Positions 1 to 64,000 of a stretch of DNA of 64,000 nucleotides are shown in pieces. Origin of the DNA: Plumapathes pennacea. Taxonomy: Eukaryota > Cnidaria > Anthozoa > Antipatharia > Myriopathidae. Location: positions 9,245,667 to 9,309,666 of the forward strand of contig OZ038465.1 in the NCBI GenBank assembly GCA_964036295.1, read 5' to 3'. Position numbers and translations under genes: made by a program. The notes under the pieces are model-generated. The model did not search any database. It was not told the DNA's origin and saw only the letters and a list, made by a program, of their open reading frames with translations. How positions within the stretch are numbered: the first letter of the stretch is position 1; the number at the start of each line of letters is the position of its first letter.

Positions 1-1122
1 TTATTTCATCTTTCGTGAGTAGCCCCCTGCGCAGGCGTTCTTTGGGCTTTCGTGAAAAAATTCCTCCCCTAGGAACGCACAACTCGTGATCGGGCTGAGC
101 GGAATGCTGTCGCTTTCGTTTGTACGGCAGTATAACGTAACCGAAAAGAGCGCATTTTGTGTTTCTCATTATAGTTTCATTACAGTTGAACTCCTCGAAA
201 GAGAATCAAAGCAGCAAGGCAGCTGTAAGCTCGCGAATTTGTAAAAAGTACTTTTGCGGGAGTGGGCATTTAATAGAACTGGCTCAAGGCCACATCGTAA
301 AAATTGCTCAAATTTAGGTATGTGGAAGTTCGCATCCGTTTCCGCGGGCCTCCACTTTTGCTGAATCGCGTATTCGATTTAGTCTCAGTTTTGAAAACTC
401 TCATTTACAAGGCGGCAGAGGGTGAAAATTATAAACTTAGACCTTCGAATTTTAAATCCTTCACCGAGTGCCACTAAATCTTTGAACCGGAAGGAGGCCT
501 TCCGGAGTCGCACTGAAAAAAGTATATCCGTGACTTCATTACTCACGTCATGCACAGCTTATGTTCAACATCTACATATTCATCAGAGGCCAGAGGCCAT
601 GATACTCCAGCCTGGGCTGCATTCAAACTAAATACGTGCTTAAAGAAAACACGCCTTTCTTCTTTTGGCTGAGTTTCAAGTCGAATAAGTTTAAGTGAAA
701 TCTGTTGACATTACTTGCGGTTTTGGTCAAATTCATTTTCGAATTTTTCTTCCAGTTCTCTACAGCATTTTTCATTGTTGGCGAAAACTATGCGAAGCAA
801 AGCAACTATAATCAAACGATAGGAATATTTCGACAAGCTGAAGTCGCTCAGGGCTGTCAGTGGTCACGGGTATTCAACTTTGACTTACGCTTGTCAAACC
901 GAGAATTTACCAAAACCTGTGTTCATGGTTCTGAAGTGCAACAGATCGACTGGCAATTAAGGAATACAATGATAACAATCAAAATAACTCCAGAAAACGT
1001 CTTCCCATCTCTTCGTTTCTTCATGCGTATTCACTGATGCTCAAATTTCAAAGACAATTGTTGACACAGCATGACGGACTGACTGACTGACGCAGTCTTA
1101 ACTGCAATAAGGTGGGACGCTT
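1..1122. other. Non-coding stretch with a dispersed repeat
   Basis: I see no gene here. The part at about 800-965 is a diverged copy of sequence at about 11420-11575; both share a block about an AATCAAACGATA core and the words CTTACGCTTGTCAAAC and GAATTTACCAAAAC. Small open frames here lack coding character. Confidence 0.5.
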
Positions 1123-2005
1123 TGTACCGATCAATTTGAAACTCGCACATCCCCCCCCCCCCCCCCCCCCCCCCGGGCATACCCCGGGCATTTGACCGCC
1201 TCCCTTGCCCGGGGAGGCGGGGATTTGACCAACCGCTCTGGCCCGGGGTGGGGCATTTGACCACAACCACGGAGGGGTGGGGAATTTGAACTCGTTCCCT
1301 CAATTTCGCCCTGCTTTACGCGAAAGTGTTTTAGCTGTGCGTACGTTGTGTGCTAAGTGTTTATTTTGTCTAAATTGAGAAGCATATCAGTGAATGTTCC
1401 AAGCACAACGTTCATTTATCGAGGATCAATCTCCGATGTTGCGCCGTTACGATTTAAACAACTAGCAATAAAGCGCTGTTTCGCTCAAGGTATGGTTTGA
1501 AACCTTATCATTGGATGTTAAATAAATGCATTTTGTTAGCCGTACGGTTTAAAGAAAAATGTCAACGACATTAATACCCTCGGCGCATCGGAACACGACT
1601 CGCGGCATTTCTTGTCAACAAACGTGTCAATTCCCTTCGACTTTTTTCCCTTTGCCCAGTATATAAATAGTTTATAAATCTGCTTCAGTCTTGCAATCAC
1701 TCGTATTTACTTCCTACAGTGTAATTCGCTTAAAGAAACAATTTTAGCCAACGTGTACTCAACGTTATCGAGCTCGGACGCGCGCGACTTTCACGATAAC
1801 AGGTCAAATTGTTAGACGTGTATCTGTTTTTCAGCGTTTTTTTGCCCCGCGGGTGGGGCATTTGACCACTAAATTCAGCCTTAAACCGGGGCATTTGAAC
1901 AGTCATTTTGGCCCGAGGGTGGGGAATTTGACCATCGGAAAATCGAAAAGTTCAAATGCCCGGGGGGGGGGGGGGGGATGTGCGAGTTTCGAATTGATCG
2001 GTACA
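1123..2005. mobile_element. Non-autonomous inverted-repeat element, 0.88 kb
   Basis: The two ends are inverted copies: TGTACCGATCAATT then GAAACTCGCACAT and a C-run at the left (1123-1174), and the reverse complement at the right (1962-2005). Just inside each end are several copies of a GGGGCATTTGACC-like word in both orientations. No transposase is present. A TATATAAATAG box-like string at about 1660 lies inside. I could not identify a clear target duplication, so the superfamily is unknown. Confidence 0.6.
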
Positions 2006-3279
2006 TAAAAAGGCCACTACAAAAACTACTTCGACGATCGCGTTCTCGATTTTGTTGCGTTGTGGGTAATATCGATACTGCCCAAATTGGGAACAGAACG
2101 ACTTCCATATTTGGAATCCATTGTTGACAGCACTGGGACACGGGACACATTCCAGTTGGACTAATCGCATGAAGCTTCGCTTTTCGCGAGCTTAAAAATG
2201 GGAGTTTTGTATAGTAGTGAAATTATGTAAACATTCGGAAACATGGTCACAACCAACAAACTCAATTACAATTAAGAAACGGAAGCGTGATCCTATCCAA
2301 CAAACGCGTTCGATCATATCTAATAAAAATATGAATGCAACAAAATGAGGATACTTTTCGTAACAAATATCACCCGGCCGTGTAGACTGCGTGGATTCAG
2401 ATTTGAAGAAGTTAGCTCGTATGGAACGACTTCTGTCTCGTCTGTCGCCGATATGTGCAGTATTTGTATGGCTTAAGAAAACGACGTGTTCTATGAAACC
2501 GAATGTTTAAGCGTTTTACCAACTTCCCTGAAGTTATGAAGGCATAGAAAGTTATGTTACAGAGGAATGGGCTCTGAGCCGGACGTCGAAAAGATTGGAA
2601 GGAATACCGATGCATTTTTTGATACACGGCAGTATGATCCTGCACTCTGGGGGAGCCTATTGTTGGAGATGTGTATTTATTTTTGCGTTTTTTTGGCTTA
2701 TTCTGTGACAACATACTTTTGAAAAATTTCCCTTTGGTTGCTCAATAATGAAATTTATGCTGTGTTTTTTCCAGGTGTTCCCCCCCCCCCCCCCCCCCAC
2801 AAATTCATTGATTTTCCACTGCAACTAAATTCAAATCAGCGAGAAATGTTTGAAATCGAGGAAATACATTTATAATGAAGGCTTCCTTTTTGACTCGCGG
2901 ATATGCGGTCTCAAGGCTATTGCTCACTCGGTGAGTTAGGCTCGGTGCCTAAGCCAATAAGGTGTATAATGGCTGGCAGCCAACTGAATATTTATAAAAC
3001 AGATCGATTCTGTTCTGCCCATGCCGCCAACTTTCAAGGATCAACTTCATTTAACACTACGAGCTGTAAGCGTTTACCCTGGGATCTTAATCATAATACA
3101 AGAAGTGTCAAGCTCTTTTCAACTGTAAGTGAGATCATAACCAACATACCAAAGGGGTCTGTGATGTGACCTCTGCTGTCAGGAAAAGTCTGCTCACCGA
3201 CTGAAAATAAATTGAATAACGCTACTAATTTGAGGGAGGGATCCGATTCTTGTAACAATATTCGAGTCAATCTATTTTA
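2006..3279. other. Non-coding stretch, no gene seen
   Basis: Nothing supportable was found. It holds a C homopolymer at about 2780-2798 and several short open frames with no recognisable motif. Confidence 0.4.
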
Positions 3280-4970
3280 CTAGAAATACGATAATCGCAG
3301 ATACCTCCTCACTCTGCCATTGATGAGTAGCCTTTGTTTTACCGAAATGTTGACTCAATCTTTTCTTCGAACTCAAGTGCTACACGCAAAGGAAGGAGAA
3401 AAAGAATGGTGTGTGTTATACTTTTGCGTTGAAAAAAGAATCGATTGCGTGACGAAGTACGTATTTCCCACGGTCGGCACGTCAAATTATTCATACAGTC
3501 TGCCAAGCACGTTCTCAAAATTTAATACTCAAAGTTTGAAGTTGGTCGGCCGTCGTAGTACGGGAAAAAAAGAACCCTGATTTTCCAATTTTGAATTCAT
3601 AGGCAGTACAATTAAATAGGCTTCCTGTGCGATTTGTTTTTACTCTGGAAGGCATGCACCAGACTCACGCATGCATATTTAATAGGCTCGAATTGTTTCG
3701 TATGTCAACCCACTCAAAACAGCAAGATTTCTCCCAGAATCAAAGCAAAACTTGAACAGTTTACTTCAAATTATACACGGGCTTCAGACCCAGTAATACT
3801 GCTTGTGAACGATTCTCGCTGCAATCACCGCGTGTCAGATTACAGAAAAATAAGACATCTGACTAAATCATTCAGGACTCCAAGTTCCGATTGCTCTGAG
3901 CGAATACGGTAGCCGAAACTGGCGACAGAAGCGTAGTAAAACAACATTTCGACGGAAAATGATCAGCATACAGATTTTAATACATTTTTCTTGAAGTGAT
4001 CGAGTTACAAGCTATACGGGATAGAATATATTTGTCACGGTGATTGTTCGATTTCCACTGACTAACCTTTGTTGCTTGTCCTTTCTAAATAAGTATCTGA
4101 GTTTAACACAAAACGGCGTCTGAAGCTCCCGATTTGCTTTCAAGCGCTGTTCCCTTTGCGGAGTTGTCTGTGTTACCAGCTTCTGTTCATGTCGCTTTTG
4201 GTCGGCATTCATGCGCTGTTGTCTTTGCGGAGTCTTTTCTTCGGCCCGCTTTTTCTCCTGAAGGTCCCGATTCGCTTTCAAGCGCTGTTCTTTTTGCGGA
4301 GTTGTCTGTGTTGCCCGCTTCTATTCATGTCGCTTTTGGTCGGCATTCATGCGCTGTTGTCTTTGCGGAGTCTTCTCTTCGGCCCGCTTTTTCTCCTGAA
4401 GTTTCCGATTTGCTTTCAAGCGCTGTTCTCTTTGCGGAGTTGTCTGCGTTACCCGCTTCTGTTCATGTCGCTTTCGATTGGCATTCATGCGCTGTTTTCT
4501 TTGCGGAGTCGTTTCTTCGGCGCGCTTCTGTTTATGATGCTGTCGATCATAACAGGATTGTCCGGCGCCTTTTCTTGAGACGAATTTGGCGTTGTTCGCT
4601 CGTTTCACGATTTCGCCTTGCTCGTGCCTGTTCCCTTCTTATTTGAAGACGAGCTTCGCGAGACTGTTGTGTTTCAAGTTCTTCAGTTTTTAAGTTTTCC
4701 ATTTTCGTGAACGCAGCTACGATATATTGTTGCTTCGTTCAAATCTAAATGCTTCGTTCATATTCGGAGTAAAACTACAGGCCAGGGCACACGTGATCGA
4801 TCCGGCCTTTGTTATTGGTTAGCAGGGTAGCCGCGCCTAAAGTCGTACGCCAGACTGACAGACAACGTTAAATTTTGAGATGGCGACCCGCTTGGAGTCA
4901 GCAAGTAAGGCGGTAGAAAGCGGTATTACTGCATTAGTGCCGTGATTATTTCCCTCACTTCGTTTGGGGA
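3280..4970 (-). mobile_element. Helitron-like element, copy 1
   Basis: Read on the minus strand, the element begins TCCCC directly after an A and ends with CTAG directly before a T, which is the Helitron rule (insertion between A and T, TC start, CTRR end). Copy 3 (11876-14749) shares both ends and most of the body. It contains a repeat-rich ORF relic. It also holds the empty site for the foldback element found in copy 3: GTCTGGTGCA occurs once here, at about 3655-3667, without an insertion. No Rep or helicase domain is seen, so it is non-autonomous or a fragment. Confidence 0.72.
4012..4702 (-). pseudogene. Helitron-borne basic repeat protein, frameshifted
   Basis: From the ATG at 4702 the frame reads MENLKT then an Arg/Lys-rich stretch (REQARARRNRETSEQRQIRL) before a frame disruption near 4560. 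The downstream frame continues with tandem about 22-residue units built on KRAEEKTPQRQQR and TQTTPQREQRLKANR, and ends NIFYPV followed by a stop. Such basic repeats with a T-P/E-Q-R-x-x-R-L core commonly precede the catalytic part of Helitron proteins, which is established at family level only. The break means this copy cannot make the full product. Confidence 0.5.
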
Positions 4971-5182
4971 TTATTGAGCTTCCCATGATCTTTACCCTAA
5001 TCCAATTAGTAGTAGACAGTGTTTCGTTTCCCTTACGAGGTTCGAGTAAGTTGGATTCCCGCTCGAAATAAACTTTAAAAAGGAAAGAAGAAAAAAAGAA
5101 GAGAAGAAGAAAGGAAGTCCGGTCATCCGTATTTATGGGGGTCCCACTAGTATAAGTTATTGTTTAAACTTTTTGGCTAAAC

Positions 5183-5596
5183 TACAGAATACCCAGCACT
5201 TTCAGAAGGGCTGTCTGCGCGTATTCAGATACGCGGATACGTGGTGAAGTCACACCACCCCTCCCCCTAACTTTTTGAAGTATTTTTTTGAAGTGGATAC
5301 ACAGTAGGGCCATTTAAGGGGAGGGGTGGTTTAGCTTAACTGCGTATCCGCGTATTGACTACTTATCCGCTTCGACAAATACTTCAAAAACGTAGGGGGA
5401 GGGGTGGTCCGAACTCCACTGCGTATCCGTATATCATTTTACATGAACTTCAAAACTTTGGGGGGGGGGGGGGGGGGTGGGGTGGTTTAACTCCAATGTA
5501 TTCCTCGTTCTACTAAAGAGGGTGGTCTAGCTTGACAGCGTATCCGCGTATCCACCGTTTTCTGGGGATGCTCCAAAAAATGTGGGGTGTTCTGTA
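5183..5596. mobile_element. Short TA-flanked inverted-repeat element
   Basis: The ends TACAGAATACCC and GGGTGTTCTGTA are inverted copies, consistent with a TA target duplication. The interior is made of diverged units of about 100 bp that alternate a GCGTATCCG word with a GGGGAGGGGTGGT word and its complement. It includes a G homopolymer at about 5460-5477. No ORF. The boundaries are my best reading. Confidence 0.45.
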
Positions 5597-5700
5597 ATTA
5601 CTTCAACTTTTTTAGACGGGAGATTGGTATGATTTCGTGGGAGACGCGGAGATGAGGCACTTATACCAAAGCATGCTCATTGTGCCTTGTTTTGCAGCCT

Positions 5701-5874
5701 GGGGCTAATTCAATAAACATTTACAAGTGTATTTTACAATTTGGACCATTACTTACACATCACTAGACCGCGGACTCTATTGGACAAACGTCTGCAAAAC
5801 CTGTGTTTCAACGTGTGGGAAAACTGGTCCAACTTGTATACTACGCGTAAAAAAGTTTTATTGAATTGGTCCCC
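5701..5874. mobile_element. Probable short MITE
   Basis: GGGGCTAATTCAATAAA at the left is nearly the reverse complement of TTTTATTGAATTGGTCCCC at the right, giving a terminal inverted repeat of about 18 bp around a 140-bp interior. No coding potential is visible. Confidence 0.45.
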
Positions 5875-7841
5875 GGGTTTTTGCTTGATGTAAACTAAAA
5901 AGATCAGGAGTTATGTAGAATAAATGTAATGCTGTACTGTATTCCAATGTAAAACTTGCCATGGAAGTTAAGGTACATTGACCTCAGTTTACTTTGTCGC
6001 AGTTTTGAAGCAACTTATTTTAAGAACAAAAGTCCACATGAAAAATCCGTTTAATGCCTAAAAAGCTGTGGTGTCTGGGCCAAAGTCATTTAATTTCAAC
6101 AGTACTTACAGATTTTATTCTTTACAGACCCGGCTCTTTGTGCTTGTTCGTCACATACCCTGCGGGCAGAGGAAACTCTGTTCTGCAGGGTACTGACGTA
6201 ATCCTTGCGAGTTTTTGCTGATTTCTATACAAACAAGTAAGTGAACAGGGTTTTGGTAATTTATGTTCAGACCAATAGGTCACATGACCACTTTTAGGTT
6301 GTTTAAGATGATGCTTACATTGATGACTTACATATATGTGCTCACTTTAACGTTGCATTCATTCCTGGTTCGGCCCATCGGAAACACAATTTTTTACCAG
6401 AAGTATTATTTCAACCACTAGTGACTAGCACGCTTTTCAAACATGTTTTATACTGCATGTAGAATCCTTTTTGTGCGTGAATAACTAGGCTTTCTCTGCC
6501 AAATTTTGAGGATTGAGGAGTTCTCCCCAGGTTAAAGTGTGCCGCATGGGTACGATTTCCCACGCCTTTTTTCCAGACCTGTCCCCCAAAATTAAGTTTT
6601 GTTTGCAGCTACATGTGGTCACGCAGACATTTTAGAGGACAATACCAATTTCATCTTTTTTTTTCTTCTTTTTTCAATGGGCAGCTATGCGAAGTAGCAT
6701 CATTGATCGACCCGTTGAGAAATAGTCAAGCAGGGGAAGATACGTATTAAAAGTTGGTGTTTGTCTTCAATACAAATATGTCTAAAGCTCTAAGCCATAA
6801 CTTTACCGATTGGTCAGATACCGCCCATTCCGTAAATTTAGCAGAAAGGCCATCTCAATTTCTGGTTCTAAATGCTCAATGAAATTTTTACCTTTTGCGA
6901 CCGCACCTCTACTGCATAAGCTGCTTTGGGGGTCGCTTCCGTGAGCACAGTTGTACCAGACGTGTCTGAAAAATATTAGTAAAGAAATATTGAAACCAGT
7001 AGCCGGCATTTTCACCTGTTCGGCCATTCGGCTAGCAACATAACTGTATGTAGTATTTCTGTCAGCTTCGATGCGATTATATCGATGAACTTTGCTTGAA
7101 CTTGCTGTACGAAGCCGTGCATTTTTGCCAGATAATTATCTTTAAACTTAGTTTTATAATATTTCCATGCTGCTAACGGTTTGCTTTAAAATTGCGCAAA
7201 CTGAAATAATGTAATATGGTCGAGTAGATAAATATCAATAAATTTAAGAAAACATTTCTTGTGAGATTCGTGCTGTCATGCTCCTCTTATTATTCCAAAT
7301 ATCGGTTGTTTGAATAAAAAGTACGTGTCTTTGTCAAGTTTGGTAGATCTGATTTCTGTACTCTTGCGTTTTCGATTATGCCAAAATTTTGTTTTTAACA
7401 GGCTCCCGCAAGCCCGCAAACGTGAGTCCCCCCCCCCCCCCCCCCGAGCCAAAGTGCTTACATGACGAAAAGTTGTCCTGCAACCCTGTTTCCCGAGGCA
7501 AGTTGCGATTTGTCATATCAACGCTCCCTTCGATTTATAAAGAAATATATGAAAGTTGGCGCGCCCAGGGTGACTCGGGGAGGAGGGTGACTCCGGTCCC
7601 CGGGCCAACTTTTTCTCATATAAACAGGGCCTTAAATTTCTTGTTTCATGGCGGTTCATCTAAACTAATCATAATTAAGCATGTAGTGTGTTCGTAGTGT
7701 CGCAAATTGTTAATGTCTCTAAAAGTCTTGCCTGTACAGATTACCTGATGATTTGAGTTTAACGACTTATTGAAGACCAACGAACTCTGACGATCAACAC
7801 CTGGAAAAAATTATTCACAGTAATTATGTTGTTTATCTTAG
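5875..7841. other. Upstream non-coding region of the Roco gene
   Basis: No exon, RNA gene or element was recognised. A hairpin is visible at about 6158-6193 (ACCCTGCGGGCAGAG and its partner CTCTG/CTGCAGGGT). A C homopolymer lies at about 7429-7445. TTTATCTTAG immediately before 7842 looks like a splice acceptor, so an untranslated or short coding exon may lie somewhere in this stretch or further left. Confidence 0.4.
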
Positions 7842-7952
7842 GTTGAGATGGAAATCAATGGAAAGGGGCTTCTTGATGCAAGTCGAGAAGGCACACTTGA
7901 GTGTGTCGAGGCATTGCTTCAACAAGGTGCAAGTGTCAATTACACAGATTTG
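7842..7952 (+). CDS. Exon 1: N-terminus and first ankyrin-like repeat
   Basis: An ATG at 7848 opens 35 codons ending in phase 0 at a strong donor (TTG|GTAAGT). The residues read MEINGKGLLDASREGTLECV then EALLQQGASVN, the second half of a standard ankyrin repeat. An acceptor-like TTTATCTTAG sits just upstream, so the exon may start at 7842 with an untranslated leader exon further left. The next intron is about 8.2 kb and is full of inserted elements. Confidence 0.75.
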
Positions 7953-10900
7953 GTAAGTAATGCATTGTTGCTACCCCTGTGTTACCCTACAGTATACAGG
8001 GTATTTACATCTTTCAAAAGATCGGTTGGGGGATTTGGGTATGAAAACAATCTATAATAGCGGCTCTTTTTCAAATAACTGTTACCACTGCACAGTATCA
8101 TTTCACGTAACCCACTCCTGCGTTGTGTATTGTTTCTCACTTGCTAAAACAGGACATTGTCAGCCGGCTGACGAGCTGTCGAAATATTTGAAGGATATAA
8201 TAGAGGACCAATAAACTTCTTTCGGCCTCGGGAATATGCGCGGATATTTGTCCTTAGACTGTTCCTTCCAGTTGCCCACGAGCTGCACTCGGAATAGATA
8301 CTATCCTCAAAAAATATCCCGGGAACATATTTTGTCGACAAAAGTTGTTTATTTAGTCATCGTAAGCCTTCAGGGACATCAGCTGAAAATCTTCCTCAAT
8401 TTGTAATGTCTGAAATTAACCATTTGCTTTTCCTCCTATTTAACATAATCATTGCCATTGCCATTGCCATTGCCATCTGCAGTTGCTGCAATTTGTTGTT
8501 TTTGTTGTTGTTTGTTTGTTTTTGTTTTGTTTTGTGCGAACGTCCTCGGCCCATCCAGGGGCATGCATATTCAGAGTCTTCTTGATCTTTTGTTTTTAAA
8601 ATGCTCTTTCTTTTTGCGAATGAAAATTGGCCTGGCCATGAATATAAGAGCGTCCTATATGATAAACATGTTATATCATGTTTTACTGTGCCCATTATCA
8701 CCACTGAAAAAAAAAGAACAAAAAACCATGCTGTTCAGCACATTTGCTTTTACCACAGTTCTGAACTCAGGAATTATTTAATTTTGTCGCAACTAAAAGT
8801 AATCTATACTTCTTTAATATCATCGCAGAGATTTTATGGTTCCAAAAGTGAATATAACCATCAGCTCCGAAATGCTTCTTGCCCATCTCGACTGTCATAA
8901 TTATGAATTGTGCTAATTCGGCATCTCACTCCAATAGTTCGGACTATGACATTTTGATGAATTAAACTCATTAGGCGGACTTTTTAAACGAAGCCTAACT
9001 TAGATTTGGTTTACCGCTAAATTGAGTTTTAGACGTCGGACTCCGTAAACCAGGGTTAACCAATGGTTAAATTCCATTTTTAGAACATAGATCGGCGTCG
9101 GTTTATATATACCATGTTTAGCCGTCGTCCGATAAGCATATGGCTATTGTTTAAACCCTATTTAAACCCGGAATTTCTTTTTCGAAATTTCTTGATTTCG
9201 GGAGAATTTCAACCTGTTTTGAGGTTCAGATACAAAACAAATTGAATTAGCCGTTGAAGCTCATTGCTCGTAGGGCATAGCCGCCCGACGAGCTTAGGAT
9301 TGGAGAGCGTATCTTCATCTTCGTCATATTATTTTTATTTTTTTTATGGGTTACGAATCAGCACACGGTGATTGGTTCACATTGCCACATGATATGCGAT
9401 GATGTAATGTGACTTCACAAACAACTTGAGATGTGGGCGCCGCGATTGAATTGTACGTTAATACAATTGCGTGTAAAAAGTTAGCTATATCCCATCCAAA
9501 CTCAACACCGTTTGGCTCTGTGGAACATGCGCGGGATTTAGGGAACGATTTTTGGCTGGCGTTCATAGGTTCATCGTCATAAGCGTAAACAAACGTTTGA
9601 TGGATTCGATTATGTTTAATGAACATCGCTACGGGATTGCAAATAACTCTGTCGCCGCTAATTATTTAGCCCCGACAAACTTTCTGTGGCGACACGAAGT
9701 ACCTCTGGGAAGATACCAGGCCAAAAACGGACACCAAAGCCATGACGAACTTTAGCCGTAAACAATGATGATTTTAATATGCTTTACACTGTACATGACA
9801 TCTGTTGCCTCGTACATACTGTAGCTGTTTTGTAAAGTTTTTGCGAAGAAAACTATCCATTCTCGTCGTTTAAGACTCCACAAAACACTCTGTGAATATG
9901 TTACATATTTTGCTGCGCGCGAGCGTGACAGTTGTCAAAATGCTTAGGCTTATCGTACAATGCCTGTTGAAATATTTCTTCCATTCGATCATGTAGCCTT
10001 TGTTCACAGTAGTAATTGTATACTAGAAATGAAAAAGACTCAGGCATGCATAGTTAACGAGCTCTAATTGTTTTGTATGTGAACCCGCTCAAAACAACAT
10101 GATTTCTCCCAGAATCAAAGCAAAACTTGAACGGTTTACTTCAAGTTATACACGGGCTTCAGACCTAGTCATACTTCTAAGGGCTTGTGAACGATTCTCG
10201 CTGCAATCACCGCATATCAGATTACAGCATTTGTTACAGTTTTAGTCTTGACAGAAAAACAAGACATCTGACTAAATCATTCAAGACTCCAAGTTCCGAT
10301 TGCTCTGAGCGAATACGGTAGCCGAAACTGGCGACAGAAGCGTATTAAAACAATACTTCAAGGGAAAACGATCAGCATACAGATTCCAATACATTTTTGA
10401 AGTGATCGAGTTACAAGATACGGGTAGAATATACTTGTCACGGTGATTGTTTGATTTCCACAGACTAACCTTTGTTGCTTGTCCTTTCTGAATAGTATCT
10501 GAGTTTAACACAAACGGCGTCTGAAGCTCCCGATTTGCTTTGAAGCGCTGTTCCCTTTGCGGAGCCGTTTCTTCGGCCCGCTTTTGCTTCTGAAGCTCCC
10601 GTTTTGCTTTCAAGCGTTGTTCTCTTTGTGGAGTCTTTTCTTCGGCCCGCTTTTGCTTCTCAAGCTCCCGTTTTGCTTTCAAGCGTTGTTCTCTTTGTGG
10701 AGTCTTTTCTTCGGCCCGCTTTTGCTTCTGAAGCTCCCGTTTTGCTTTCAAGCGTTGTTCTCTTTGTGGGGTCTTTTCTTTGGCCCGCTTTTGCTTCTGA
10801 AGCTCCCGTTTTGCTTTCAAGCGTTGTTCTCTTTGTGGGGTCTTTTCTTCGGCCCGCTTGTGCTTCTGAAGCTCCCGTTTTGCTTTCCAGCGCTGTTCTC

Positions 10901-13900
10901 CTTGTGGAGTCTTTTCGTCGGCACGTGATTGTCGTCCTTTCTCTAGACGTATTTGACGCTGTTCGATCGTTTTACGATTTCGCCTTGCCCGTGCCTGTTC
11001 CCTTCTCTTTTGAAGACGAGCTTCGCGAGACCGTTCTGTTTCAAGTTTTATAGTTTTCAAATTCATTTTCGTGAACGCAGTTACGTACAATTGTTGCTTC
11101 GTTCAAATCTTTCTTAAAAACACTGGCGGAGACGCTAATCGATAATCGACAATGATTACGTAATTGCCTTATCAGGACATTGCCTTAGGCACCTGGCCTA
11201 AAAAGGTCGCATCGCACACACATACACGAGCATTAAATGTCGAGATGGCGACACGTTTGGAGTCTTTAAATAAGGCGATTTTGCTGCATTTAGCGTCGTG
11301 ATTATTACCCTCGCTTCGCTCGGGGATAATCACTTTCTCATTCTTCTTCCATTTGTGTACAGTTTTTTTTTTTTTTCCTTTTTTTTTTTCTTTGCTGGTT
11401 AAAACTAAGTGAAGCAAAGTAAACACAATCAAACGATACCAACATTTCGATAAGTTGAAGTCGCTCCCGGCTGTCACGGGTTTTTCAACTTTAACCTACG
11501 CTTGTCAAACAACCGTGAATTTACCAAAACCACAATGATAATAGCTCTGAAATACAACAGGCCGACTGGAAATTAAGAAAGCCTGATAGAAGAAATGCAC
11601 TTTAGAAAAAGAAAGCGCAGGCTAGGTTAATCATAGCCTGTGATTAGAAACAAAGTCTAACTGTCAAAACAATTACGCATGAAAATGAGATAAGTCATGC
11701 ATTACTCTTCTTTGCTGGCCGACCTTTTCACTCACATGCTCAAAATGTAGATTCTCTCAACCTTTTGAAGCAAATGTACTAGTATTGTAATTATAATCCC
11801 CACGCCCTGCGTGGGTACTAATTTATAGTTTAATCAGGTTTCATTTGAGCAAGGTGTCCAAAGCCAAGTTCCTTATCCCCGAGCGAAGCGAAGCGAAGTG
11901 AGGGTAATAATCACGGCGCTAATGCATTAATATCGCCTAACCTGGGGACTCCAAGCCTGTCGCCATCTCGAAATTTAACGTTCGTCTGTCAGTCAGTCAG
12001 TCTGTCTGTCTGGCGTACGACTTTAGGCGCGGTTACCCTGCATAACCAATAACAAAGGCCGGATCGATCACGTGATCACGTTTACTCGGAATAAGAGAAA
12101 TTAGATTTGAGGGAAGCAATTAGATTTGAACGAAGCAACAATATATCGTAGCTGCGTTCACGAAAATGGAAAACTTAAAAACTGGAAAACTTGAAACATA
12201 ACAGTCTTGCGAAGCTCGTCTTCAAATAAGAAGGGAACAGGCACGAGCAAGGCGAAATCGTGAAATGAGCGAACAGCACCTAATTCGTCTCGATCGACAG
12301 CATCATAAACAGAAGCGTGCCGAAGAAACGGCTCCGCAAAGGGAACAGCGCTTGCAAGCAAATCGGGAGCTTCAGACGCCGTTTTGTGTTAAACTCAGAT
12401 ACTTATTTAGAAAGGACAAGCAACAAAGGTTAGTCAGTGGAAATCGAACAATCACCGTGACAAATATATTCTATCCCGTATAGCTTGTAACTCGATCACT
12501 TCAAGAATGTATTAAAATCTGTATGCTGATCATTTTCCCTCGAAGTATTGTTTTAATACGCTTCTGTCGCCAGTTTCGGCTACCGTATTCGCTCAGAGCA
12601 ATCGGAACTTGGTGAATGATTTAGTCAGATGTCTTATTTTTCTGTAATCTGACACGCGGTGATTGCAGCGAGAATCGTTCACAAGCCTTTAGAAGTATGA
12701 CTACAATCACGGTCAAAAGTCGTTGGGACGCTCCACTTACGCACATCCGGAGCACAATGTAAATCCGTACAACCTATGGGGTCTTATATTTCTTGTTTTC
12801 AAGTCCCTCCCCCTCCCCTCCATTCAATGTTGGCCCGTGGTGCAGCTGTAAGCCGAACCATGCTCAACTACCAAACATTGAATGGGGGGGAGGGGGTAAA
12901 CTTGAAGTCGTCCCAACAATTTTGACCATGATTGTAGGTCTGAAGCTCGTGTATAATTTGAAGTAAACCGTTCAAGTTTTGCTTTGATTCTGGGAGAAAT
13001 CATGCTGTTTTGAGCGGGTTTACATACAAAACATGTTTAACAATTCGAGCCTATTAAATATGCATTCCCGGGGTCTGGTGCAGATAGTGACTAAAAGAAC
13101 ACACGAGTGACCACGAGTGACCACGAATGACTACGAGTGACCACGAATGACCACGAGTGACTACGAGTGACCACGAGTGACCATGAGTCAAAATAAGCTC
13201 CTCGTGTGACTGTGACGTCATTTTAATATCATTTAAATATGAAATGTAAAATCACCCGCTCATGAAGTGTAAAACAAAAACCGACCACCAGGCGTAAAGT
13301 ATTCATAGCGTGACAGTGACGTCATTACCAACTCACTGCAGAACAGGCTACAAACGACCAGGGCCCAGTTGTTCAAACAGTGGATAGCGCTATCCACCGG
13401 AGAAATTCTTATCCAGTTAATACAATAAGGCTAAGTTTTAACACTTATCCACTATTCACACTTTGAACAACTGGCCCCAAGAGTTAAAGTAAGTCCCTCG
13501 CGTGACTGTAACATCAATTTTATTTATGACCGGCTTATCGGGTGTCCCCGAGTCTGAAAATTTTACTAAATACAAACGACTGCCGGGACTGCCGGGACTT
13601 TGCTGTGCAGCATTTGGTAGTGATTCAGAATCATCACTTTCGGCGTCTGACTGCAGCACCTTTCGCACGTTTCTGTTCAGTTACTGAAATTCTATTCTTC
13701 CGCCGGTTCCCTATTTACTTTCCACGTCGCCAATAATAACAACTTCCACGTCCTTCACTCCAGTGTTAGGCCTTTTCGTTGTCTTACTTTGGTCGTACTT
13801 TTTCGGAGTAAAATCTTTCCGTTTTTTTTATCCGGACTTCCATGGCAAGAGGACCAGAAATGCAAATATTTTTGACATCTCAGCAGCCTTATCTCTGCGA

Positions 13901-16443
13901 TCAGCAAATCATATGTAGGTTCCCACGCCATGTGAATTTAATGAGCAATTCCCACGACTTAATTAAAAGAACCAAATCTGTCCTGTAGCGTGCTGAATTT
14001 AATGCAACTAGTGACCCTGTGGCACGTTGTCTACAGCCGACGCAGACACGTGATTCGTCACGCAAGGGACATATTTGTACTTTACGCCTTGTGGTCGGCG
14101 TTTTCTTCAAAGTGTTTGCTTTTAAAATGACGCTAGTGAAATTTTTACACTTTATCATGGGTGCATGATATTTAAAATGACAATAAAATGACGTTACAGT
14201 CACGTGAGGAGCTTATTTTGACTCGTAGTCATTCGTGGTCACTCGTGGTCATTCGTGATCACTCGTGGTCATTCGTGGTCACTCGTGGTCGTTCGTGGTC
14301 ACTCGTGGTCACTCGTGTGTTCTTTTAGTCACTATCGTCTGGTGCATGCAGTCCAGAGTAAAAACAAATCGCACAGGAAGCCTATTTAATTGTACTGCCT
14401 ATAAATTCAAAATTGGAAAATCAGTGTTCCTTTTTTCCGTACTACGACGGCCGACCAACTTCAAAATTTAAGTATTAAATTTTGAGAACGTGCTTGGCAG
14501 ACTGTATGAATTAATTTGACGTGCCGACCGTGGGAAATACGTACTTCGTCACGCAATTGACTCTTTTTTCAACGCAAAAGTATAACACACACCATTCTTT
14601 TTCTCCGTCCTTTGCGTGTAGCACTTGACTTCGAAGAAAAGACTGAGTCAACATTTCGGCAAAACAAAGGCTACTCTTGTTGGGAGTATCAAAGTAAAAG
14701 TCCCATCAATGGCAGAGCGAGGGGGTATCTGCGATTATCGTATTTCTAGTGCGATATATTTTTCTGGTGAGAAACTGATAGAGAAACTCTTGGGAGTCTC
14801 GCTGTAGTCCAGGGATTACTCATTAAAGAATTCTAATGCTGCGTGCGGATACTTGCCACACCAAAAATCCCAGACGCGACAAAAATTCTGGTGTTTCTTC
14901 CCAAGTTATACGCCTCTTCTCTCTCCGGTAGGACCAGGAATAATAATGCTTTAGGGTAGCTAGAAACAAATGCGCTATGAGTTGTTAATCTTTATTAACG
15001 TTTTTCATTTTTATTGCCAATTTAAACTTTTTGAGAATAAAATCGTAGCATCCGATATGATAAGCATATTGATGCTTTAATATGCCCATTATCACTCTAT
15101 ATTTTCACCATGTGTTACAATAATTTTCGATAAAACAAAAGGTGCAGCCCTTAATGGCATGTCTTTCGTGTGTAAAATAGGTTGTTTCTTGGAGTGGATT
15201 TCGGCTAATTCGTTAAAACGAAAGAAACTGGTGATGCGCGACTACTAACTGGGGCAGCCGGTCATCATTTTTTGGTAATTTATTTATTGGCAATTTAACC
15301 TAACTTTGTATCTTTAATTTTGTTTTGAGTTTTTCTGTTGTTGAATAAGACTTAGCGCACTCGCTTTCTCAAATCATAAGCTGCTTCCCTCTCCGGTAAG
15401 ACGAAAAATTAGTACATTAAAGCAGGTAGGTACAAATGCATCGTGTATTGTTAGTGTGTACGTCCGCTTTCAGATTGTACATTCAGCGCTATTTTCCCTT
15501 ACATAGTTTCCTATTTTGCATTTGAAGATTTTGTCTTAGTTTCTCGCTGATTGGTTTTACCCTTATATAGTTAGTTAAAACTAAATCATAGCTGATATTT
15601 TCAAAAAAAGAAATCTGAGCTCCCAACTTTCAGGTACTTTTATACTGAAGCTGTTCCTGTACTCGTCATCTATTCGGGGAATGCCGCATATACCCGTGTA
15701 TAAGTGCACTTTAGTAAAGATAAGGGCATAACCTAAGAATAAGCATATGAAATAAGAAAATTGTTTATGTTGGAGAGCAATGTGCACCTTTAAGTGTGAA
15801 ATATGGAAATGTATTTGTGGGAACTTTGGTTTTCCACTGGTTGGGAAATGTGATGTTTATATTCCGTGTAACTGCATATTTGCATTTGGACCTGACCGTT
15901 ATTGTCGATTTGGTTGGTTTGGGAGGCAGGGAGAAGGGGGGAGGGGATGGTCGTTTGGATGATTTGGATATGAAAAGAAGCTGTGGTAGCGGCTGCCCTT
16001 AAATTAGCTGTTACCCCTACTGGACACCGTCATTTCATGTAACCCACTACTTTAATACTTTAGAGTAGTTAGAAACAAAGGGCCGTGAGTTGTTAATCTG
16101 TGGTTTCGTTTTCAGTCCAGAGTGACCCCACTTCACGCAGCGGCAAGTGGTGGCCATCTGGAAGTGGTGAACAAATTGTTAGATGCAGGTGCAGATGTCA
16201 ACGTCACTAATAGGGTACGTAAGACATGTCATACATAGGAAAAAGGTATTTGCAATGAATGTTGATCGATTTTACGGTGTTTGTGTGGATTTCTGCTAAT
16301 TCGTTGAAACGAACGAAACTGGTGATGCGCGACCACTCAATGTGGTAGCCGGTCATAATTTCTTGGTATTATTTTTATTGGCAATTCTACCTCATTGGTC
16401 GCGAGGGCCTGGGGCCGAATGCGAGCTCAGGAAAGCAAATTCT

Positions 16444-16486
<43 letters not shown>

Positions 16487-19400
16487 TTTTTTGGTCGAGA
16501 ATCAGCACACGGTGATTGGTTCAGATTATCAGGTGATATGCAATGACGTAATTGACTTCGTTAAACAACTCGAGTGTGGCCATGATTTGTCGGTACTCGT
16601 GTGTAAAAGTTAACTGCATTTAATCCAAACTCAACACCGTTTGGGTTTGTGCCGAATACGCACTGATAAACTGGTTTTGGCTTGCGTTCTTTAGTTCACC
16701 GCGGAAGCTTTAAGAATAGCCGTAAACAGATGTTTGATGGATACCGCTGGGGGATTGCAAATATCTCTGTCGCCGCTAAATATTTGGTCCCGACGAAACT
16801 TTCTGTGGCGACACGAAATACTTCTGGGAAGAAAACAGGCCGAAAACGGAAACCAAAGCTACGATGAGCTTTAGCCGCAAAACAATGGCGATTTATGCTT
16901 CACTCTGTACATGACATCTGTTGCCTCATAAAATTCTTCTGCTTATCGTACATTGCCTGTTGAAATGTTTCTTTCATTCGATCATGTAGCCTTTGTTTCG
17001 CAATGGTCATTGTATACCAGAAATGAAAAGTACACCGAAATAGTCCTGAGTATTAAGTTTGCAGTCACAAATGGACTGAACACACTGTGAACAAAACCGC
17101 AATAATATTTTAAACATGTCTCGTGTTACATTCCTCGCTTTCAATTTTATATTTGTTACAAAGCACGAATACTCGAAAGCCTGATAGAAGAAACGTATTC
17201 AGTTAATACAAGAAAACACACAAGTATTGAAGCGAAGGCTGAATTGATCGTGGCCTCTGATTAGAAATAAGAGTCAAAGTCGATTGTGCATAAGAAGAGG
17301 TGTCACAATTTCGCCCCAAAATTTTTACCGGTTCCGGCGAGCGGAGCGAGCTGACGTTCGGAGAGAGGTAAGATAACGCGCAACTAAACATATTTAGCCA
17401 GTTTTTAAGTTCAATTGCTGCCGAAGACCGCCGTTCGGCGAACGACCAAAATCCCCATACATTTCTTTATAATTGCCAAAATCATGTTCTTTCGTAATAA
17501 CGAAGGTATCACATATTACTGTGTGACAGACAGACAGACCCCCGGAGCCTGGGCTGCCCTGTGTGTATACTAGAAATGAAAAATACACCGAAATAGTCCT
17601 GAGCATTGATTTTGCAGTCACAAATGGACTGAATACGCTATGAAGAAAACCGCAATGATATAGTAAACAAGTCTCGTGTTGGGCTCGTGTTACATTCCTC
17701 GCTTTCAATTTTATATTTTTTACAAACCACAAATACTCGAAAGCCTGATAGAAGTTAAACGCATTCAGTTAAAAACAAGACAGACTAGTATTGAAACGAA
17801 GGCTGGTTTAATCGTGGCCTCTGATTAGAATTAAGTGTTCGAAGTCAAACTGTCAAAATCGATTCATAAAAAGACAAGTCACGCATTACTCAGATTTACT
17901 CGGTGGGTAACCGTTTCGCTTCTAAGCTCAAAATGCAGAGTCGCTGAACCTTTAAGAAACAAGTGTATGAGTGTTGTAATGATAAATTTATAGTTTAATC
18001 AGGTTTCATTTAAGCAAGGCGTCAAAAGCCAAGTTCTCTATACTGTGTGATATATTTCTGGTGAGAAACTGGAAGTCTCCCGGAAGTTCCGCTCTTGTCC
18101 TTGCTTTCCATTTTAGTTTATTTTGCTCTCGACCTAACTAACGCCGCGAGCTCACTTGCAGCGCCAGTCTAGTTATGTATCTGCAATTTGATTTTGAGTT
18201 TTTTCATTTGTTGAATAAGATTTACTGCACTTTCTTTCTGAAGTCATAAGCTGTATTCTTCTCCAGTTAGACTATAAATTAGGTACAAATGCGTCGTGTG
18301 TTGTTAGTGTGTGGGTCCGTTTTCAGGTTGTACATTTAGCGCTATTTTCCCATATATAGTTTCCTTATTTTCCATTTGGGGATTTTGTCTCAGTTTCTCG
18401 CTGATTGGATTTAGCCTTATATAGTTAGTTTGGACCGGGATTTGAGCTCTCGCAGAAGCGACTTATGTATTTACCAACTGAGGACATGCAGTTAAAACTA
18501 AATCATAGCTAATATTTTGAAAAAAAGAAATCTGAGGTACCAACTTTCACATACTTTTATAGTGAAGCTGTCCCTGTACCCGTCATCTATTCGGGGAATG
18601 CCGCATATACCCGTGTATAAGTGCACTTTAGTAAAGATAAGTGCATAACCTAAGAATAAGCATATGAAATAAGAAAGTTGTTTATGTTAGAGAGCAATGT
18701 TTCCCTTTAAGTGTGAAGTATGGGAATGTATTTGTGGGAACTTTGGTTTTTCACTGGTTGGGAAATGTGATGTTTATATTCCGTGTAACTGCATATTTGC
18801 ATTTGGACCTGACCGTTATTGTCGATTTGGTTGGTTTGGGAGGCTGGGAGAAGGGGGGAGGGGATGGTCGTTTGGATGATTTGGATATGAAAAGAAGCTG
18901 TGGTAGCGGCTGCCCTTAAATTAGCTGTTACCCCTATTGGACACAGTCATTTCATGTAACTCACTACATTAATACTTTAGAGTTGTTAGAAACAAAGGGC
19001 CGTGAGTTGTTAAAGTGCCTATAAGCCTTCAGACGTTACGTTTTTATATGAAAGTAGGAAGTGATCTAAGCAACTTATATTCAAAGAAACTCCGTTCCGA
19101 AGCGTTCTTATACTTTTTTCACGCGGTTGAAGTCAGAATTCTAAAGTCTTGACCGAGCTACCTGGGAGACTGGGTCTGTGACGTCAGAGAAGACACTGGC
19201 ATCGCTTTGGCGTCTCTTTACCTTAGTTGTTTTTTTCCCTTGGTTACGTTTTTCTCGACAACACATCTATGAACATATTTCTCATCTCGCCAACTGCAAA
19301 ATCTGTGTGAAAGTTTTGTTTTGACAAGAAACGAATCCCTCCTCTGGCGTCATAACCCAGGCTCTCGATCCAAAAACTTTGCGCGGTCAGATTCAAAATG

Positions 19401-22400
19401 GCGGTCAAAATCGCATGTTTGCCGGGCGGAAAAATATATAAAAACGCTTCGGAGCGGAGTTTCTTTGGCCATAGGTTGTTTAGATTACTTCCTACTTTCA
19501 TATAAAAACGTAACGTCTGAAGGCTTATAGGCACTTTAATCTGTGGTTTCGTTTTCAGTTCAGAGAGACCCCACTTCACGCAGCGGCAAGTGGTGGCCAT
19601 CTGGAAGTGGTGAACAAATTGTTAGATGCAGGTGCAGACGTCAACGTCACTAATAGGGTACGTAAGACATGTCATACATAGGAAAAAGGTATTTGCAATG
19701 AATGTTGATCGATTTCACGGTGTTTGTGTGGATTTCTGGCTAATTCGATGAAACGAACGAAACTGGTGATGCGCGACCACTCAATGTGGCAACCGATCAT
19801 AATTTCTTGGTATTATTTTTATTGGCAATTCTACCTCATTGCTCGCGGGGGCCTGGAGCCCAACGCGAGCTCAGGAAGGCAATTTGTTTATTTATTTATT
19901 TTTAATTTTTAATTTTTTTCTCGGTCGAGAATCAGCACACGGTGATTGGTTCAGATTATCAGGTGATATGCAATGACGTAATTGACTTCGTTAAACACCT
20001 CGAGTGTGGCCAGTGAATTGCTCGGTACTTGTGTGTAAAAGTTAACTGCATTTAATCCAAACTCAACACCGTTTGGGTTTGTGCCGAACACGCACTGATA
20101 AACTGGTTTTGGCTTGCGTTCTTTAGTTCACCGCGGAAGCTTTAAGAATAGCCGTAAACAGATGTTTGATGGATACCGCTGGGGGGTGCAAATATCTCTG
20201 TCGCCGCTAAATATTTAGTCCCGACGAAACTTTCTGTGGCGACACGAAATACTTCTGGGAAGAAAACAGGCCGAAAACGGAAACCAAAGCTACGATGAGC
20301 TTTAGCCGCAAAACAATGGCGATCTATGCTTCACTCTGTACATGACATCTGTTGCCTCATAAAATTCTTCTGCTTATCGTACATTGCCTGTTGAAATGTT
20401 TCTTTCATTCGATCATGTAGCCTTTGTTTCGCAATGGTCATTGTATACCAGAAATGAAAAGTACACCGAAATAGTCCTGAGTATTAAGTTTGCAGTCACA
20501 AATGGACTGAACACACTGTGAACAAAACCGCAATAATATTTTAAACATGTCTCGTGTTACATTCCTCGCTTTCAATTTTATATTTGTTACAAAGCACGAA
20601 TACTCGAAAGCCTGATAGAAGAAACGTATTCAGTTAATACAAGAAAACACACAAGTATTGAAGCGAAGGCTGAATTGATCGTGGCCTCTGATTAGAAATA
20701 AGAGTCAAAGTCGATTGTGCATAAGAAGAGGTGTCACAATTTCGCCCCAAAATTTTTACCGGTTCCGGCGAGCGGAGCGAGCTGACGTTCGGAGAGAGGT
20801 AAGATAACGCGCAACTAAACATATTTAGCCAGTTTTTAAGTTCAATTGCTGCCGAAGACCGCCGTTCGGCGAACGACCAAAATCCCCATACATTTCTTTA
20901 TAATTGCCAAAATCATGTTCTTTCGTAATAACGAAGGTATCACATATCACTGTGTGACAGACAGACAGACCCCCGGAGCCTGGGCTGCCCTGTGTGTATA
21001 CTAGAAATGAAAAATACACCGAAATAGTCCTGAGCATTGATTTTGCAGTCACAAATGGACTGAACACGCTATGAACAAAACCGCAATGATATGGTAAACA
21101 AGTCTCGTGTTGGGCTCGTGTTACATTCCTCGCTTTCAATTTTATATTTTTTAAAAACCACAAATACTCGAAAGCCTGATAGAAGTGAAACGCATTCAGT
21201 TAAAAAACAAGACAGACTAGTATTGAAACGAAGGCTGGTTTAATCGTGGCCTCTGATTAGAATTAAGTGTTCGAAGTCAAACTGTCAAAATCGATTCATA
21301 AAAAGACAAGTCACGCATTACTCAGATTTACTCGGTGGGTAACCGTTTCGCTTCTAAGCTCAAAATGCAGAGTCGCTGAACCTTTAAGAAACAAGTGTAT
21401 GAGTGTTGTAATGATAAATTTATAGTTTAATCAGGTTTCATTTAAGCAAGGCGTCAAAAGCCAAGTTCTCTATACTGTGTGATATATTTCTGGTGAGAAA
21501 CTGGAAGTCTCCCGGAAGTTCCGCTCTTGTCCTTGCTTTCCATTTTAGTTTATTTTGCTCTCGACCTAACTAACGCCGCGAGCTCACTTGCAGCGCCAGT
21601 CTAGTTATGTATCTGCAATTTGATTTTGAGTTTTTTCATTTGTTGAATAAGATTTACTGCACTTTCTTTCTGAAGTCATAAGCTGTATTCTTCTCCAGTT
21701 AGACTATAAATTAGGTACAAATGCGTCGTGTGTTGTTAGTGTGTGGGTCCGTTTTCAGGTTGTACATTTAGCGCTATTTTCCCATATATAGTTTCCTTAT
21801 TTTCCATTTGGGGATTTTGTCTCAGTTTCTCGCTGATTGGATTTAGCCTTATATAGTTAGTTTGGACCGGGATTTGAGCTCTCGCAGAAGCGACTTATGT
21901 ATTTACCAACTGAGGACATGCAGTTAAAACTAAATCATAGCTAATATTTTGAAAAAAAGAAATCTGAGGTACCAACTTTCACATACTTTTATAGTGAAGC
22001 TGTCCCTGTACCCGTCATCTATTCGGGGAATGCCGCATATACCCGTGTATAAGTGCACTTTAGTAAAGATAAGTGCATAACCTAAGAATAAGCATATGAA
22101 ATAAGAAAGTTGTTTATGTTAGAGAGCAATGTTTCCCTTTAAGTGTGAAGTATGGGAATGTATTTGTGGGAACTTTGGTTTTTCACTGGTTGGGAAATGT
22201 GATGTTTATATTCCGTGTAACTGCATATTTGCATTTGGACCTGACCGTTATTGTCGATTTGGTTGGTTTGGGAGGCTGGGAGAAGGGGGGAGGGGATGGT
22301 CGTTTGGATGATTTGGATATGAAAAGAAGCTGTGGTAGCGGCTGCCCTTAAATTAGCTGTTACCCCTATTGGACACAGTCATTTCATGTAACTCACTACA

Positions 22401-25400
22401 TTAATACTTTAGAGTTGTTAGAAACAAAGGGCCGTGAGTTGTTAAAGTGCCTATAAGCCTTCAGACGTTACGTTTTTATATGAAAGTAGGAAGTGATCTA
22501 AGCAACTTATATTCAAAGAAACTCCGTTCCGAAGCGTTCTTATACTTTTTTCACGCGGTTGAAGTCAGAATTCTAAAGTCTTGACCGAGCTACCTGGGAG
22601 ACTGGGTCTGTGACGTCAGAGAAGACACTGGCATCGCTTTGGCGTCTCTTTACCTTAGTTGTTTTTTTCCCTTGGTTACGTTTTTCTCGACAACACATCT
22701 ATGAACATATTTCTCATCTCGCCAACTGCAAAATCTGTGTGAAAGTTTTGTTTTGACAAGAAACGAATCCCTCCTCTGGCGTCATAACCCAGGCTCTCGA
22801 TCCAAAAACTTTGCGCGGTCAGATTCAAAATGGCGGTCAAAATCGCATGTTTGCCGGGCGGAAAAATATATAAAAACGCTTCGGAGCGGAGTTTCTTTGG
22901 CCATAGGTTGTTTAGATTACTTCCTACTTTCATATAAAAACGTAACGTCTGAAGGCTTATAGGCACTTTAATCTGTGGTTTCGTTTTCAGTTCAGAGAGA
23001 CCCCACTTCACGCAGCGGCAAGTGGTGGCCATCTGGAAGTGGTGAACAAATTGTTAGATGCAGGTGCAGACGTCAACGTCACTAATAGGGTACGTAAGAC
23101 ATGTCATACATAGGAAAAAGGTATTTGCAATGAATGTTGATCGATTTCACGGTGTTTGTGTGGATTTCTGGCTAATTCGTTGAAACGAACGAAACTGGTG
23201 ATGCGCGACCACTCAATGTGGCAACCGATCATAATTTCTTGGTATTATTTTTATTGGCAATTCTACCTCATTGCTCGCGGGGGCCTGGAGCCCAACGCGA
23301 GCTCAGGAAGGCAATTTGTTTATTTATTTATTTTTAATTTTTAATTTTTTTCTCGGTCGAGAATCAGCACACGGTGATTGGTTCAGATTATCAGGTGATA
23401 TGCAATGACGTAATTGACTTCGTTAAACACCTCGAGTGTGGCCAGTGAATTGCTCGGTACTTGTGTGTAAAAGTTAACTGCATTTAATCCAAACTCAACA
23501 CCGTTTGGGTTTGTGCCGAACACGCACTGATAAACTGGTTTTGGCTTGCGTTCTTTAGTTCACCGCGGAAGCTTTAAGAATAGCCGTAAACAGATGTTTG
23601 ATGGATACCGCTGGGGGGTGCAAATATCTCTGTCGCCGCTAAATATTTAGTCCCGACGAAACTTTCTGTGGCGACACGAAATACTTCTGGGAAGAAACAG
23701 GCCGAAAACGGAAACCAAAGCTACGATGAGCTTTAGCCGCAAAACAATGGCGATCTATGCTTCACTCTGTACATGACATCTGTTGCCTCATAAAATTCTT
23801 CTGCTTATCGTACATTGCCTGTTGAAATGTTTCTTTCATTCGATCATGTAGCCTTTGTTTCGCAATGGTCATTGTATACCAGAAATGAAAAGTACACCGA
23901 AATAGTCCTGAGTATTAAGTTTGCAGTCACAAATGGACTGAACACACTGTGAACAAAACCGCAATAATATTTTAAACATGTCTCGTGTTACATTCCTCGC
24001 TTTCAATTTTATATTTGTTACAAAGCACGAATACTCGAAAGCCTGATAGAAGAAACGTATTCAGTTAATACAAGAAAACACACAAGTATTGAAGCGAAGG
24101 CTGAATTGATCGTGGCCTCTGATTAGAAATAAGAGTCAAAGTCGATTGTGCATAAGAAGAGGTGTCACAATTTCGCCCCGAAATTTTTACCGGTTCCAGC
24201 GAGCGGAGCGAGCTGACGTTCGGAGAGAGGTAAGATAACGCGCAACTAAACATATTTAGCCAGTTTTTAAGTTCAATTGTTGCCGAAGACCGCCGTTCAG
24301 CGAACGACCAAAATCCCCATACATTTCTTTATAATTGCCAAAGGTCATGTTCTTTCGTAATAACAAAGGTATCACATATCACTGTGTGACAGACAGACAG
24401 ACCCCCGGAGCCTGGGCTGCCCTGTGTGTATACTAGAAATAACAAGACAGGCCCGTGGCCAGTGCGCTTGTGACGTCATTAGTACAATGAATAGAGACAC
24501 GCGGGGTCCCGGGAGAGGAACTTTTGTCGTGCGTTTATATGCAAAAGATATTATAGCCGAGTCAGTTTTTGCACATGACGGATCCAAGAGCTCCCTTTAT
24601 TTTTCTTGCCCTCTTTTCTTCTAATTTCAGTCAAACAGATATTCACGAAAAAGTGTATTATAATAATTGAGAGAAAACAATTATCGAAGGCCCCGTAGGA
24701 ATATTCTTCGTTTGCAACAACCCAGTTTTCATTGCTTTCCGATGCACGTGACAGTACTTGTGTGACGCTTGCTATACAACCTGGCAACCTTGTTGAGTGA
24801 ATTTTCAAGCTGACATGTTTTGTGGAGGAACTGTGTTGTCATTTTGTAATGGGATTGACTGGGGAATACCCGACATCTTAAGTAGCTGTAATTGAAAGCT
24901 TTCAGACTTATCTCTGTAGCACATTAAAACATGACACTTCCCATTATGAAATTACTTCGTATGAAAAAGCCATCTCAGACGTTACTCATCCTACATGTAC
25001 AAGTCTGATCACTAATATGTGCAAGATTGCTATGCATTAAGCTTTAACGCAAAATTCTGGGTCGATACGAAATTAATCTCTATCGGAAGCTGCAGACGTT
25101 TGAATACCGTGACAACAAAGGCGTGCATCACGGGCTTGTGGAGCGAACATTACGGCTCGGATAGTCGGATATCAACCTTGAGCTTTTGAAGACTTCGAGG
25201 TATTCAGTGACAAATATTGTCGATGTAATCGCCTGCCGGTCTTTCCTGCTTTTGTTAAAGCGGCGTGAGTGAAAGCTAAGTAGCTGATGATTCGGGATTC
25301 CCCGTTCTATGATATTATGCTCGTGACATTTCATTGACAGATCTTGTATCTTAATCTCGCGTGATATTTGCCTCAAACCTATTAGTAATTCAATATCCTC

Positions 25401-28400
25401 AGACAATAAACAAAGAACCTTTACTGCACGCAAAACGAAGTTAAACGCCGACTGTTCGTATACGCCGCGCGTTACACAAAGCCGCAGAGTTTCCGACAAA
25501 GGGAGACGCTCTGCCCGCAGGGAAAAGTTCAAGTTCTATCAAGTTTCGACTCGTCTTCTACTACTTATTCGATGTTCTTTCACACAAATATTGCTCAGAA
25601 CACAGATACATTGGTTGAAGTGGTATCTATAATCGAGCATTTGCAAAACACAACCCTTCGTACTTTACGGGGGTCCCGCTGGTAACACATCAAGCATTTG
25701 TGTACGGCTATTTTCAAGTCTTCCGACGCTTAAAAACAATGCAAGCCAAAATCGCTCTTAAAGTATGGCTTCCGTGCATCCAGAAAGCCAACCGATGATC
25801 GTTTTGTTTGAATCAACAACTGAAGGACCGGAATTTTTTTCTATATCCCTTGACAGAGAAAACCCATTGTACTTGGTTCTATGATTTTGATCTCTGAGTA
25901 CGTCTGATCTTGCAATGCCTGTTTTTTTAACACATTTTAAAATACAAACGTATCTTAGCACCTCGGCTACTTTTGGCAATCTTCTTTTTGAGCTTCTAGC
26001 TTTCTCGCAGCGATGGTTTATTGATCCTAATTTTCTCTTTCCATTTCGATCTGTGGCTTTTTATTGTTTACATGTTGTTTACATGCACGTTCTCGGAACG
26101 CATTAGCATTGTGAAGTACGTAAGCTCGGGTATAACCATGGACTTTTGACGACTTTGGGACATTCTTTGAAATGTATTCTTGTATTAGTCGCCTGCTTTT
26201 TCTACTCTTGTTCAAAATGCGTGAAAGGTTATTCAAGGGTACGTGGCTTGGCTCACGACTTCGTCTTGCAGGATTTCGGTTTTCTTTCACATAAACATTT
26301 GTGGGAATACAATAAAACTGAGCGAAGCGAGATCTACCAACGGTCACTTTTTCCTCAGCCATTTCCCAATTTTCAAATAACAACGCCATCTGTTCCACTG
26401 ATTGTTTGACCTTCATGGCACCGAGCCAAAATGTCGCAACAACAACATAAATGCACAGCAGAGTGAAATTTTGATCCCAAACAAAAGTCAGATTTTCTGA
26501 CGCTTTACTTGTATCAGCAAGAATAATACAAAGTAAAAGAATACAAAGTACCTTCAAGTTCACCCTCATACTAAACAGTTCCATATAATCCGCTATCAAG
26601 CGCTTGTCAAGAATCGCCGTCTTTACACAGGTTCTCGTCTTTGTATGTCGAGCGGCTTCGTTCAGCTTGTTCCTTCAAGTTCTCAAGGTTCTGGATGTCA
26701 GATTCTTCGTACATTTCTGTACAGTTGTGCATAGTTATGCAGTTCATTGATAAGTTCATTGCATTTGCTTTCATGGCTTTCAATATGGCTTTTGAGGCTG
26801 AACGGACCGACCCAAGCCAAAACCGCTCAATGAAATTTAGTATGGGTCTACCGCAGCCGGGGTATGCGTTTGTAAGTAAGATGAGCGGTCCATAAAATAA
26901 TCCACAGAGCCAACTAAGGCAAGCAACTTGCTGTCTTCAAAATGGCGAAACTGCTCGCCCACCAAGTCACTTGATCACAACGTCATCACAAGTCACATGA
27001 TAATATGAACCAATCACCGCATGCATCTGTCTAACCCAGAAAAATAAAAAAATAAAAAAATCGTTCCATTTTAAAGCTTGTGACGTCACAAGCAACAAGA
27101 CGGGCCCGTGGCCAGTGCGCTTGTGACGTCATTAGTACAATGAATAGAGACACGCGGGGTCCCGGGAGAGGAACTTTTGTCGTGCGTTTATATGCAAAAG
27201 ATATTATAGCCGAGTCAGTTTTTGCACATGACGGATCCAAGAGCTCCCTTTATTTTTCTTGCCCTCTTTTCTTCTAATTTCGGTCAAACAGATATTCACG
27301 AAAAAGTGTATTATAATAATTGAGAGAAAACAATTATCGAAGGCCCCGTAGGAATATTCTTCGTTTGCAACAACCCAGTTTTCATTGCTTTCCGATGCAC
27401 GTGACAGTACTTGTGTGACGCTTGCTATACAACCTGGCAACATTTCAAGCTGACATGTTTTGTGGAGGAACTGTGTTGTCATTTTGTAATGGGATTGACT
27501 GGGGAATACCCGACATCTTAAGTAGCTGTAAGACAGCGTAATAGCCTTATCTCATCTTCCCAGCGTGTGCATCATGTTCAAGTAGCTGTAATTGAAAGCT
27601 TTCAGACTTATCTCTGTAGCACATTAAAACATGACACTTCCCATGATGAAATTACTTCGTATGAAAAAGCCATCTCAGACGTTACTCATCCTACATGTAC
27701 AAGTCTGATCACTAATATGTTCAAGACTGCTATGCATTAAGCTTTAACGCAAAATTCTGGGTCGATACGAAATTAATCTCTATCGGAAGCTGCAGACGTT
27801 TGAATACCGTGACAACAAAGGCGTGCATCACGGGCTTGTGGAGCGAACATTACGGCTCGGATAGTCGGATATCAACCTTGAGCTTTTGAAGACTTCGAGG
27901 TATTCAGTGACAAATATTGTCGATGTAATCGCCTGCCGGTCTTTCCTGCTTTTGTTAAAGCGGCGTGAGTGAAAGCTAAGTAGCTGATGATTCGGGATTC
28001 CCCGTTCTATGATATTATGCTCGTGACATTTCATTGACAGATCTTGTATCTTAATCTCGCGTGATATTTGCCTCAAACCTATTAGTAATTCAATATCCTC
28101 AGACAATAAACAAAGAACCTTTACTGCACGCAAAACGAAGTTAAACGCCGACTGTTCGTATGCGCCGCGCGTTACATAAAGCCGCAGAGTTTCCGACAAA
28201 GGGAGACGCTCTGCCCGCAGGGAAAAGTTCAAGTTCTATCAAGTTTCGACTCGTCTTCTACTACTTATTCGATGTTCTTTCACACAAATATTGCTCAGAA
28301 CACAGATACATTGGTTGAAGCGGTATCTATAATCGAGCATTTGCAAAACACAACCCTTCGTACTTTACGGGGGTCCCGCTGGTAACACATCAAGCATTTA

Positions 28401-31400
28401 TGTACGGCTATTTTCAAGTCTTCCGACGCTTAAAAACAATGCAAGCCAAAATCGCTCTTAAAGTATGGCTTCCGTGCATCAGAAAGCCAACCGATGATCG
28501 TTTTGTTTGGATCAACAACTGAAGGACCGGAATTTTTTTCTATATCCCTTGACAGAGAAAACCCATTGTACTTGGTTCTGTGATTTTGATCTCTGAGTAC
28601 GTCTGATCTTGCAATGCCTGTTTTTTTAACACATTTTAAAATACAAACGTATCTTAGCACCTCGGTTACTTTTGGCAATCTTCTTTTTGAGCTTCTAGCT
28701 TTCTCGCAGCGATGGTTTATTGATCCTAATTTTCTCTTTCCATTTCCATCTGTGGCTTTTTATTGTTTACATGTTGTTTACATGCACGTTCTCGGAACGC
28801 ATTAGCATTGTGAAGAACGTAAGCTCGGGTATAATCATGAACTTTTGACGACTTTGGGACATTCTTTGAAATGTATTCTTGTATTAGTCGCCTGCTTTTT
28901 CTACTCTTGTTCAAAATGCGTGAAAGGTTATTCAAGGGTACGTGGCTTGGCTCACGACTTCGTCTTGCAGGATTTCGGTTTTCTTTCACATAAACATTTG
29001 TGGGAATACAATAAAACTGAGCGAAGCGAGATCTACCAACGGTCACTTTTTCCTCAGCCATTTCCCAATTTTCAAATAATAACGCCATCTGTTCCACTGA
29101 TTGTTTGACCTTCATGGCACCGAGCCAAAATGTCGCAACAACAACATAAATGCACAGCAGAGTGAAATTTTGATCCCAAACAAAAGCCAGATTTTCTGAC
29201 GCTTTACTTGTATCAACAAGAATAATACAAAGTAAAAGAATACAAAGTACCTTCAAGTTCACCCTCATACTAAACAGTTCCATATAATCCGCTATCAAGC
29301 GCTTGTCAAGAATCGCCGTCTTTACACAGGTTCTCGTCTTTGTATGTCGAGCGGCTTCGTTCAGCTTGCTCCTTCAAGTTCTCAAGGTTCTGGATGTCAA
29401 ATTCTTCGTACATTTCTGTACAGTTGTGCATAGTTATGCAGTTCATTGATAAGTTCATTGCATTTGCTTTCATGGCTTTCAATATGGCTTTTGAGGCTGA
29501 ACGGACCGACCCAAGCCAAAACCGCTCAATGAAATTTAGTATGGGTCTACCGCAGCCGGCGTATGCGTTTGTAAGTAAGATGAGCGGTCCATAAAATAAT
29601 CCACAGAGCCAACTAAGGCAAGCAACTTGCTGTCTTCAAAATGGCGAAACTGCTCGCCCGCCAAGTCACTTGATCACAACGTCATCACAAATCACATGAT
29701 AATATGAACCAATCACCGCATGCAGATCTCTAACCCAGAAAAATAAAAAAATTAAAAAATCGTTCCATTTTAAAGCTTGTGACGTCACAAGCAAAAAATA
29801 CACCGAAATAGTCCTGAGCATTGATTTTGCAGTCACAAATGGACTGAACACGCTATGAACAAAACCGCAATGATATTGTAAACAAGTCTCGTGTTGGGCT
29901 TGTGTTACATTCCTCGCTTTCAATTTTATATTTGTTACAAACCACAAATACTCGAAAGCCTGATAGAAGTGAAACGCACTCAGTTAAAAAACAAGACAGA
30001 CTAGTATTGAAGCGAAGGCTGGTCTTTTGTTGATCGATTTCAGGGTGTTTGTGTGGATTTCTGGCTAATTCGTTGAAACGAATGAAACTGGTGATGCGGG
30101 ACCACTCAATGTGGCAGCCGGTCATAATTTCTTGGTATTATTTTTATTGGCAATTCTACCTCATTTTGTATCTGCAATTTGATTTTGAGATTTTTCATTT
30201 GTTGAATAAGATTTAGTTCACTTTCTTTCTGAAGTCATAAGCTGCTTTCTCCTCCAGTTAGACTATAAATTAGGTACAAATGCGTCGTGTGTTGTTAGTG
30301 TGTGGGTCCGTTTTCAGGTTGTACATTTAGCGCTATTTTCCCATATATAGTTTCCTTATGATGCCATTTGGGGAATTTGTCTCAGTTTCTCACTGATTGG
30401 ATTTAGCCTTATATAGTTAGTTTGGACCGGGATTTAAACTCTCGCAGAAGCGACTTCTGTACTTACCAACTTAGGACATGCAGTTAAAACTAAATCATAG
30501 CTAATATTTTGAAAAAAAGAAATCTGAGCTCCCAAATTTCACATACTTTCAAAGTGAAGCTGTCCCTGTACCCGTCATCTATTCGGGGATAGTCGCATTT
30601 ACCCGTGTATAAGTGCACTTTAGTAAAGATAAGTGCATAACCTAAGAATAAGCATATGAAATAAAAAAATTGTTTATGTTGGAGAGCAATGTTTACCTTT
30701 CAGTGTGAAATTTAGGAATGTTTTTGTGGGAAGTTTAGTTTTCCACTGGTGTGATGTTTATATTCCGTGTAACTGCATATTTGCATTTGGACCTCACCAT
30801 TATTGTGGATTAATAACATTAATACTTTATAGTAGTTAGAAACAAAGGGTCGTGAGTTGTTAATCTGTGGTTTCGTTTTCAGTATATATGGACCCTACTT
30901 CTCGCAGCCGCAAGTGGTGGCCATCTGGAAGTGGTGAACAAATTGTTAGATGCAGGTGTAGACCTCAACGTCAGAGATGAGGTACGTAAGATATGTCATA
31001 TATAGGAAAAAGTTATTTGCAATGGATGTTGATCGATTTCAGGGTGTTTGTGTGGATTTTTGGCTATTTCGTTGAAACGAACGAGACTGGTGATGCGCGA
31101 CCACTCAATGTGGCAGCCGGTCATAATTTCTTGGTATTATTTTTATTGGCAATTCTACCTCATTTTGTATCTGCAATTTGATTTTGAGTTTTTCATTTGT
31201 TGAATAAGATTTAGTGCACTTTCTTTCTGAAGTCATAAGCTGCTTTCTTCTCCAGTTAGACTATAAATTAGGTACAAATTCGTCGTGTGTTGTTAGTGTG
31301 TGGGTCCGTTTTCAGGTTGTAAATTTAGCGCTATTTTCCGATATATAGTTTCCTTATTTTCCATTTGGGGATTTTGTCTCAGTTTCTCGCTGACTGGATT

Positions 31401-34400
31401 TAGCCTTATATAGTTAGTTTGGACCGGGATTTGAGCTCTCGCTGAAGCGACTTATGTACTTACCAACTGAGGACATGCAGTTAAAACTAAATCATAACTA
31501 ATATTTTGAAAAAAAAAATCTGAGGTACCAACTTTCACATACTTCTATAGTGAAGCTGTTCCTGTACCCGTTATCTATTCAGGGAATGCCGCATTTTCCC
31601 GTGTATAAGTGCACTTTAGTAAAGATAAGTGCATAACCTAAGAATAAGCATATGAAATAAGAAAGTTGTTTATGTTGGAGAGCAATGTTTACCTTTAAGT
31701 GTGAAATATGGAAATGTTTTTGTGGGAACTCTGGTTTTCCACTGGTTGGGAAATGTGATGTTTATATTCCGTGTAACTGCATATTTCCATTTGGACCTGA
31801 TCGTTATTGTCGATTAATACTACATTAATACTTTATAGTAGTTAGAAACAAAGGGCCGTGAGTTGTTAATCTGTGGTTCCGTTTTCAGCATAAACGAACC
31901 CCACTTCTCCTAGGTGCAAGTGGTGGCCATGTGGAAGTGGTGAACAAATTGTTAGATGTAGGTGCAGACCTCAACGTCAGCGACGGGGTACGTAAGATAT
32001 GTCTTACATAGGAAAAAGTTATTTGCAATGGATGTTGATCGATTTCAGGGTGTTTGTGTGGATTTCTGGCTAATTCGTTGAAACGAACGAAACTGGTGAT
32101 GCGCGACCACTCAATGTGGCAGCCGGTCATAATTTCTTGGTATTATTTTTATTGGCAATTCTACCTCATTTTGTATCTGCAATTTGATTTTGAGATTTTT
32201 CATTTGTTGAATAGGGTTTAGTGCACTTTCTTTCTGAAGTCATAAGCTGCTTTCTTCTCCAGTTAGACTATAAATTAGGTACAAATGCGTCGTGTGTTGT
32301 TAGTGTGTGGGTCCGTTTTCAGGTTGTAAATTTAGCGCTATTTTCCCATATATAGTTTCCTTATTTTCCATTTGGGGATTTTGTCTCAGGTTCTCGCTGA
32401 TTGGATTTAACCTTATATAGTTAGTTTGGACCGGGATTTGAGCTCTCGCAGAAGCGACTTATGTATTTACCAACTGAGGACATGCAGTTAAAACTAAATC
32501 ATAGCTAATATTTTGAAAAAAAGAAATCTGAGGTACCAACTTTCACATACTTTTATAGTGAAGCTGTCCCTGTACCCGTCATCTATTCGGGGAATGCCGC
32601 ATATACCCGTGTATAAGTGCACTTTAGTAAAGATAAGTGCATAACCTAAGAATAAGCATATGAAATAAGAAAATTGTTTATGTTGGAGAGCAATGTTTAC
32701 CATTAAGTGTGAAATATTGAAATGTTTTTGTGGGAACTCTGGTTTTCCACTGGTTGGGAAATGTGATGTTTATATTCCGTGTAACTGCATATTTGCATTT
32801 GGACCTTACCGTTATTGTCGATTAATACTACATTAATACTTTATAGTAGTTAGAAACAAAGGGCCGTGAGTTATTAATCTGTGGTTCCGTTTTCAGTACA
32901 ACCGAACCCCACTGCACCTAGCTGCAAGTGGTGGCCATGTGGAAGTGGTGAACAAACTGTTAGATGCAGGTGCAGACCTCAACATCAGAGACTGGGTACG
33001 TAAGATATGTCTTACATAGGAAAAAGTTATTTGCAATGGATGTTGATCGATTTCAGGGTGTTTGTGTGGATTTCTGGCTAATTCGTTGAAACGAACGAAA
33101 CTGGTGATGCGCGACCACTCAATGTGGCAGCCGGTCATAATTTCTTGGTATTATTTTTATTGGCAATTCTACCTCATTTTGTATCTGCAATTTGATTTTG
33201 AGATTTTTCATTTGTTGAATAGGGTTTAGTGCACTTTCTTTCTGAAGTCATAAGCTGCTTTCTTCTCCAGTTAGACTATAAATTAGGTACAAATGCGTCG
33301 TGTGTTGTTAGTGTGTGGGTCCGTTTTCAGGTTGTACATTTAGCGCTATTTTCCCGTATATAGTTTCCTTATTTTCCATTTGGGGATTTTGTCTCAGGTT
33401 CTCGCTGATTGGATTTAACCTTATATAGTTAGTTTGGACCGGGATTTGAGCTCTCGCAGAAGCGACTTATGTATTTACCAACTGAGGACATGCAGTAAAA
33501 CTAAATCATAGCTAATATTTTGAAAAAAAGAAATCTGAGGTACCAACCTTCACATACTTTTATAGTGAAGCTGTCCCTGTACCCGTCATCTATTCGGGGA
33601 ATGCCGCATATACCCGTGTATAAGTGCACTTTAGTAAAGATAAGTGCATAACCTAAGAATAAGCATATGAAATAAGAAAATTGTTTATGTTGGAGAGCAA
33701 TGTTTACCATTAAGTGTGAAATATTGAAATGTTTTTGTGGGAACTCTGGTTTTCCACTGGTTGGGAAATGTGATGTTTATATTCCGTGTAACTGCATATT
33801 TCCATTTGGACCTTACCGTTATTGTCGATTAATTTTACATTAATACTTTATAGTAGTTAGAAACAAAGGGCCGTGAGTTATTAATCTGTGGTTCCGTTTT
33901 CAGTGCAACCGAACCCCACTGTACCTAGCTGCAGGTGGTGGCCATCTGGAAGTGGTGAACAAATTGTTAGATGCAGGTGCAGACCTCAACATCAGAGACG
34001 GGGTACGTAAGATATGTCTTACATAGGAAAAAGTTATTTGCAATGGATGTTGATCGATTTCAGGGTGTTTGTGTGGATTTCTGGCTAATTCGTTGAAACG
34101 AACGAAACTGGTGATGCGCGACCACTCAATGTGGCAGCCGGTCATAATTTCTTGGTATTATTTTTATTGGCAATTCTACCTCATTTTGTATCTGCAATTT
34201 GATTTTGAGATTTTTCATTTGTTGAATAAGATTTAGTTCACTTTCTTTCTGAAGTCATAAGCTGCTTTCTTCTCCAGTTAGACTATAAATTAGGTACAAA
34301 TGCGTCGTGTGTTGTTAGTGTGTGGGTCCGTTTTCAGGTTGTACATTTAGCGCTATTTTCCCATATATAGTTTCCTTATGATGCCATTTGGGGAATTTGT

Positions 34401-37400
34401 CTCAGTTTCTCACTGATTGGATTTAGCCTTATATAGTTAGTTTGGACCGGGATTTAAACTCTCGCAGAAGCGACTTCTGTACTTACCAACTTAGGACATG
34501 CAGTTAAAACTAAATCATAGCTAATATTTTGAAAAAAAGAAATCTGAGCTCCCAAATTTCACATACTTTCAAAGTGAAGCTGTCCCTGTACCCGTCATCT
34601 ATTCGGGGATAGTCGCATTTACCCGTGTATAAGTGCACTTTAGTAAAGATAAGTGCATAACCTAAGAATAAGCATATGAAATAAAAAAATTGTTTATGTT
34701 GGAGAGCAATGTTTACCTTTCAGTGTGAAATTTAGGAATGTTTTTGTGGGAAGTTTAGTTTTCCACTGGTGTGATGTTTATATTCCGTGTAACTGCATAT
34801 TTGCATTTGGACCTCACCATTATTGTGGATTAATAACATTAATACTTTATAGTAGTTAGAAACAAAGGGTCGTGAGTTGTTAATCTGTGGTTTCGTTTTC
34901 AGTATATATGGACCCTACTTCTCGCAGCCGCAAGTGGTGGCCATCTGGAAGTGGTGAACAAATTGTTAGATGCAGGTGTAGACGTCAACGTCAGAGATGA
35001 GGTACGTAAGATATGTCGTATATAGGAAAAAGTTATTTGCAATGGATGTTGATCGATTTCAGGGTGTTTGCGTGGATTTTTGGCTATTTCGTTGAAACGA
35101 ACGAGACTGGTGATGCGCGACCACTCAATGTGGCAGCCGGTCATAATTTCTTGGTATTATTTTTATTGGCAATTCTACCTCATTTTGTATCTGCAATTTG
35201 ATTTTGAATTTTTCATTTGTTGAATAAGATTTAGTGCACTTTCTTTCTGAAGTCATAAGCTGCTTTCTTCTCCAGTTAGACTATAAATTAGGTACAAATT
35301 CGTCGTGTGTTGTTAGTGTGTGGGTCCGTTTTCAGGTTGTACATTTAGCGCTATTTTCCGATATATAGTTTCCTTATTTTCCATTTGGGGATTTTGTCTC
35401 AGTTTCTCGCTGACTGGATTTAGCCTTATATAGTTAGTTTGGACCGGGATTTGAGCTCTCGCAGAAGCGACTTATGTACTTACCAACTGAGGACATGCAG
35501 TTAAAACTAAATCATAGCTAATATTTTGAAAAAAAAAATCTGAGGTACCAACTTTCACATACTTCTATAGTGAAGCTGTTCCTGTACCCGTTATCTATTC
35601 AGGGAATGCCGCATTTTCCCGTGTATAAGTGCACTTTAGTAAAGATAAGTGCATAACCTAAGAATAAGCATATGAAATAAGAAAGTTGTTTATGTTGGAG
35701 AGCAATGTTTACCTTTAAGTGTGAAATATGGAAATGTTTTTGTGGGAACTCTGGTTTTCCACTGGTTGGGAAATGTGATGTTTATATTCCGTGTAACTGC
35801 ATATTTGCATTTGGACCTGATCGTTATTGTCGATTAATACTACATTAATACTTCATAGTAGTTAGAAACAAAGGGCCGTGAGTTGTTAATCTGTGGTTCC
35901 GTTTTCAGCATAAACGAACCCCACTTCTCCTAGGTGCAAGTGGTGGCCATGTGGAAGTGGTGAACAAATTGTTAGATGTAGGTGCAGACCACAACGTCAG
36001 CGACGGGGTACGTAAGATATGTCTTACATAGGAAAAAGTTATTTGCAATGGATGTTGATCGATTTCAGGGTGTTTGTGTGGATTTCTGGCTAATTCGTTG
36101 AAACGAACGAAACTGGTGATGCGCGACCACTCAATGTGGCAGCCGGTCATAATTTCTTGGTATTATTTTTATTGGCAATTCTACCTCATTTTGTATCTGC
36201 AATTTGATTTTGAGATTTTTCATTTGTTGAATAGGGTTTAGTGCACTTTCTTTCTGAAGTCATAAGCTGCTTTCTTCTCCAGTTAGACTATAAATTAGGT
36301 ACAAATGCGTCGTGTGTTGTTAGTGTGTGGGTCCGTTTTCAGGTTGTACATTTAGCGCTATTTTCCCATATATAGTTTCCTTATTTTCCATTTGGGGATT
36401 TTGTCTCAGTTTCTCGCTGATTGGATTTAACCTTATATAGTTAGTTTGGACCGGGATTTGAGCTCTCGCAGAAGCGACTTATGTATTTACCAACTGAGGA
36501 CATGCAGTTAAAACTAAATCATAGCTAATATTTTGAAAAAAAGAAATCTGAGGTACCAACCTTCACATACTTTTATAGTGAAGCTGTCCCTGTACCCGTC
36601 ATCTATTCGGGGAATGCCGCATATACCCGTGTATAAGTGCACTTTAGTAAAGATAAGTGCATAACCTAAGAATAAGCATATGAAATATGAAAGTTGTTTA
36701 TGTTGGAGAGCAATGTTTACCATTAAGTGTGAAATATGGAAATGTTTTTGTGGGAACTCTGGTTTTCCACTGGTTGGGAAATGTGATGTTTATATTCCGT
36801 GTAACTGCGTATTTGCATTTGGACCTGATCGTTATTGTCGATTAATACTACATTAATACTTTATAGTAGTTAGAAACAAAGGACCGTGAGTTGTTAATCT
36901 GTGGTTCCGTTTTCAGCATAAACGAACCCCACTTCTCCTAGGTGCAAGTGGTGGCCATGTGGAAGTGGTGAACAAATTGTTAGATGCAGGTGCAGACCTC
37001 AACGTCAGCGACGGGGTACGTAAGATATGTCTTACATAGGAAAAAGTTATTTGCAATGGATGTTGATCGATTTCAGGGTGTTTGTGTGGATTTCTGGCTA
37101 ATTCGTTGAAACGAACGAAACTGGTGATGCGCGACCACTCAATGTGGCAGCCGGTCATAATTTCTTGGTATTATTTTTATTGGCAATTCTACCTCATTTT
37201 GTATCTGCAATTTGATTTTGAGATTTTTCATTTGTTGAATAGGGTTTAGTGCACTTTCTTTCTGAAGTCATAAGCTGCTTTCTTCTCCAGTTAGACTATA
37301 AATTAGGTACAAATGCGTCGAGTGTTGTTAGTGTGTGGGTCCGTTTTCAGGTGTACATTTAGCGCTATTTTCCCATATATAGTTTCCTTATTTTCCATTT

Positions 37401-40400
37401 GGGGATTTTGTCTCAGGTTCTCGCTGATTGGATTTAACCTTATATAGTTAGTTTGGACCGGAATTTGAGCTCTCGCAGAAGCGACTTATGTATTTACCAA
37501 CTGAGGACATGCAGTTAAAACTAAATCATAGCTAATATTTTGAAAAAAAGAAATCTGAGGTACCAACCTTCACATACTTTTATAGTGAAGCTGTCCCTGT
37601 ACCCGTCATCTATTCGGGGATAGTCGCATATACCCGTGTATAAGTGCACTTTAGTAAAGATAAGTGCATAACCTAAGAATAAGCATATGAAATAAGAAAA
37701 TTGTTTATGTTGGAGAGCAATGTTTACCATTAAGTGTGAAATATTGAAATGTTTTTGTGGGAATTCTGGTTTTCCACTGGTTGGGAAATGTGATGTTTAT
37801 ATTCCGTGTAACTGCATATTTGCATTTGGACCTGATCGTTATTGTCGATTAATACTACATTAATACTTTATAGTAGTTAGAAACAAAGGGCCGTGAGTTG
37901 TTAATCTGTGGTTCCGTTTTCAGCATAAACGAACCCCACTTCTCCTAGGTGCAAGTGGTGGCCATGTGGAAGTGGTGAACAAATTGTTAGATGCAGGTGC
38001 AGACCTCAACGTCAGCGACGGGGTACGTAAGATATGTCTTACATAGGAAAAAGTTATTTGCAATGGATGTTGATTGATTTCAGGGTGTTTGTGTGGATTT
38101 CTGGCTAATTCGTTGAAACGAACGAAACTGGTGATGCGCGACCACTCAATGTGGCAGCCGGTCATAATTTCTTGGTATTATTTTTATTGGCAATTCTACC
38201 TCATTTTGTATCTGCAATTTGATTTTGAGATTTTTCATTTGTTGAATAGGGTTTAGTGCACTTTCTTTCTGAAGTCATAAGCTGCTTTCTTCTCCAGTTA
38301 GACTATAAATTAGGTACAAATGCGTAGAGTGTTGTTAGTGTGTGGGTCCGTTTTCAGGTGTACATTTAGCGCTATTTTCCCACATATAGTTTCCTTATTT
38401 TCCATTTGGGGATTTTGTCTCAGGTTCTCGCTGATTGGATTTAACCTTATATAGTTAGTTTGGACCGGGATTTGAGCTCTCGCAGAAGCGACTTATGTAT
38501 TTACCAACTGAGGACATGCAGTTAAAACTAAATCATAGCTAATATTTTGAAAAAAAGAAATCTGAGGTACCAACCTTCACATACTTTTATAGTGAAGCTG
38601 TCCCTGTACCCGTCATCTATTCGGGGAATGCCGCATATACCCGTGTATAAGTGCACTTTAGTAAAGATAAGTGCATAACCTAAGAATAAGCATATGAAAT
38701 AAGAAAGTTGTTTATGTTGGAGAGCAATGTTTACCATTAAGTGTGAAATATTGAAATGTTTTTGTGGGAACTCTGGTTTTCCACTGGTTGGGAAATGTGA
38801 TGTTTATATTCCGTGTAACTGCATATTTCCATTTGGACCTTACCGTTATTGTCGATTAATTTTACATTAATACTTTATAGTAGTTAGAAACAAAGGGCCG
38901 TCAGTTATTAATCTGTGGTTCCGTTTTCAGTACAACCGAACCCCACTGTACCTAGCTGCAGGTGGTGGCCATGTGGAAGTGGTGAACAAATTGTTAGATG
39001 CAGGTGCAGACCTCAACATCAGAGACGGGGTACGTAAGATATGTCTTACATAGGAAAAAGTTATTTGCAATGGATGTTGATCGATTTCAGGGTGTTTGTG
39101 TGGATTTCTGGCTAATTCGTTGAAACGAACGAAACTGGTGATGCGCGACCACTCAATGTGGCAGCCGGTCATAATTTCTTGGTATTATTTTTATTGGCAA
39201 TTCTACCTCATTTTGTATCTGCAATTTGATTTTGAGATTTTTCATTTGTTGAATAAGATTTAGTTCACTTTCTTTCTGAAGTCATAAGCTGCTTTCTCCT
39301 CCAGTTAGACTATAAATTAGGTACAAATGCGTCGTGTGTTGTTAGTGTGTGGGTCCGTTTTCAGGTTGTACATTTAGCGCTATTTTCCCATATATAGTTT
39401 CCTTATGATGCCATTTGGGGAATTTGTCTCAGTTTCTCACTGATTGGATTTAGCCTTATATAGTTAGTTTGGACCGGGATTTAAACTCTCGCAGAAGCGA
39501 CTTCTGTACTTACCAACTTAGGACATGCAGTTAAAACTAAATCATAGCTAATATTTTGAAAAAAAGAAATCTGAGCTCCCAAATTTCACATACTTTCAAA
39601 GTGAAGCTGTCCCTGTACCCGTCATCTATTCGGGGATAGTCGCATTTACCCGTGTATAAGTGCACTTTAGTAAAGATAAGTGCATAACCTAAGAATAAGC
39701 ATATGAAATAAAAAAATTGTTTATGTTGGAGAGCAATGTTTACCTTTCAGTGTGAAATTTAGGAATGTTTTTGTGGGAAGTTTAGTTTTCCACTGGTGTG
39801 ATGTTTATATTCCGTGTAACTGCATATTTGCATTTGGACCTCACCATTATTGTGGATTAATAACATTAATACTTTATAGTAGTTAGAAACAAAGGGTCGT
39901 GAGTTGTTAATCTGTGGTTTCGTTTTCAGTATATATGGACCCTACTTCTCGCAGCCGCAAGTGGTGGCCATCTGGAAGTGGTGAACAAATTGTTAGATGC
40001 AGGTGTAGACCTCAACGTCAGAGATGAGGTACGTAAGATATGTCATATATAGGAAAAAGTTATTTGCAATGGATGTTGATCGATTTCAGGGTGTTTGTGT
40101 GGATTTTTGGCTATTTCGTTGAAACGAACGAGACTGGTGATGCGCGACCACTCAATGTGGCAGCCGGTCATAATTTCTTGGTATTATTTTTATTGGCAAT
40201 TCTACCTCATTTTGTATCTGCAATTTGATTTTGAGTTTTTCATTTGTTGAATAAGATTTAGTGCACTTTCTTTCTGAAGTCATAAGCTGCTTTCTTCTCC
40301 AGTTAGACTATAAATTAGGTACAAATTCGTCGTGTGTTGTTAGTGTGTGGGTCCGTTTTCAGGTTGTAAATTTAGCGCTATTTTCCGATATATAGTTTCC

Positions 40401-42730
40401 TTATTTTCCATTTGGGGATTTTGTCTCAGTTTCTCGCTGACTGGATTTAGCCTTATATAGTTAGTTTGGACCGGGATTTGAGCTCTCGCAGAAGCGACTT
40501 ATGTATTTACCAACTGAGGACATGCAGTTAAAACTAAATCATAGCTAATATTTTGAAAAAAAAAATCTGAGGTACCAACTTTCACATACTTCTATAGTGA
40601 AGCTGTTCCTGTACCCGTTATCTATTCAGGGAATGCCGCATTTTCCCGTGTATAAGTGCACTTTAGTAAAGATAAGTGCATAACCTAAGAATAAGCATAT
40701 GAAATAAGAAAGTTGTTTATGTTGGAGAGCAATGTTTACCTTTAAGTGTGAAATATGGAAATGTTTTTGTGGGAACTCTGGTTTTCCACTGGTTGGGAAA
40801 TGTGATGTTTATATTCCGTGTAACTGCATATTTGCATTTGGACCTTACCGTTATTGTCGATTAATACTACATTAATACTTTATAGTAGTTAGAAACAAAG
40901 GGCCGTGAGTTATTAATCTGTGGTTCCGTTTTCAGTACAACCGAACCCCACTGCACCTAGCTGCAAGTGGTGGCCATGTGGAAGTGGTGAACAAATTGTT
41001 AGATGCAGGTGCAGACCTCAACATCAGAGACAGGGTACGTAAGATATGTTTTACATAGGAAAAAGTTATTTGCAATGGATGTTGATCGATTTCAGGGTGT
41101 TTGTGTGGATTTCTGGCTAATTCGTTGAAACGAACGAAACTGGTGATGCGCGACCACTCAATGTGGCAGCCGGTCATAATTTCTTGGTATTATTTTTATT
41201 GGCAATTCTACCTCATTTTGTATCTGCAATTTGATTTTGAGATTTTTCATTTGTTGAATAGGGTTTAGTGCACTTTCTTTCTGAAGTCATAAGCTGCTTT
41301 CTTCTCCAGTTAGACTATAAATTAGGTACAAATGCGTCGTGTGTTGTTAGTGTGTGGGTCCGTTTTCAGGTTGTACATTTAGCGCTATTTTCCGATATAT
41401 AGTTTCCTTATTTTCCATTTGGGGATTTTGTCTCAGTTTCTCGCTGACTGGATTTAGCCTTATATAGTTAGTTTGGACCGGGATTTGAGCTCTCGCAGAA
41501 GCGACTTATGTACTTACCAACTGAGGACATGCAGTTAAAACTAAATCATAGCTAATATTTTGAAAAAAAAAATCTGAGGTACCAACTTTCACATACTTCT
41601 ATAGTGAAGCTGTTCCTGTACCCGTTATCTATTCAGGGAATGCCGCATTTTCCCGTGTATAAGTGCACTTTAGTAAAGATAAGTGCATAACCTAAGAATA
41701 AGCATATGAAATAAGAAAGTTGTTTATGTTGGAGAGCAATGTTTACCTTTAAGTGTGAAATATGGAAATGTTTTTGTGGGAACTCTGGTTTTCCACTGGT
41801 TGGGAAATGTGATGTTTATATTCCGTGTAACTGCATATTTGCATTTGGACCTGATCGTTATTGTCGATTAATACTACATCAATACTTTATAGTAGTTAGA
41901 AACAAAGGGACGTGAGTTATTAATCTGTGGTTCCGTTTTCAGCATAAACGAACCCCACTTCTCCTAGGTGCAAGTGGTGGCCATGTGGAAGTGGTGAACA
42001 AATTGTTAGATGCAGGTGCAGACCTCAACGTCAGCGGCGGGGTACGTAAGATATGTCTTACATAGGAAAAAGTTATTTGCAATGGATGTTGATCGATTTC
42101 AGGGTGTTTGTGTGGATTTCTGGCTAATTCGTTGAAACGAACGAAACTGGTGATGCGCGACCACTCAATGTGGCAGCCGGTCATAATTTCTTGGTATTAT
42201 TTTTATTGGCAATTCTACCTCATTTTGTATCTGCAATTTGATTTTGAGATTTTTCATTTGTTGAATAGGGTTTAGTGCACTTTCTTTCTGAAGTCATAAG
42301 CTGCTTTCTTCTCCAGTTAGACTATAAATTAGGTACAAATGCGTCGTGTGTTGTTAGTGTGCACAGGGCGAAATCGTACGTTTCCGCAATTCGAAAACAC
42401 AGCGGAAACACACACCTAAGCGTTTCCGTCACGTTTCCATTCACCGGAAACTCGCAAATCAAAAAATTCTCGCAATTCCGTGTTTCCGTCACGTTTCCGA
42501 AACGGAAACATCTTGTATATGTTTCCGCAACGTTTAAGCCGAGTCTTTTTATGGGAAGTTCATTTCGGTCTTGCTATATACATAACTTCCAGTTATGACT
42601 TCCTCTTATCTACTTAATCTTTTTATAGTGTACATAAGGTTCAAATCAATTTTTAGTATTACATATGATTGTTAGAGGTCCATCATGAAAAGCACCCATG
42701 GTAATGAGGCTTCCTCTTTAAATAACTACC

Positions 42731-42803
<73 letters not shown>

Positions 42804-45800
42804 GACTAGTATAAAGATTGAAAAACGAAACTAGTTTATGAAAAAAAAAAGTTTTACCAATTCCACTGATATTTGACTTTCTCTCGCCTTGGTTTACTGT
42901 TTAATTGCATACCCAAAGAACAATTTAAACAAAGAAAGTCACATTTTTTATTGCAAACATTAGAGATCATCAAAACATTTTGAGATTGTATAGATGCCAA
43001 TAATTTGTCTAAAACAAAGACAAAAATTGAGTCCGATGGATAGCCACAAGCCAGCAAGTAGATCTTGTGAGCCTTCCTAAACATGTTTTGTGCTAGAACA
43101 ACCGGTCCCCGGGTTAACAATATCACAGGAAAATCCTTGCTGGGACTGGAGACACAATCGCATACTGCCGACCAGCATGAAGTTCCTCTGTAGAAATGAA
43201 TCTGGATTGGATCCTCTGAACAGGTATAAACACAGCTGACCCCCCTTCCTCATAGTCTTTGGCACACCAGACAGAGAGAGGGTTCTTGTACCCAAAGTCC
43301 TCAGCTGAAGGCTTCAGCCACTTAACAACTGCAAACACGTGTGAGAGTTGTCTTCTCCTGATTTCAACACTGTGTACCATGTAGTATAGAACCATCCCAG
43401 GACGAACTTCACCAGGATCAATGGTCCCATTTTCTCCACACCAAGATGCCATAATGCGTCCATAAGAGTTCAGTCTCAAATTCAGCGATGACCCATATTT
43501 CTCCCCTGAAATTGTGATTGATGGATACTTTTTGAACATGGTAGCCAAACCGAATGCAGTCTCATTTACTTGTGAGTACAGTTTCTTGTAAACAGAATGC
43601 AAAGCCAGAGTACTGTCTCTGTCTAGTCTTCCAAGTTTGTAAGAAGATGGCAGGCACACAGCTGAAACCTTTGTCCACACTGCCTCTTTTCCTATCATGG
43701 AACCGGAAGCCGCCATCATTAATTGAAGAGGATTTTGTGTCTCTAGAGAGGAAATACCCTCCAGTAACTGAGAACACTGTTCCATAAACAATTCTCCATA
43801 GTGCTTGGGAAGATGATGCTGCATGTCTGAAATAATCCCACAAGTTAAAAACTTGCGCATCACTTGTATTTCAATGGCCTTGCTGTTTGTATGATATGAT
43901 CCCAGAATGCCATTATAACGTTCGAAGCTGAAGAGCCAGAATCCATATATGCTGCCATAGTTCTCAATGCATTCCTTCAGATGCAGATGCAGATGCAGAT
44001 GCATATTTGGTGTAATTTCTGCTTTACCGTACAGTCTTTCAAAACTTTGTACAAAATCAAGAAGCTTTCTGTCAGCTATTAAGACATCAGTCTTTGTGAT
44101 ACATGGTTTGCAAAGGTGTTTGCATGCGAGGACGAAAGATTGCCACACACGAAGATGCTGATTGGGCAGGATCCCTTCAAGGACATACATAGAGTAAAGG
44201 AGGACAAAGTTTTTCCACTGAGCAGCAGTGAAACCACCATAATTTGATAAGATGTTACCAGGTAGTCTTCCCAAATCTGATGTGGCACCAATTCTTTCGA
44301 TACGTTCTTGAATCTGCTGAAGGTCTGATTTCGAAAGTATCTCTGTTTTGATCCACATAGAAAAAACTCTCTTTGCAGTCCCAAGGAAAAGATTATGCAT
44401 GGGGTCAATCACACACATAGTGATGGGCGAATAATATGGCAGCTTCAGCAATGTGGTATATCTGCAGCCAAGTTTACTTTCAAGCTGTTGTCTTTGGGTC
44501 TTTGTTTTACAATTCTTGACCCTCAGAGTATCTCTTCGATGTTGTGCTGAGGTTCTCTTTGGCCATGAGTCTCGATCAGCAAAGCCGCTGTAGTCTCTAC
44601 GCTCACCAAATCCCCCAGGAAAAGTCTTGTAGCAATGAGAGCAACCACGAGCTGCCATGTGGCCAAGAAATCCACACAGTTTTCTTGCAGCAGGAATGTC
44701 TGAGGCACAGCAGAGAAGGGCACCATGAATTTCCACTTTATCAGATGGGCTGCTGTATGTGTTGACTTTAGCACCATCCCACAGTGCCTTTAATTCATCG
44801 ACAACTGGTTCTAGAAAATGGTTCAGGGATTTGGGCTCATGTGCTAACGATGGCAAGATCCCAACAAGAATGACATTTTCCTGCCGGAAGCGAAGATGTC
44901 TTGGTAGGTTCATTAGCACCATGTAAAGTGCTCCTATGGAACAATCATTACGATGCTTGAATGGCTGGAACCAATCGACATTCATCATAAGTCCATAAGA
45001 CCTGCAACGTGTGAGAAATTGTGTGGAACCATTCCAAACACCAAAGTCCTTCCAAACTTTGCCATCATAAACATCAGCATAAACAGTTTCATCAGTAACT
45101 CTTGTCCTCCACTTTTCACATTCTTGCTCTAGCCCAGGGCGCTTTAAGATATCTTCAATGGACTTAACTATGCTCTTATAGCAGTATGTTTTTAGAGCAT
45201 AAAACTTGCTGGATCCACTCTTCATGATCACCTCCTTAGCCAGTTTTGCTCCGCAAGGCTTGGCTCTTTTGGACCGTGGGAATTGGACATGGCTACAAGC
45301 TTTTGCAGTTACTTGCCTCCCATTGTTTACAAGTATATCATCCATTTGATACAACTTTGTACAAGAAGGGCAAACGACAAACTTTTGAAAGTGATCACGG
45401 TTAATTCCAAGGAATCATGTCAAAATGAAACGACAATAGATTTGTAAATGGGAATTTTTCACCACTTCCTTGATTATCTTGATGCCAGGCATCTCTCACT
45501 GTAACACCAAAACAGAATTCACAAAACTCTCCAAGAAACAAGAGGACAAAATAATGTTCCCATTAAACAGTTGTGCAATGATAACGCATGCAATATTGCA
45601 CATTTTGAATGAGGAAAGCAAACAAAAACCCTCACATCTTCCTATATGCTCCTTGACTGTTCTCTGTGTTACTTGTACGTCATAAATATCTTACACAGTC
45701 AAGCAAGGAAGTCAAAATATATCACAGTAATAGTATATTCGTTTTTGACTAAGAAGTCCAGAGAAAGAATTCGGTTAATCCTGGGATAGCATGGTCGGGC

Positions 45801-48800
45801 TTCGAAAAACCAGGGCCTGACTTTTTTTCTCAAATTTGCAGCAGAAAAACTCTCAACAATGAAATAACTTGCTTGCTCTCAGCCAATCAGATTGCATGAA
45901 TTTTTTATAGTCATGGTCATCACCTGAGTAATGCAACCACATTCTGTCCGTCTCCAATCACTAGACACAGTATGGATGACTTGGCTTTTGATAGCTTGCT
46001 TAGATGTAAGCTGATTTAACACATGATTCTCAATACATCACTCGTACATTTTCTTCATGAATGGTTTGGAGAATTTGTATGAGTTCAGAATTGTTAGGGT
46101 TGAATACAGTCACGCAAAAGAACAAAGCATCAAACCTGAGTCACTTCCAGGAACGTCTTGAAAATATGAAGCAGGAACTTGAGTTTCTGGCTCAATTTCA
46201 CCTTCGAAAAATCAGAAAAACACAAAACTTTAGTTGGCGGCAACGCACAACGAAACATGCGACATTCACCGGCAAATCAAGAACCAACTAAAAGTGTTAC
46301 TGTCGTACCATCAGTGTCACTTGATGAAGAAGATCCCAGGTCGACAACTGAAGCGTTGTTTGTCGGCTTCAGGTCATCTTCCGTTATCCAGTGTTGAGTT
46401 GTGGAATTGTAATACATCTTCTTATGCTCGTGGTACTGAGTATTGCCCAATGACTTATCGCAGTGGCCACACCGCTTCCTCCCACGTTGCTTTTTTCTTG
46501 ATGCACCACTCGATTGACGGCTGGATCGCTTCATAATACTTTACGATAACAAGCCTTGGAAAAGACGAAGATGAACACTCAACTCAACAGAACGCGATAC
46601 CTCTGCGCATGCTCGAACCTGTGTTGCCATAACAACCGCAGGGTAGTCCTGGGTCGGCTTCCCCGGCGACGCGCAAAATTTGACAAGTTCGCTCTGTGAC
46701 AGCTTGGCTTTCGTTCAGTAGGATATGGATTATACGCAGGATTTCAACGATGTTCAGCAAGCAGAAACTCCGTTGAACCCGGATTTTACGCAAGTGCTCT
46801 CAGAATTGAAAGCTATCCGCGAGGAAAATCAGCGTCTAAAACGCGACTTCAAAACTCTCAAATTGCAGTCAAGGAGAAGGCTGAAGTTCAAGGCCGCTGA
46901 GAACATCGATCCCAACTGTTCGGTAAGTTAAGCAATAATTATTATTTCGTTTTCTCTTTAATATCGTAGACCTCTCGTAGCAAATACGTGGCAATAGAAT
47001 GCCGTCAACCAAATAGCGTGTGTTGAGAAAGACGTCGGTATCAGTGTCATGAATATAGGTCTGTTGCAAAGTAGGCCGGATCGACTGTGTTCGAAATTGA
47101 TTGACTTGAAATTTAACTCGGCCTAACAAACATAACCTAATATAAGCTGTCCGAATCCAATCGAACAGAATTTATGAAGTTTGTTACCGCGTGCAATTCT
47201 GACATGCTCGGTTCCCAGCGTCAAAGGCAAGCGCTGCGGCTTGTCCAACTTTGATCTTAGTTCAAGGCCAAGCCGCGCAGTGTTTTCATAGGCACAGCAG
47301 TCTGCGGGTCGCAGGAGACCATATTCTTTCTTATGATAGAATATAGTTTATTTCAGCTTTTGTAAATGCCTAAAAACGATCATTGAAATCTTTCATTCTG
47401 ACATGCTCGATTCCCAGCGTCAAAGGCAAGCTGCGGCTTGGCCTACTTTGATCTTAGTTCAAGGCAAAGCCGCGCCGCGACCATCTATTTGCTACAAATG
47501 AATTATTACTAATGAATGCCGTTGCTGAAATTTTCTTTACCTCCTTTTTTTTTGAGGAAACAAACGTAAAAACGAAAGGAGTGTATTGCTAAAGCGAACG
47601 ATTCAAACAACTGCTGAATGTAGTGCCGTTGAAAAAGCTAGCCACAAAATCCATATTTCATCAGTACATTGATATTTGAACTCTCTCTAAAGTTTTTACT
47701 AGCAGCCGTAAGCACAAGCATAAGAAGATGCGTAACCGGAACTGTCATAAAAACGTTATGCGTTGTAAAAAGAATCTATTTTCACAGATACTATTGCAAG
47801 ACATAAGCATAAGCAAGACAAATGGAAACGTTTCCAATTTCTCGTGCTCACGCATAAGGTTATTTTGCTCATTCGTTTATGCTTATGTCTCTAGTTAGAG
47901 CCGAAATATCAGGGAAATTTTAACATTTCAATTGTTCTATTTTTCTTTAAAGGATGCTGTTAGGACAATTTACAAGGAGCTGTCCAAGGAAGGCACGGAC
48001 AGCGGTGAGAGATTTACCTTTACTCAGTGGTAAGTTTCAATCAACTGCTTTGTTTTACGTCGTAGAGTAAACCCGTCGAAAAAACGTGCAATAAAAGCAC
48101 GCACATACAATCTCTAAATCTATACAATCTCTAAATATTTAAATAGGTGTGACTGAACGTCATCATGCTTTAGAGAGTCTCAAAACGTTCCCCTTTTTGT
48201 TAATGTCGACCCGCTAACTAAGAAGTTTACGGTCGTGATGCATTTTCACAGCTATGATGACCCAACAAATCAACGTGTAACCTCGAGCATAGTCAAGGAA
48301 GTTCGTGGGCTCTACGGAAAAAAGAAGTGGGAGAAGGCCACAATAAAAGGTAATTATGTAGTAAGTTGATTGCGCGCCGATCACCTGGGCCGGCCGGGTT
48401 GTTCAAAGCAAGATTAAGTGGTCAACAAACTGCAGAATTTGATATTTTAAGCAATATTAAACTTTTAGCTAGTCTTATAAGACTAGCTAAAAGTTTAATA
48501 TTGCTTAAAACAGAGCGATGGAGTAATGTTGTAAGCAAACGCTTGTATTTGTAGGCCTAAAAATGACACCAATGTTTATCCTTAACCTTGGGTTAGCCTA
48601 ACCAGGCTTTGAACAACCGGGCCCTATAGGACAACAGAAGAAAGTACACCAATTAATATAAGTGGGCATCGCCGGAGCTTAGAAAGTTCTTTTGATTTCA
48701 TTACAGCGGCCACGAGGCAATACTGGCGGTCTCTCCGTGACGACGATACAAGAAAAACAAATCAGTCGTTCGGAAAACACAGAGAGCTTGTAAAAAGAAG

Positions 48801-51800
48801 AACTCGGCTGCGAAGGGTACGTCTGTAACCTCACTTGCCTTCAGCAAAAACAGTTGATATGTTTAGCTGTCTACTTATAATCTATATGTTTAACCATCTA
48901 TATATTATGTACAGTCAGTATATAGCTATCTATTTTCATTACTTGTCTATCTATCAGCTATAATTCTTTATTATTCAACTATGTCTATGCTGCTATCTTA
49001 CGACTTGTCTATCTATCATATAATTTTTCATATATCGTATATATATATATATTATCTTAAACTGTCTATAAAGATCTATCAAATTTACTCATCTATCTCT
49101 CTATAGCTCATGACCTGTCTATCTATCATCTATCTCTTCATCAGTATATCTATCAAGAGTATCTTTTTGTGTATCGATCTATCTATTTTACTATCTGCCT
49201 GTCTAGAAAATGTAACCTGTTTTTCTTTCGCTGACAGAAATTGGAAAAGCGCAGAAAGGCTGTGAGGACTGTTGCTTTCTCTGAGGGGGACAGGAGTAAA
49301 GCAGAAGAAATACTCAATTCTCCAAATGCGGTTGATTTTATGTCATCAGAGGAGAGCGACCTGGAGGCAGAGTACTGTGGAAGAGGGCCCAGTCCAATAA
49401 GGGCTCTAAAATTAACGTGGCAGCGGTCAAAGTTAAGAAACATCAAGAAAACACTGGACCAGCACTACCAGGAGAATTTATCGAAACATCAGCAAATGAC
49501 CAGTGCTGTTGTCCGCCGCTCTGACAATGTGTCAGACAGGCCTGCTCCAAAGAACAGTCCAGGATGGGCCGTCCGCCTGCCACTGCTGGATGGCAGAGTA
49601 GACCATGTACCACACTAGCTGTACTGCGTAATTTTTGCTTGTAAATTTTCACTTGTTTAATATGTTATACATTTTAGGGAATAGACTTAATAAAGTGTAT
49701 TTTATTGTTGACCTATGTAGTCAGAGTGTTATTTGCTAGTTATTAGTTTATAATACCGTACGTTACCGGGCTATCCAAAACGGACAATATTGCAGAGAAC
49801 ACACATACACACAGTGCAACACCGGAGCAAATATTGACTACATATACACCGTAGCTTTTTGTTTGATTACAATCCCCCAAAAGCCGGCCGTAAACGGCGG
49901 GCCAAACCAAAACGAGATTGAAGAAAGTATAAACTAGTGTTTCAGATGACGGAAACCCAAATTTCACCGCCCCTTAAACACTAGTTTCCTGCAAACAAAA
50001 CCGCACCGTAAACATGCGCATAAGTGATTCGTTTCCGACGTTTACGCAGAACCGGAAACATAAGTAACCGTCAAGTTTCTGTCTGCGGAAACACAAGATT
50101 CCCGCAACGGAAACGCATATTTCCTTCATGTATCCGTTAATTTAACGGCACCGTAAACGTAACATTTCTCCCTACAAATTTAGCGCTATTTTCCCATATA
50201 TAGTTTCCTTATTTTCCATTTGGGGATTTTGTCTCAGGTTCTCGCTGATTGGATTTAACCTTATATAGTTAGTTTGGACCGGGATTTGAGCTCTCGCAGA
50301 AGCGACTTATGTATTTACCAACTGAGGACATGCAGTTAAAACTAAATCATAGCTAATATTTTGAAAAAAAGAAATCTGAGGTACCAACCTTCACATACTT
50401 TTATAGTGAAGCTGTCCCTGTACCCGTCATCTATTCGGGGAATGCCGCATATACCCGTGTATAAGTGCACTTTAGTAAAGATAAGTGCATAACCTAAGAA
50501 TAAGCATATGAAATAAGAAAATTGTTTATGTTGGAGAGCAATGTTTACCATTAAGTGTGAAATATTGAAATGTTTTTGTGGGAACTCTGGTTTTCCACTG
50601 GTTGGGAAATGTGATGTTTATATTCCGTGTAACTGCATATTTGCATTTGGACCTTACCGTTATTGTCGATTAATACTACATTAATACTTTATAGTAATTA
50701 GAAACAAAGGGCCGTGAGTTATTAATCTGTGGTTCCGTTTTCAGTACAACCGAACCCCACTGCACCTAGCTGCAAGTGGTGGCCATGTGGAAGTGGTGAA
50801 AAAATTGTTAGATGCAGGTGCAGACCTCAACATCAGAGACGGGGTACGTAAGATATGTCTTACATAGGAAAAAGTTATTTGCAATGGATGTTGATCGATT
50901 TCAGGGTGTTTGTGTGGATTTCTGGCTAATTCGTTGAAACGAACGAAACTGGTGATGCGCGACCACTCAATGTGGCAGCCGGTCATAATTTCTTGGTATT
51001 ATTCTTATTGGCAATTCTACCTCATTTTGTATCTGCAATTTGATTTTGAGATTTTTCATTTGTTGAATAAGATTTAGTGCACTTTCTTTCTGAAGTCATA
51101 AGCTGCTTTCTTCTCCAGTTAGACATTGAATTAGATACAAATGCGTCGTGTGTTGTTAGTGTGTGGGTCCGTTTTCAGGTTGTATATTTAGCGCTATTTT
51201 CCCATATATAGTTTCCTTATTTTCCATTTGGGGATTTTGTCTCAGTTTCTCGCTGATTGAATTTAGCCTTATATAGTTAGTTTGGACCGGGATTTGAGCT
51301 CTCGCAGAAGCGACTTATGTATTTACCAACTGAGGACATGCAGTTAAAACTAAATCATAGCTAATATTTTGAAAAAAAAAAGATATCTGAGCTTATAACT
51401 TTCAGATACTTTCAAAGTGAAGCTGTCCCTTTATCCGTCATCTATTTGGGGATGTCGCATTTACCCGTGTGTAAGTGCACTTTAGTAAAGAGAAGGGTAT
51501 AGCCTAAGAATAAGCATATGAAATAAGAAAGTTGTTTAAGTTGGAGAGCAATGTTTACCTTTAAGTGTGAAATATGGAAATGTTTTTGTGGGAACTTTGG
51601 TTTTCCACTGGTTGGGAAATGTGATATTCCTTGTAACTCCATATTTGCATTTGGACTCCATATTTGCGTAACTAGTCACCAGGTCCCCCGGTCAGCCCAC
51701 TTTCAGGACGCAGTTGCGTTCACACCTAAAGCGGACTAATTGCTTGTGACGTCACAAGCTTTAAAATGGAACGATTTTTTTTTTTTTTTTTCTGGGTTAG

Positions 51801-54800
51801 AAATCTGCATGCGGTGATTGGTTCATATTATCATGTGATTTGTGATGACGTTGTGATCAAGTGACTTGGCGGGCGAGCAGTTTCGCCATTTTGAAGACAG
51901 CAAGTTGCTTGCCTTAGTTGGCTCTGTGGATTATTTTATGGACCGCTCATCTTACTTACAAACGCATACGCCGGCTGCGGTAGACCCATACTAAATTTCA
52001 TTGAGCGGTTTTGGCTTGGGTCGGTCCGTTCAGCCTCAAAAGCCATATTGAAAGCCATGAAAGCAAATGCAATGAACTTATCAATGAACTGCATAACTAT
52101 GCACAACTGTACAGAAATGTACGAAGAATCTGACATCCAGAACCTTGAGAACTTGAAGGAACAAGCTGAACGAAGCCGCTCGACATACAAAGACGAGAAC
52201 CTGTGTAAAGACGGCGATTCTTGACAAGCGCTTGATAGCGGATTATATGGAACTGTTTAGTATGAGGGTGAACTTGAAGGTACTTTGTATTCTTTTACTT
52301 TGTATTATTCTTGCTGATACAAGTAAAGCGTCAGAAAATCTGACTTTTGTTTGGGATCAAAATTTCACTCTGCTGTGCATTTATGTTGTTGTTGCGACAT
52401 TTTGGCTCGGTGCCATGAAGGTCAAACAATCAGTGGAACAGATGGCGTTATTTGAAAATTGGGAAATGGCTGAGGAAAAAGTGACCGTTGGTAGATCTCG
52501 CTTCGCTCAGTTTTACTGTATTCCCACAAATGTTTATGTGAAAGAAAACCGAAGTCCTGCAAGACGAAGTCGTGAGCCAAGCCACGTACCCTTGATTAAC
52601 CTTTCACGCATTTTGAACAAGAGTAGAAAAAGCAGGCGACTAATACAAGAATACATTTCAAAGAATGTCCCAAAGTCGTCAAAAGTCCATGGTTATACCC
52701 GAGCTTACGTACTTCACAATGCTAATGCGTTCCGAGAACGTGCATGTAAACAACATGTAAACAATAAAAAGCCACAGATGGAAATGGAAAGAGAAAATTA
52801 GGATCAATAAACCATCGCTGCGAGAAAGCTAGAAGCTCAAAAAGAAGATTGCCAAAAGTAACCGAGGTGCTAAGATACGTTTGTATTTTAAAATGTGTTA
52901 AAAAACAGGCATTGCAAGATCAGACGTACTCAGAGATCAAAATCACAGAACCAAGTACAATGGGTTTTCTCTGTCAAGGGATATAGAAAAAAATTCCGGT
53001 CCTTCAGTTGTTGATCCAAACAAAACGATCATCAGTTGGCTTTCTGGATGCACGGAAGCCATACTTTAAGAGCGATTTTGGCTTGCATTGTTTTTAAGCG
53101 TCGGAAGATTTGAAAATAGCCGTACACAAATGCTTGATGTGTTACCAGCGGGACCCCCGTAAAGTACGAAGGGTTGTGTTTTGCAAATGCTCGATTATAG
53201 ATACCGCTTCAACCAATGTATCTGTGTTCTGAGCAATATTTGTGTGAAAGAACATCGAATAAGTAGTAGAAGACGAGTCAATACTTGATAGAACTTGAAC
53301 TTTTCCCTGCGGGCAGAGCGTCTCCCTTTGTCGGAAACTCTGCGGCTTTGTGTAACGCCCGGTGTAAGAGTCTTTTTTGCCCCCCTGGCAAAAATGCCTC
53401 CCCGGGCATTATTGCCCAGGCAAAAATGCCTCCCCGGGCTTTTACGCCCAGGCAAAAATGCCTCCCCGGGCATTTTTGCCCAGGCAAAAAAGCCCTCTCT
53501 GGGTAAAAATGCCCCCCATTCACAAAATCATCGATTTCGAGTTACAAGTAATTCTGATCAACAAATCCGTGCACAGCTCGTCCGTGCGTAAACATAGGAT
53601 ACTGAAATAATCAAATTCTAGCCAACATCTGGATGTAATCAGTTCATACTGTCAAGTGCTGCGTGACCTGTGGTGTCTTTGATGAACTGTTTCGGAGGAG
53701 TGAGGTGGGCGGACGGACGGATGGACGGACGGATAGACGGAAAGAAACGGGATGGTGGTGGGGGGGGGGGGGGGGTGAGGAATTCCACTCGCCCTCCTCG
53801 TTTTATTCGTGCACCCCGCCCTACCTTATTCGTCACAATCCGCGTGGGACTAGAAAATAAAATAGTTTCTTTCGGGAGAATATCCCCATTTGCCAAACTT
53901 AGCGTGCGGCGGAAACAATTATCGCTGCTTTTTTGTGTTGGAATCGTTCTCGGTTTACGGTGAATTTTGATATAACAGAGAACGCGTGGCAGAAATTAAA
54001 CCTGACAGGGTTAGGGTTAACGGCGAACGTCTGAGAGGTCTCTCTCGGAAGACATTTCAGTTCAGCGATCTGGGAACTTTTCAACTAATACTGTATCGAA
54101 TAATAGCTTACCCACGTTGTGCCTCTAATAGTACACTTTTACCTTTTAAATTGCGTTTAGTAACTTGACAGCCGGATACACTAATTATTCAGTGGTGGAC
54201 GAGAAACAGGTACTCCAAACGTCAATATTTCACGTTCAAACTTTACCCTGTACAAAATGTCATTGAAGTCGTTTGTTTCTAAATACAACGGCAAATATTT
54301 ATTTGGTCTTTCTTGAAATACATTTCCAGTTAAGTGGGAAAAGCACAAGTTGCGACCCTTAATATGATTATTGTACTTTGATTAGCAATTGTAACTTGAC
54401 ATATCATGTCGGATACAATTGGCTTATCATAGGCGAAAGCCAGATTGTCCAAAACGACTCACATTTGTAACGCTTGCCGAGGGCACGGAGCAGAAGGAAC
54501 TCACAGGTCACTAACATAACACTTTAATTACAAACTGTCTGAACGCTACGAAGAACCTCAGAAATCCCCTTCACAAGTCTAAAGTACACGTACAGTCATG
54601 CAGTAGAACAAAGGCTATACAAATAAGCGAAACAATAAAGAAAGGCTAGTTCACAATAATAATCAAGTATTGTACTAAACGGATATTCCAAAGATATCTG
54701 AGTTGTGACTCAATAGATTCAGACACGTACTGTATTGTAATCACTAACTAAACGCAACACAGTGATCAGTGTTAGTTACAATATGATTAAACAAAATAAA

Positions 54801-57800
54801 AGAACGAACTTTTTAAATAATAGCTTGCCCGAAAGACTATCAAAACAGCAATTTGAAATTTGCTGTCGAAGATGACAAAGGTTTTGCCCTCGGAAATGCC
54901 AAGACAATCAATGACAGAGAAATCGCAGGCGGCCCACAATTTATTTTAGAAAAGTTTCAAAGCAAACCGCAAACCTGATTTCAAAGTTCTCGAAATGGAA
55001 GGGAAAGAATATAAAAAATGTGAGGAACCCTCTCCCCTGAGTTCTATATATATATATATATTTTTTGCGTGTTTTCTTTTCTCTCCATTGGCCCTCTCCT
55101 TCCGTTTGAGGAGGTGTTAAACAGACGCCGAGGTCAACCAGCGTGACGCGCGTCACGGAAGGTGCACGCTCCCTGTGGAGTAAGATAAGAAAGTCCGAAA
55201 TCGGTGTCACATTTTGGCGCAACTGAATAATTCTCTTTTATGACGCCTTAGAAGAGTCCTGGTATTGTGCTAACCTTTTTGAATATGCCTTTGTTTGTAT
55301 TTAAGTATCCTTGTTTGGCTAGAGTTATTAGCAACTATTGAAACGGCCTTTCTGAACGCCGGGCATTTTAGCCCAGAGGGGGAAACTGTATCTACAGCAT
55401 TTTTGCCTGGGCGGAAATGCCCGGAGGGCATTATCGCCTGGGATAAAATGCCCGGGGAGGCAAAATATTGGGGGGGCATTTTTGCCCACTACACCGGCGT
55501 ATACGAACAGTCGGCGTTTAACTTCGTTTTGCGTGCAGTAAAGGTTCTTTGTTTATTGTCTGAGGATATTGAATTACTAATAGGTTTGAGGCAAATATCA
55601 CGCGAGATTAAGATACAAGATCTGTCAATGAAATGTCACGAGCATAATATCATAGAACGGGGAATCCCGAATCATCAGCTACTTAGCTTTCACTCACGCC
55701 GCTTTAACAAAAGCAGGAAAGACCGGCAGGCGATTACATCAAGAATATTTGTCACTGAATACCTCGAAGTCTTCAAAAGCTCAAGGTTGATATCCGACTA
55801 TCCGAGCCGTAATGTTCGCTCCACAAGCCCGTGATGCACGCCTTTGTTGTCACGGTATTCAAACGTCTGCAGCTTCCGATAGAGATTAATTTCGTATCGA
55901 CCCAGAATTTTGCGTTAAAGCTTAATGCATAGCAGTCTTGAACATATTAGTGATCAGACTTGTACATGTAGGATGCGTAACGTCTGAGATGGCTTTTTCA
56001 TACGAAGTAATTTCATCATGGGAAGTGTCATGTTTTAATGTGCTACAGAGATAAGTTTGAAAGCTTTCAATTACAGCTACTTGAACATGATGCACACGCT
56101 GGGAAGATGAGATAAGGCCATTACGCTGTCTTACAGCTACTTAAGATGTCGGGTATTCCCCAGTCAATCCCATTACAAAATGAGAACACAGTTCCTCCAC
56201 AAAACATGTCAGCTTGAAAATTCACTCAACAAGGTTGCCAGGTTGTATAGCAAGCGTCACACAAGTACTGTCACGTGCATCGGAAAGCAATGAAAACTGG
56301 GTTGTTGCAAACGAAGAATATTCCTACGGGGCCTTCGATAATTGTTTTCTCTCAATTATTATAATACACTTTTTCGTGAATATCTGTTTGACCGAAATTA
56401 GAAGAAAAGAGGGCAAGAAAAATAAAGGGAGCTCTTGGATCCGTCATGTGCAAAAACTGACTCGGCTATAATATCTTTTGCATATAAACGCACGACAAAA
56501 GTTCCTCTCCCGGGACCCCGCGTGTCTCTATTCATTGTACTAATGACGTCACAAGCGCACTGGCCACGGGCCTGTCTTGTTTTGGATCGTTCTCGATCGA
56601 CCTGAGACCACCTCCTAATACGAGCTGAGTTGGATCGATGTGAGATCTCTTATAGGAAACATCGACCGTTCACACCTGGCCCGCATACGCCTGGATCGAT
56701 CTGAGATCGCTTTAACTGCCTAGTGTGAACGGGTCCTTATACTGGTGACGTCGCTATACAACCATGGTTTGTGTAAACCATTAATAATCTCCAAGCGGAA
56801 AATAGACCAGAATCCCGCTTTCCGAGAACCCACTACTGGGCGAGGGGATGTCTGCGATTATTAAGGTGATTCCCTAGTTTTGCAGTGCGCATCTTTAGTG
56901 CGCATAATACTTTTGAGATGGTGGGCATTGAGAACCACCGAAATATCAAGATCGAAAGCTGTTTATAATCTTTACGCAAATAAGTTTTATTTTTCGTCCT
57001 TCCTTGTGGGAGCAGCCACCTCAAAAGTTGAAACTCGTCCCAGTCCCCTCTCGGAAAGACGTATTTTGAATTGAATATTCACCTTTTCCTGACAAATGCG
57101 CAAAAACAAGCACGGTGACCCCCATTTTTTATTCCATAATTTTAATGAAAACAGTGTCCCCAGTAAAACAGGAAAAAATAGGCAGAAATCTATGAGCAGA
57201 TTTTACGCAGTTGAAAGAAATGCTACGGATCGGGCCACTTCCGGTTCAAGACAGCACATCAACTTCCCACCAATTTTTGTTGTTAAAATAAATTTGCAGG
57301 TATTCACATACATTTTTCTGTGACATAGGTGAATAGTCAATAGAATAAAGTTGAGAGTTTGGTGATATTTCAGACTGCATCAAAAATCATTTACCTTATT
57401 TCCCAGTATCGGGGTGCGTGCAACAGACGCTAGAACACCATATTCGTCAGCTTGTGCCGTAAAAACGAGCACGGTGACCCCTTGTTTTTATTGCATCATT
57501 GTGACCCACTTGAGTTGTTGTACAATTGTGCCAAGTTTCATTACAAATCTATGACAGATTCTTTTCCTAGGGAATCACCTTAAAAACTGGACCACGGATT
57601 CTAGGCTTTTGATTGGTTCCTTGGACATGGGTTATCAGCTCATATCCAGTGGGTGAACAAATATGGTCAATGAACGCGTGAGCGACGAAGTAATGTGGAG
57701 AAAGTTTTTTCAGATTTCACAACCTGTTCAGAGTGACTTGCAAGTCCCGGGTGAGACAAATTTACAACAGTAATTAAAGAATGAGCAAAGAGGAAGAATG

Positions 57801-58696
57801 CATGTCTCAGGCTTTTTTACACAACAGCAAAGGGAACAAGACCGCACCTTCGCTCAAGTCGATACGAGCAGCCATTGATCGATCGCTCCGGTTCGCCTCC
57901 GCAATGTAAACAGTTCCACCATCACCGACTCTGCTTTCACAGAAGCAAATAAAGTTTTCTTCAATAGTCCTTGCTGATGTTCAAGCATCTCCAGTTTCAG
58001 TTCTCGTTCAGCACAGCCAGTTGTCAGTTCCAAGCAGCATCACAAACGTCGCACATGGTGAGCAAAGAAAGCGATTCCCTCCGATGCGATGGTTACAACA
58101 ATAATTGTGGTATATCACCTTAAGGTGTTTTTGTAAACTCCTTCTGAGGGTGTTTGTGCGGTGTAATTCCATGAGAATGTGTTCTTCACTCGATTTTCAT
58201 TCATTCAGCTATCAGCCCGTTCGCAAAGACGTTGTCATAGTTGCGGTAATTATGCGATCATTGTATTTTTGGAGTCTTTTTTGCGTCAAATAAAGTCATT
58301 TTGAAGAGTATTTTGTGGTCCAGTTTTTAATAAAAACAATTATTCTACTCGGGCTTGCCGAATATGGATTGATAAATAACCAACTCGGCGCGGCGCCTCG
58401 TTGGTTATTTTTCAATCCATAGACGGCGCGCCCTTGTAGGATAATTGTTAATTATCGTGTTTCTAGTATCTTTAATTTGGTTTTGATATAAGATTTAGCG
58501 CACTCTCGTTGTTTGTGTGGATTTTTGGCTAATTCGTTGAAACAAATGAAACTGGCGAAGGCGGCTACTCACTGGGGCAGGTCACACATTTGTTGGTGAT
58601 TTTGTTTATTTACAGCTTAACCTTGATTTGTATCTTTACGGTCATTGGTTATGCATTTTTTTGTTTAAGAAGAAAGCGCACCCTGTTCATTTCCCA

Positions 58697-58743
<47 letters not shown>

Positions 58744-59605
58744 AAGGTTTTATTTTGTATTCTAAATTTGTTACAGAGGTTCAGATTTCTTTGCTTACAC
58801 TTACACTTACACTTACTCTTACACTTACACTTACATTAATACTTCACTTACAATGTCACTTACGTATATAAATACATAATACATAATATATAATTTAAAT
58901 ACGGGGTTTACGTAAATTATACATATAAGTGTCCATACCTCACACACTCATGTACACACAGCCTCCGCGTTATCTCAAGAAGAGAAAGGATAAAAAGTCA
59001 CTATGCCTAAAGCTACATGCTTCAGTTACCCGCATGTCTTACTGAACACCTAGATTCGATGTTGCTTCCGTTTCGAGGCTGTTTTGACATGTCAAAAAGT
59101 TAAGGAAGTTTTCTATTTTTGGGATCAGGTTTCGTGTTCTACTGCACCATATGTAATACCTGGCCACCAGAAAGCAAAAGTTTAGTTCCTTCTTATGACT
59201 TGAGGTGTCCGGTATAAGTCCTAGTGCTGTGCTTAAAGAGATATCGTATGCTGTTGGTATAAGTTCTTGGCTTACTAAATACTCATTTCCCAAGTTATAA
59301 GCCGCTTCCCTCTCCAGTTAAACTAGAAGTTAGTGCTTTAAAGTAGTTGGAAACAAATGCTTTGTGAGTTGTTAATCTATGGTAATATTCTGTTTTCAGT
59401 TTCAAAAGAACCCACTTCAGCTGGCCGTCGAGAGTGGCCATCTCGAGGTGGTGAAGAAAGCGTTAGGTACAGAAGCAGCCGTCAAGGTTGCGGATTCGGT
59501 ATGTAAAATGTGCACACATAGAACAGATGACTCTGTAGTGGTGTTCATCGAATTCTCGTTGGCTAATTAATTAAAATCAAATCAAATCAAATCAATCCAA
59601 ATATA

Positions 59606-59667
<62 letters not shown>

Positions 59668-62600
59668 TTTCTTTTTTTCTCTTCCTGAAAGGTTCCACGT
59701 ATGAATGACGTTTTCACTGCGAGAAGTGCGAAAGATTGTCAAGAATTGCTGGCCCGTTTTCGGCAACAGTCTACCTTGGGACCCTTACCAGAGGTACCCT
59801 ACAGTCTTTATATTCTAGGCCGTACGTCCGATGAGGTTATTAACATTCTAAGGGCATTACCACAAGATAAGAATCTCGAAGGACTTTTTGTCACGACTGT
59901 AATAGGAAAATTGTCACTGGATAAAGTATTTCATTGGAAATACCCAAGCATCACCAAGCTTACTTTTATTAACTGTGGTCTTCAGATACTACCAGAAGAC
60001 ATTGACAAACATTTTCCAAATGTCGAAGAACTTGTGTTGACAAATAACGACCTGAGAATAATTCCCGATAGTGTTGGTAATCTCAGCCGTCTTCAAGTGT
60101 TACACATGAGTCGCAACGGTTTGAAAGTGTTGCCTGACACAATAGGAAAACTTAGGAACCTGAAAGAACTTTACTGTGCGCACAACAACCTAAATACACT
60201 ACCAGGCACCCTATCAAGACTATTCGACTCCCTGCTGCGACTTGACGTAAAGCATAACTCTATAAGCAACCTTCCAACAGCAATAACAATCCTTCTAAAG
60301 AGTGTGCTAGCTTTCCACTGTGCTGACAACCCTCTGATTAAGGATCTTGGTAGTGACAAGACGAAAGATATTATCACTTATCTTGAAGATTTGGGAAACG
60401 GAACACTAGAGAACAAAGAAGTTAAACTGGCAGTCGTTGGAGAAGAGGGAGTGGGAAAGACGACGTTAATTCAAGCTCTTCGAAGTAAGTATAATCTCTG
60501 TTCGAACACTCTCCAGAAAACTGACGGCATTGAAATCAGTCCTCTTCAAATTGAAGATGTCACATTCAAGGTGTTCGATACAGCTGGGGATGCAGACTTC
60601 TTGGAAACACACCTTTTGTTTACAAGTCCCAACTGTCTATACCTCCATGTTTATAACATTGCCACCATGGGAATTGATGAACAAGCAGGCATCCAACTTG
60701 GGCGTCTTGAGATGTGGTTGAAGTCCATTTTTGTGCAAGCTCCTGATTCCAGAAATGTTGTTGTTGGTACTCATGCAGATAGTACAAGCCACAGCAAGGA
60801 AATGAATGATTTAATAACCCGTCAAATAAATAGTGTACTTGGAAAAGCACAGAAAGCTCACAGCGAACAATTTCAAAGCAACACTGTCGAGGATTGCTGT
60901 CTTTGCCAAGGTTATCCTGATGCTGAAATGTTGCCTTCCAGCATTAAAGAACAATCAGGTAAACCTTGCAGCAGCGAGACAAATTTATCAGAAGGCAATA
61001 TTCCTCATGTCGTGGGACGCCATGAAGTTAGTAGCGTAAAGAACTACCCTGGTTCTATTTTTGCTTATTTTTTTGGCAATCGCAGTGTTCGGGAGTTAAA
61101 GACGTTACTCGTGGACAGAGCCAGAAAGCTTTTGAATGACGTTCCTCGAACACCAAAGAATTGGATGGACGTGCTAGAAGTTTGGAACCGAGAGACAGGG
61201 GGGCTTCCTTTGTTACGCAAGGACGAAGCTGAACGCATTGCTGCGGACTTTGGCGTTACAAGGCATTCCAAATTCGGTCTGATGCTGAACTTCTTCACGA
61301 ATAAAGGGTACATTGTCTACCACGATAAAGTGCCTGATCTTGTAGTCTTAAATCCACAATGGCTAGCAAACCAACTCTGCCGCCTAATATCATTCAACCA
61401 GGATTGGATCCATGATGGACTTTTGAAACCGGAAGACCTCAAGAAAGCTTTTCAAGGCACCGATGAAAAGTGGCAGCAGGAGGTCCTTCAACTCTTTCGT
61501 CACTTCAGAATCTGTTTTCCGTTATGTGATAGTAGAGAACTTTTCCCTTGTAGGTTGCCACTTGGAATGCCTGCTCATTCACTTTGGCCACCAATTCCTG
61601 ACAAAGAAGACAGGCAAGTGTCGTACATGTGCCAGTTCTCGTTTGTCCCAAACTCGCTCTTTCCTGAGATCGTGGTAGCAGTCAATGAGAATCCATACGT
61701 TGACGAGTCTCCTGTGCCGCGATTTTTCTGTAACCGAGCCATTTACCAGACGCGAGAGAAGCACAGTGGTTGTCAGAGTTGTAAAGATGTACCATTCCAG
61801 TCTGGTGAAAAGCACCACCGTGTTCATCTTGAGCTCTGTCACCCAAAGAATGCTGTTTGTGTTACTGTAAGAGGGCCAAGACCGTGTTGCATCGCTGACA
61901 GCATATGTGAAATGATCGAGGCACTTGCTTCTAAGAACACAATCATGAAAAAAGCCCTAATGTGTCCAAAATGTGTCGCAGAAAAGGTTGGTGATGTATC
62001 ACGCCTCAAGATCAGGTCTGCAAAATCAACGGACTACATCACGTGCGATATCGGACACGAAGTTGGTCAGAAAAGCGATGTACTCAGAGGAGAGTTGAAA
62101 ATCGACCTAAAGCCTTTTGAAAGTTTGGACCCCTGCAGAGATGATATCTGCCCTCGCCTCTTTGTGATGCTGCCTATTAACAAGGAATCACTTTCATTTT
62201 TACAGTACACCCTTTTGAAAGACGGGTTTGCTGTTCACGTGCTCTGTGAATATCCTGAACATTACCACTTTCTTTCCAGCCCCGGTTTTCGCCTCCCAAA
62301 CCCTAAGAGGTTCGTGAGCATGTACGGTGGGAGGGTATATAAGCTTCTTGAACAAATGATCAACAAAAGGATGTCAGCGACCTTCGCCGACCCTGCTCCT
62401 GCTCAAAGTTTTTCAGGAGAGGATACTCAAGTTCTAAGACGTTTTCTGCATTCCTATGATGAAAAGTTTCCAGGAATAAAAGAGAAAGCACGAAACGTCA
62501 ATCTTAAGAATCCAGCTAAAGGGGAAGCCTTGAAGAGAAGCTCATTAAAGAAATTGCTGAACATCTCCAACGAGGATGACCAGGTCCCATTTCCAGGTCT

Positions 62601-63320
62601 CACTCCCGTACAGGTGAAGAATGAGATCCTGTGGCTGTGCCCAAAGCACGCGGAAGCCACTTCGCCGAAGGAAACCGCCCCGAACCAGGGTTCTTTTCAG
62701 GCAAGTAACGCGGTTTTTGCGAAAAAATGTTGCTGTAATGTGTGTTATAGTGACGTCATGTTCACATTTTTCTCATTATTGAGAGATTGAGCATCACTGC
62801 TTGTGGGGTCATGAAACAAAAAGCGTAAATAATATCTCAAGCTACAACCCTAGACAAAACTACTGGGACAGTTTTAACAGAAGAGCCATTACAAAGACTT
62901 CAGCATTGCCTCCCTCCCCCCGTCGCAATGTTGAAAATTTTGGAGACAAGTGCTGTAAGATGTTTGCCTCGTACCTACTTTACAACACTGAATAGGGGGA
63001 GGGGGGAGAATCTGTCATAGACACGTGTGTGCGAGCTGAAAGTACGACAACATCGAAAAACGCTGTGATACATGATACACTCTCTTGAAGTGTCCCACAT
63101 AATTTTGACCAAGATTGTACAAACAAACCGTTCATAAATCGAAAGAAAATGTCCCCAAAGCAAATGTCACACTTAGTATGGGAAAATGTCACACTTAGTA
63201 TTTACCGAAAATTTGAAGGTTATATACGTTGAAAACTTTTTAAGAACCGACAGTTTGAAAACTGCAAAAATTACAAAGAATGTATGGCTGGGTGGCAATG
63301 GTTGTCACCCAACCATACAT

Positions 63321-63358
<38 letters not shown>

Positions 63359-63869
63359 GCAGTTTCGATAACAAAGGTCTCTCTTGAAATATATTCAACG
63401 TATATGACATTGAATTTTCATTAATTATTAAAAGTGTGACATTTTCTTTTGATTTATGGAGTCCGTTTGTTTATAGCTTGAAATTTTACTTATGCTAATG
63501 AGAAAAACATGTAAACAAAGATCCTCCTATAATTTTCTTTTAGGTATTGCTGTAATACAGATTAATGTCGCCTGAAGTTTGATTATGTTGCAAGAAGTAA
63601 TGTTTCTTTCCGAAGACAGTCAACTTACTGAGTAGATCGATAGATCGATGTTTTGACATAAAATATCTGCTTTTATTTGAATCGGGTGCCGGAATGAATA
63701 ACGATGGCTAGAACCGCGCCACACAGTAACTTTATAGTTTATAGTCATAGTTTTGAACATCTTGTTTCCATAGTTCATTAACGTTTTAATGTATATTAAG
63801 GCCTTTTTCATTTTGTCCATCAGGATTCCAAGGAATCACAGCCAAATAGGGCACAAGAGTATGCCCAAG
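7842..63869 (+). CDS. Ankyrin-LRR-Roc-COR (Roco family) gene, 20 visible exons, 3-prime incomplete
   Basis: This is a discontinuous gene; the individual exons are listed separately. The exons are 7842-7952, seventeen 99-bp ankyrin exons, 59692-62700 and 63824-63869. All boundaries up to the large exon are phase 0, so the parts join in one frame to about 1,614 codons. Roco proteins couple repeat domains to a Roc GTPase and a COR dimerisation domain. The order ankyrin-LRR-Roc-COR matches the front of LRRK1-type proteins, but no kinase is visible here, and the gene continues past the right edge. The architecture is seen directly. The role as an intracellular sensor or scaffold is inference. Alternative names such as an MFHAS1-like protein are possible, but none of those known to me carries an ankyrin array like this one. 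Confidence 0.85.
8451..8545. repeat. Simple repeats: (TTGCCA)n then GTTTT-rich tract
   Basis: TGCCAT is repeated five times or so at 8451-8476, followed by a TTTGTTGTT/GTTTT-rich tract to about 8545. The rest of 7953-9339 is intron sequence in which I recognise nothing else. Confidence 0.6.
9340..10035. repeat. Diverged copy of the long-unit intronic repeat
   Basis: This aligns by eye with 16495-17015, 19925-20450 and 23355-23880. Shared words include CAGCACACGGTGATTGGTTC, TCTGTCGCCGCTAA, CTTTCTGTGGCGACACGAA and CCATTCGATCATGTAGCC. It shows that intron 1 once held the same sequence as the long ankyrin-exon units. Confidence 0.7.
10036..11326 (-). mobile_element. Helitron-like element, copy 2, 3-prime truncated
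   Basis: On the minus strand it begins TCCCCGAGCGAAGCG after an A at 11327, the same 5-prime end as copies 1 and 3. The body matches them down to about 10036, where it stops within the region corresponding to about 3670 of copy 1, so the CTAG end is missing. Together with copy 3 it forms an inverted pair separated by about 550 bp. Confidence 0.68.
10281..11090 (-). CDS. Helitron-borne basic tandem-repeat protein (open copy)
   Basis: This is an uninterrupted 269-codon frame; the likely start is the second Met (MNLKTIKLET), which is shared with the other copies. An Arg-rich head (REARLQKRREQARARRNRK) is followed by about six tandem 22-23-residue units around EEKTPQREQRLKAKRELQKQ, then a non-repetitive tail. 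It has no enzymatic domain. The repeat is predicted to be highly charged and helical. Because the DNA repeat length is a multiple of three, the opposite strand is also partly open; I treat those frames as shadows. Whether the protein is made is unknown. Confidence 0.5.
   Translation of the reverse strand: MYVTAFTKMNLKTIKLETERSREARLQKRREQARARRNRKTIEQRQIRLEKGRQSRADEKTPQGEQRWKAKRELQKHKRAEEKTPQREQRLKAKRELQKQKRAKEKTPQREQRLKAKRELQKQKRAEEKTPQREQRLKAKRELEKQKRAEEKTPQREQRLKAKRELQKQKRAEETAPQREQRFKANRELQTPFVLNSDTIQKGQATKVSLWKSNNHRDKYILPVSCNSITSKMYWNLYADRFPLKYCFNTLLSPVSATVFAQSNRNLES
11327..11875. repeat. Continuation of the long-unit repeat between two Helitrons
   Basis: About 11590-11875 is homologous to about 17740-18042 and its copies. 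Both end in TTTAATCAGGTTTCATTT and AAGCCAAGTTC. The match resumes at 14750, after Helitron copy 3, so the Helitron interrupted this repeat. A poly-T/poly-pyrimidine tract lies at about 11360-11392. Confidence 0.65.
12166..12483 (+). pseudogene. Helitron basic repeat protein, interrupted copy
   Basis: It begins MENLKTGKLET, then hits an in-frame TAA where copy 1 has CAA. The frame continues with REQARARRNRE, one ETAPQREQRLQANRELQ unit and the common tail NIFYPV followed by a stop. It has one repeat unit, against several in copies 1 and 2. Confidence 0.5.
12704..12934. mobile_element. TA-flanked MITE (Tc1/mariner-like), 231 bp
   Basis: The ends CAATCACGGTCAAAAG and the reverse complement of TTTTGACCATGATTG form the inverted repeats, continued by GTTGGGACG/CGTCCCAAC. 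TA flanks both sides. Helitron copy 2 has the empty site (GTATGACTAGGTCTGAAGC on the same strand), which proves a TA duplication. The interior is itself palindromic (CCATTCAATGTT and AACATTGAATGG). A relative is at 62845-63117. Confidence 0.8.
13083..14336. mobile_element. Mutator-like foldback element, 10-bp target duplication
   Basis: It begins GATAGTGACTAAAAGAAC and ends with its exact reverse complement. Both arms consist of tandem 10-bp units (CACGAGTGAC variants), about ten on each side, followed by AAAATAAGCTCCTC. The flanks are a perfect direct repeat, GTCTGGTGCA (13073-13082 and 14337-14346), present once at the empty site in Helitron copy 1. Long inverted repeats with a 9-11 bp duplication suggest the Mutator superfamily; this is an inference, as no transposase is present. 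Confidence 0.78.
13361..13478. mobile_element. Small MITE nested in the foldback element
   Basis: GGGCCCAGTTGTTCAAA at the left and TTTGAACAACTGGCCCC at the right are inverted repeats around a 118-bp element, with a second palindrome inside (GTGGATAGCGCTATCCAC). The ends resemble those of the MITE at 48393-48623. Confidence 0.7.
14750..15480 (+). pseudogene. Relic ankyrin unit without its exon
   Basis: The 14935-14990 part matches the sequence just upstream of the real ankyrin exons (AGTAGTTAGAAACAAA-like, then GAGTTGTTAATCT), but instead of the TTTTCAG acceptor and exon it runs into TTATTAACGTTTTTC. The 15175-15460 part matches sequence normally downstream of an ankyrin exon (GGCTAATTCGTT, ACTGGTGATGCGCGAC, TAAGCTGCTT). 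No 99-bp exon remains between them. Confidence 0.65.
16116..16214 (+). CDS. Exon 2: ankyrin repeat
   Basis: It is bounded by GTTTTCAG| and |GTACGTAAG. The 33 codons begin SRVTPLHAAASGGHLEVVNK and end with LLDAGADVN then VTNR. Canonical TPLH and GGHLEVV motifs are intact. Phase 0 at both ends. Confidence 0.9.
16440..16490. repeat. (ATTT)n microsatellite
   Basis: About eleven tandem TTTA units lie in the intron after exon 2. The corresponding site after exons 3 and 4 is short and degenerate. Confidence 0.8.
19014..19535. mobile_element. 522-bp TTAA-flanked MITE, copy in unit 2
   Basis: It is flanked by TTAA on both sides (19010-19013 and 19536-19539), with perfect inverted ends of about 49 bp starting AGTGCCTATAAGCCTTCAG and a further imperfect inverted zone. 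The same position in unit 1 (about 16095) reads GTTGTTAATCTG with one TTAA, the empty site. A TTAA target is typical of piggyBac-type elements. It ends only 23 bp before exon 3, so it touches the branch-point and pyrimidine-tract region. Confidence 0.85.
19559..19657 (+). CDS. Exon 3: ankyrin repeat
   Basis: Same 99-bp phase-0 layout as exon 2; begins FRETPLHAAASGGHLEVVNK. Only the first three codons differ from exon 2 in protein. The acceptor lies directly downstream of the TTAA MITE. Confidence 0.9.
22446..22967. mobile_element. 522-bp TTAA-flanked MITE, copy in unit 3
   Basis: It looks identical, in length and ends, to the copy at 19014-19535 and sits at the same place relative to exon 4. 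It was therefore copied by the tandem duplication, not inserted independently. Confidence 0.85.
22991..23089 (+). CDS. Exon 4: ankyrin repeat
   Basis: The encoded residues are the same as exon 3 (begins FRETPLHAAA, ends DVN then VTNR). Acceptor GTTTTCAG, donor GTACGT, phase 0. Confidence 0.9.
24551..24808 (-). CDS. Small hydrophobic ORF of family A
   Basis: This is an 85-codon frame with a hydrophobic stretch (CFLSIIIIHFFVNICL) followed by a Lys/Arg-rich tail. The same segment is open in copies 2 (27204-27482) and 3 (56214-56471). It could be an exon or chance. I do not recognise it. Confidence 0.3.
   Translation of the reverse strand: MKIHSTRLPGCIASVTQVLSRASESNENWVVANEEYSYGAFDNCFLSIIIIHFFVNICLTEIRRKEGKKNKGSSWIRHVQKLTRL
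25128..25532 (-). CDS. Family A 134-residue ORF
   Basis: It begins MNFSLRAERLPLSETLRLCV and contains FNKSRKDRQAITS and a Ser/Arg-rich end (PSRNVRSTSP). At DNA level its 3-prime half is a diverged copy of the end of the 190-residue ORF (shared core AACAA-AG-AG-AAA, GGCAGGCGA, AAGTC-TCAAAAG). It is open in copies 1 and 2 and broken by an insertion in copy 3. Function unknown. Confidence 0.4.
   Translation of the reverse strand: MNFSLRAERLPLSETLRLCVTRGVYEQSAFNFVLRAVKVLCLLSEDIELLIGLRQISREIKIQDLSMKCHEHNIIERGIPNHQLLSFHSRRFNKSRKDRQAITSTIFVTEYLEVFKSSRLISDYPSRNVRSTSP
25824..25847 (-). other. 2A-like peptide motif, degenerate (copy 1)
   Basis: The frame reads FSLSRDIEKNSGP. The 2A ribosome-skipping consensus is D-V/I-E-x-N-P-G-P; here the first Pro is Ser, so skipping is probably weak or lost. 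The following residues (SVVDSNKTI) recall sequence found after 2A in cnidarian mobile-element proteins, which I state from general knowledge only. Confidence 0.5.
26027..26599 (-). CDS. Family A 190-residue ORF with signal/TM segments
   Basis: It starts MIADYMELFSMRVNLKVLCI. Residues about 13-30 are hydrophobic (signal-like), and a second hydrophobic segment lies at about 47-65 (TLLCIYVVVATFWLGAM). A basic, polar C-terminal half contains ILNKSRKSRRLI. It is open in all three copies with few substitutions. I do not recognise the family. It could be an exon of a larger spliced gene, since more conserved sequence follows. Confidence 0.45.
   Translation of the reverse strand: MIADYMELFSMRVNLKVLCILLLCIILADTSKASENLTFVWDQNFTLLCIYVVVATFWLGAMKVKQSVEQMALLFENWEMAEEKVTVGRSRFAQFYCIPTNVYVKENRNPARRSREPSHVPLNNLSRILNKSRKSRRLIQEYISKNVPKSSKVHGYTRAYVLHNANAFRERACKQHVNNKKPQIEMEREN
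27828..28232 (-). CDS. Family A 134-residue ORF, copy 2
   Basis: It differs from copy 1 by only a few residues (LYVTRGAYEQ instead of LCVTRGVYEQ). Same position and orientation in the element. Function unknown. Confidence 0.4.
   Translation of the reverse strand: MNFSLRAERLPLSETLRLYVTRGAYEQSAFNFVLRAVKVLCLLSEDIELLIGLRQISREIKIQDLSMKCHEHNIIERGIPNHQLLSFHSRRFNKSRKDRQAITSTIFVTEYLEVFKSSRLISDYPSRNVRSTSP
28523..28546 (-). other. 2A-like peptide motif, degenerate (copy 2)
   Basis: Reads RDIEKNSGP followed by SVVDPNKTI. The same Pro-to-Ser change as in copy 1 means it predates the duplication. Confidence 0.5.
28726..29298 (-). CDS. Family A 190-residue ORF, copy 2
   Basis: Same length and layout as the copy at 26027-26599, with scattered substitutions (for example IILVDTSKASENLAF). 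Both hydrophobic segments are kept. Confidence 0.45.
   Translation of the reverse strand: MIADYMELFSMRVNLKVLCILLLCIILVDTSKASENLAFVWDQNFTLLCIYVVVATFWLGAMKVKQSVEQMALLFENWEMAEEKVTVGRSRFAQFYCIPTNVYVKENRNPARRSREPSHVPLNNLSRILNKSRKSRRLIQEYISKNVPKSSKVHDYTRAYVLHNANAFRERACKQHVNNKKPQMEMEREN
30883..30981 (+). CDS. Exon 5: ankyrin repeat, class Y
   Basis: Begins YIWTLLLAAASGGHLEVVNK and ends GVDLNVRDE. The usual TPLH is replaced by TLLL. Acceptor TTTTCAG, donor GTACGT, phase 0. Confidence 0.87.
31889..31987 (+). CDS. Exon 6: ankyrin repeat, class H
   Basis: Begins HKRTPLLLGASGGHVEVVNK and ends LLDVGADLN then VSDG. TPLL replaces TPLH, and Gly replaces the first Ala of the usual LAA. Phase 0 at both ends. 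Confidence 0.87.
32897..32995 (+). CDS. Exon 7: ankyrin repeat, class N
   Basis: Begins YNRTPLHLAASGGHVEVVNK and ends GADLNIRDW. This class is closest to the ankyrin consensus. Phase 0. Confidence 0.88.
33904..34002 (+). CDS. Exon 8: ankyrin repeat, class N (Cys variant)
   Basis: Begins CNRTPLYLAAGGGHLEVVNK and ends GADLNIRDG. TPLY replaces TPLH. Phase 0. Confidence 0.87.
34903..35001 (+). CDS. Exon 9: ankyrin repeat, class Y
   Basis: Same as exon 5 except GVDVN for GVDLN. The whole upstream intron matches that of exon 5 nearly base for base, 4020 bp away. Confidence 0.87.
35909..36007 (+). CDS. Exon 10: ankyrin repeat, class H
   Basis: As exon 6, but the end reads VGADHNVSDG (His for Leu). 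It keeps the Val of LLDVG that only exons 6 and 10 share, supporting a 4-unit duplication of exons 5-8 into 9 onward. Confidence 0.87.
36917..37015 (+). CDS. Exon 11: ankyrin repeat, class H
   Basis: HKRTPLLLGASGG start, LLDAGADLNVSDG end. Phase 0, 99 bp. Confidence 0.87.
37924..38022 (+). CDS. Exon 12: ankyrin repeat, class H
   Basis: It encodes the same residues as exon 11. Exons 10-12 are three class H repeats in a row, unlike the single H in the first block. Confidence 0.87.
38931..39029 (+). CDS. Exon 13: ankyrin repeat, class N
   Basis: Begins YNRTPLYLAAGGGHVEVVNK and ends LNIRDG, resembling exon 8. It precedes the next class Y unit, as exon 8 does. Confidence 0.87.
39930..40028 (+). 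CDS. Exon 14: ankyrin repeat, class Y
   Basis: It encodes the same residues as exon 5 and carries the same class-Y upstream intron. Phase 0. Confidence 0.87.
40936..41034 (+). CDS. Exon 15: ankyrin repeat, class N
   Basis: Begins YNRTPLHLAASGG and ends LNIRDR. Phase 0. Here N, not H, follows Y, which breaks the order of the first two blocks. Confidence 0.87.
41943..42041 (+). CDS. Exon 16: ankyrin repeat, class H
   Basis: HKRTPLLLGASGG start and an end with SGG in place of SDG. The intron that follows is split by a 7.8-kb transposon. Confidence 0.87.
42731..42803. repeat. (ATT)n microsatellite
   Basis: About 24 perfect trinucleotide units, inside the transposon and downstream of the transposase. 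Confidence 0.95.
42947..42952 (-). terminator. Possible polyadenylation signal of the transposase
   Basis: TTTATT on the plus strand is AATAAA on the transcript strand, about 170 bp after the transposase stop. Suggestive only. Confidence 0.4.
43123..45354 (-). CDS. tnp2-like transposase, main exon
   Basis: This is a 743-codon frame, with open sequence continuing about 20 codons further upstream to give FLGINRDHFQ and then KFVVCPSCTKLY. That stretch plus later Cys residues (KACSHV, PCGAKL) forms a probable zinc-binding head. The centre contains FGVWNGSTQFL, NVDWFQPFKH, LLCCASDIPAARKLCGFLGH, VIDPMHNLFLGTAKRVF and FWLFSFERYNGILG, all hallmark blocks of tnp2 / Transposase_21 proteins (CACTA and relatives). 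The enzyme would cut and move DNA in the nucleus. An in-frame stop lies just before FLGINR, so either an intron ends there or this copy is damaged. The C-terminus is intact to the stop at 43123. Confidence 0.85.
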   Translation of the reverse strand: MYQMDDILVNNGRQVTAKACSHVQFPRSKRAKPCGAKLAKEVIMKSGSSKFYALKTYCYKSIVKSIEDILKRPGLEQECEKWRTRVTDETVYADVYDGKVWKDFGVWNGSTQFLTRCRSYGLMMNVDWFQPFKHRNDCSIGALYMVLMNLPRHLRFRQENVILVGILPSLAHEPKSLNHFLEPVVDELKALWDGAKVNTYSSPSDKVEIHGALLCCASDIPAARKLCGFLGHMAARGCSHCYKTFPGGFGERRDYSGFADRDSWPKRTSAQHRRDTLRVKNCKTKTQRQQLESKLGCRYTTLLKLPYYSPITMCVIDPMHNLFLGTAKRVFSMWIKTEILSKSDLQQIQERIERIGATSDLGRLPGNILSNYGGFTAAQWKNFVLLYSMYVLEGILPNQHLRVWQSFVLACKHLCKPCITKTDVLIADRKLLDFVQSFERLYGKAEITPNMHLHLHLHLKECIENYGSIYGFWLFSFERYNGILGSYHTNSKAIEIQVMRKFLTCGIISDMQHHLPKHYGELFMEQCSQLLEGISSLETQNPLQLMMAASGSMIGKEAVWTKVSAVCLPSSYKLGRLDRDSTLALHSVYKKLYSQVNETAFGLATMFKKYPSITISGEKYGSSLNLRLNSYGRIMASWCGENGTIDPGEVRPGMVLYYMVHSVEIRRRQLSHVFAVVKWLKPSAEDFGYKNPLSVWCAKDYEEGGSAVFIPVQRIQSRFISTEELHAGRQYAIVSPVPARIFL
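46136..46201 (-). CDS. Possible second exon of the transposase
   Basis: A 66-bp segment with an acceptor-like CGAAG| and donor-like CAG|GTTTG reads GEIEPETQVPASYFQDVPGS, acidic as is usual in this part of such proteins. The phase (1 to 1) fits the preceding exon if that ends at GATG|GTACGA. I found no convincing exon joining it to the main frame. Confidence 0.4.
46310..46534 (-). CDS. Transposase N-terminal exon with zinc-knuckle-like motif
   Basis: From the ATG at 46534 the frame reads MKRSSRQSSG, then KRCGHCDKSLGNTQYHEHKK (C-x2-C...H-x-H type) and a Ser/Asp-rich tail. A small Cys/His motif then an acidic linker is normal at the start of animal and fungal tnp2-type proteins. The likely donor is at about 46309-46310. 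It starts 190 bp from the divergent accessory gene. Confidence 0.6.
46535..46724. promoter_or_regulatory. Shared region between divergent transposon genes
   Basis: This 190-bp gap lies between two divergent start codons, so it probably holds a two-way promoter. I see no clear TATA box. Confidence 0.45.
46725..49618 (+). CDS. Transposon accessory protein, five exons, 287 residues
   Basis: The exons are 46725-46922, 47953-48029, 48252-48349, 48707-48816 and 49238-49618; the total of 864 nt joins in one frame to a stop. All introns obey GT-AG. The N-terminal part (residues about 24-50, LSELKAIREENQRLKRDF) looks like a coiled coil. The middle reads AVRTIYKELSKE, KKKWEKATIKAATRQYWRSL and a strongly basic run (VKRRTRLRRKLEKRRKAV), suggesting nucleic-acid binding. 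An acidic patch (SSEESDLEAE) follows. I do not recognise a named family; a DNA-binding helper of the transposase is the likely role because both genes share a promoter and element. An AATAAA follows the stop. Confidence 0.72.
48393..48623. mobile_element. MITE in an intron of the accessory gene
   Basis: The ends CCGGGTTGTTCAAAGC and GCTTTGAACAACCGGG are inverted repeats of about 17 bp. Inside is a 66-bp perfect palindrome at 48445-48510. The end sequence resembles that of the MITE at 13361-13478. Confidence 0.65.
48900..49200. repeat. TCTATCTA-like low-complexity intron
   Basis: A degenerate tract of CTATCTATC and TATATATA words fills most of the last intron of the accessory gene. Confidence 0.6.
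49689..49694 (+). terminator. Polyadenylation signal of the accessory gene
   Basis: AATAAA about 70 bp after the stop, followed by GTGTATTTTATTGTTG, a GT/T-rich downstream element. Confidence 0.7.
50176..51645 (+). repeat. Short-unit array resumes, then decays
   Basis: A full short unit holds exon 17, and another intron-like unit continues to about 51645. The latter is more diverged (for example GATATCTGAGCTTATAAC) and is cut before its exon by unrelated sequence and the inverted family A copy. Confidence 0.85.
50745..50843 (+). CDS. Exon 17: ankyrin repeat, class N
   Basis: Begins YNRTPLHLAASGGHVEVVKK (Lys for the usual Asn) and ends LNIRDG. 99 bp, phase 0, same splice signals. Separated from exon 16 by 8.7 kb because of the transposon. 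Confidence 0.87.
52232..52801 (+). CDS. Family A 190-type ORF, copy 3
   Basis: 189 codons, one fewer than the other copies because of an in-frame loss (MALFENW instead of MALLFENW). Signal-like and second hydrophobic segments are intact. An in-frame deletion in place of a frameshift is mildly consistent with selection for protein. Confidence 0.45.
   Translation: MIADYMELFSMRVNLKVLCILLLCIILADTSKASENLTFVWDQNFTLLCIYVVVATFWLGAMKVKQSVEQMALFENWEMAEEKVTVGRSRFAQFYCIPTNVYVKENRSPARRSREPSHVPLINLSRILNKSRKSRRLIQEYISKNVPKSSKVHGYTRAYVLHNANAFRERACKQHVNNKKPQMEMEREN
52980..53003 (+). other. 2A-like peptide motif, degenerate (copy 3)
   Basis: DIEKNSGP in the reading frame that follows the 190-type ORF, with DPNKTI after it. 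Same Pro-to-Ser change as in the other copies. Confidence 0.5.
53295..55834 (+). pseudogene. Family A 134-residue ORF, copy 3, split by insertion
   Basis: The start MNFSLRAERLPLSETLRLCV is at 53295. The frame then enters the 53359-55497 insertion and its remainder resumes at about 55498 (YEQSAFNFVLRAVK...). The long open frame 55295-55834 is a chance fusion of insertion sequence with this remainder. Confidence 0.55.
53359..55497. mobile_element. 2.1-kb element nested in family A copy 3
   Basis: The insertion begins CCGGTGTAAGAG and ends CACTACACCGG, so CCGGTGTA is a terminal inverted repeat. Both ends carry clustered self-complementary words of the form GGGCATTTTTGCC/GGCAAAAATGCC (53385-53515 and 55360-55490). 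The host sequence is contiguous in copies 1 and 2. No transposase ORF is seen. The interior holds a GGAC-type repeat (53707-53742) and a G-run (53758-53775). Superfamily unknown. Confidence 0.68.
56214..56471 (+). CDS. Small hydrophobic ORF of family A, copy 3
   Basis: 85 codons, the counterpart of 24551-24808, with CFLSIIIIHFFVNICL. Low confidence that it is a gene. Confidence 0.3.
   Translation: MKIHSTRLPGCIASVTQVLSRASESNENWVVANEEYSYGAFDNCFLSIIIIHFFVNICLTEIRRKEGKKNKGSSWIRHVQKLTRL
56865..57579. mobile_element. TTAA-flanked MITE, 715 bp
   Basis: The ends GGTGATTCCCTAG and CTAGGGAATCACC are perfect inverted repeats, flanked by TTAA on both sides (56861-56864, 57580-57583). The interior has two related segments about CAAGCACGGTGACCCC and CGAGCACGGTGACCCC. 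No transposase. Different family from the 522-bp MITE but the same target preference. Confidence 0.72.
57584..58480. other. Intron sequence, nothing recognised
   Basis: No gene or clear element was found. A GC-rich inverted pair lies at about 58360-58425 (GGATTGATAAATAACCAACTC and GTTGGTTATTTTTCAATCC). Confidence 0.4.
58481..59399 (+). repeat. Diverged ankyrin unit around exon 18, split by a LINE
   Basis: 58500-58698 matches the post-exon intron of other units (GGCTAATTCGTTGAAAC, ACTGGCGA). 59283-59399 matches the pre-exon part (TAAGCCGCTTCCCTCTCCAGTTA, GTGAGTTGTTAATCTATGG). A retrotransposon fragment separates them. Confidence 0.75.
58699..59282 (-). mobile_element. 5-prime-truncated LINE with 12-bp target duplication
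   Basis: A poly-T run of about 40 (poly-A on the minus strand) marks the tail, and TCATTTCCCAAG flanks both sides (58687-58698 and 59283-59294). On the minus strand the frame down to 59039 reads PTAYDISLSTALGLIPDTSS and LNFCFLVARYYIWCSR, typical of the C-terminal end of a non-LTR reverse transcriptase ORF. A (TAAGTG)n-type tract precedes the tail (about 58794-58845). Confidence 0.82.
59400..59498 (+). CDS. Exon 18: diverged ankyrin repeat
   Basis: 99 bp, phase 0, acceptor TTTTCAG, donor GTATGT. Begins FQKNPLQLAVESGHLEVVKK and ends less canonically (LGTEAAVKVADS). It is the last ankyrin unit, the least similar to the rest, and probably caps the repeat stack. Confidence 0.85.
59570..59680. repeat. 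Simple repeats: (AAATC)n, (AT)n, poly-T, (CTTTTT)n
   Basis: A run of low-complexity tracts just before the large Roco exon; the pyrimidine-rich part doubles as a very long polypyrimidine tract for its acceptor. Confidence 0.85.
59692..62700 (+). CDS. Exon 19: LRR, Roc GTPase and COR domains
   Basis: 1003 codons, entered in phase 0 at CTGAAAG|. Numbering from the Met at 59701: LRRs at about 82-222 (LQILPEDI, LRIIPDSVGNLSRLQVLHMS, LKVLPDTIGKLRNLKELYCA). The Roc GTPase starts at 241, with P-loop GEEGVGKT (247-254), switch II DTAGD (293-297) and base-recognition THAD (357-360). COR begins about 481 (VWNRETGGLPLL) with GYIVYHD and LNPQWLANQL near 551. A Cys-rich part (CQSC, then MCPKC at 754-758) follows. 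The GTPase motifs look intact, so nucleotide binding is likely. The exon most likely ends at CAG|GCAAGT, a GC-AG donor; read-through would add about 30 codons to a stop at 62790. Confidence 0.93.
62845..63117. mobile_element. TA-flanked MITE, relative of the one at 12704
   Basis: TA flanks an element with ends CAACCCTAGACAAAAC and the complement of GTCAAAATTATGTGGGACA-type sequence (…TTTTGACCAAGATTG). The internal arrangement of C-run, AATGTTG, ACACTGAAT and G-run parallels the 12704-12934 element. It lies in the intron after the Roco exon. Confidence 0.6.
63182..63446. mobile_element. Small inverted-repeat element with a central hairpin
   Basis: GAAAATGTCACACTT at the left and AAGTGTGACATTTTC at the right are perfect inverted repeats. 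Inside is a 20-bp stem with one mismatch (63275-63294 with 63306-63325) next to a long T-run. A 21-bp tandem duplication of the left end precedes it. Confidence 0.6.
63824..63869 (+). CDS. Exon 20: short exon after the COR region
   Basis: TTTTGTCCATCAG|GATTCC is a good acceptor and CAAG|GTAATG a plausible donor. It reads DSKESQPNRAQEYAQ in the frame left by exon 19 and ends in phase 1. The rest of the gene lies beyond the window. What follows to 64000 shows no further exon. Confidence 0.55.
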
Positions 63870-64000
63870 GTAATGCCCTCAACAACGACTGCCATTTGTT
63901 TTTTCGTGGTAGAGATACTATTGATTAATAATTTTGAAAATAACTTGATTATATTTTTTAACACTAGAAATTGTGTAATGATGCTTGGTTCTCCTGTGGG

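Follow-up and report, generated by a model that had tools for sequence, protein, structure and literature searches.

Shuffling of LRR exons in the LRR-ROCO genes of brown algae was reportedly described by Zambounis et al. (2012). DAPK1-type Roco kinases combine ankyrin repeats, Roc-COR, and a C-terminal Death domain in one protein with an N-terminal kinase and no LRR block, and to our knowledge no repeat array expanding by units occurs in DAPK1. LRRK1 and LRRK2 have the domain order ANK-LRR-Roc-COR, and the ANK1-3 genes encode one 33-residue repeat per 99-bp exon in old, conserved repeat sets. The gene described here lies mostly in a window of 64,000 nucleotides of the Plumapathes pennacea genome (contig OZ038465.1, positions 9,245,667 to 9,309,666). 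A cadherin search of the genome gave 150 scored matches of animal-like character, and a GFP-family search gave none, a result that its control showed to be uninformative. The gene shares the ANK-LRR-Roc-COR order with LRRK1/LRRK2, and a search against solved structures matched the LRRK1 chain over LRR-Roc at E 5e-21, but no kinase was found after COR, the window frame ending after a Death domain if the exon chain is right. The position of that domain C-terminal of Roc-COR, seen in a sister gene and as a homologous exon in four of four genes with downstream sequence, recalls DAPK1, from which the gene differs by its LRR block and unit-expanded array. The 99-bp one-repeat exons resemble those of ANK1-3, whereas the recent, near-identical units and ω >1 do not.

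To judge from the accessible text of Teng et al. (2024), the closest known system is the brown algal LRR-ROCO genes, in which each 72-bp phase-2 exon encodes one 23-residue LRR and the exons are shuffled and under diversifying selection (PMC11378527). Both systems belong to the LRR-ROC-COR GTPase family, with one repeat per small fixed-phase exon, tandem arrays, diversifying selection on the concave or binding face (here pooled over five arrays), and a proposed role as immune receptors (PMC11378527). In contrast to the algal genes as described there, the repeats of the window gene are 33-residue ankyrins, each on a 99-bp phase-0 exon, and precede a fixed LRR block, the LRRs lie inside one large exon, the genome is that of an animal, and a Death domain is added to LRR-ROC-COR, the sole layout given for brown algae (PMC11378527). 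Fungal NLRs likewise fuse near-identical ankyrin repeats, variable in number and under positive selection, to a nucleotide switch; the available parts of Dyrka et al. (2014) describe ANK, WD, and TPR repeats of high internal conservation, in which selection acts mainly on the inner helices and the hairpin loops (PMC4986451). The fungal switch is NACHT or NB-ARC rather than Roc-COR, an exon-per-repeat structure is not described in those parts, and repeat-number polymorphism was measured between strains, whereas the differences reported here are among paralogs of one assembly (PMC4986451). Candidate immune-type genes of sea anemones join Roc/COR to LRR, TIR, kinase, or death domains and thus share Roc/COR, LRR, and death domain with the present gene, but the portion of that source available describes no ankyrin-exon array (PMC5094078). 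No ankyrin-exon array on a Roco gene was named in the titles or abstract openings among the matches listed from the open literature, subscription papers being mostly outside that search. The original prediction of an undescribed system was overstated, the same principle being present in the accessible accounts of brown algal ROCO genes (PMC11378527) and fungal NLRs (PMC4986451).

Exons of the window gene

The features of the gene, in window coordinates unless stated, are as follows.

7842..7952, + strand, first coding exon found, N-terminal ankyrin half-repeat or cap (ankyrin search, sequence)
16116..16214, + strand, ankyrin exon 1, 3.4-kb unit (Pfam Ank E 8e-11)
19559..19657, + strand, ankyrin exon 2, 3.4-kb unit (ankyrin search, splice sites)
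22991..23089, + strand, ankyrin exon 3, 3.4-kb unit (ankyrin search, splice sites)
30028..42361, + strand, twelve tandem intron-exon-intron units, exons 4-15 (self-BLAST, unit alignment)
30883..30981, + strand, ankyrin exon 4, type A (exon typing, Pfam)
31889..31987, + strand, ankyrin exon 5, type B (exon typing)
32897..32995, + strand, ankyrin exon 6, type C (exon typing, Pfam)
33904..34002, + strand, ankyrin exon 7, type D (exon typing)
34903..35001, + strand, ankyrin exon 8, type A (exon typing)
35909..36007, + strand, ankyrin exon 9, type B (exon typing)
36917..37015, + strand, ankyrin exon 10, type B (exon typing, Pfam)
37924..38022, + strand, ankyrin exon 11, type B (exon typing)
38931..39029, + strand, ankyrin exon 12, type D (exon typing)
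39930..40028, + strand, ankyrin exon 13, type A (exon typing)
40936..41034, + strand, ankyrin exon 14, type C (exon typing)
41943..42041, + strand, ankyrin exon 15, type B (exon typing)
42362..50175, unstranded, 7.8-kb insertion within the array (array homology ends at 42361 and restarts at 50176)
43126..45414, - strand, tnp2-type transposase ORF in the insertion (PF02992 E 1.8e-16)
50745..50843, + strand, ankyrin exon 16, type C, displaced 1.0-kb unit with homology over 50176-51656 (self-BLAST)
59400..59498, + strand, terminal ankyrin exon 17, divergent (counterpart ends each sister array)
59692..62700, + strand, LRR-Roc-COR exon, 1003 codons (Pfam, splice sites)
63824..63869, + strand, small exon ending in phase 1 (fits the Death-domain exon; same in the C4 sister gene)
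Genome C4:9310007-9310243, Death-domain exon match just past the window end (homology to the sister gene)

The seventeen 99-bp one-repeat exons with intact splice signals that had been predicted were all borne out: every one has 33 codons in phase 0-0, is free of stops, and is preceded by AG and followed by GT. Each encodes one 33-residue ankyrin repeat, and the series runs in frame into the LRR-Roc-COR exon. Among the five of 17 exons scanned with Pfam, four scored above the Ank cut-off (E 5e-12 to 5e-7), and the divergent exon 17 fell below it (E 0.006); exon 17 aligns with three array exons at 66-70% nucleotide identity in gapped alignment, and its counterpart is the last repeat in all four sister genes. 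The proposed tandem 1.0- and 3.4-kb units hold for exons 1-16 but not for exon 17, which has no near-identical unit. Intervals of 3443 and 3432 bp separate exons 1-3, and exons 4-15 follow one another at 999-1008 bp; the exon 16 unit is of the latter kind, parted from exon 15 by the 7.8-kb insertion. An array start placed at 15580 proved to be intron homology rather than exon.

The gene is also longer than the extent first assigned to it. The cap exon has an ATG at 7848 and ends in phase 0 before GTAAGT, and the genome holds five matches to it at E 1e-6 or better, one at the head of each array; because it has a splice acceptor, coding exons further upstream are possible. The junction of exon 17 with the LRR-Roc-COR exon is in phase 0, and the donor of the latter is CAG/GCAAGT. 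Pfam identified COR-A (3.7e-15), LRR_8 (1.5e-13), and Roc (2.2e-11) in this exon, with Roc followed directly by COR (PF08477 E 2e-11, PF16095 E 4e-15) as in Roco GTPases, and Roc-COR was above cut-off in all four paralogs scanned. GEEGVGKTT, DTAG, and THAD, which we take to be GTP-binding motifs, can be read in the predicted translation and are identical across the five paralogs. Neither a kinase nor a NACHT or NB-ARC domain was detected in the Roco exon at Pfam E up to 0.001. An AlphaFold model of the exon, made with five paralogs, had a pLDDT of 33 and was discarded. The Death domain was recognized in the C4 sister gene (PF00531 E 1.6e-10), and the genes with a homologous exon are the four with downstream sequence, the window gene among them; there, provided that the exon chain is correct, a stop four codons past the match closes the frame. 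A trypsin-like ORF that lies beyond the C4 sister on its downstream side was dropped as an effector domain, being not tied to the C4 gene, and had no tblastn match in 30 kb downstream of the window gene.

Duplicated units in five paralogous genes

Four further close Roco paralogs, 74-85% identical, each carry their own ankyrin-exon array, with 33, 12, 10, and 17 repeat exons compared with 17 in the window gene, although the exact numbers may still be off. Clean AG/GT sites flank 88 of the 89 repeat exons over the five genes; 84 of these 88 are 99 bp and 4 are in-frame variants of 90 or 93 bp in two sister genes, and one C11 exon lacks its donor. A decayed unit is kept in two genes, and none of the counts includes two decayed C2 units that lack a clean splice site. 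A 32-bp exon core (≤3 mismatches) has at least 83 genome matches, 83 of 83 within the five arrays, and a control pattern has none. Unit length varies by gene (about 765, 1007, and 1140 bp), and 80 of 82 units have their closest relative, judged by intron flank, within their own gene. Two more distant paralogs (53%), one exon of which was read and which stand outside all selection tests, likewise carry tandem units.

Introns differ by 0-6% among units 4-16 of the window array, and mean intron divergence reaches 8.6% in the array upstream on C4 (C4up); the most identical blocks of the five-array comparison have 0/868 and 0/1007 intron differences. Among the mosaic units of the window array, left-intron haplotypes and exon types are combined in four ways. 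The unit alignments show that whole exon-plus-intron units have been duplicated within each of the five genes, singly and in blocks, and the earlier idea that the repeat domain of a Roco gene was built by tandem copying of entire units held. A chance origin of the array is excluded by the 0-6% intron differences and by the exon-core matches set against the control. The family layout is best explained, from gene models predicted on the DNA, as an ankyrin cap, n single-repeat exons, a terminal ankyrin exon, the LRR-Roc-COR exon, and a Death domain. The original prediction had included neither the start exon nor the Death domain, and neither the sister genes nor the contrast between exons and introns.

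Probable selection on the repeats and its interpretation

In the aligned units, amino-acid-changing sites of the array exons evolve faster than silent and intron sites. Exon divergence exceeds intron divergence in five of five arrays, chiefly at amino-acid-changing sites, and pN/pS is >1 and pN is above intron divergence in all five. With CpG excluded, 37 disjoint unit pairs gave 716/34388 differences in introns (2.1%), 13/528 at 4-fold sites (2.5%), and 106/2091 at 0-fold sites (5.1%; 0-fold versus intron P 6.5e-15, 0-fold versus 4-fold P 0.0096, 4-fold versus intron P 0.54), the 0-fold rate being highest in 5/5 arrays. These and the pN/pS tests used 76 of the 89 exons, with two units unpaired; the exons excluded were the five terminal ones, exons 1-3 of the window, one from C2a, and four from C11 that do not lie in regular units. 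Choosing pairs by intron distance can push intron counts low, but the 0-fold versus 4-fold test and ω are independent of intron counts. Codon-model point estimates of ω (IQ-TREE) were 1.44, 1.59, 5.69, 5.94, and 1.92 per array, that of C2a shifting from 4.0 to 5.7 in the course of fitting, and 1.97 for 82 exons pooled. Support from the N-versus-S tests is modest (P about 0.01), and the pairs on which they are based are related.

The strength of the signal varies among arrays and peaks in C2a and C2b. In the window array it is weak (pN 0.108 versus pS 0.098; CpG-excluded, 6/346 at 0-fold sites, 1/102 at 4-fold sites, and 41/4997 in introns) and inconclusive by itself; the claim rests on the pooled five-array tests. 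In a comparison of four arrays, C2b left out, the excess of variable exon sites was not significant in C4up (P 0.09) and C11 (P 0.19), and exon divergence is lower than intron divergence in the two closest C11 pairs. Across 82 exons (five terminal and two C11 exons were left out of this, the nearest-unit, and the ω analyses), the amino-acid changes are enriched at the six positions that we take to be the ankyrin contacts on the binding face: mean heterozygosity is 0.515 versus 0.192 elsewhere (permutation P 9e-4). Contact positions 13 and 14 vary only moderately (0.30 and 0.24), less than positions 4, 9, 10, and 32 outside the set. The LRR-Roc-COR exon, as aligned, is under purifying selection (dN/dS 0.35-0.50 in 6/6 pairs of four genes). 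Together with repeat numbers of 10 to 33 among the five sister genes, the excess of amino-acid change favouring the binding face partly supports a putative recognition domain fused to a GTPase switch, more strongly than the original prediction could argue.

We consider it likely that these genes form a family of intracellular receptors in which unit duplication lengthens the ankyrin arm and positive selection diversifies it, with the arm joined to a Roc-COR switch and Death-domain signalling; their layout, as predicted, is one that a fast-evolving intracellular receptor would be expected to have. Repeat number would be altered, and repeat types recombined, through unequal exchange or conversion between units, of which the mosaic units may be products. 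The spliced mRNA would hold the whole exon series and give an ankyrin solenoid able to bind rapidly changing or self/non-self ligands; binding would shift the dimeric Roc-COR GTPase, and a death-fold adaptor recruited by the Death domain would set off defence or cell death. As the exons are symmetric and in phase 0, any subset of repeats could also be spliced out with the frame kept.

That symmetry raises an unlikely alternative, in which one or few array exons enter each transcript, as in Dscam, and the array serves as a splicing menu and does not give a long solenoid. Against a menu stand the dependence of ankyrin repeats on neighbours for folding, the likeness of the cap and terminal exons to the ends of a stack, and the in-frame length variation of repeats in two sister genes. 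In its favour, the equal length and phase of all 17 window exons mean that any could replace another, and the accessible text on brown algal LRR-ROCO genes reports alternative splicing of their repeat exons (PMC11378527). It is quite unlikely that this is an ordinary ankyrin domain without any part in recognition, growing through neutral unequal crossing-over while constraint is relaxed. Such growth predicts the tandem units, mosaic haplotypes, and decayed edge units seen, and the available part of one study presents it as a general pattern that new repeats evolve faster, under both relaxed and positive selection (PMC5120217); but relaxed constraint alone would bring nonsynonymous sites to the intron rate, not to 2.4 times that rate, and would not concentrate variation at contact positions. 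Nor does it fit the zero nonsense changes among about 209 exon differences (P 0.0012 at a random rate) or the zero frame-breaking indels in 37 pairs, where introns predict 6.4.

A very unlikely source of the exon excess is mutation or conversion, with exons mutating faster or introns being homogenised while old exon types persist. Synonymous divergence did exceed that of introns before CpG removal (35/871 versus 828/36212, P 0.002), and pS of the window array lies well above intron divergence, yet without CpG the 4-fold sites match introns while 0-fold sites remain 2.4 times higher, ω >1 is independent of introns, and intron-only conversion would itself require selection sparing exons. Collapse or false expansion of repeats in the single assembly, to which the units identical across about 0.9-1.0 kb of intron might point, is highly improbable given that most window units differ by 1-6% in introns, more in C4up, that unit length is gene-specific, and that a transposon lies inside the window array.

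Beyond the receptor reading itself, we suggest tentatively that a hypervariable intracellular receptor system may have evolved in an animal lineage in parallel to those of fungi and brown algae. It would comprise at least five ankyrin-Roc-COR-Death genes, and perhaps seven or more, with recombination of their repeat-exon units rapid enough to make individuals differ in repeat number and order. The resulting recognition repertoires, at the level of the population and possibly also generated by splicing, would serve immunity or allorecognition. The arrays are small enough for long-read genotyping, and their near-identical introns serve as an internal neutral clock, so selection on single repeats is directly measurable. 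If the receptor reading is true, these genes would be an animal counterpart of brown algal one-repeat-per-exon ROCO receptors and fungal repeat-variable NLRs, in which the same GTPase switch carries a different repeat fold and signals through a Death domain, and would tie Roco proteins, for which Parkinson's disease and cell death are the main known contexts, to recognition that evolves rapidly.

The gene in the window and its exon chain

The window gene carries 17 ankyrin exons on the plus strand, each 99 bp long and encoding one 33-residue repeat, as the original prediction had claimed. All 17 are bounded by AG and GT splice signals and lie in phase 0-0. The prediction's placement of all 17 exons in tandem units (intron-exon-intron segments) holds for exons 1 to 16; exon 17 is a divergent ankyrin repeat. 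Exons 4 to 15 form 12 consecutive units spaced 999-1008 bp apart, and exon 16, past a 7.8-kb insertion, belongs to the same ~1-kb unit type. Exons 1 to 3 lie 3.4 kb apart, and their units combine fragments of the 1-kb unit with inserted sequence. An LRR-Roc-COR (Roco) exon of 1003 codons continues exon 17 in phase 0; by sequence, its LRR-Roc portion matches LRRK1 (E 5e-21) and its COR portion the bacterial Roco 3dpt (E 1e-5). The gene extent proposed earlier (15580..59498) had overlooked both a 5′ cap exon and a Death-domain exon past the window.

7842-7952: cap exon, an ankyrin half-repeat that contains an ATG and has a phase-0 end
42362-50175: insertion within the array, with a 763-aa Transposase_21 (tnp2) open frame on the minus strand
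63824-63869: small exon of 46 bp, 3′ of the Roco exon, ending in phase 1

The donor of the Roco exon is CAG/GCAAGT. The Death-domain match begins 341 bp past the window, its frame fits, and a stop lies four codons after it (L023:578-592, in the sequence directly past the window, or C4:9310244-9310258); at that codon the frame stays open in two sister genes, C2a and C11. In the sister gene on the same contig (C4up), the Pfam Death domain is found with E 1.6e-10, and a homologous Death exon lies 1.05-1.64 kb 3′ of the Roco exon in all four genes with downstream sequence (the window gene, C4up, C2a and C11). Phase and splice consensus are the basis for the predicted exon chain and for linking the Death domain to it, and the predicted protein layout is ankyrin(n)-LRR-Roc-COR-Death. 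About 1.9 kb past the Death-domain frame of C4up is a 313-aa open frame with a trypsin-like peptidase domain (PF13365, E 9.5e-15; L021:6910-7848 in the sequence at this gene, C4:9232576); it may be a downstream effector exon or a gene in its own right.

Other repeats occur in the window. Tandem 69/138-bp arrays lie at 4093-4646 and 10284-11102; one of them holds a long open frame on the minus strand that is weakly STPR-like (E 6e-4, under the cut-off), and related pieces recur at 11.9-12.7 kb. Two 10-bp minisatellites (13102-13188 and 14221-14317), about 1.1 kb apart, have units that are mutual reverse complements.

Paralogs with arrays of their own and the movement of units

The window corresponds to C4:9245667-9309666 in a genome of 290 Mb and 24 contigs, which looks animal-like from its numerous cadherin matches (150 scored). 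A search of this genome with the Roco exon as query identified four close paralogs and two more at 53% identity.

C4:9226280: C4up, 85% identical, lying some 79 kb upstream of the window gene
C2:32888294: C2a, 82% identical
C11:7293814: C11, 75% identical
C2:32922142: C2b, 74% identical

A separate cap exon, array and terminal repeat are present in each of the five close genes; in a cap search, five matches had E-values of 1e-6 or lower, and the best of the remainder was at 0.03. Repeat number varies between these paralogs within the one assembly, with 33 repeat exons in C4up, 17 in the window gene, 12 in C2a, 10 in C2b and 17 in C11, 89 in total. A clean acceptor and donor bound 88 of the 89, one C11 exon having no donor, and 84 of the 88 clean exons are 99 bp long, the other four being in-frame at 90 or 93 bp. 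One decayed, 5′-truncated unit each in C2a and C2b stands outside the 89. A 32-bp exon core, searched with up to 3 mismatches, has at least 83 genome sites, all within the five arrays and on one strand, and a control pattern gave none in the same search. Neighbouring exons are about 1.0 kb apart in the window array and about 1.14 kb apart in the other close genes.

Tandem ankyrin-type units are likewise present at both 53% paralogs. Upstream of C2:36647649 there are 22 match rows, most of them stepped by about 765 bp, and C2:28410635-28492153, a region that may span more than one gene, has 23, the query among them. The single exon read from these paralogs is 99 bp long, lies in phase 0 and is flanked by CAG on its 5′ side and GTATGT on its 3′ side. 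COR-A has 63 matches with E-values of 0.001 or lower, which makes the Roco family a large expansion in this genome. A further Roco cluster at C8:3378962-3436226 has very long open frames, the longest of 2332 aa, and LRR matches that recur at an even interval (276 bp in one series); this suggests that repeats have also expanded without introns in some of the genome's other Roco genes.

When units are compared by intron flank, the closest relative of 80 out of 82 is another unit of that gene, and the arrays have therefore expanded largely within genes. In the flank tree, C11 alone forms its own clade, C2a and C2b are intermingled, and neither the window gene nor C4up is a clade. Intron divergence among window units 4 to 16 is 0 to 6%. 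At informative sites, each of two left-intron haplotypes is paired with each of two exon types (four combinations: units 5/9/15, 10/11, 14 and 6/16/7/12), and the site table thus points to recombination between left intron and exon. In C4up, a block of units recurs at offsets of about 7.1-8.3 kb, its copies differing by 0-9 intron sites per about 1,000 bp. We infer that the simplest cause of these patterns is exchange of single and multiple units.

Old edge units of the window array decay; degenerate unit pieces with no recognisable exon lie at 14944-15004 and 58510-58635. A 2.65-kb segment is present twice in tandem to the left of exons 4 to 16 (24441-29794) and once, inverted and interrupted, to their right (51740-56581). 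The copies are about 98% identical, and three contain a 214-215-aa open frame, which had no Pfam match in the one copy tested. Inverted repeats on both sides of the array, such as these, could help it to invert.

Selection on the repeat exons

The first exon-versus-intron comparison covered four arrays, and unit pairs with greater exon than intron divergence numbered 386/496 in C4up, 54/66 in C11, 43/45 in C2a and 70/78 in the window. Variable sites in the window array made up 29/99 in the exon versus 81/855 in the intron (P 2.4e-7); the excess was not significant in C4up (P 0.09) or C11 (P 0.19), and the two closest C11 pairs differ less in exon than in intron. The pN/pS and pN/intron-divergence ratios were, respectively, 1.17 and 1.83 in C4up, 1.10 and 3.12 in the window, 2.67 and 4.52 in C2a, 3.24 and 9.55 in C2b, and 1.95 and 1.67 in C11.

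Pooled tests used 37 disjoint nearest pairs out of 76 units, with 173.8/2780 nonsynonymous, 35.2/871 synonymous and 828/36212 intron differences. Because synonymous sites exceeded introns (P 0.002), CpG sites were removed. Fourfold sites (13/528, 2.5%) then equalled introns (716/34388, 2.1%; P 0.54), and zerofold sites (106/2091, 5.1%) exceeded both introns (P 6.5e-15) and fourfold sites (P 0.0096). The zerofold rate was the highest in all five arrays, most clearly in C2a (zerofold 33/270, fourfold 2/60, intron 152/4742) and C2b (11/231, 1/51, 18/3823); the window counts are small (6/346, 1/102, 41/4997). Codon-model omega, as point estimates averaged over all codons, was 1.44, 1.59, 5.69, 5.94 and 1.92 for the five arrays and 1.97 for all 82 exons. 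One neighbouring pair of C2b units has 2/1010 intron differences and, in the exon, seven amino-acid-changing and no silent ones. Coding constraint on the repeat exons is intact: the 37 pairs contain no frame-breaking exon indels versus 6.4 expected from introns, and none of about 209 exon differences is nonsense (P 0.0012 at the random rate). The LRR-Roc-COR exon has a dN/dS of 0.35-0.50 in all six pairs among four genes.

Repeat positions were assigned by the standard ankyrin numbering. The most variable are 2, 3, 4, 33, 5, 10, 9 and 32, and positions 16, 18, 19 and 21-25 are nearly invariant. At the six positions randomised in DARPin design (2, 3, 5, 13, 14 and 33), mean within-array heterozygosity is 0.515 versus 0.192 elsewhere (permutation P 9e-4), in the same direction in all five arrays, positions 13 and 14 being moderate (0.30 and 0.24).

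Known systems and a proposed working

In a fungal NLR, too, all positively selected ankyrin positions but one map to the concave face (PMC4986451); fungal NLRs share near-identical ankyrin repeats with the window family but have a different switch. The nearest known system is the brown algal ROCO family, whose LRRs are each encoded by a separate 72-bp phase-2 exon, with diversifying selection and alternative splicing (PMC11378527). The principle and the GTPase are common to both, whereas the two differ in lineage, repeat fold, exon length and phase, and in the Death domain; the window family is therefore a parallel and not a member. Coral, sea-anemone and other animal immune-gene papers describe Roc/COR proteins or ankyrin-bearing families, and the passages available from them do not combine ankyrin arrays with Roc/COR (PMC5094078, PMC12314368, PMC8195603). 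No description of an ankyrin-exon-array Roco system was found in the open-access literature among the matches listed.

Ligand, activation and output of the putative receptor we infer from its domains. The ankyrin array would form an open-ended solenoid, its inner face renewed by point change and unit reshuffling, the Roc-COR GTPase would be the switch, and the Death domain would provide the output. Because the ankyrin arm diversifies and the switch is conserved, a role in immunity or allorecognition is a natural guess.
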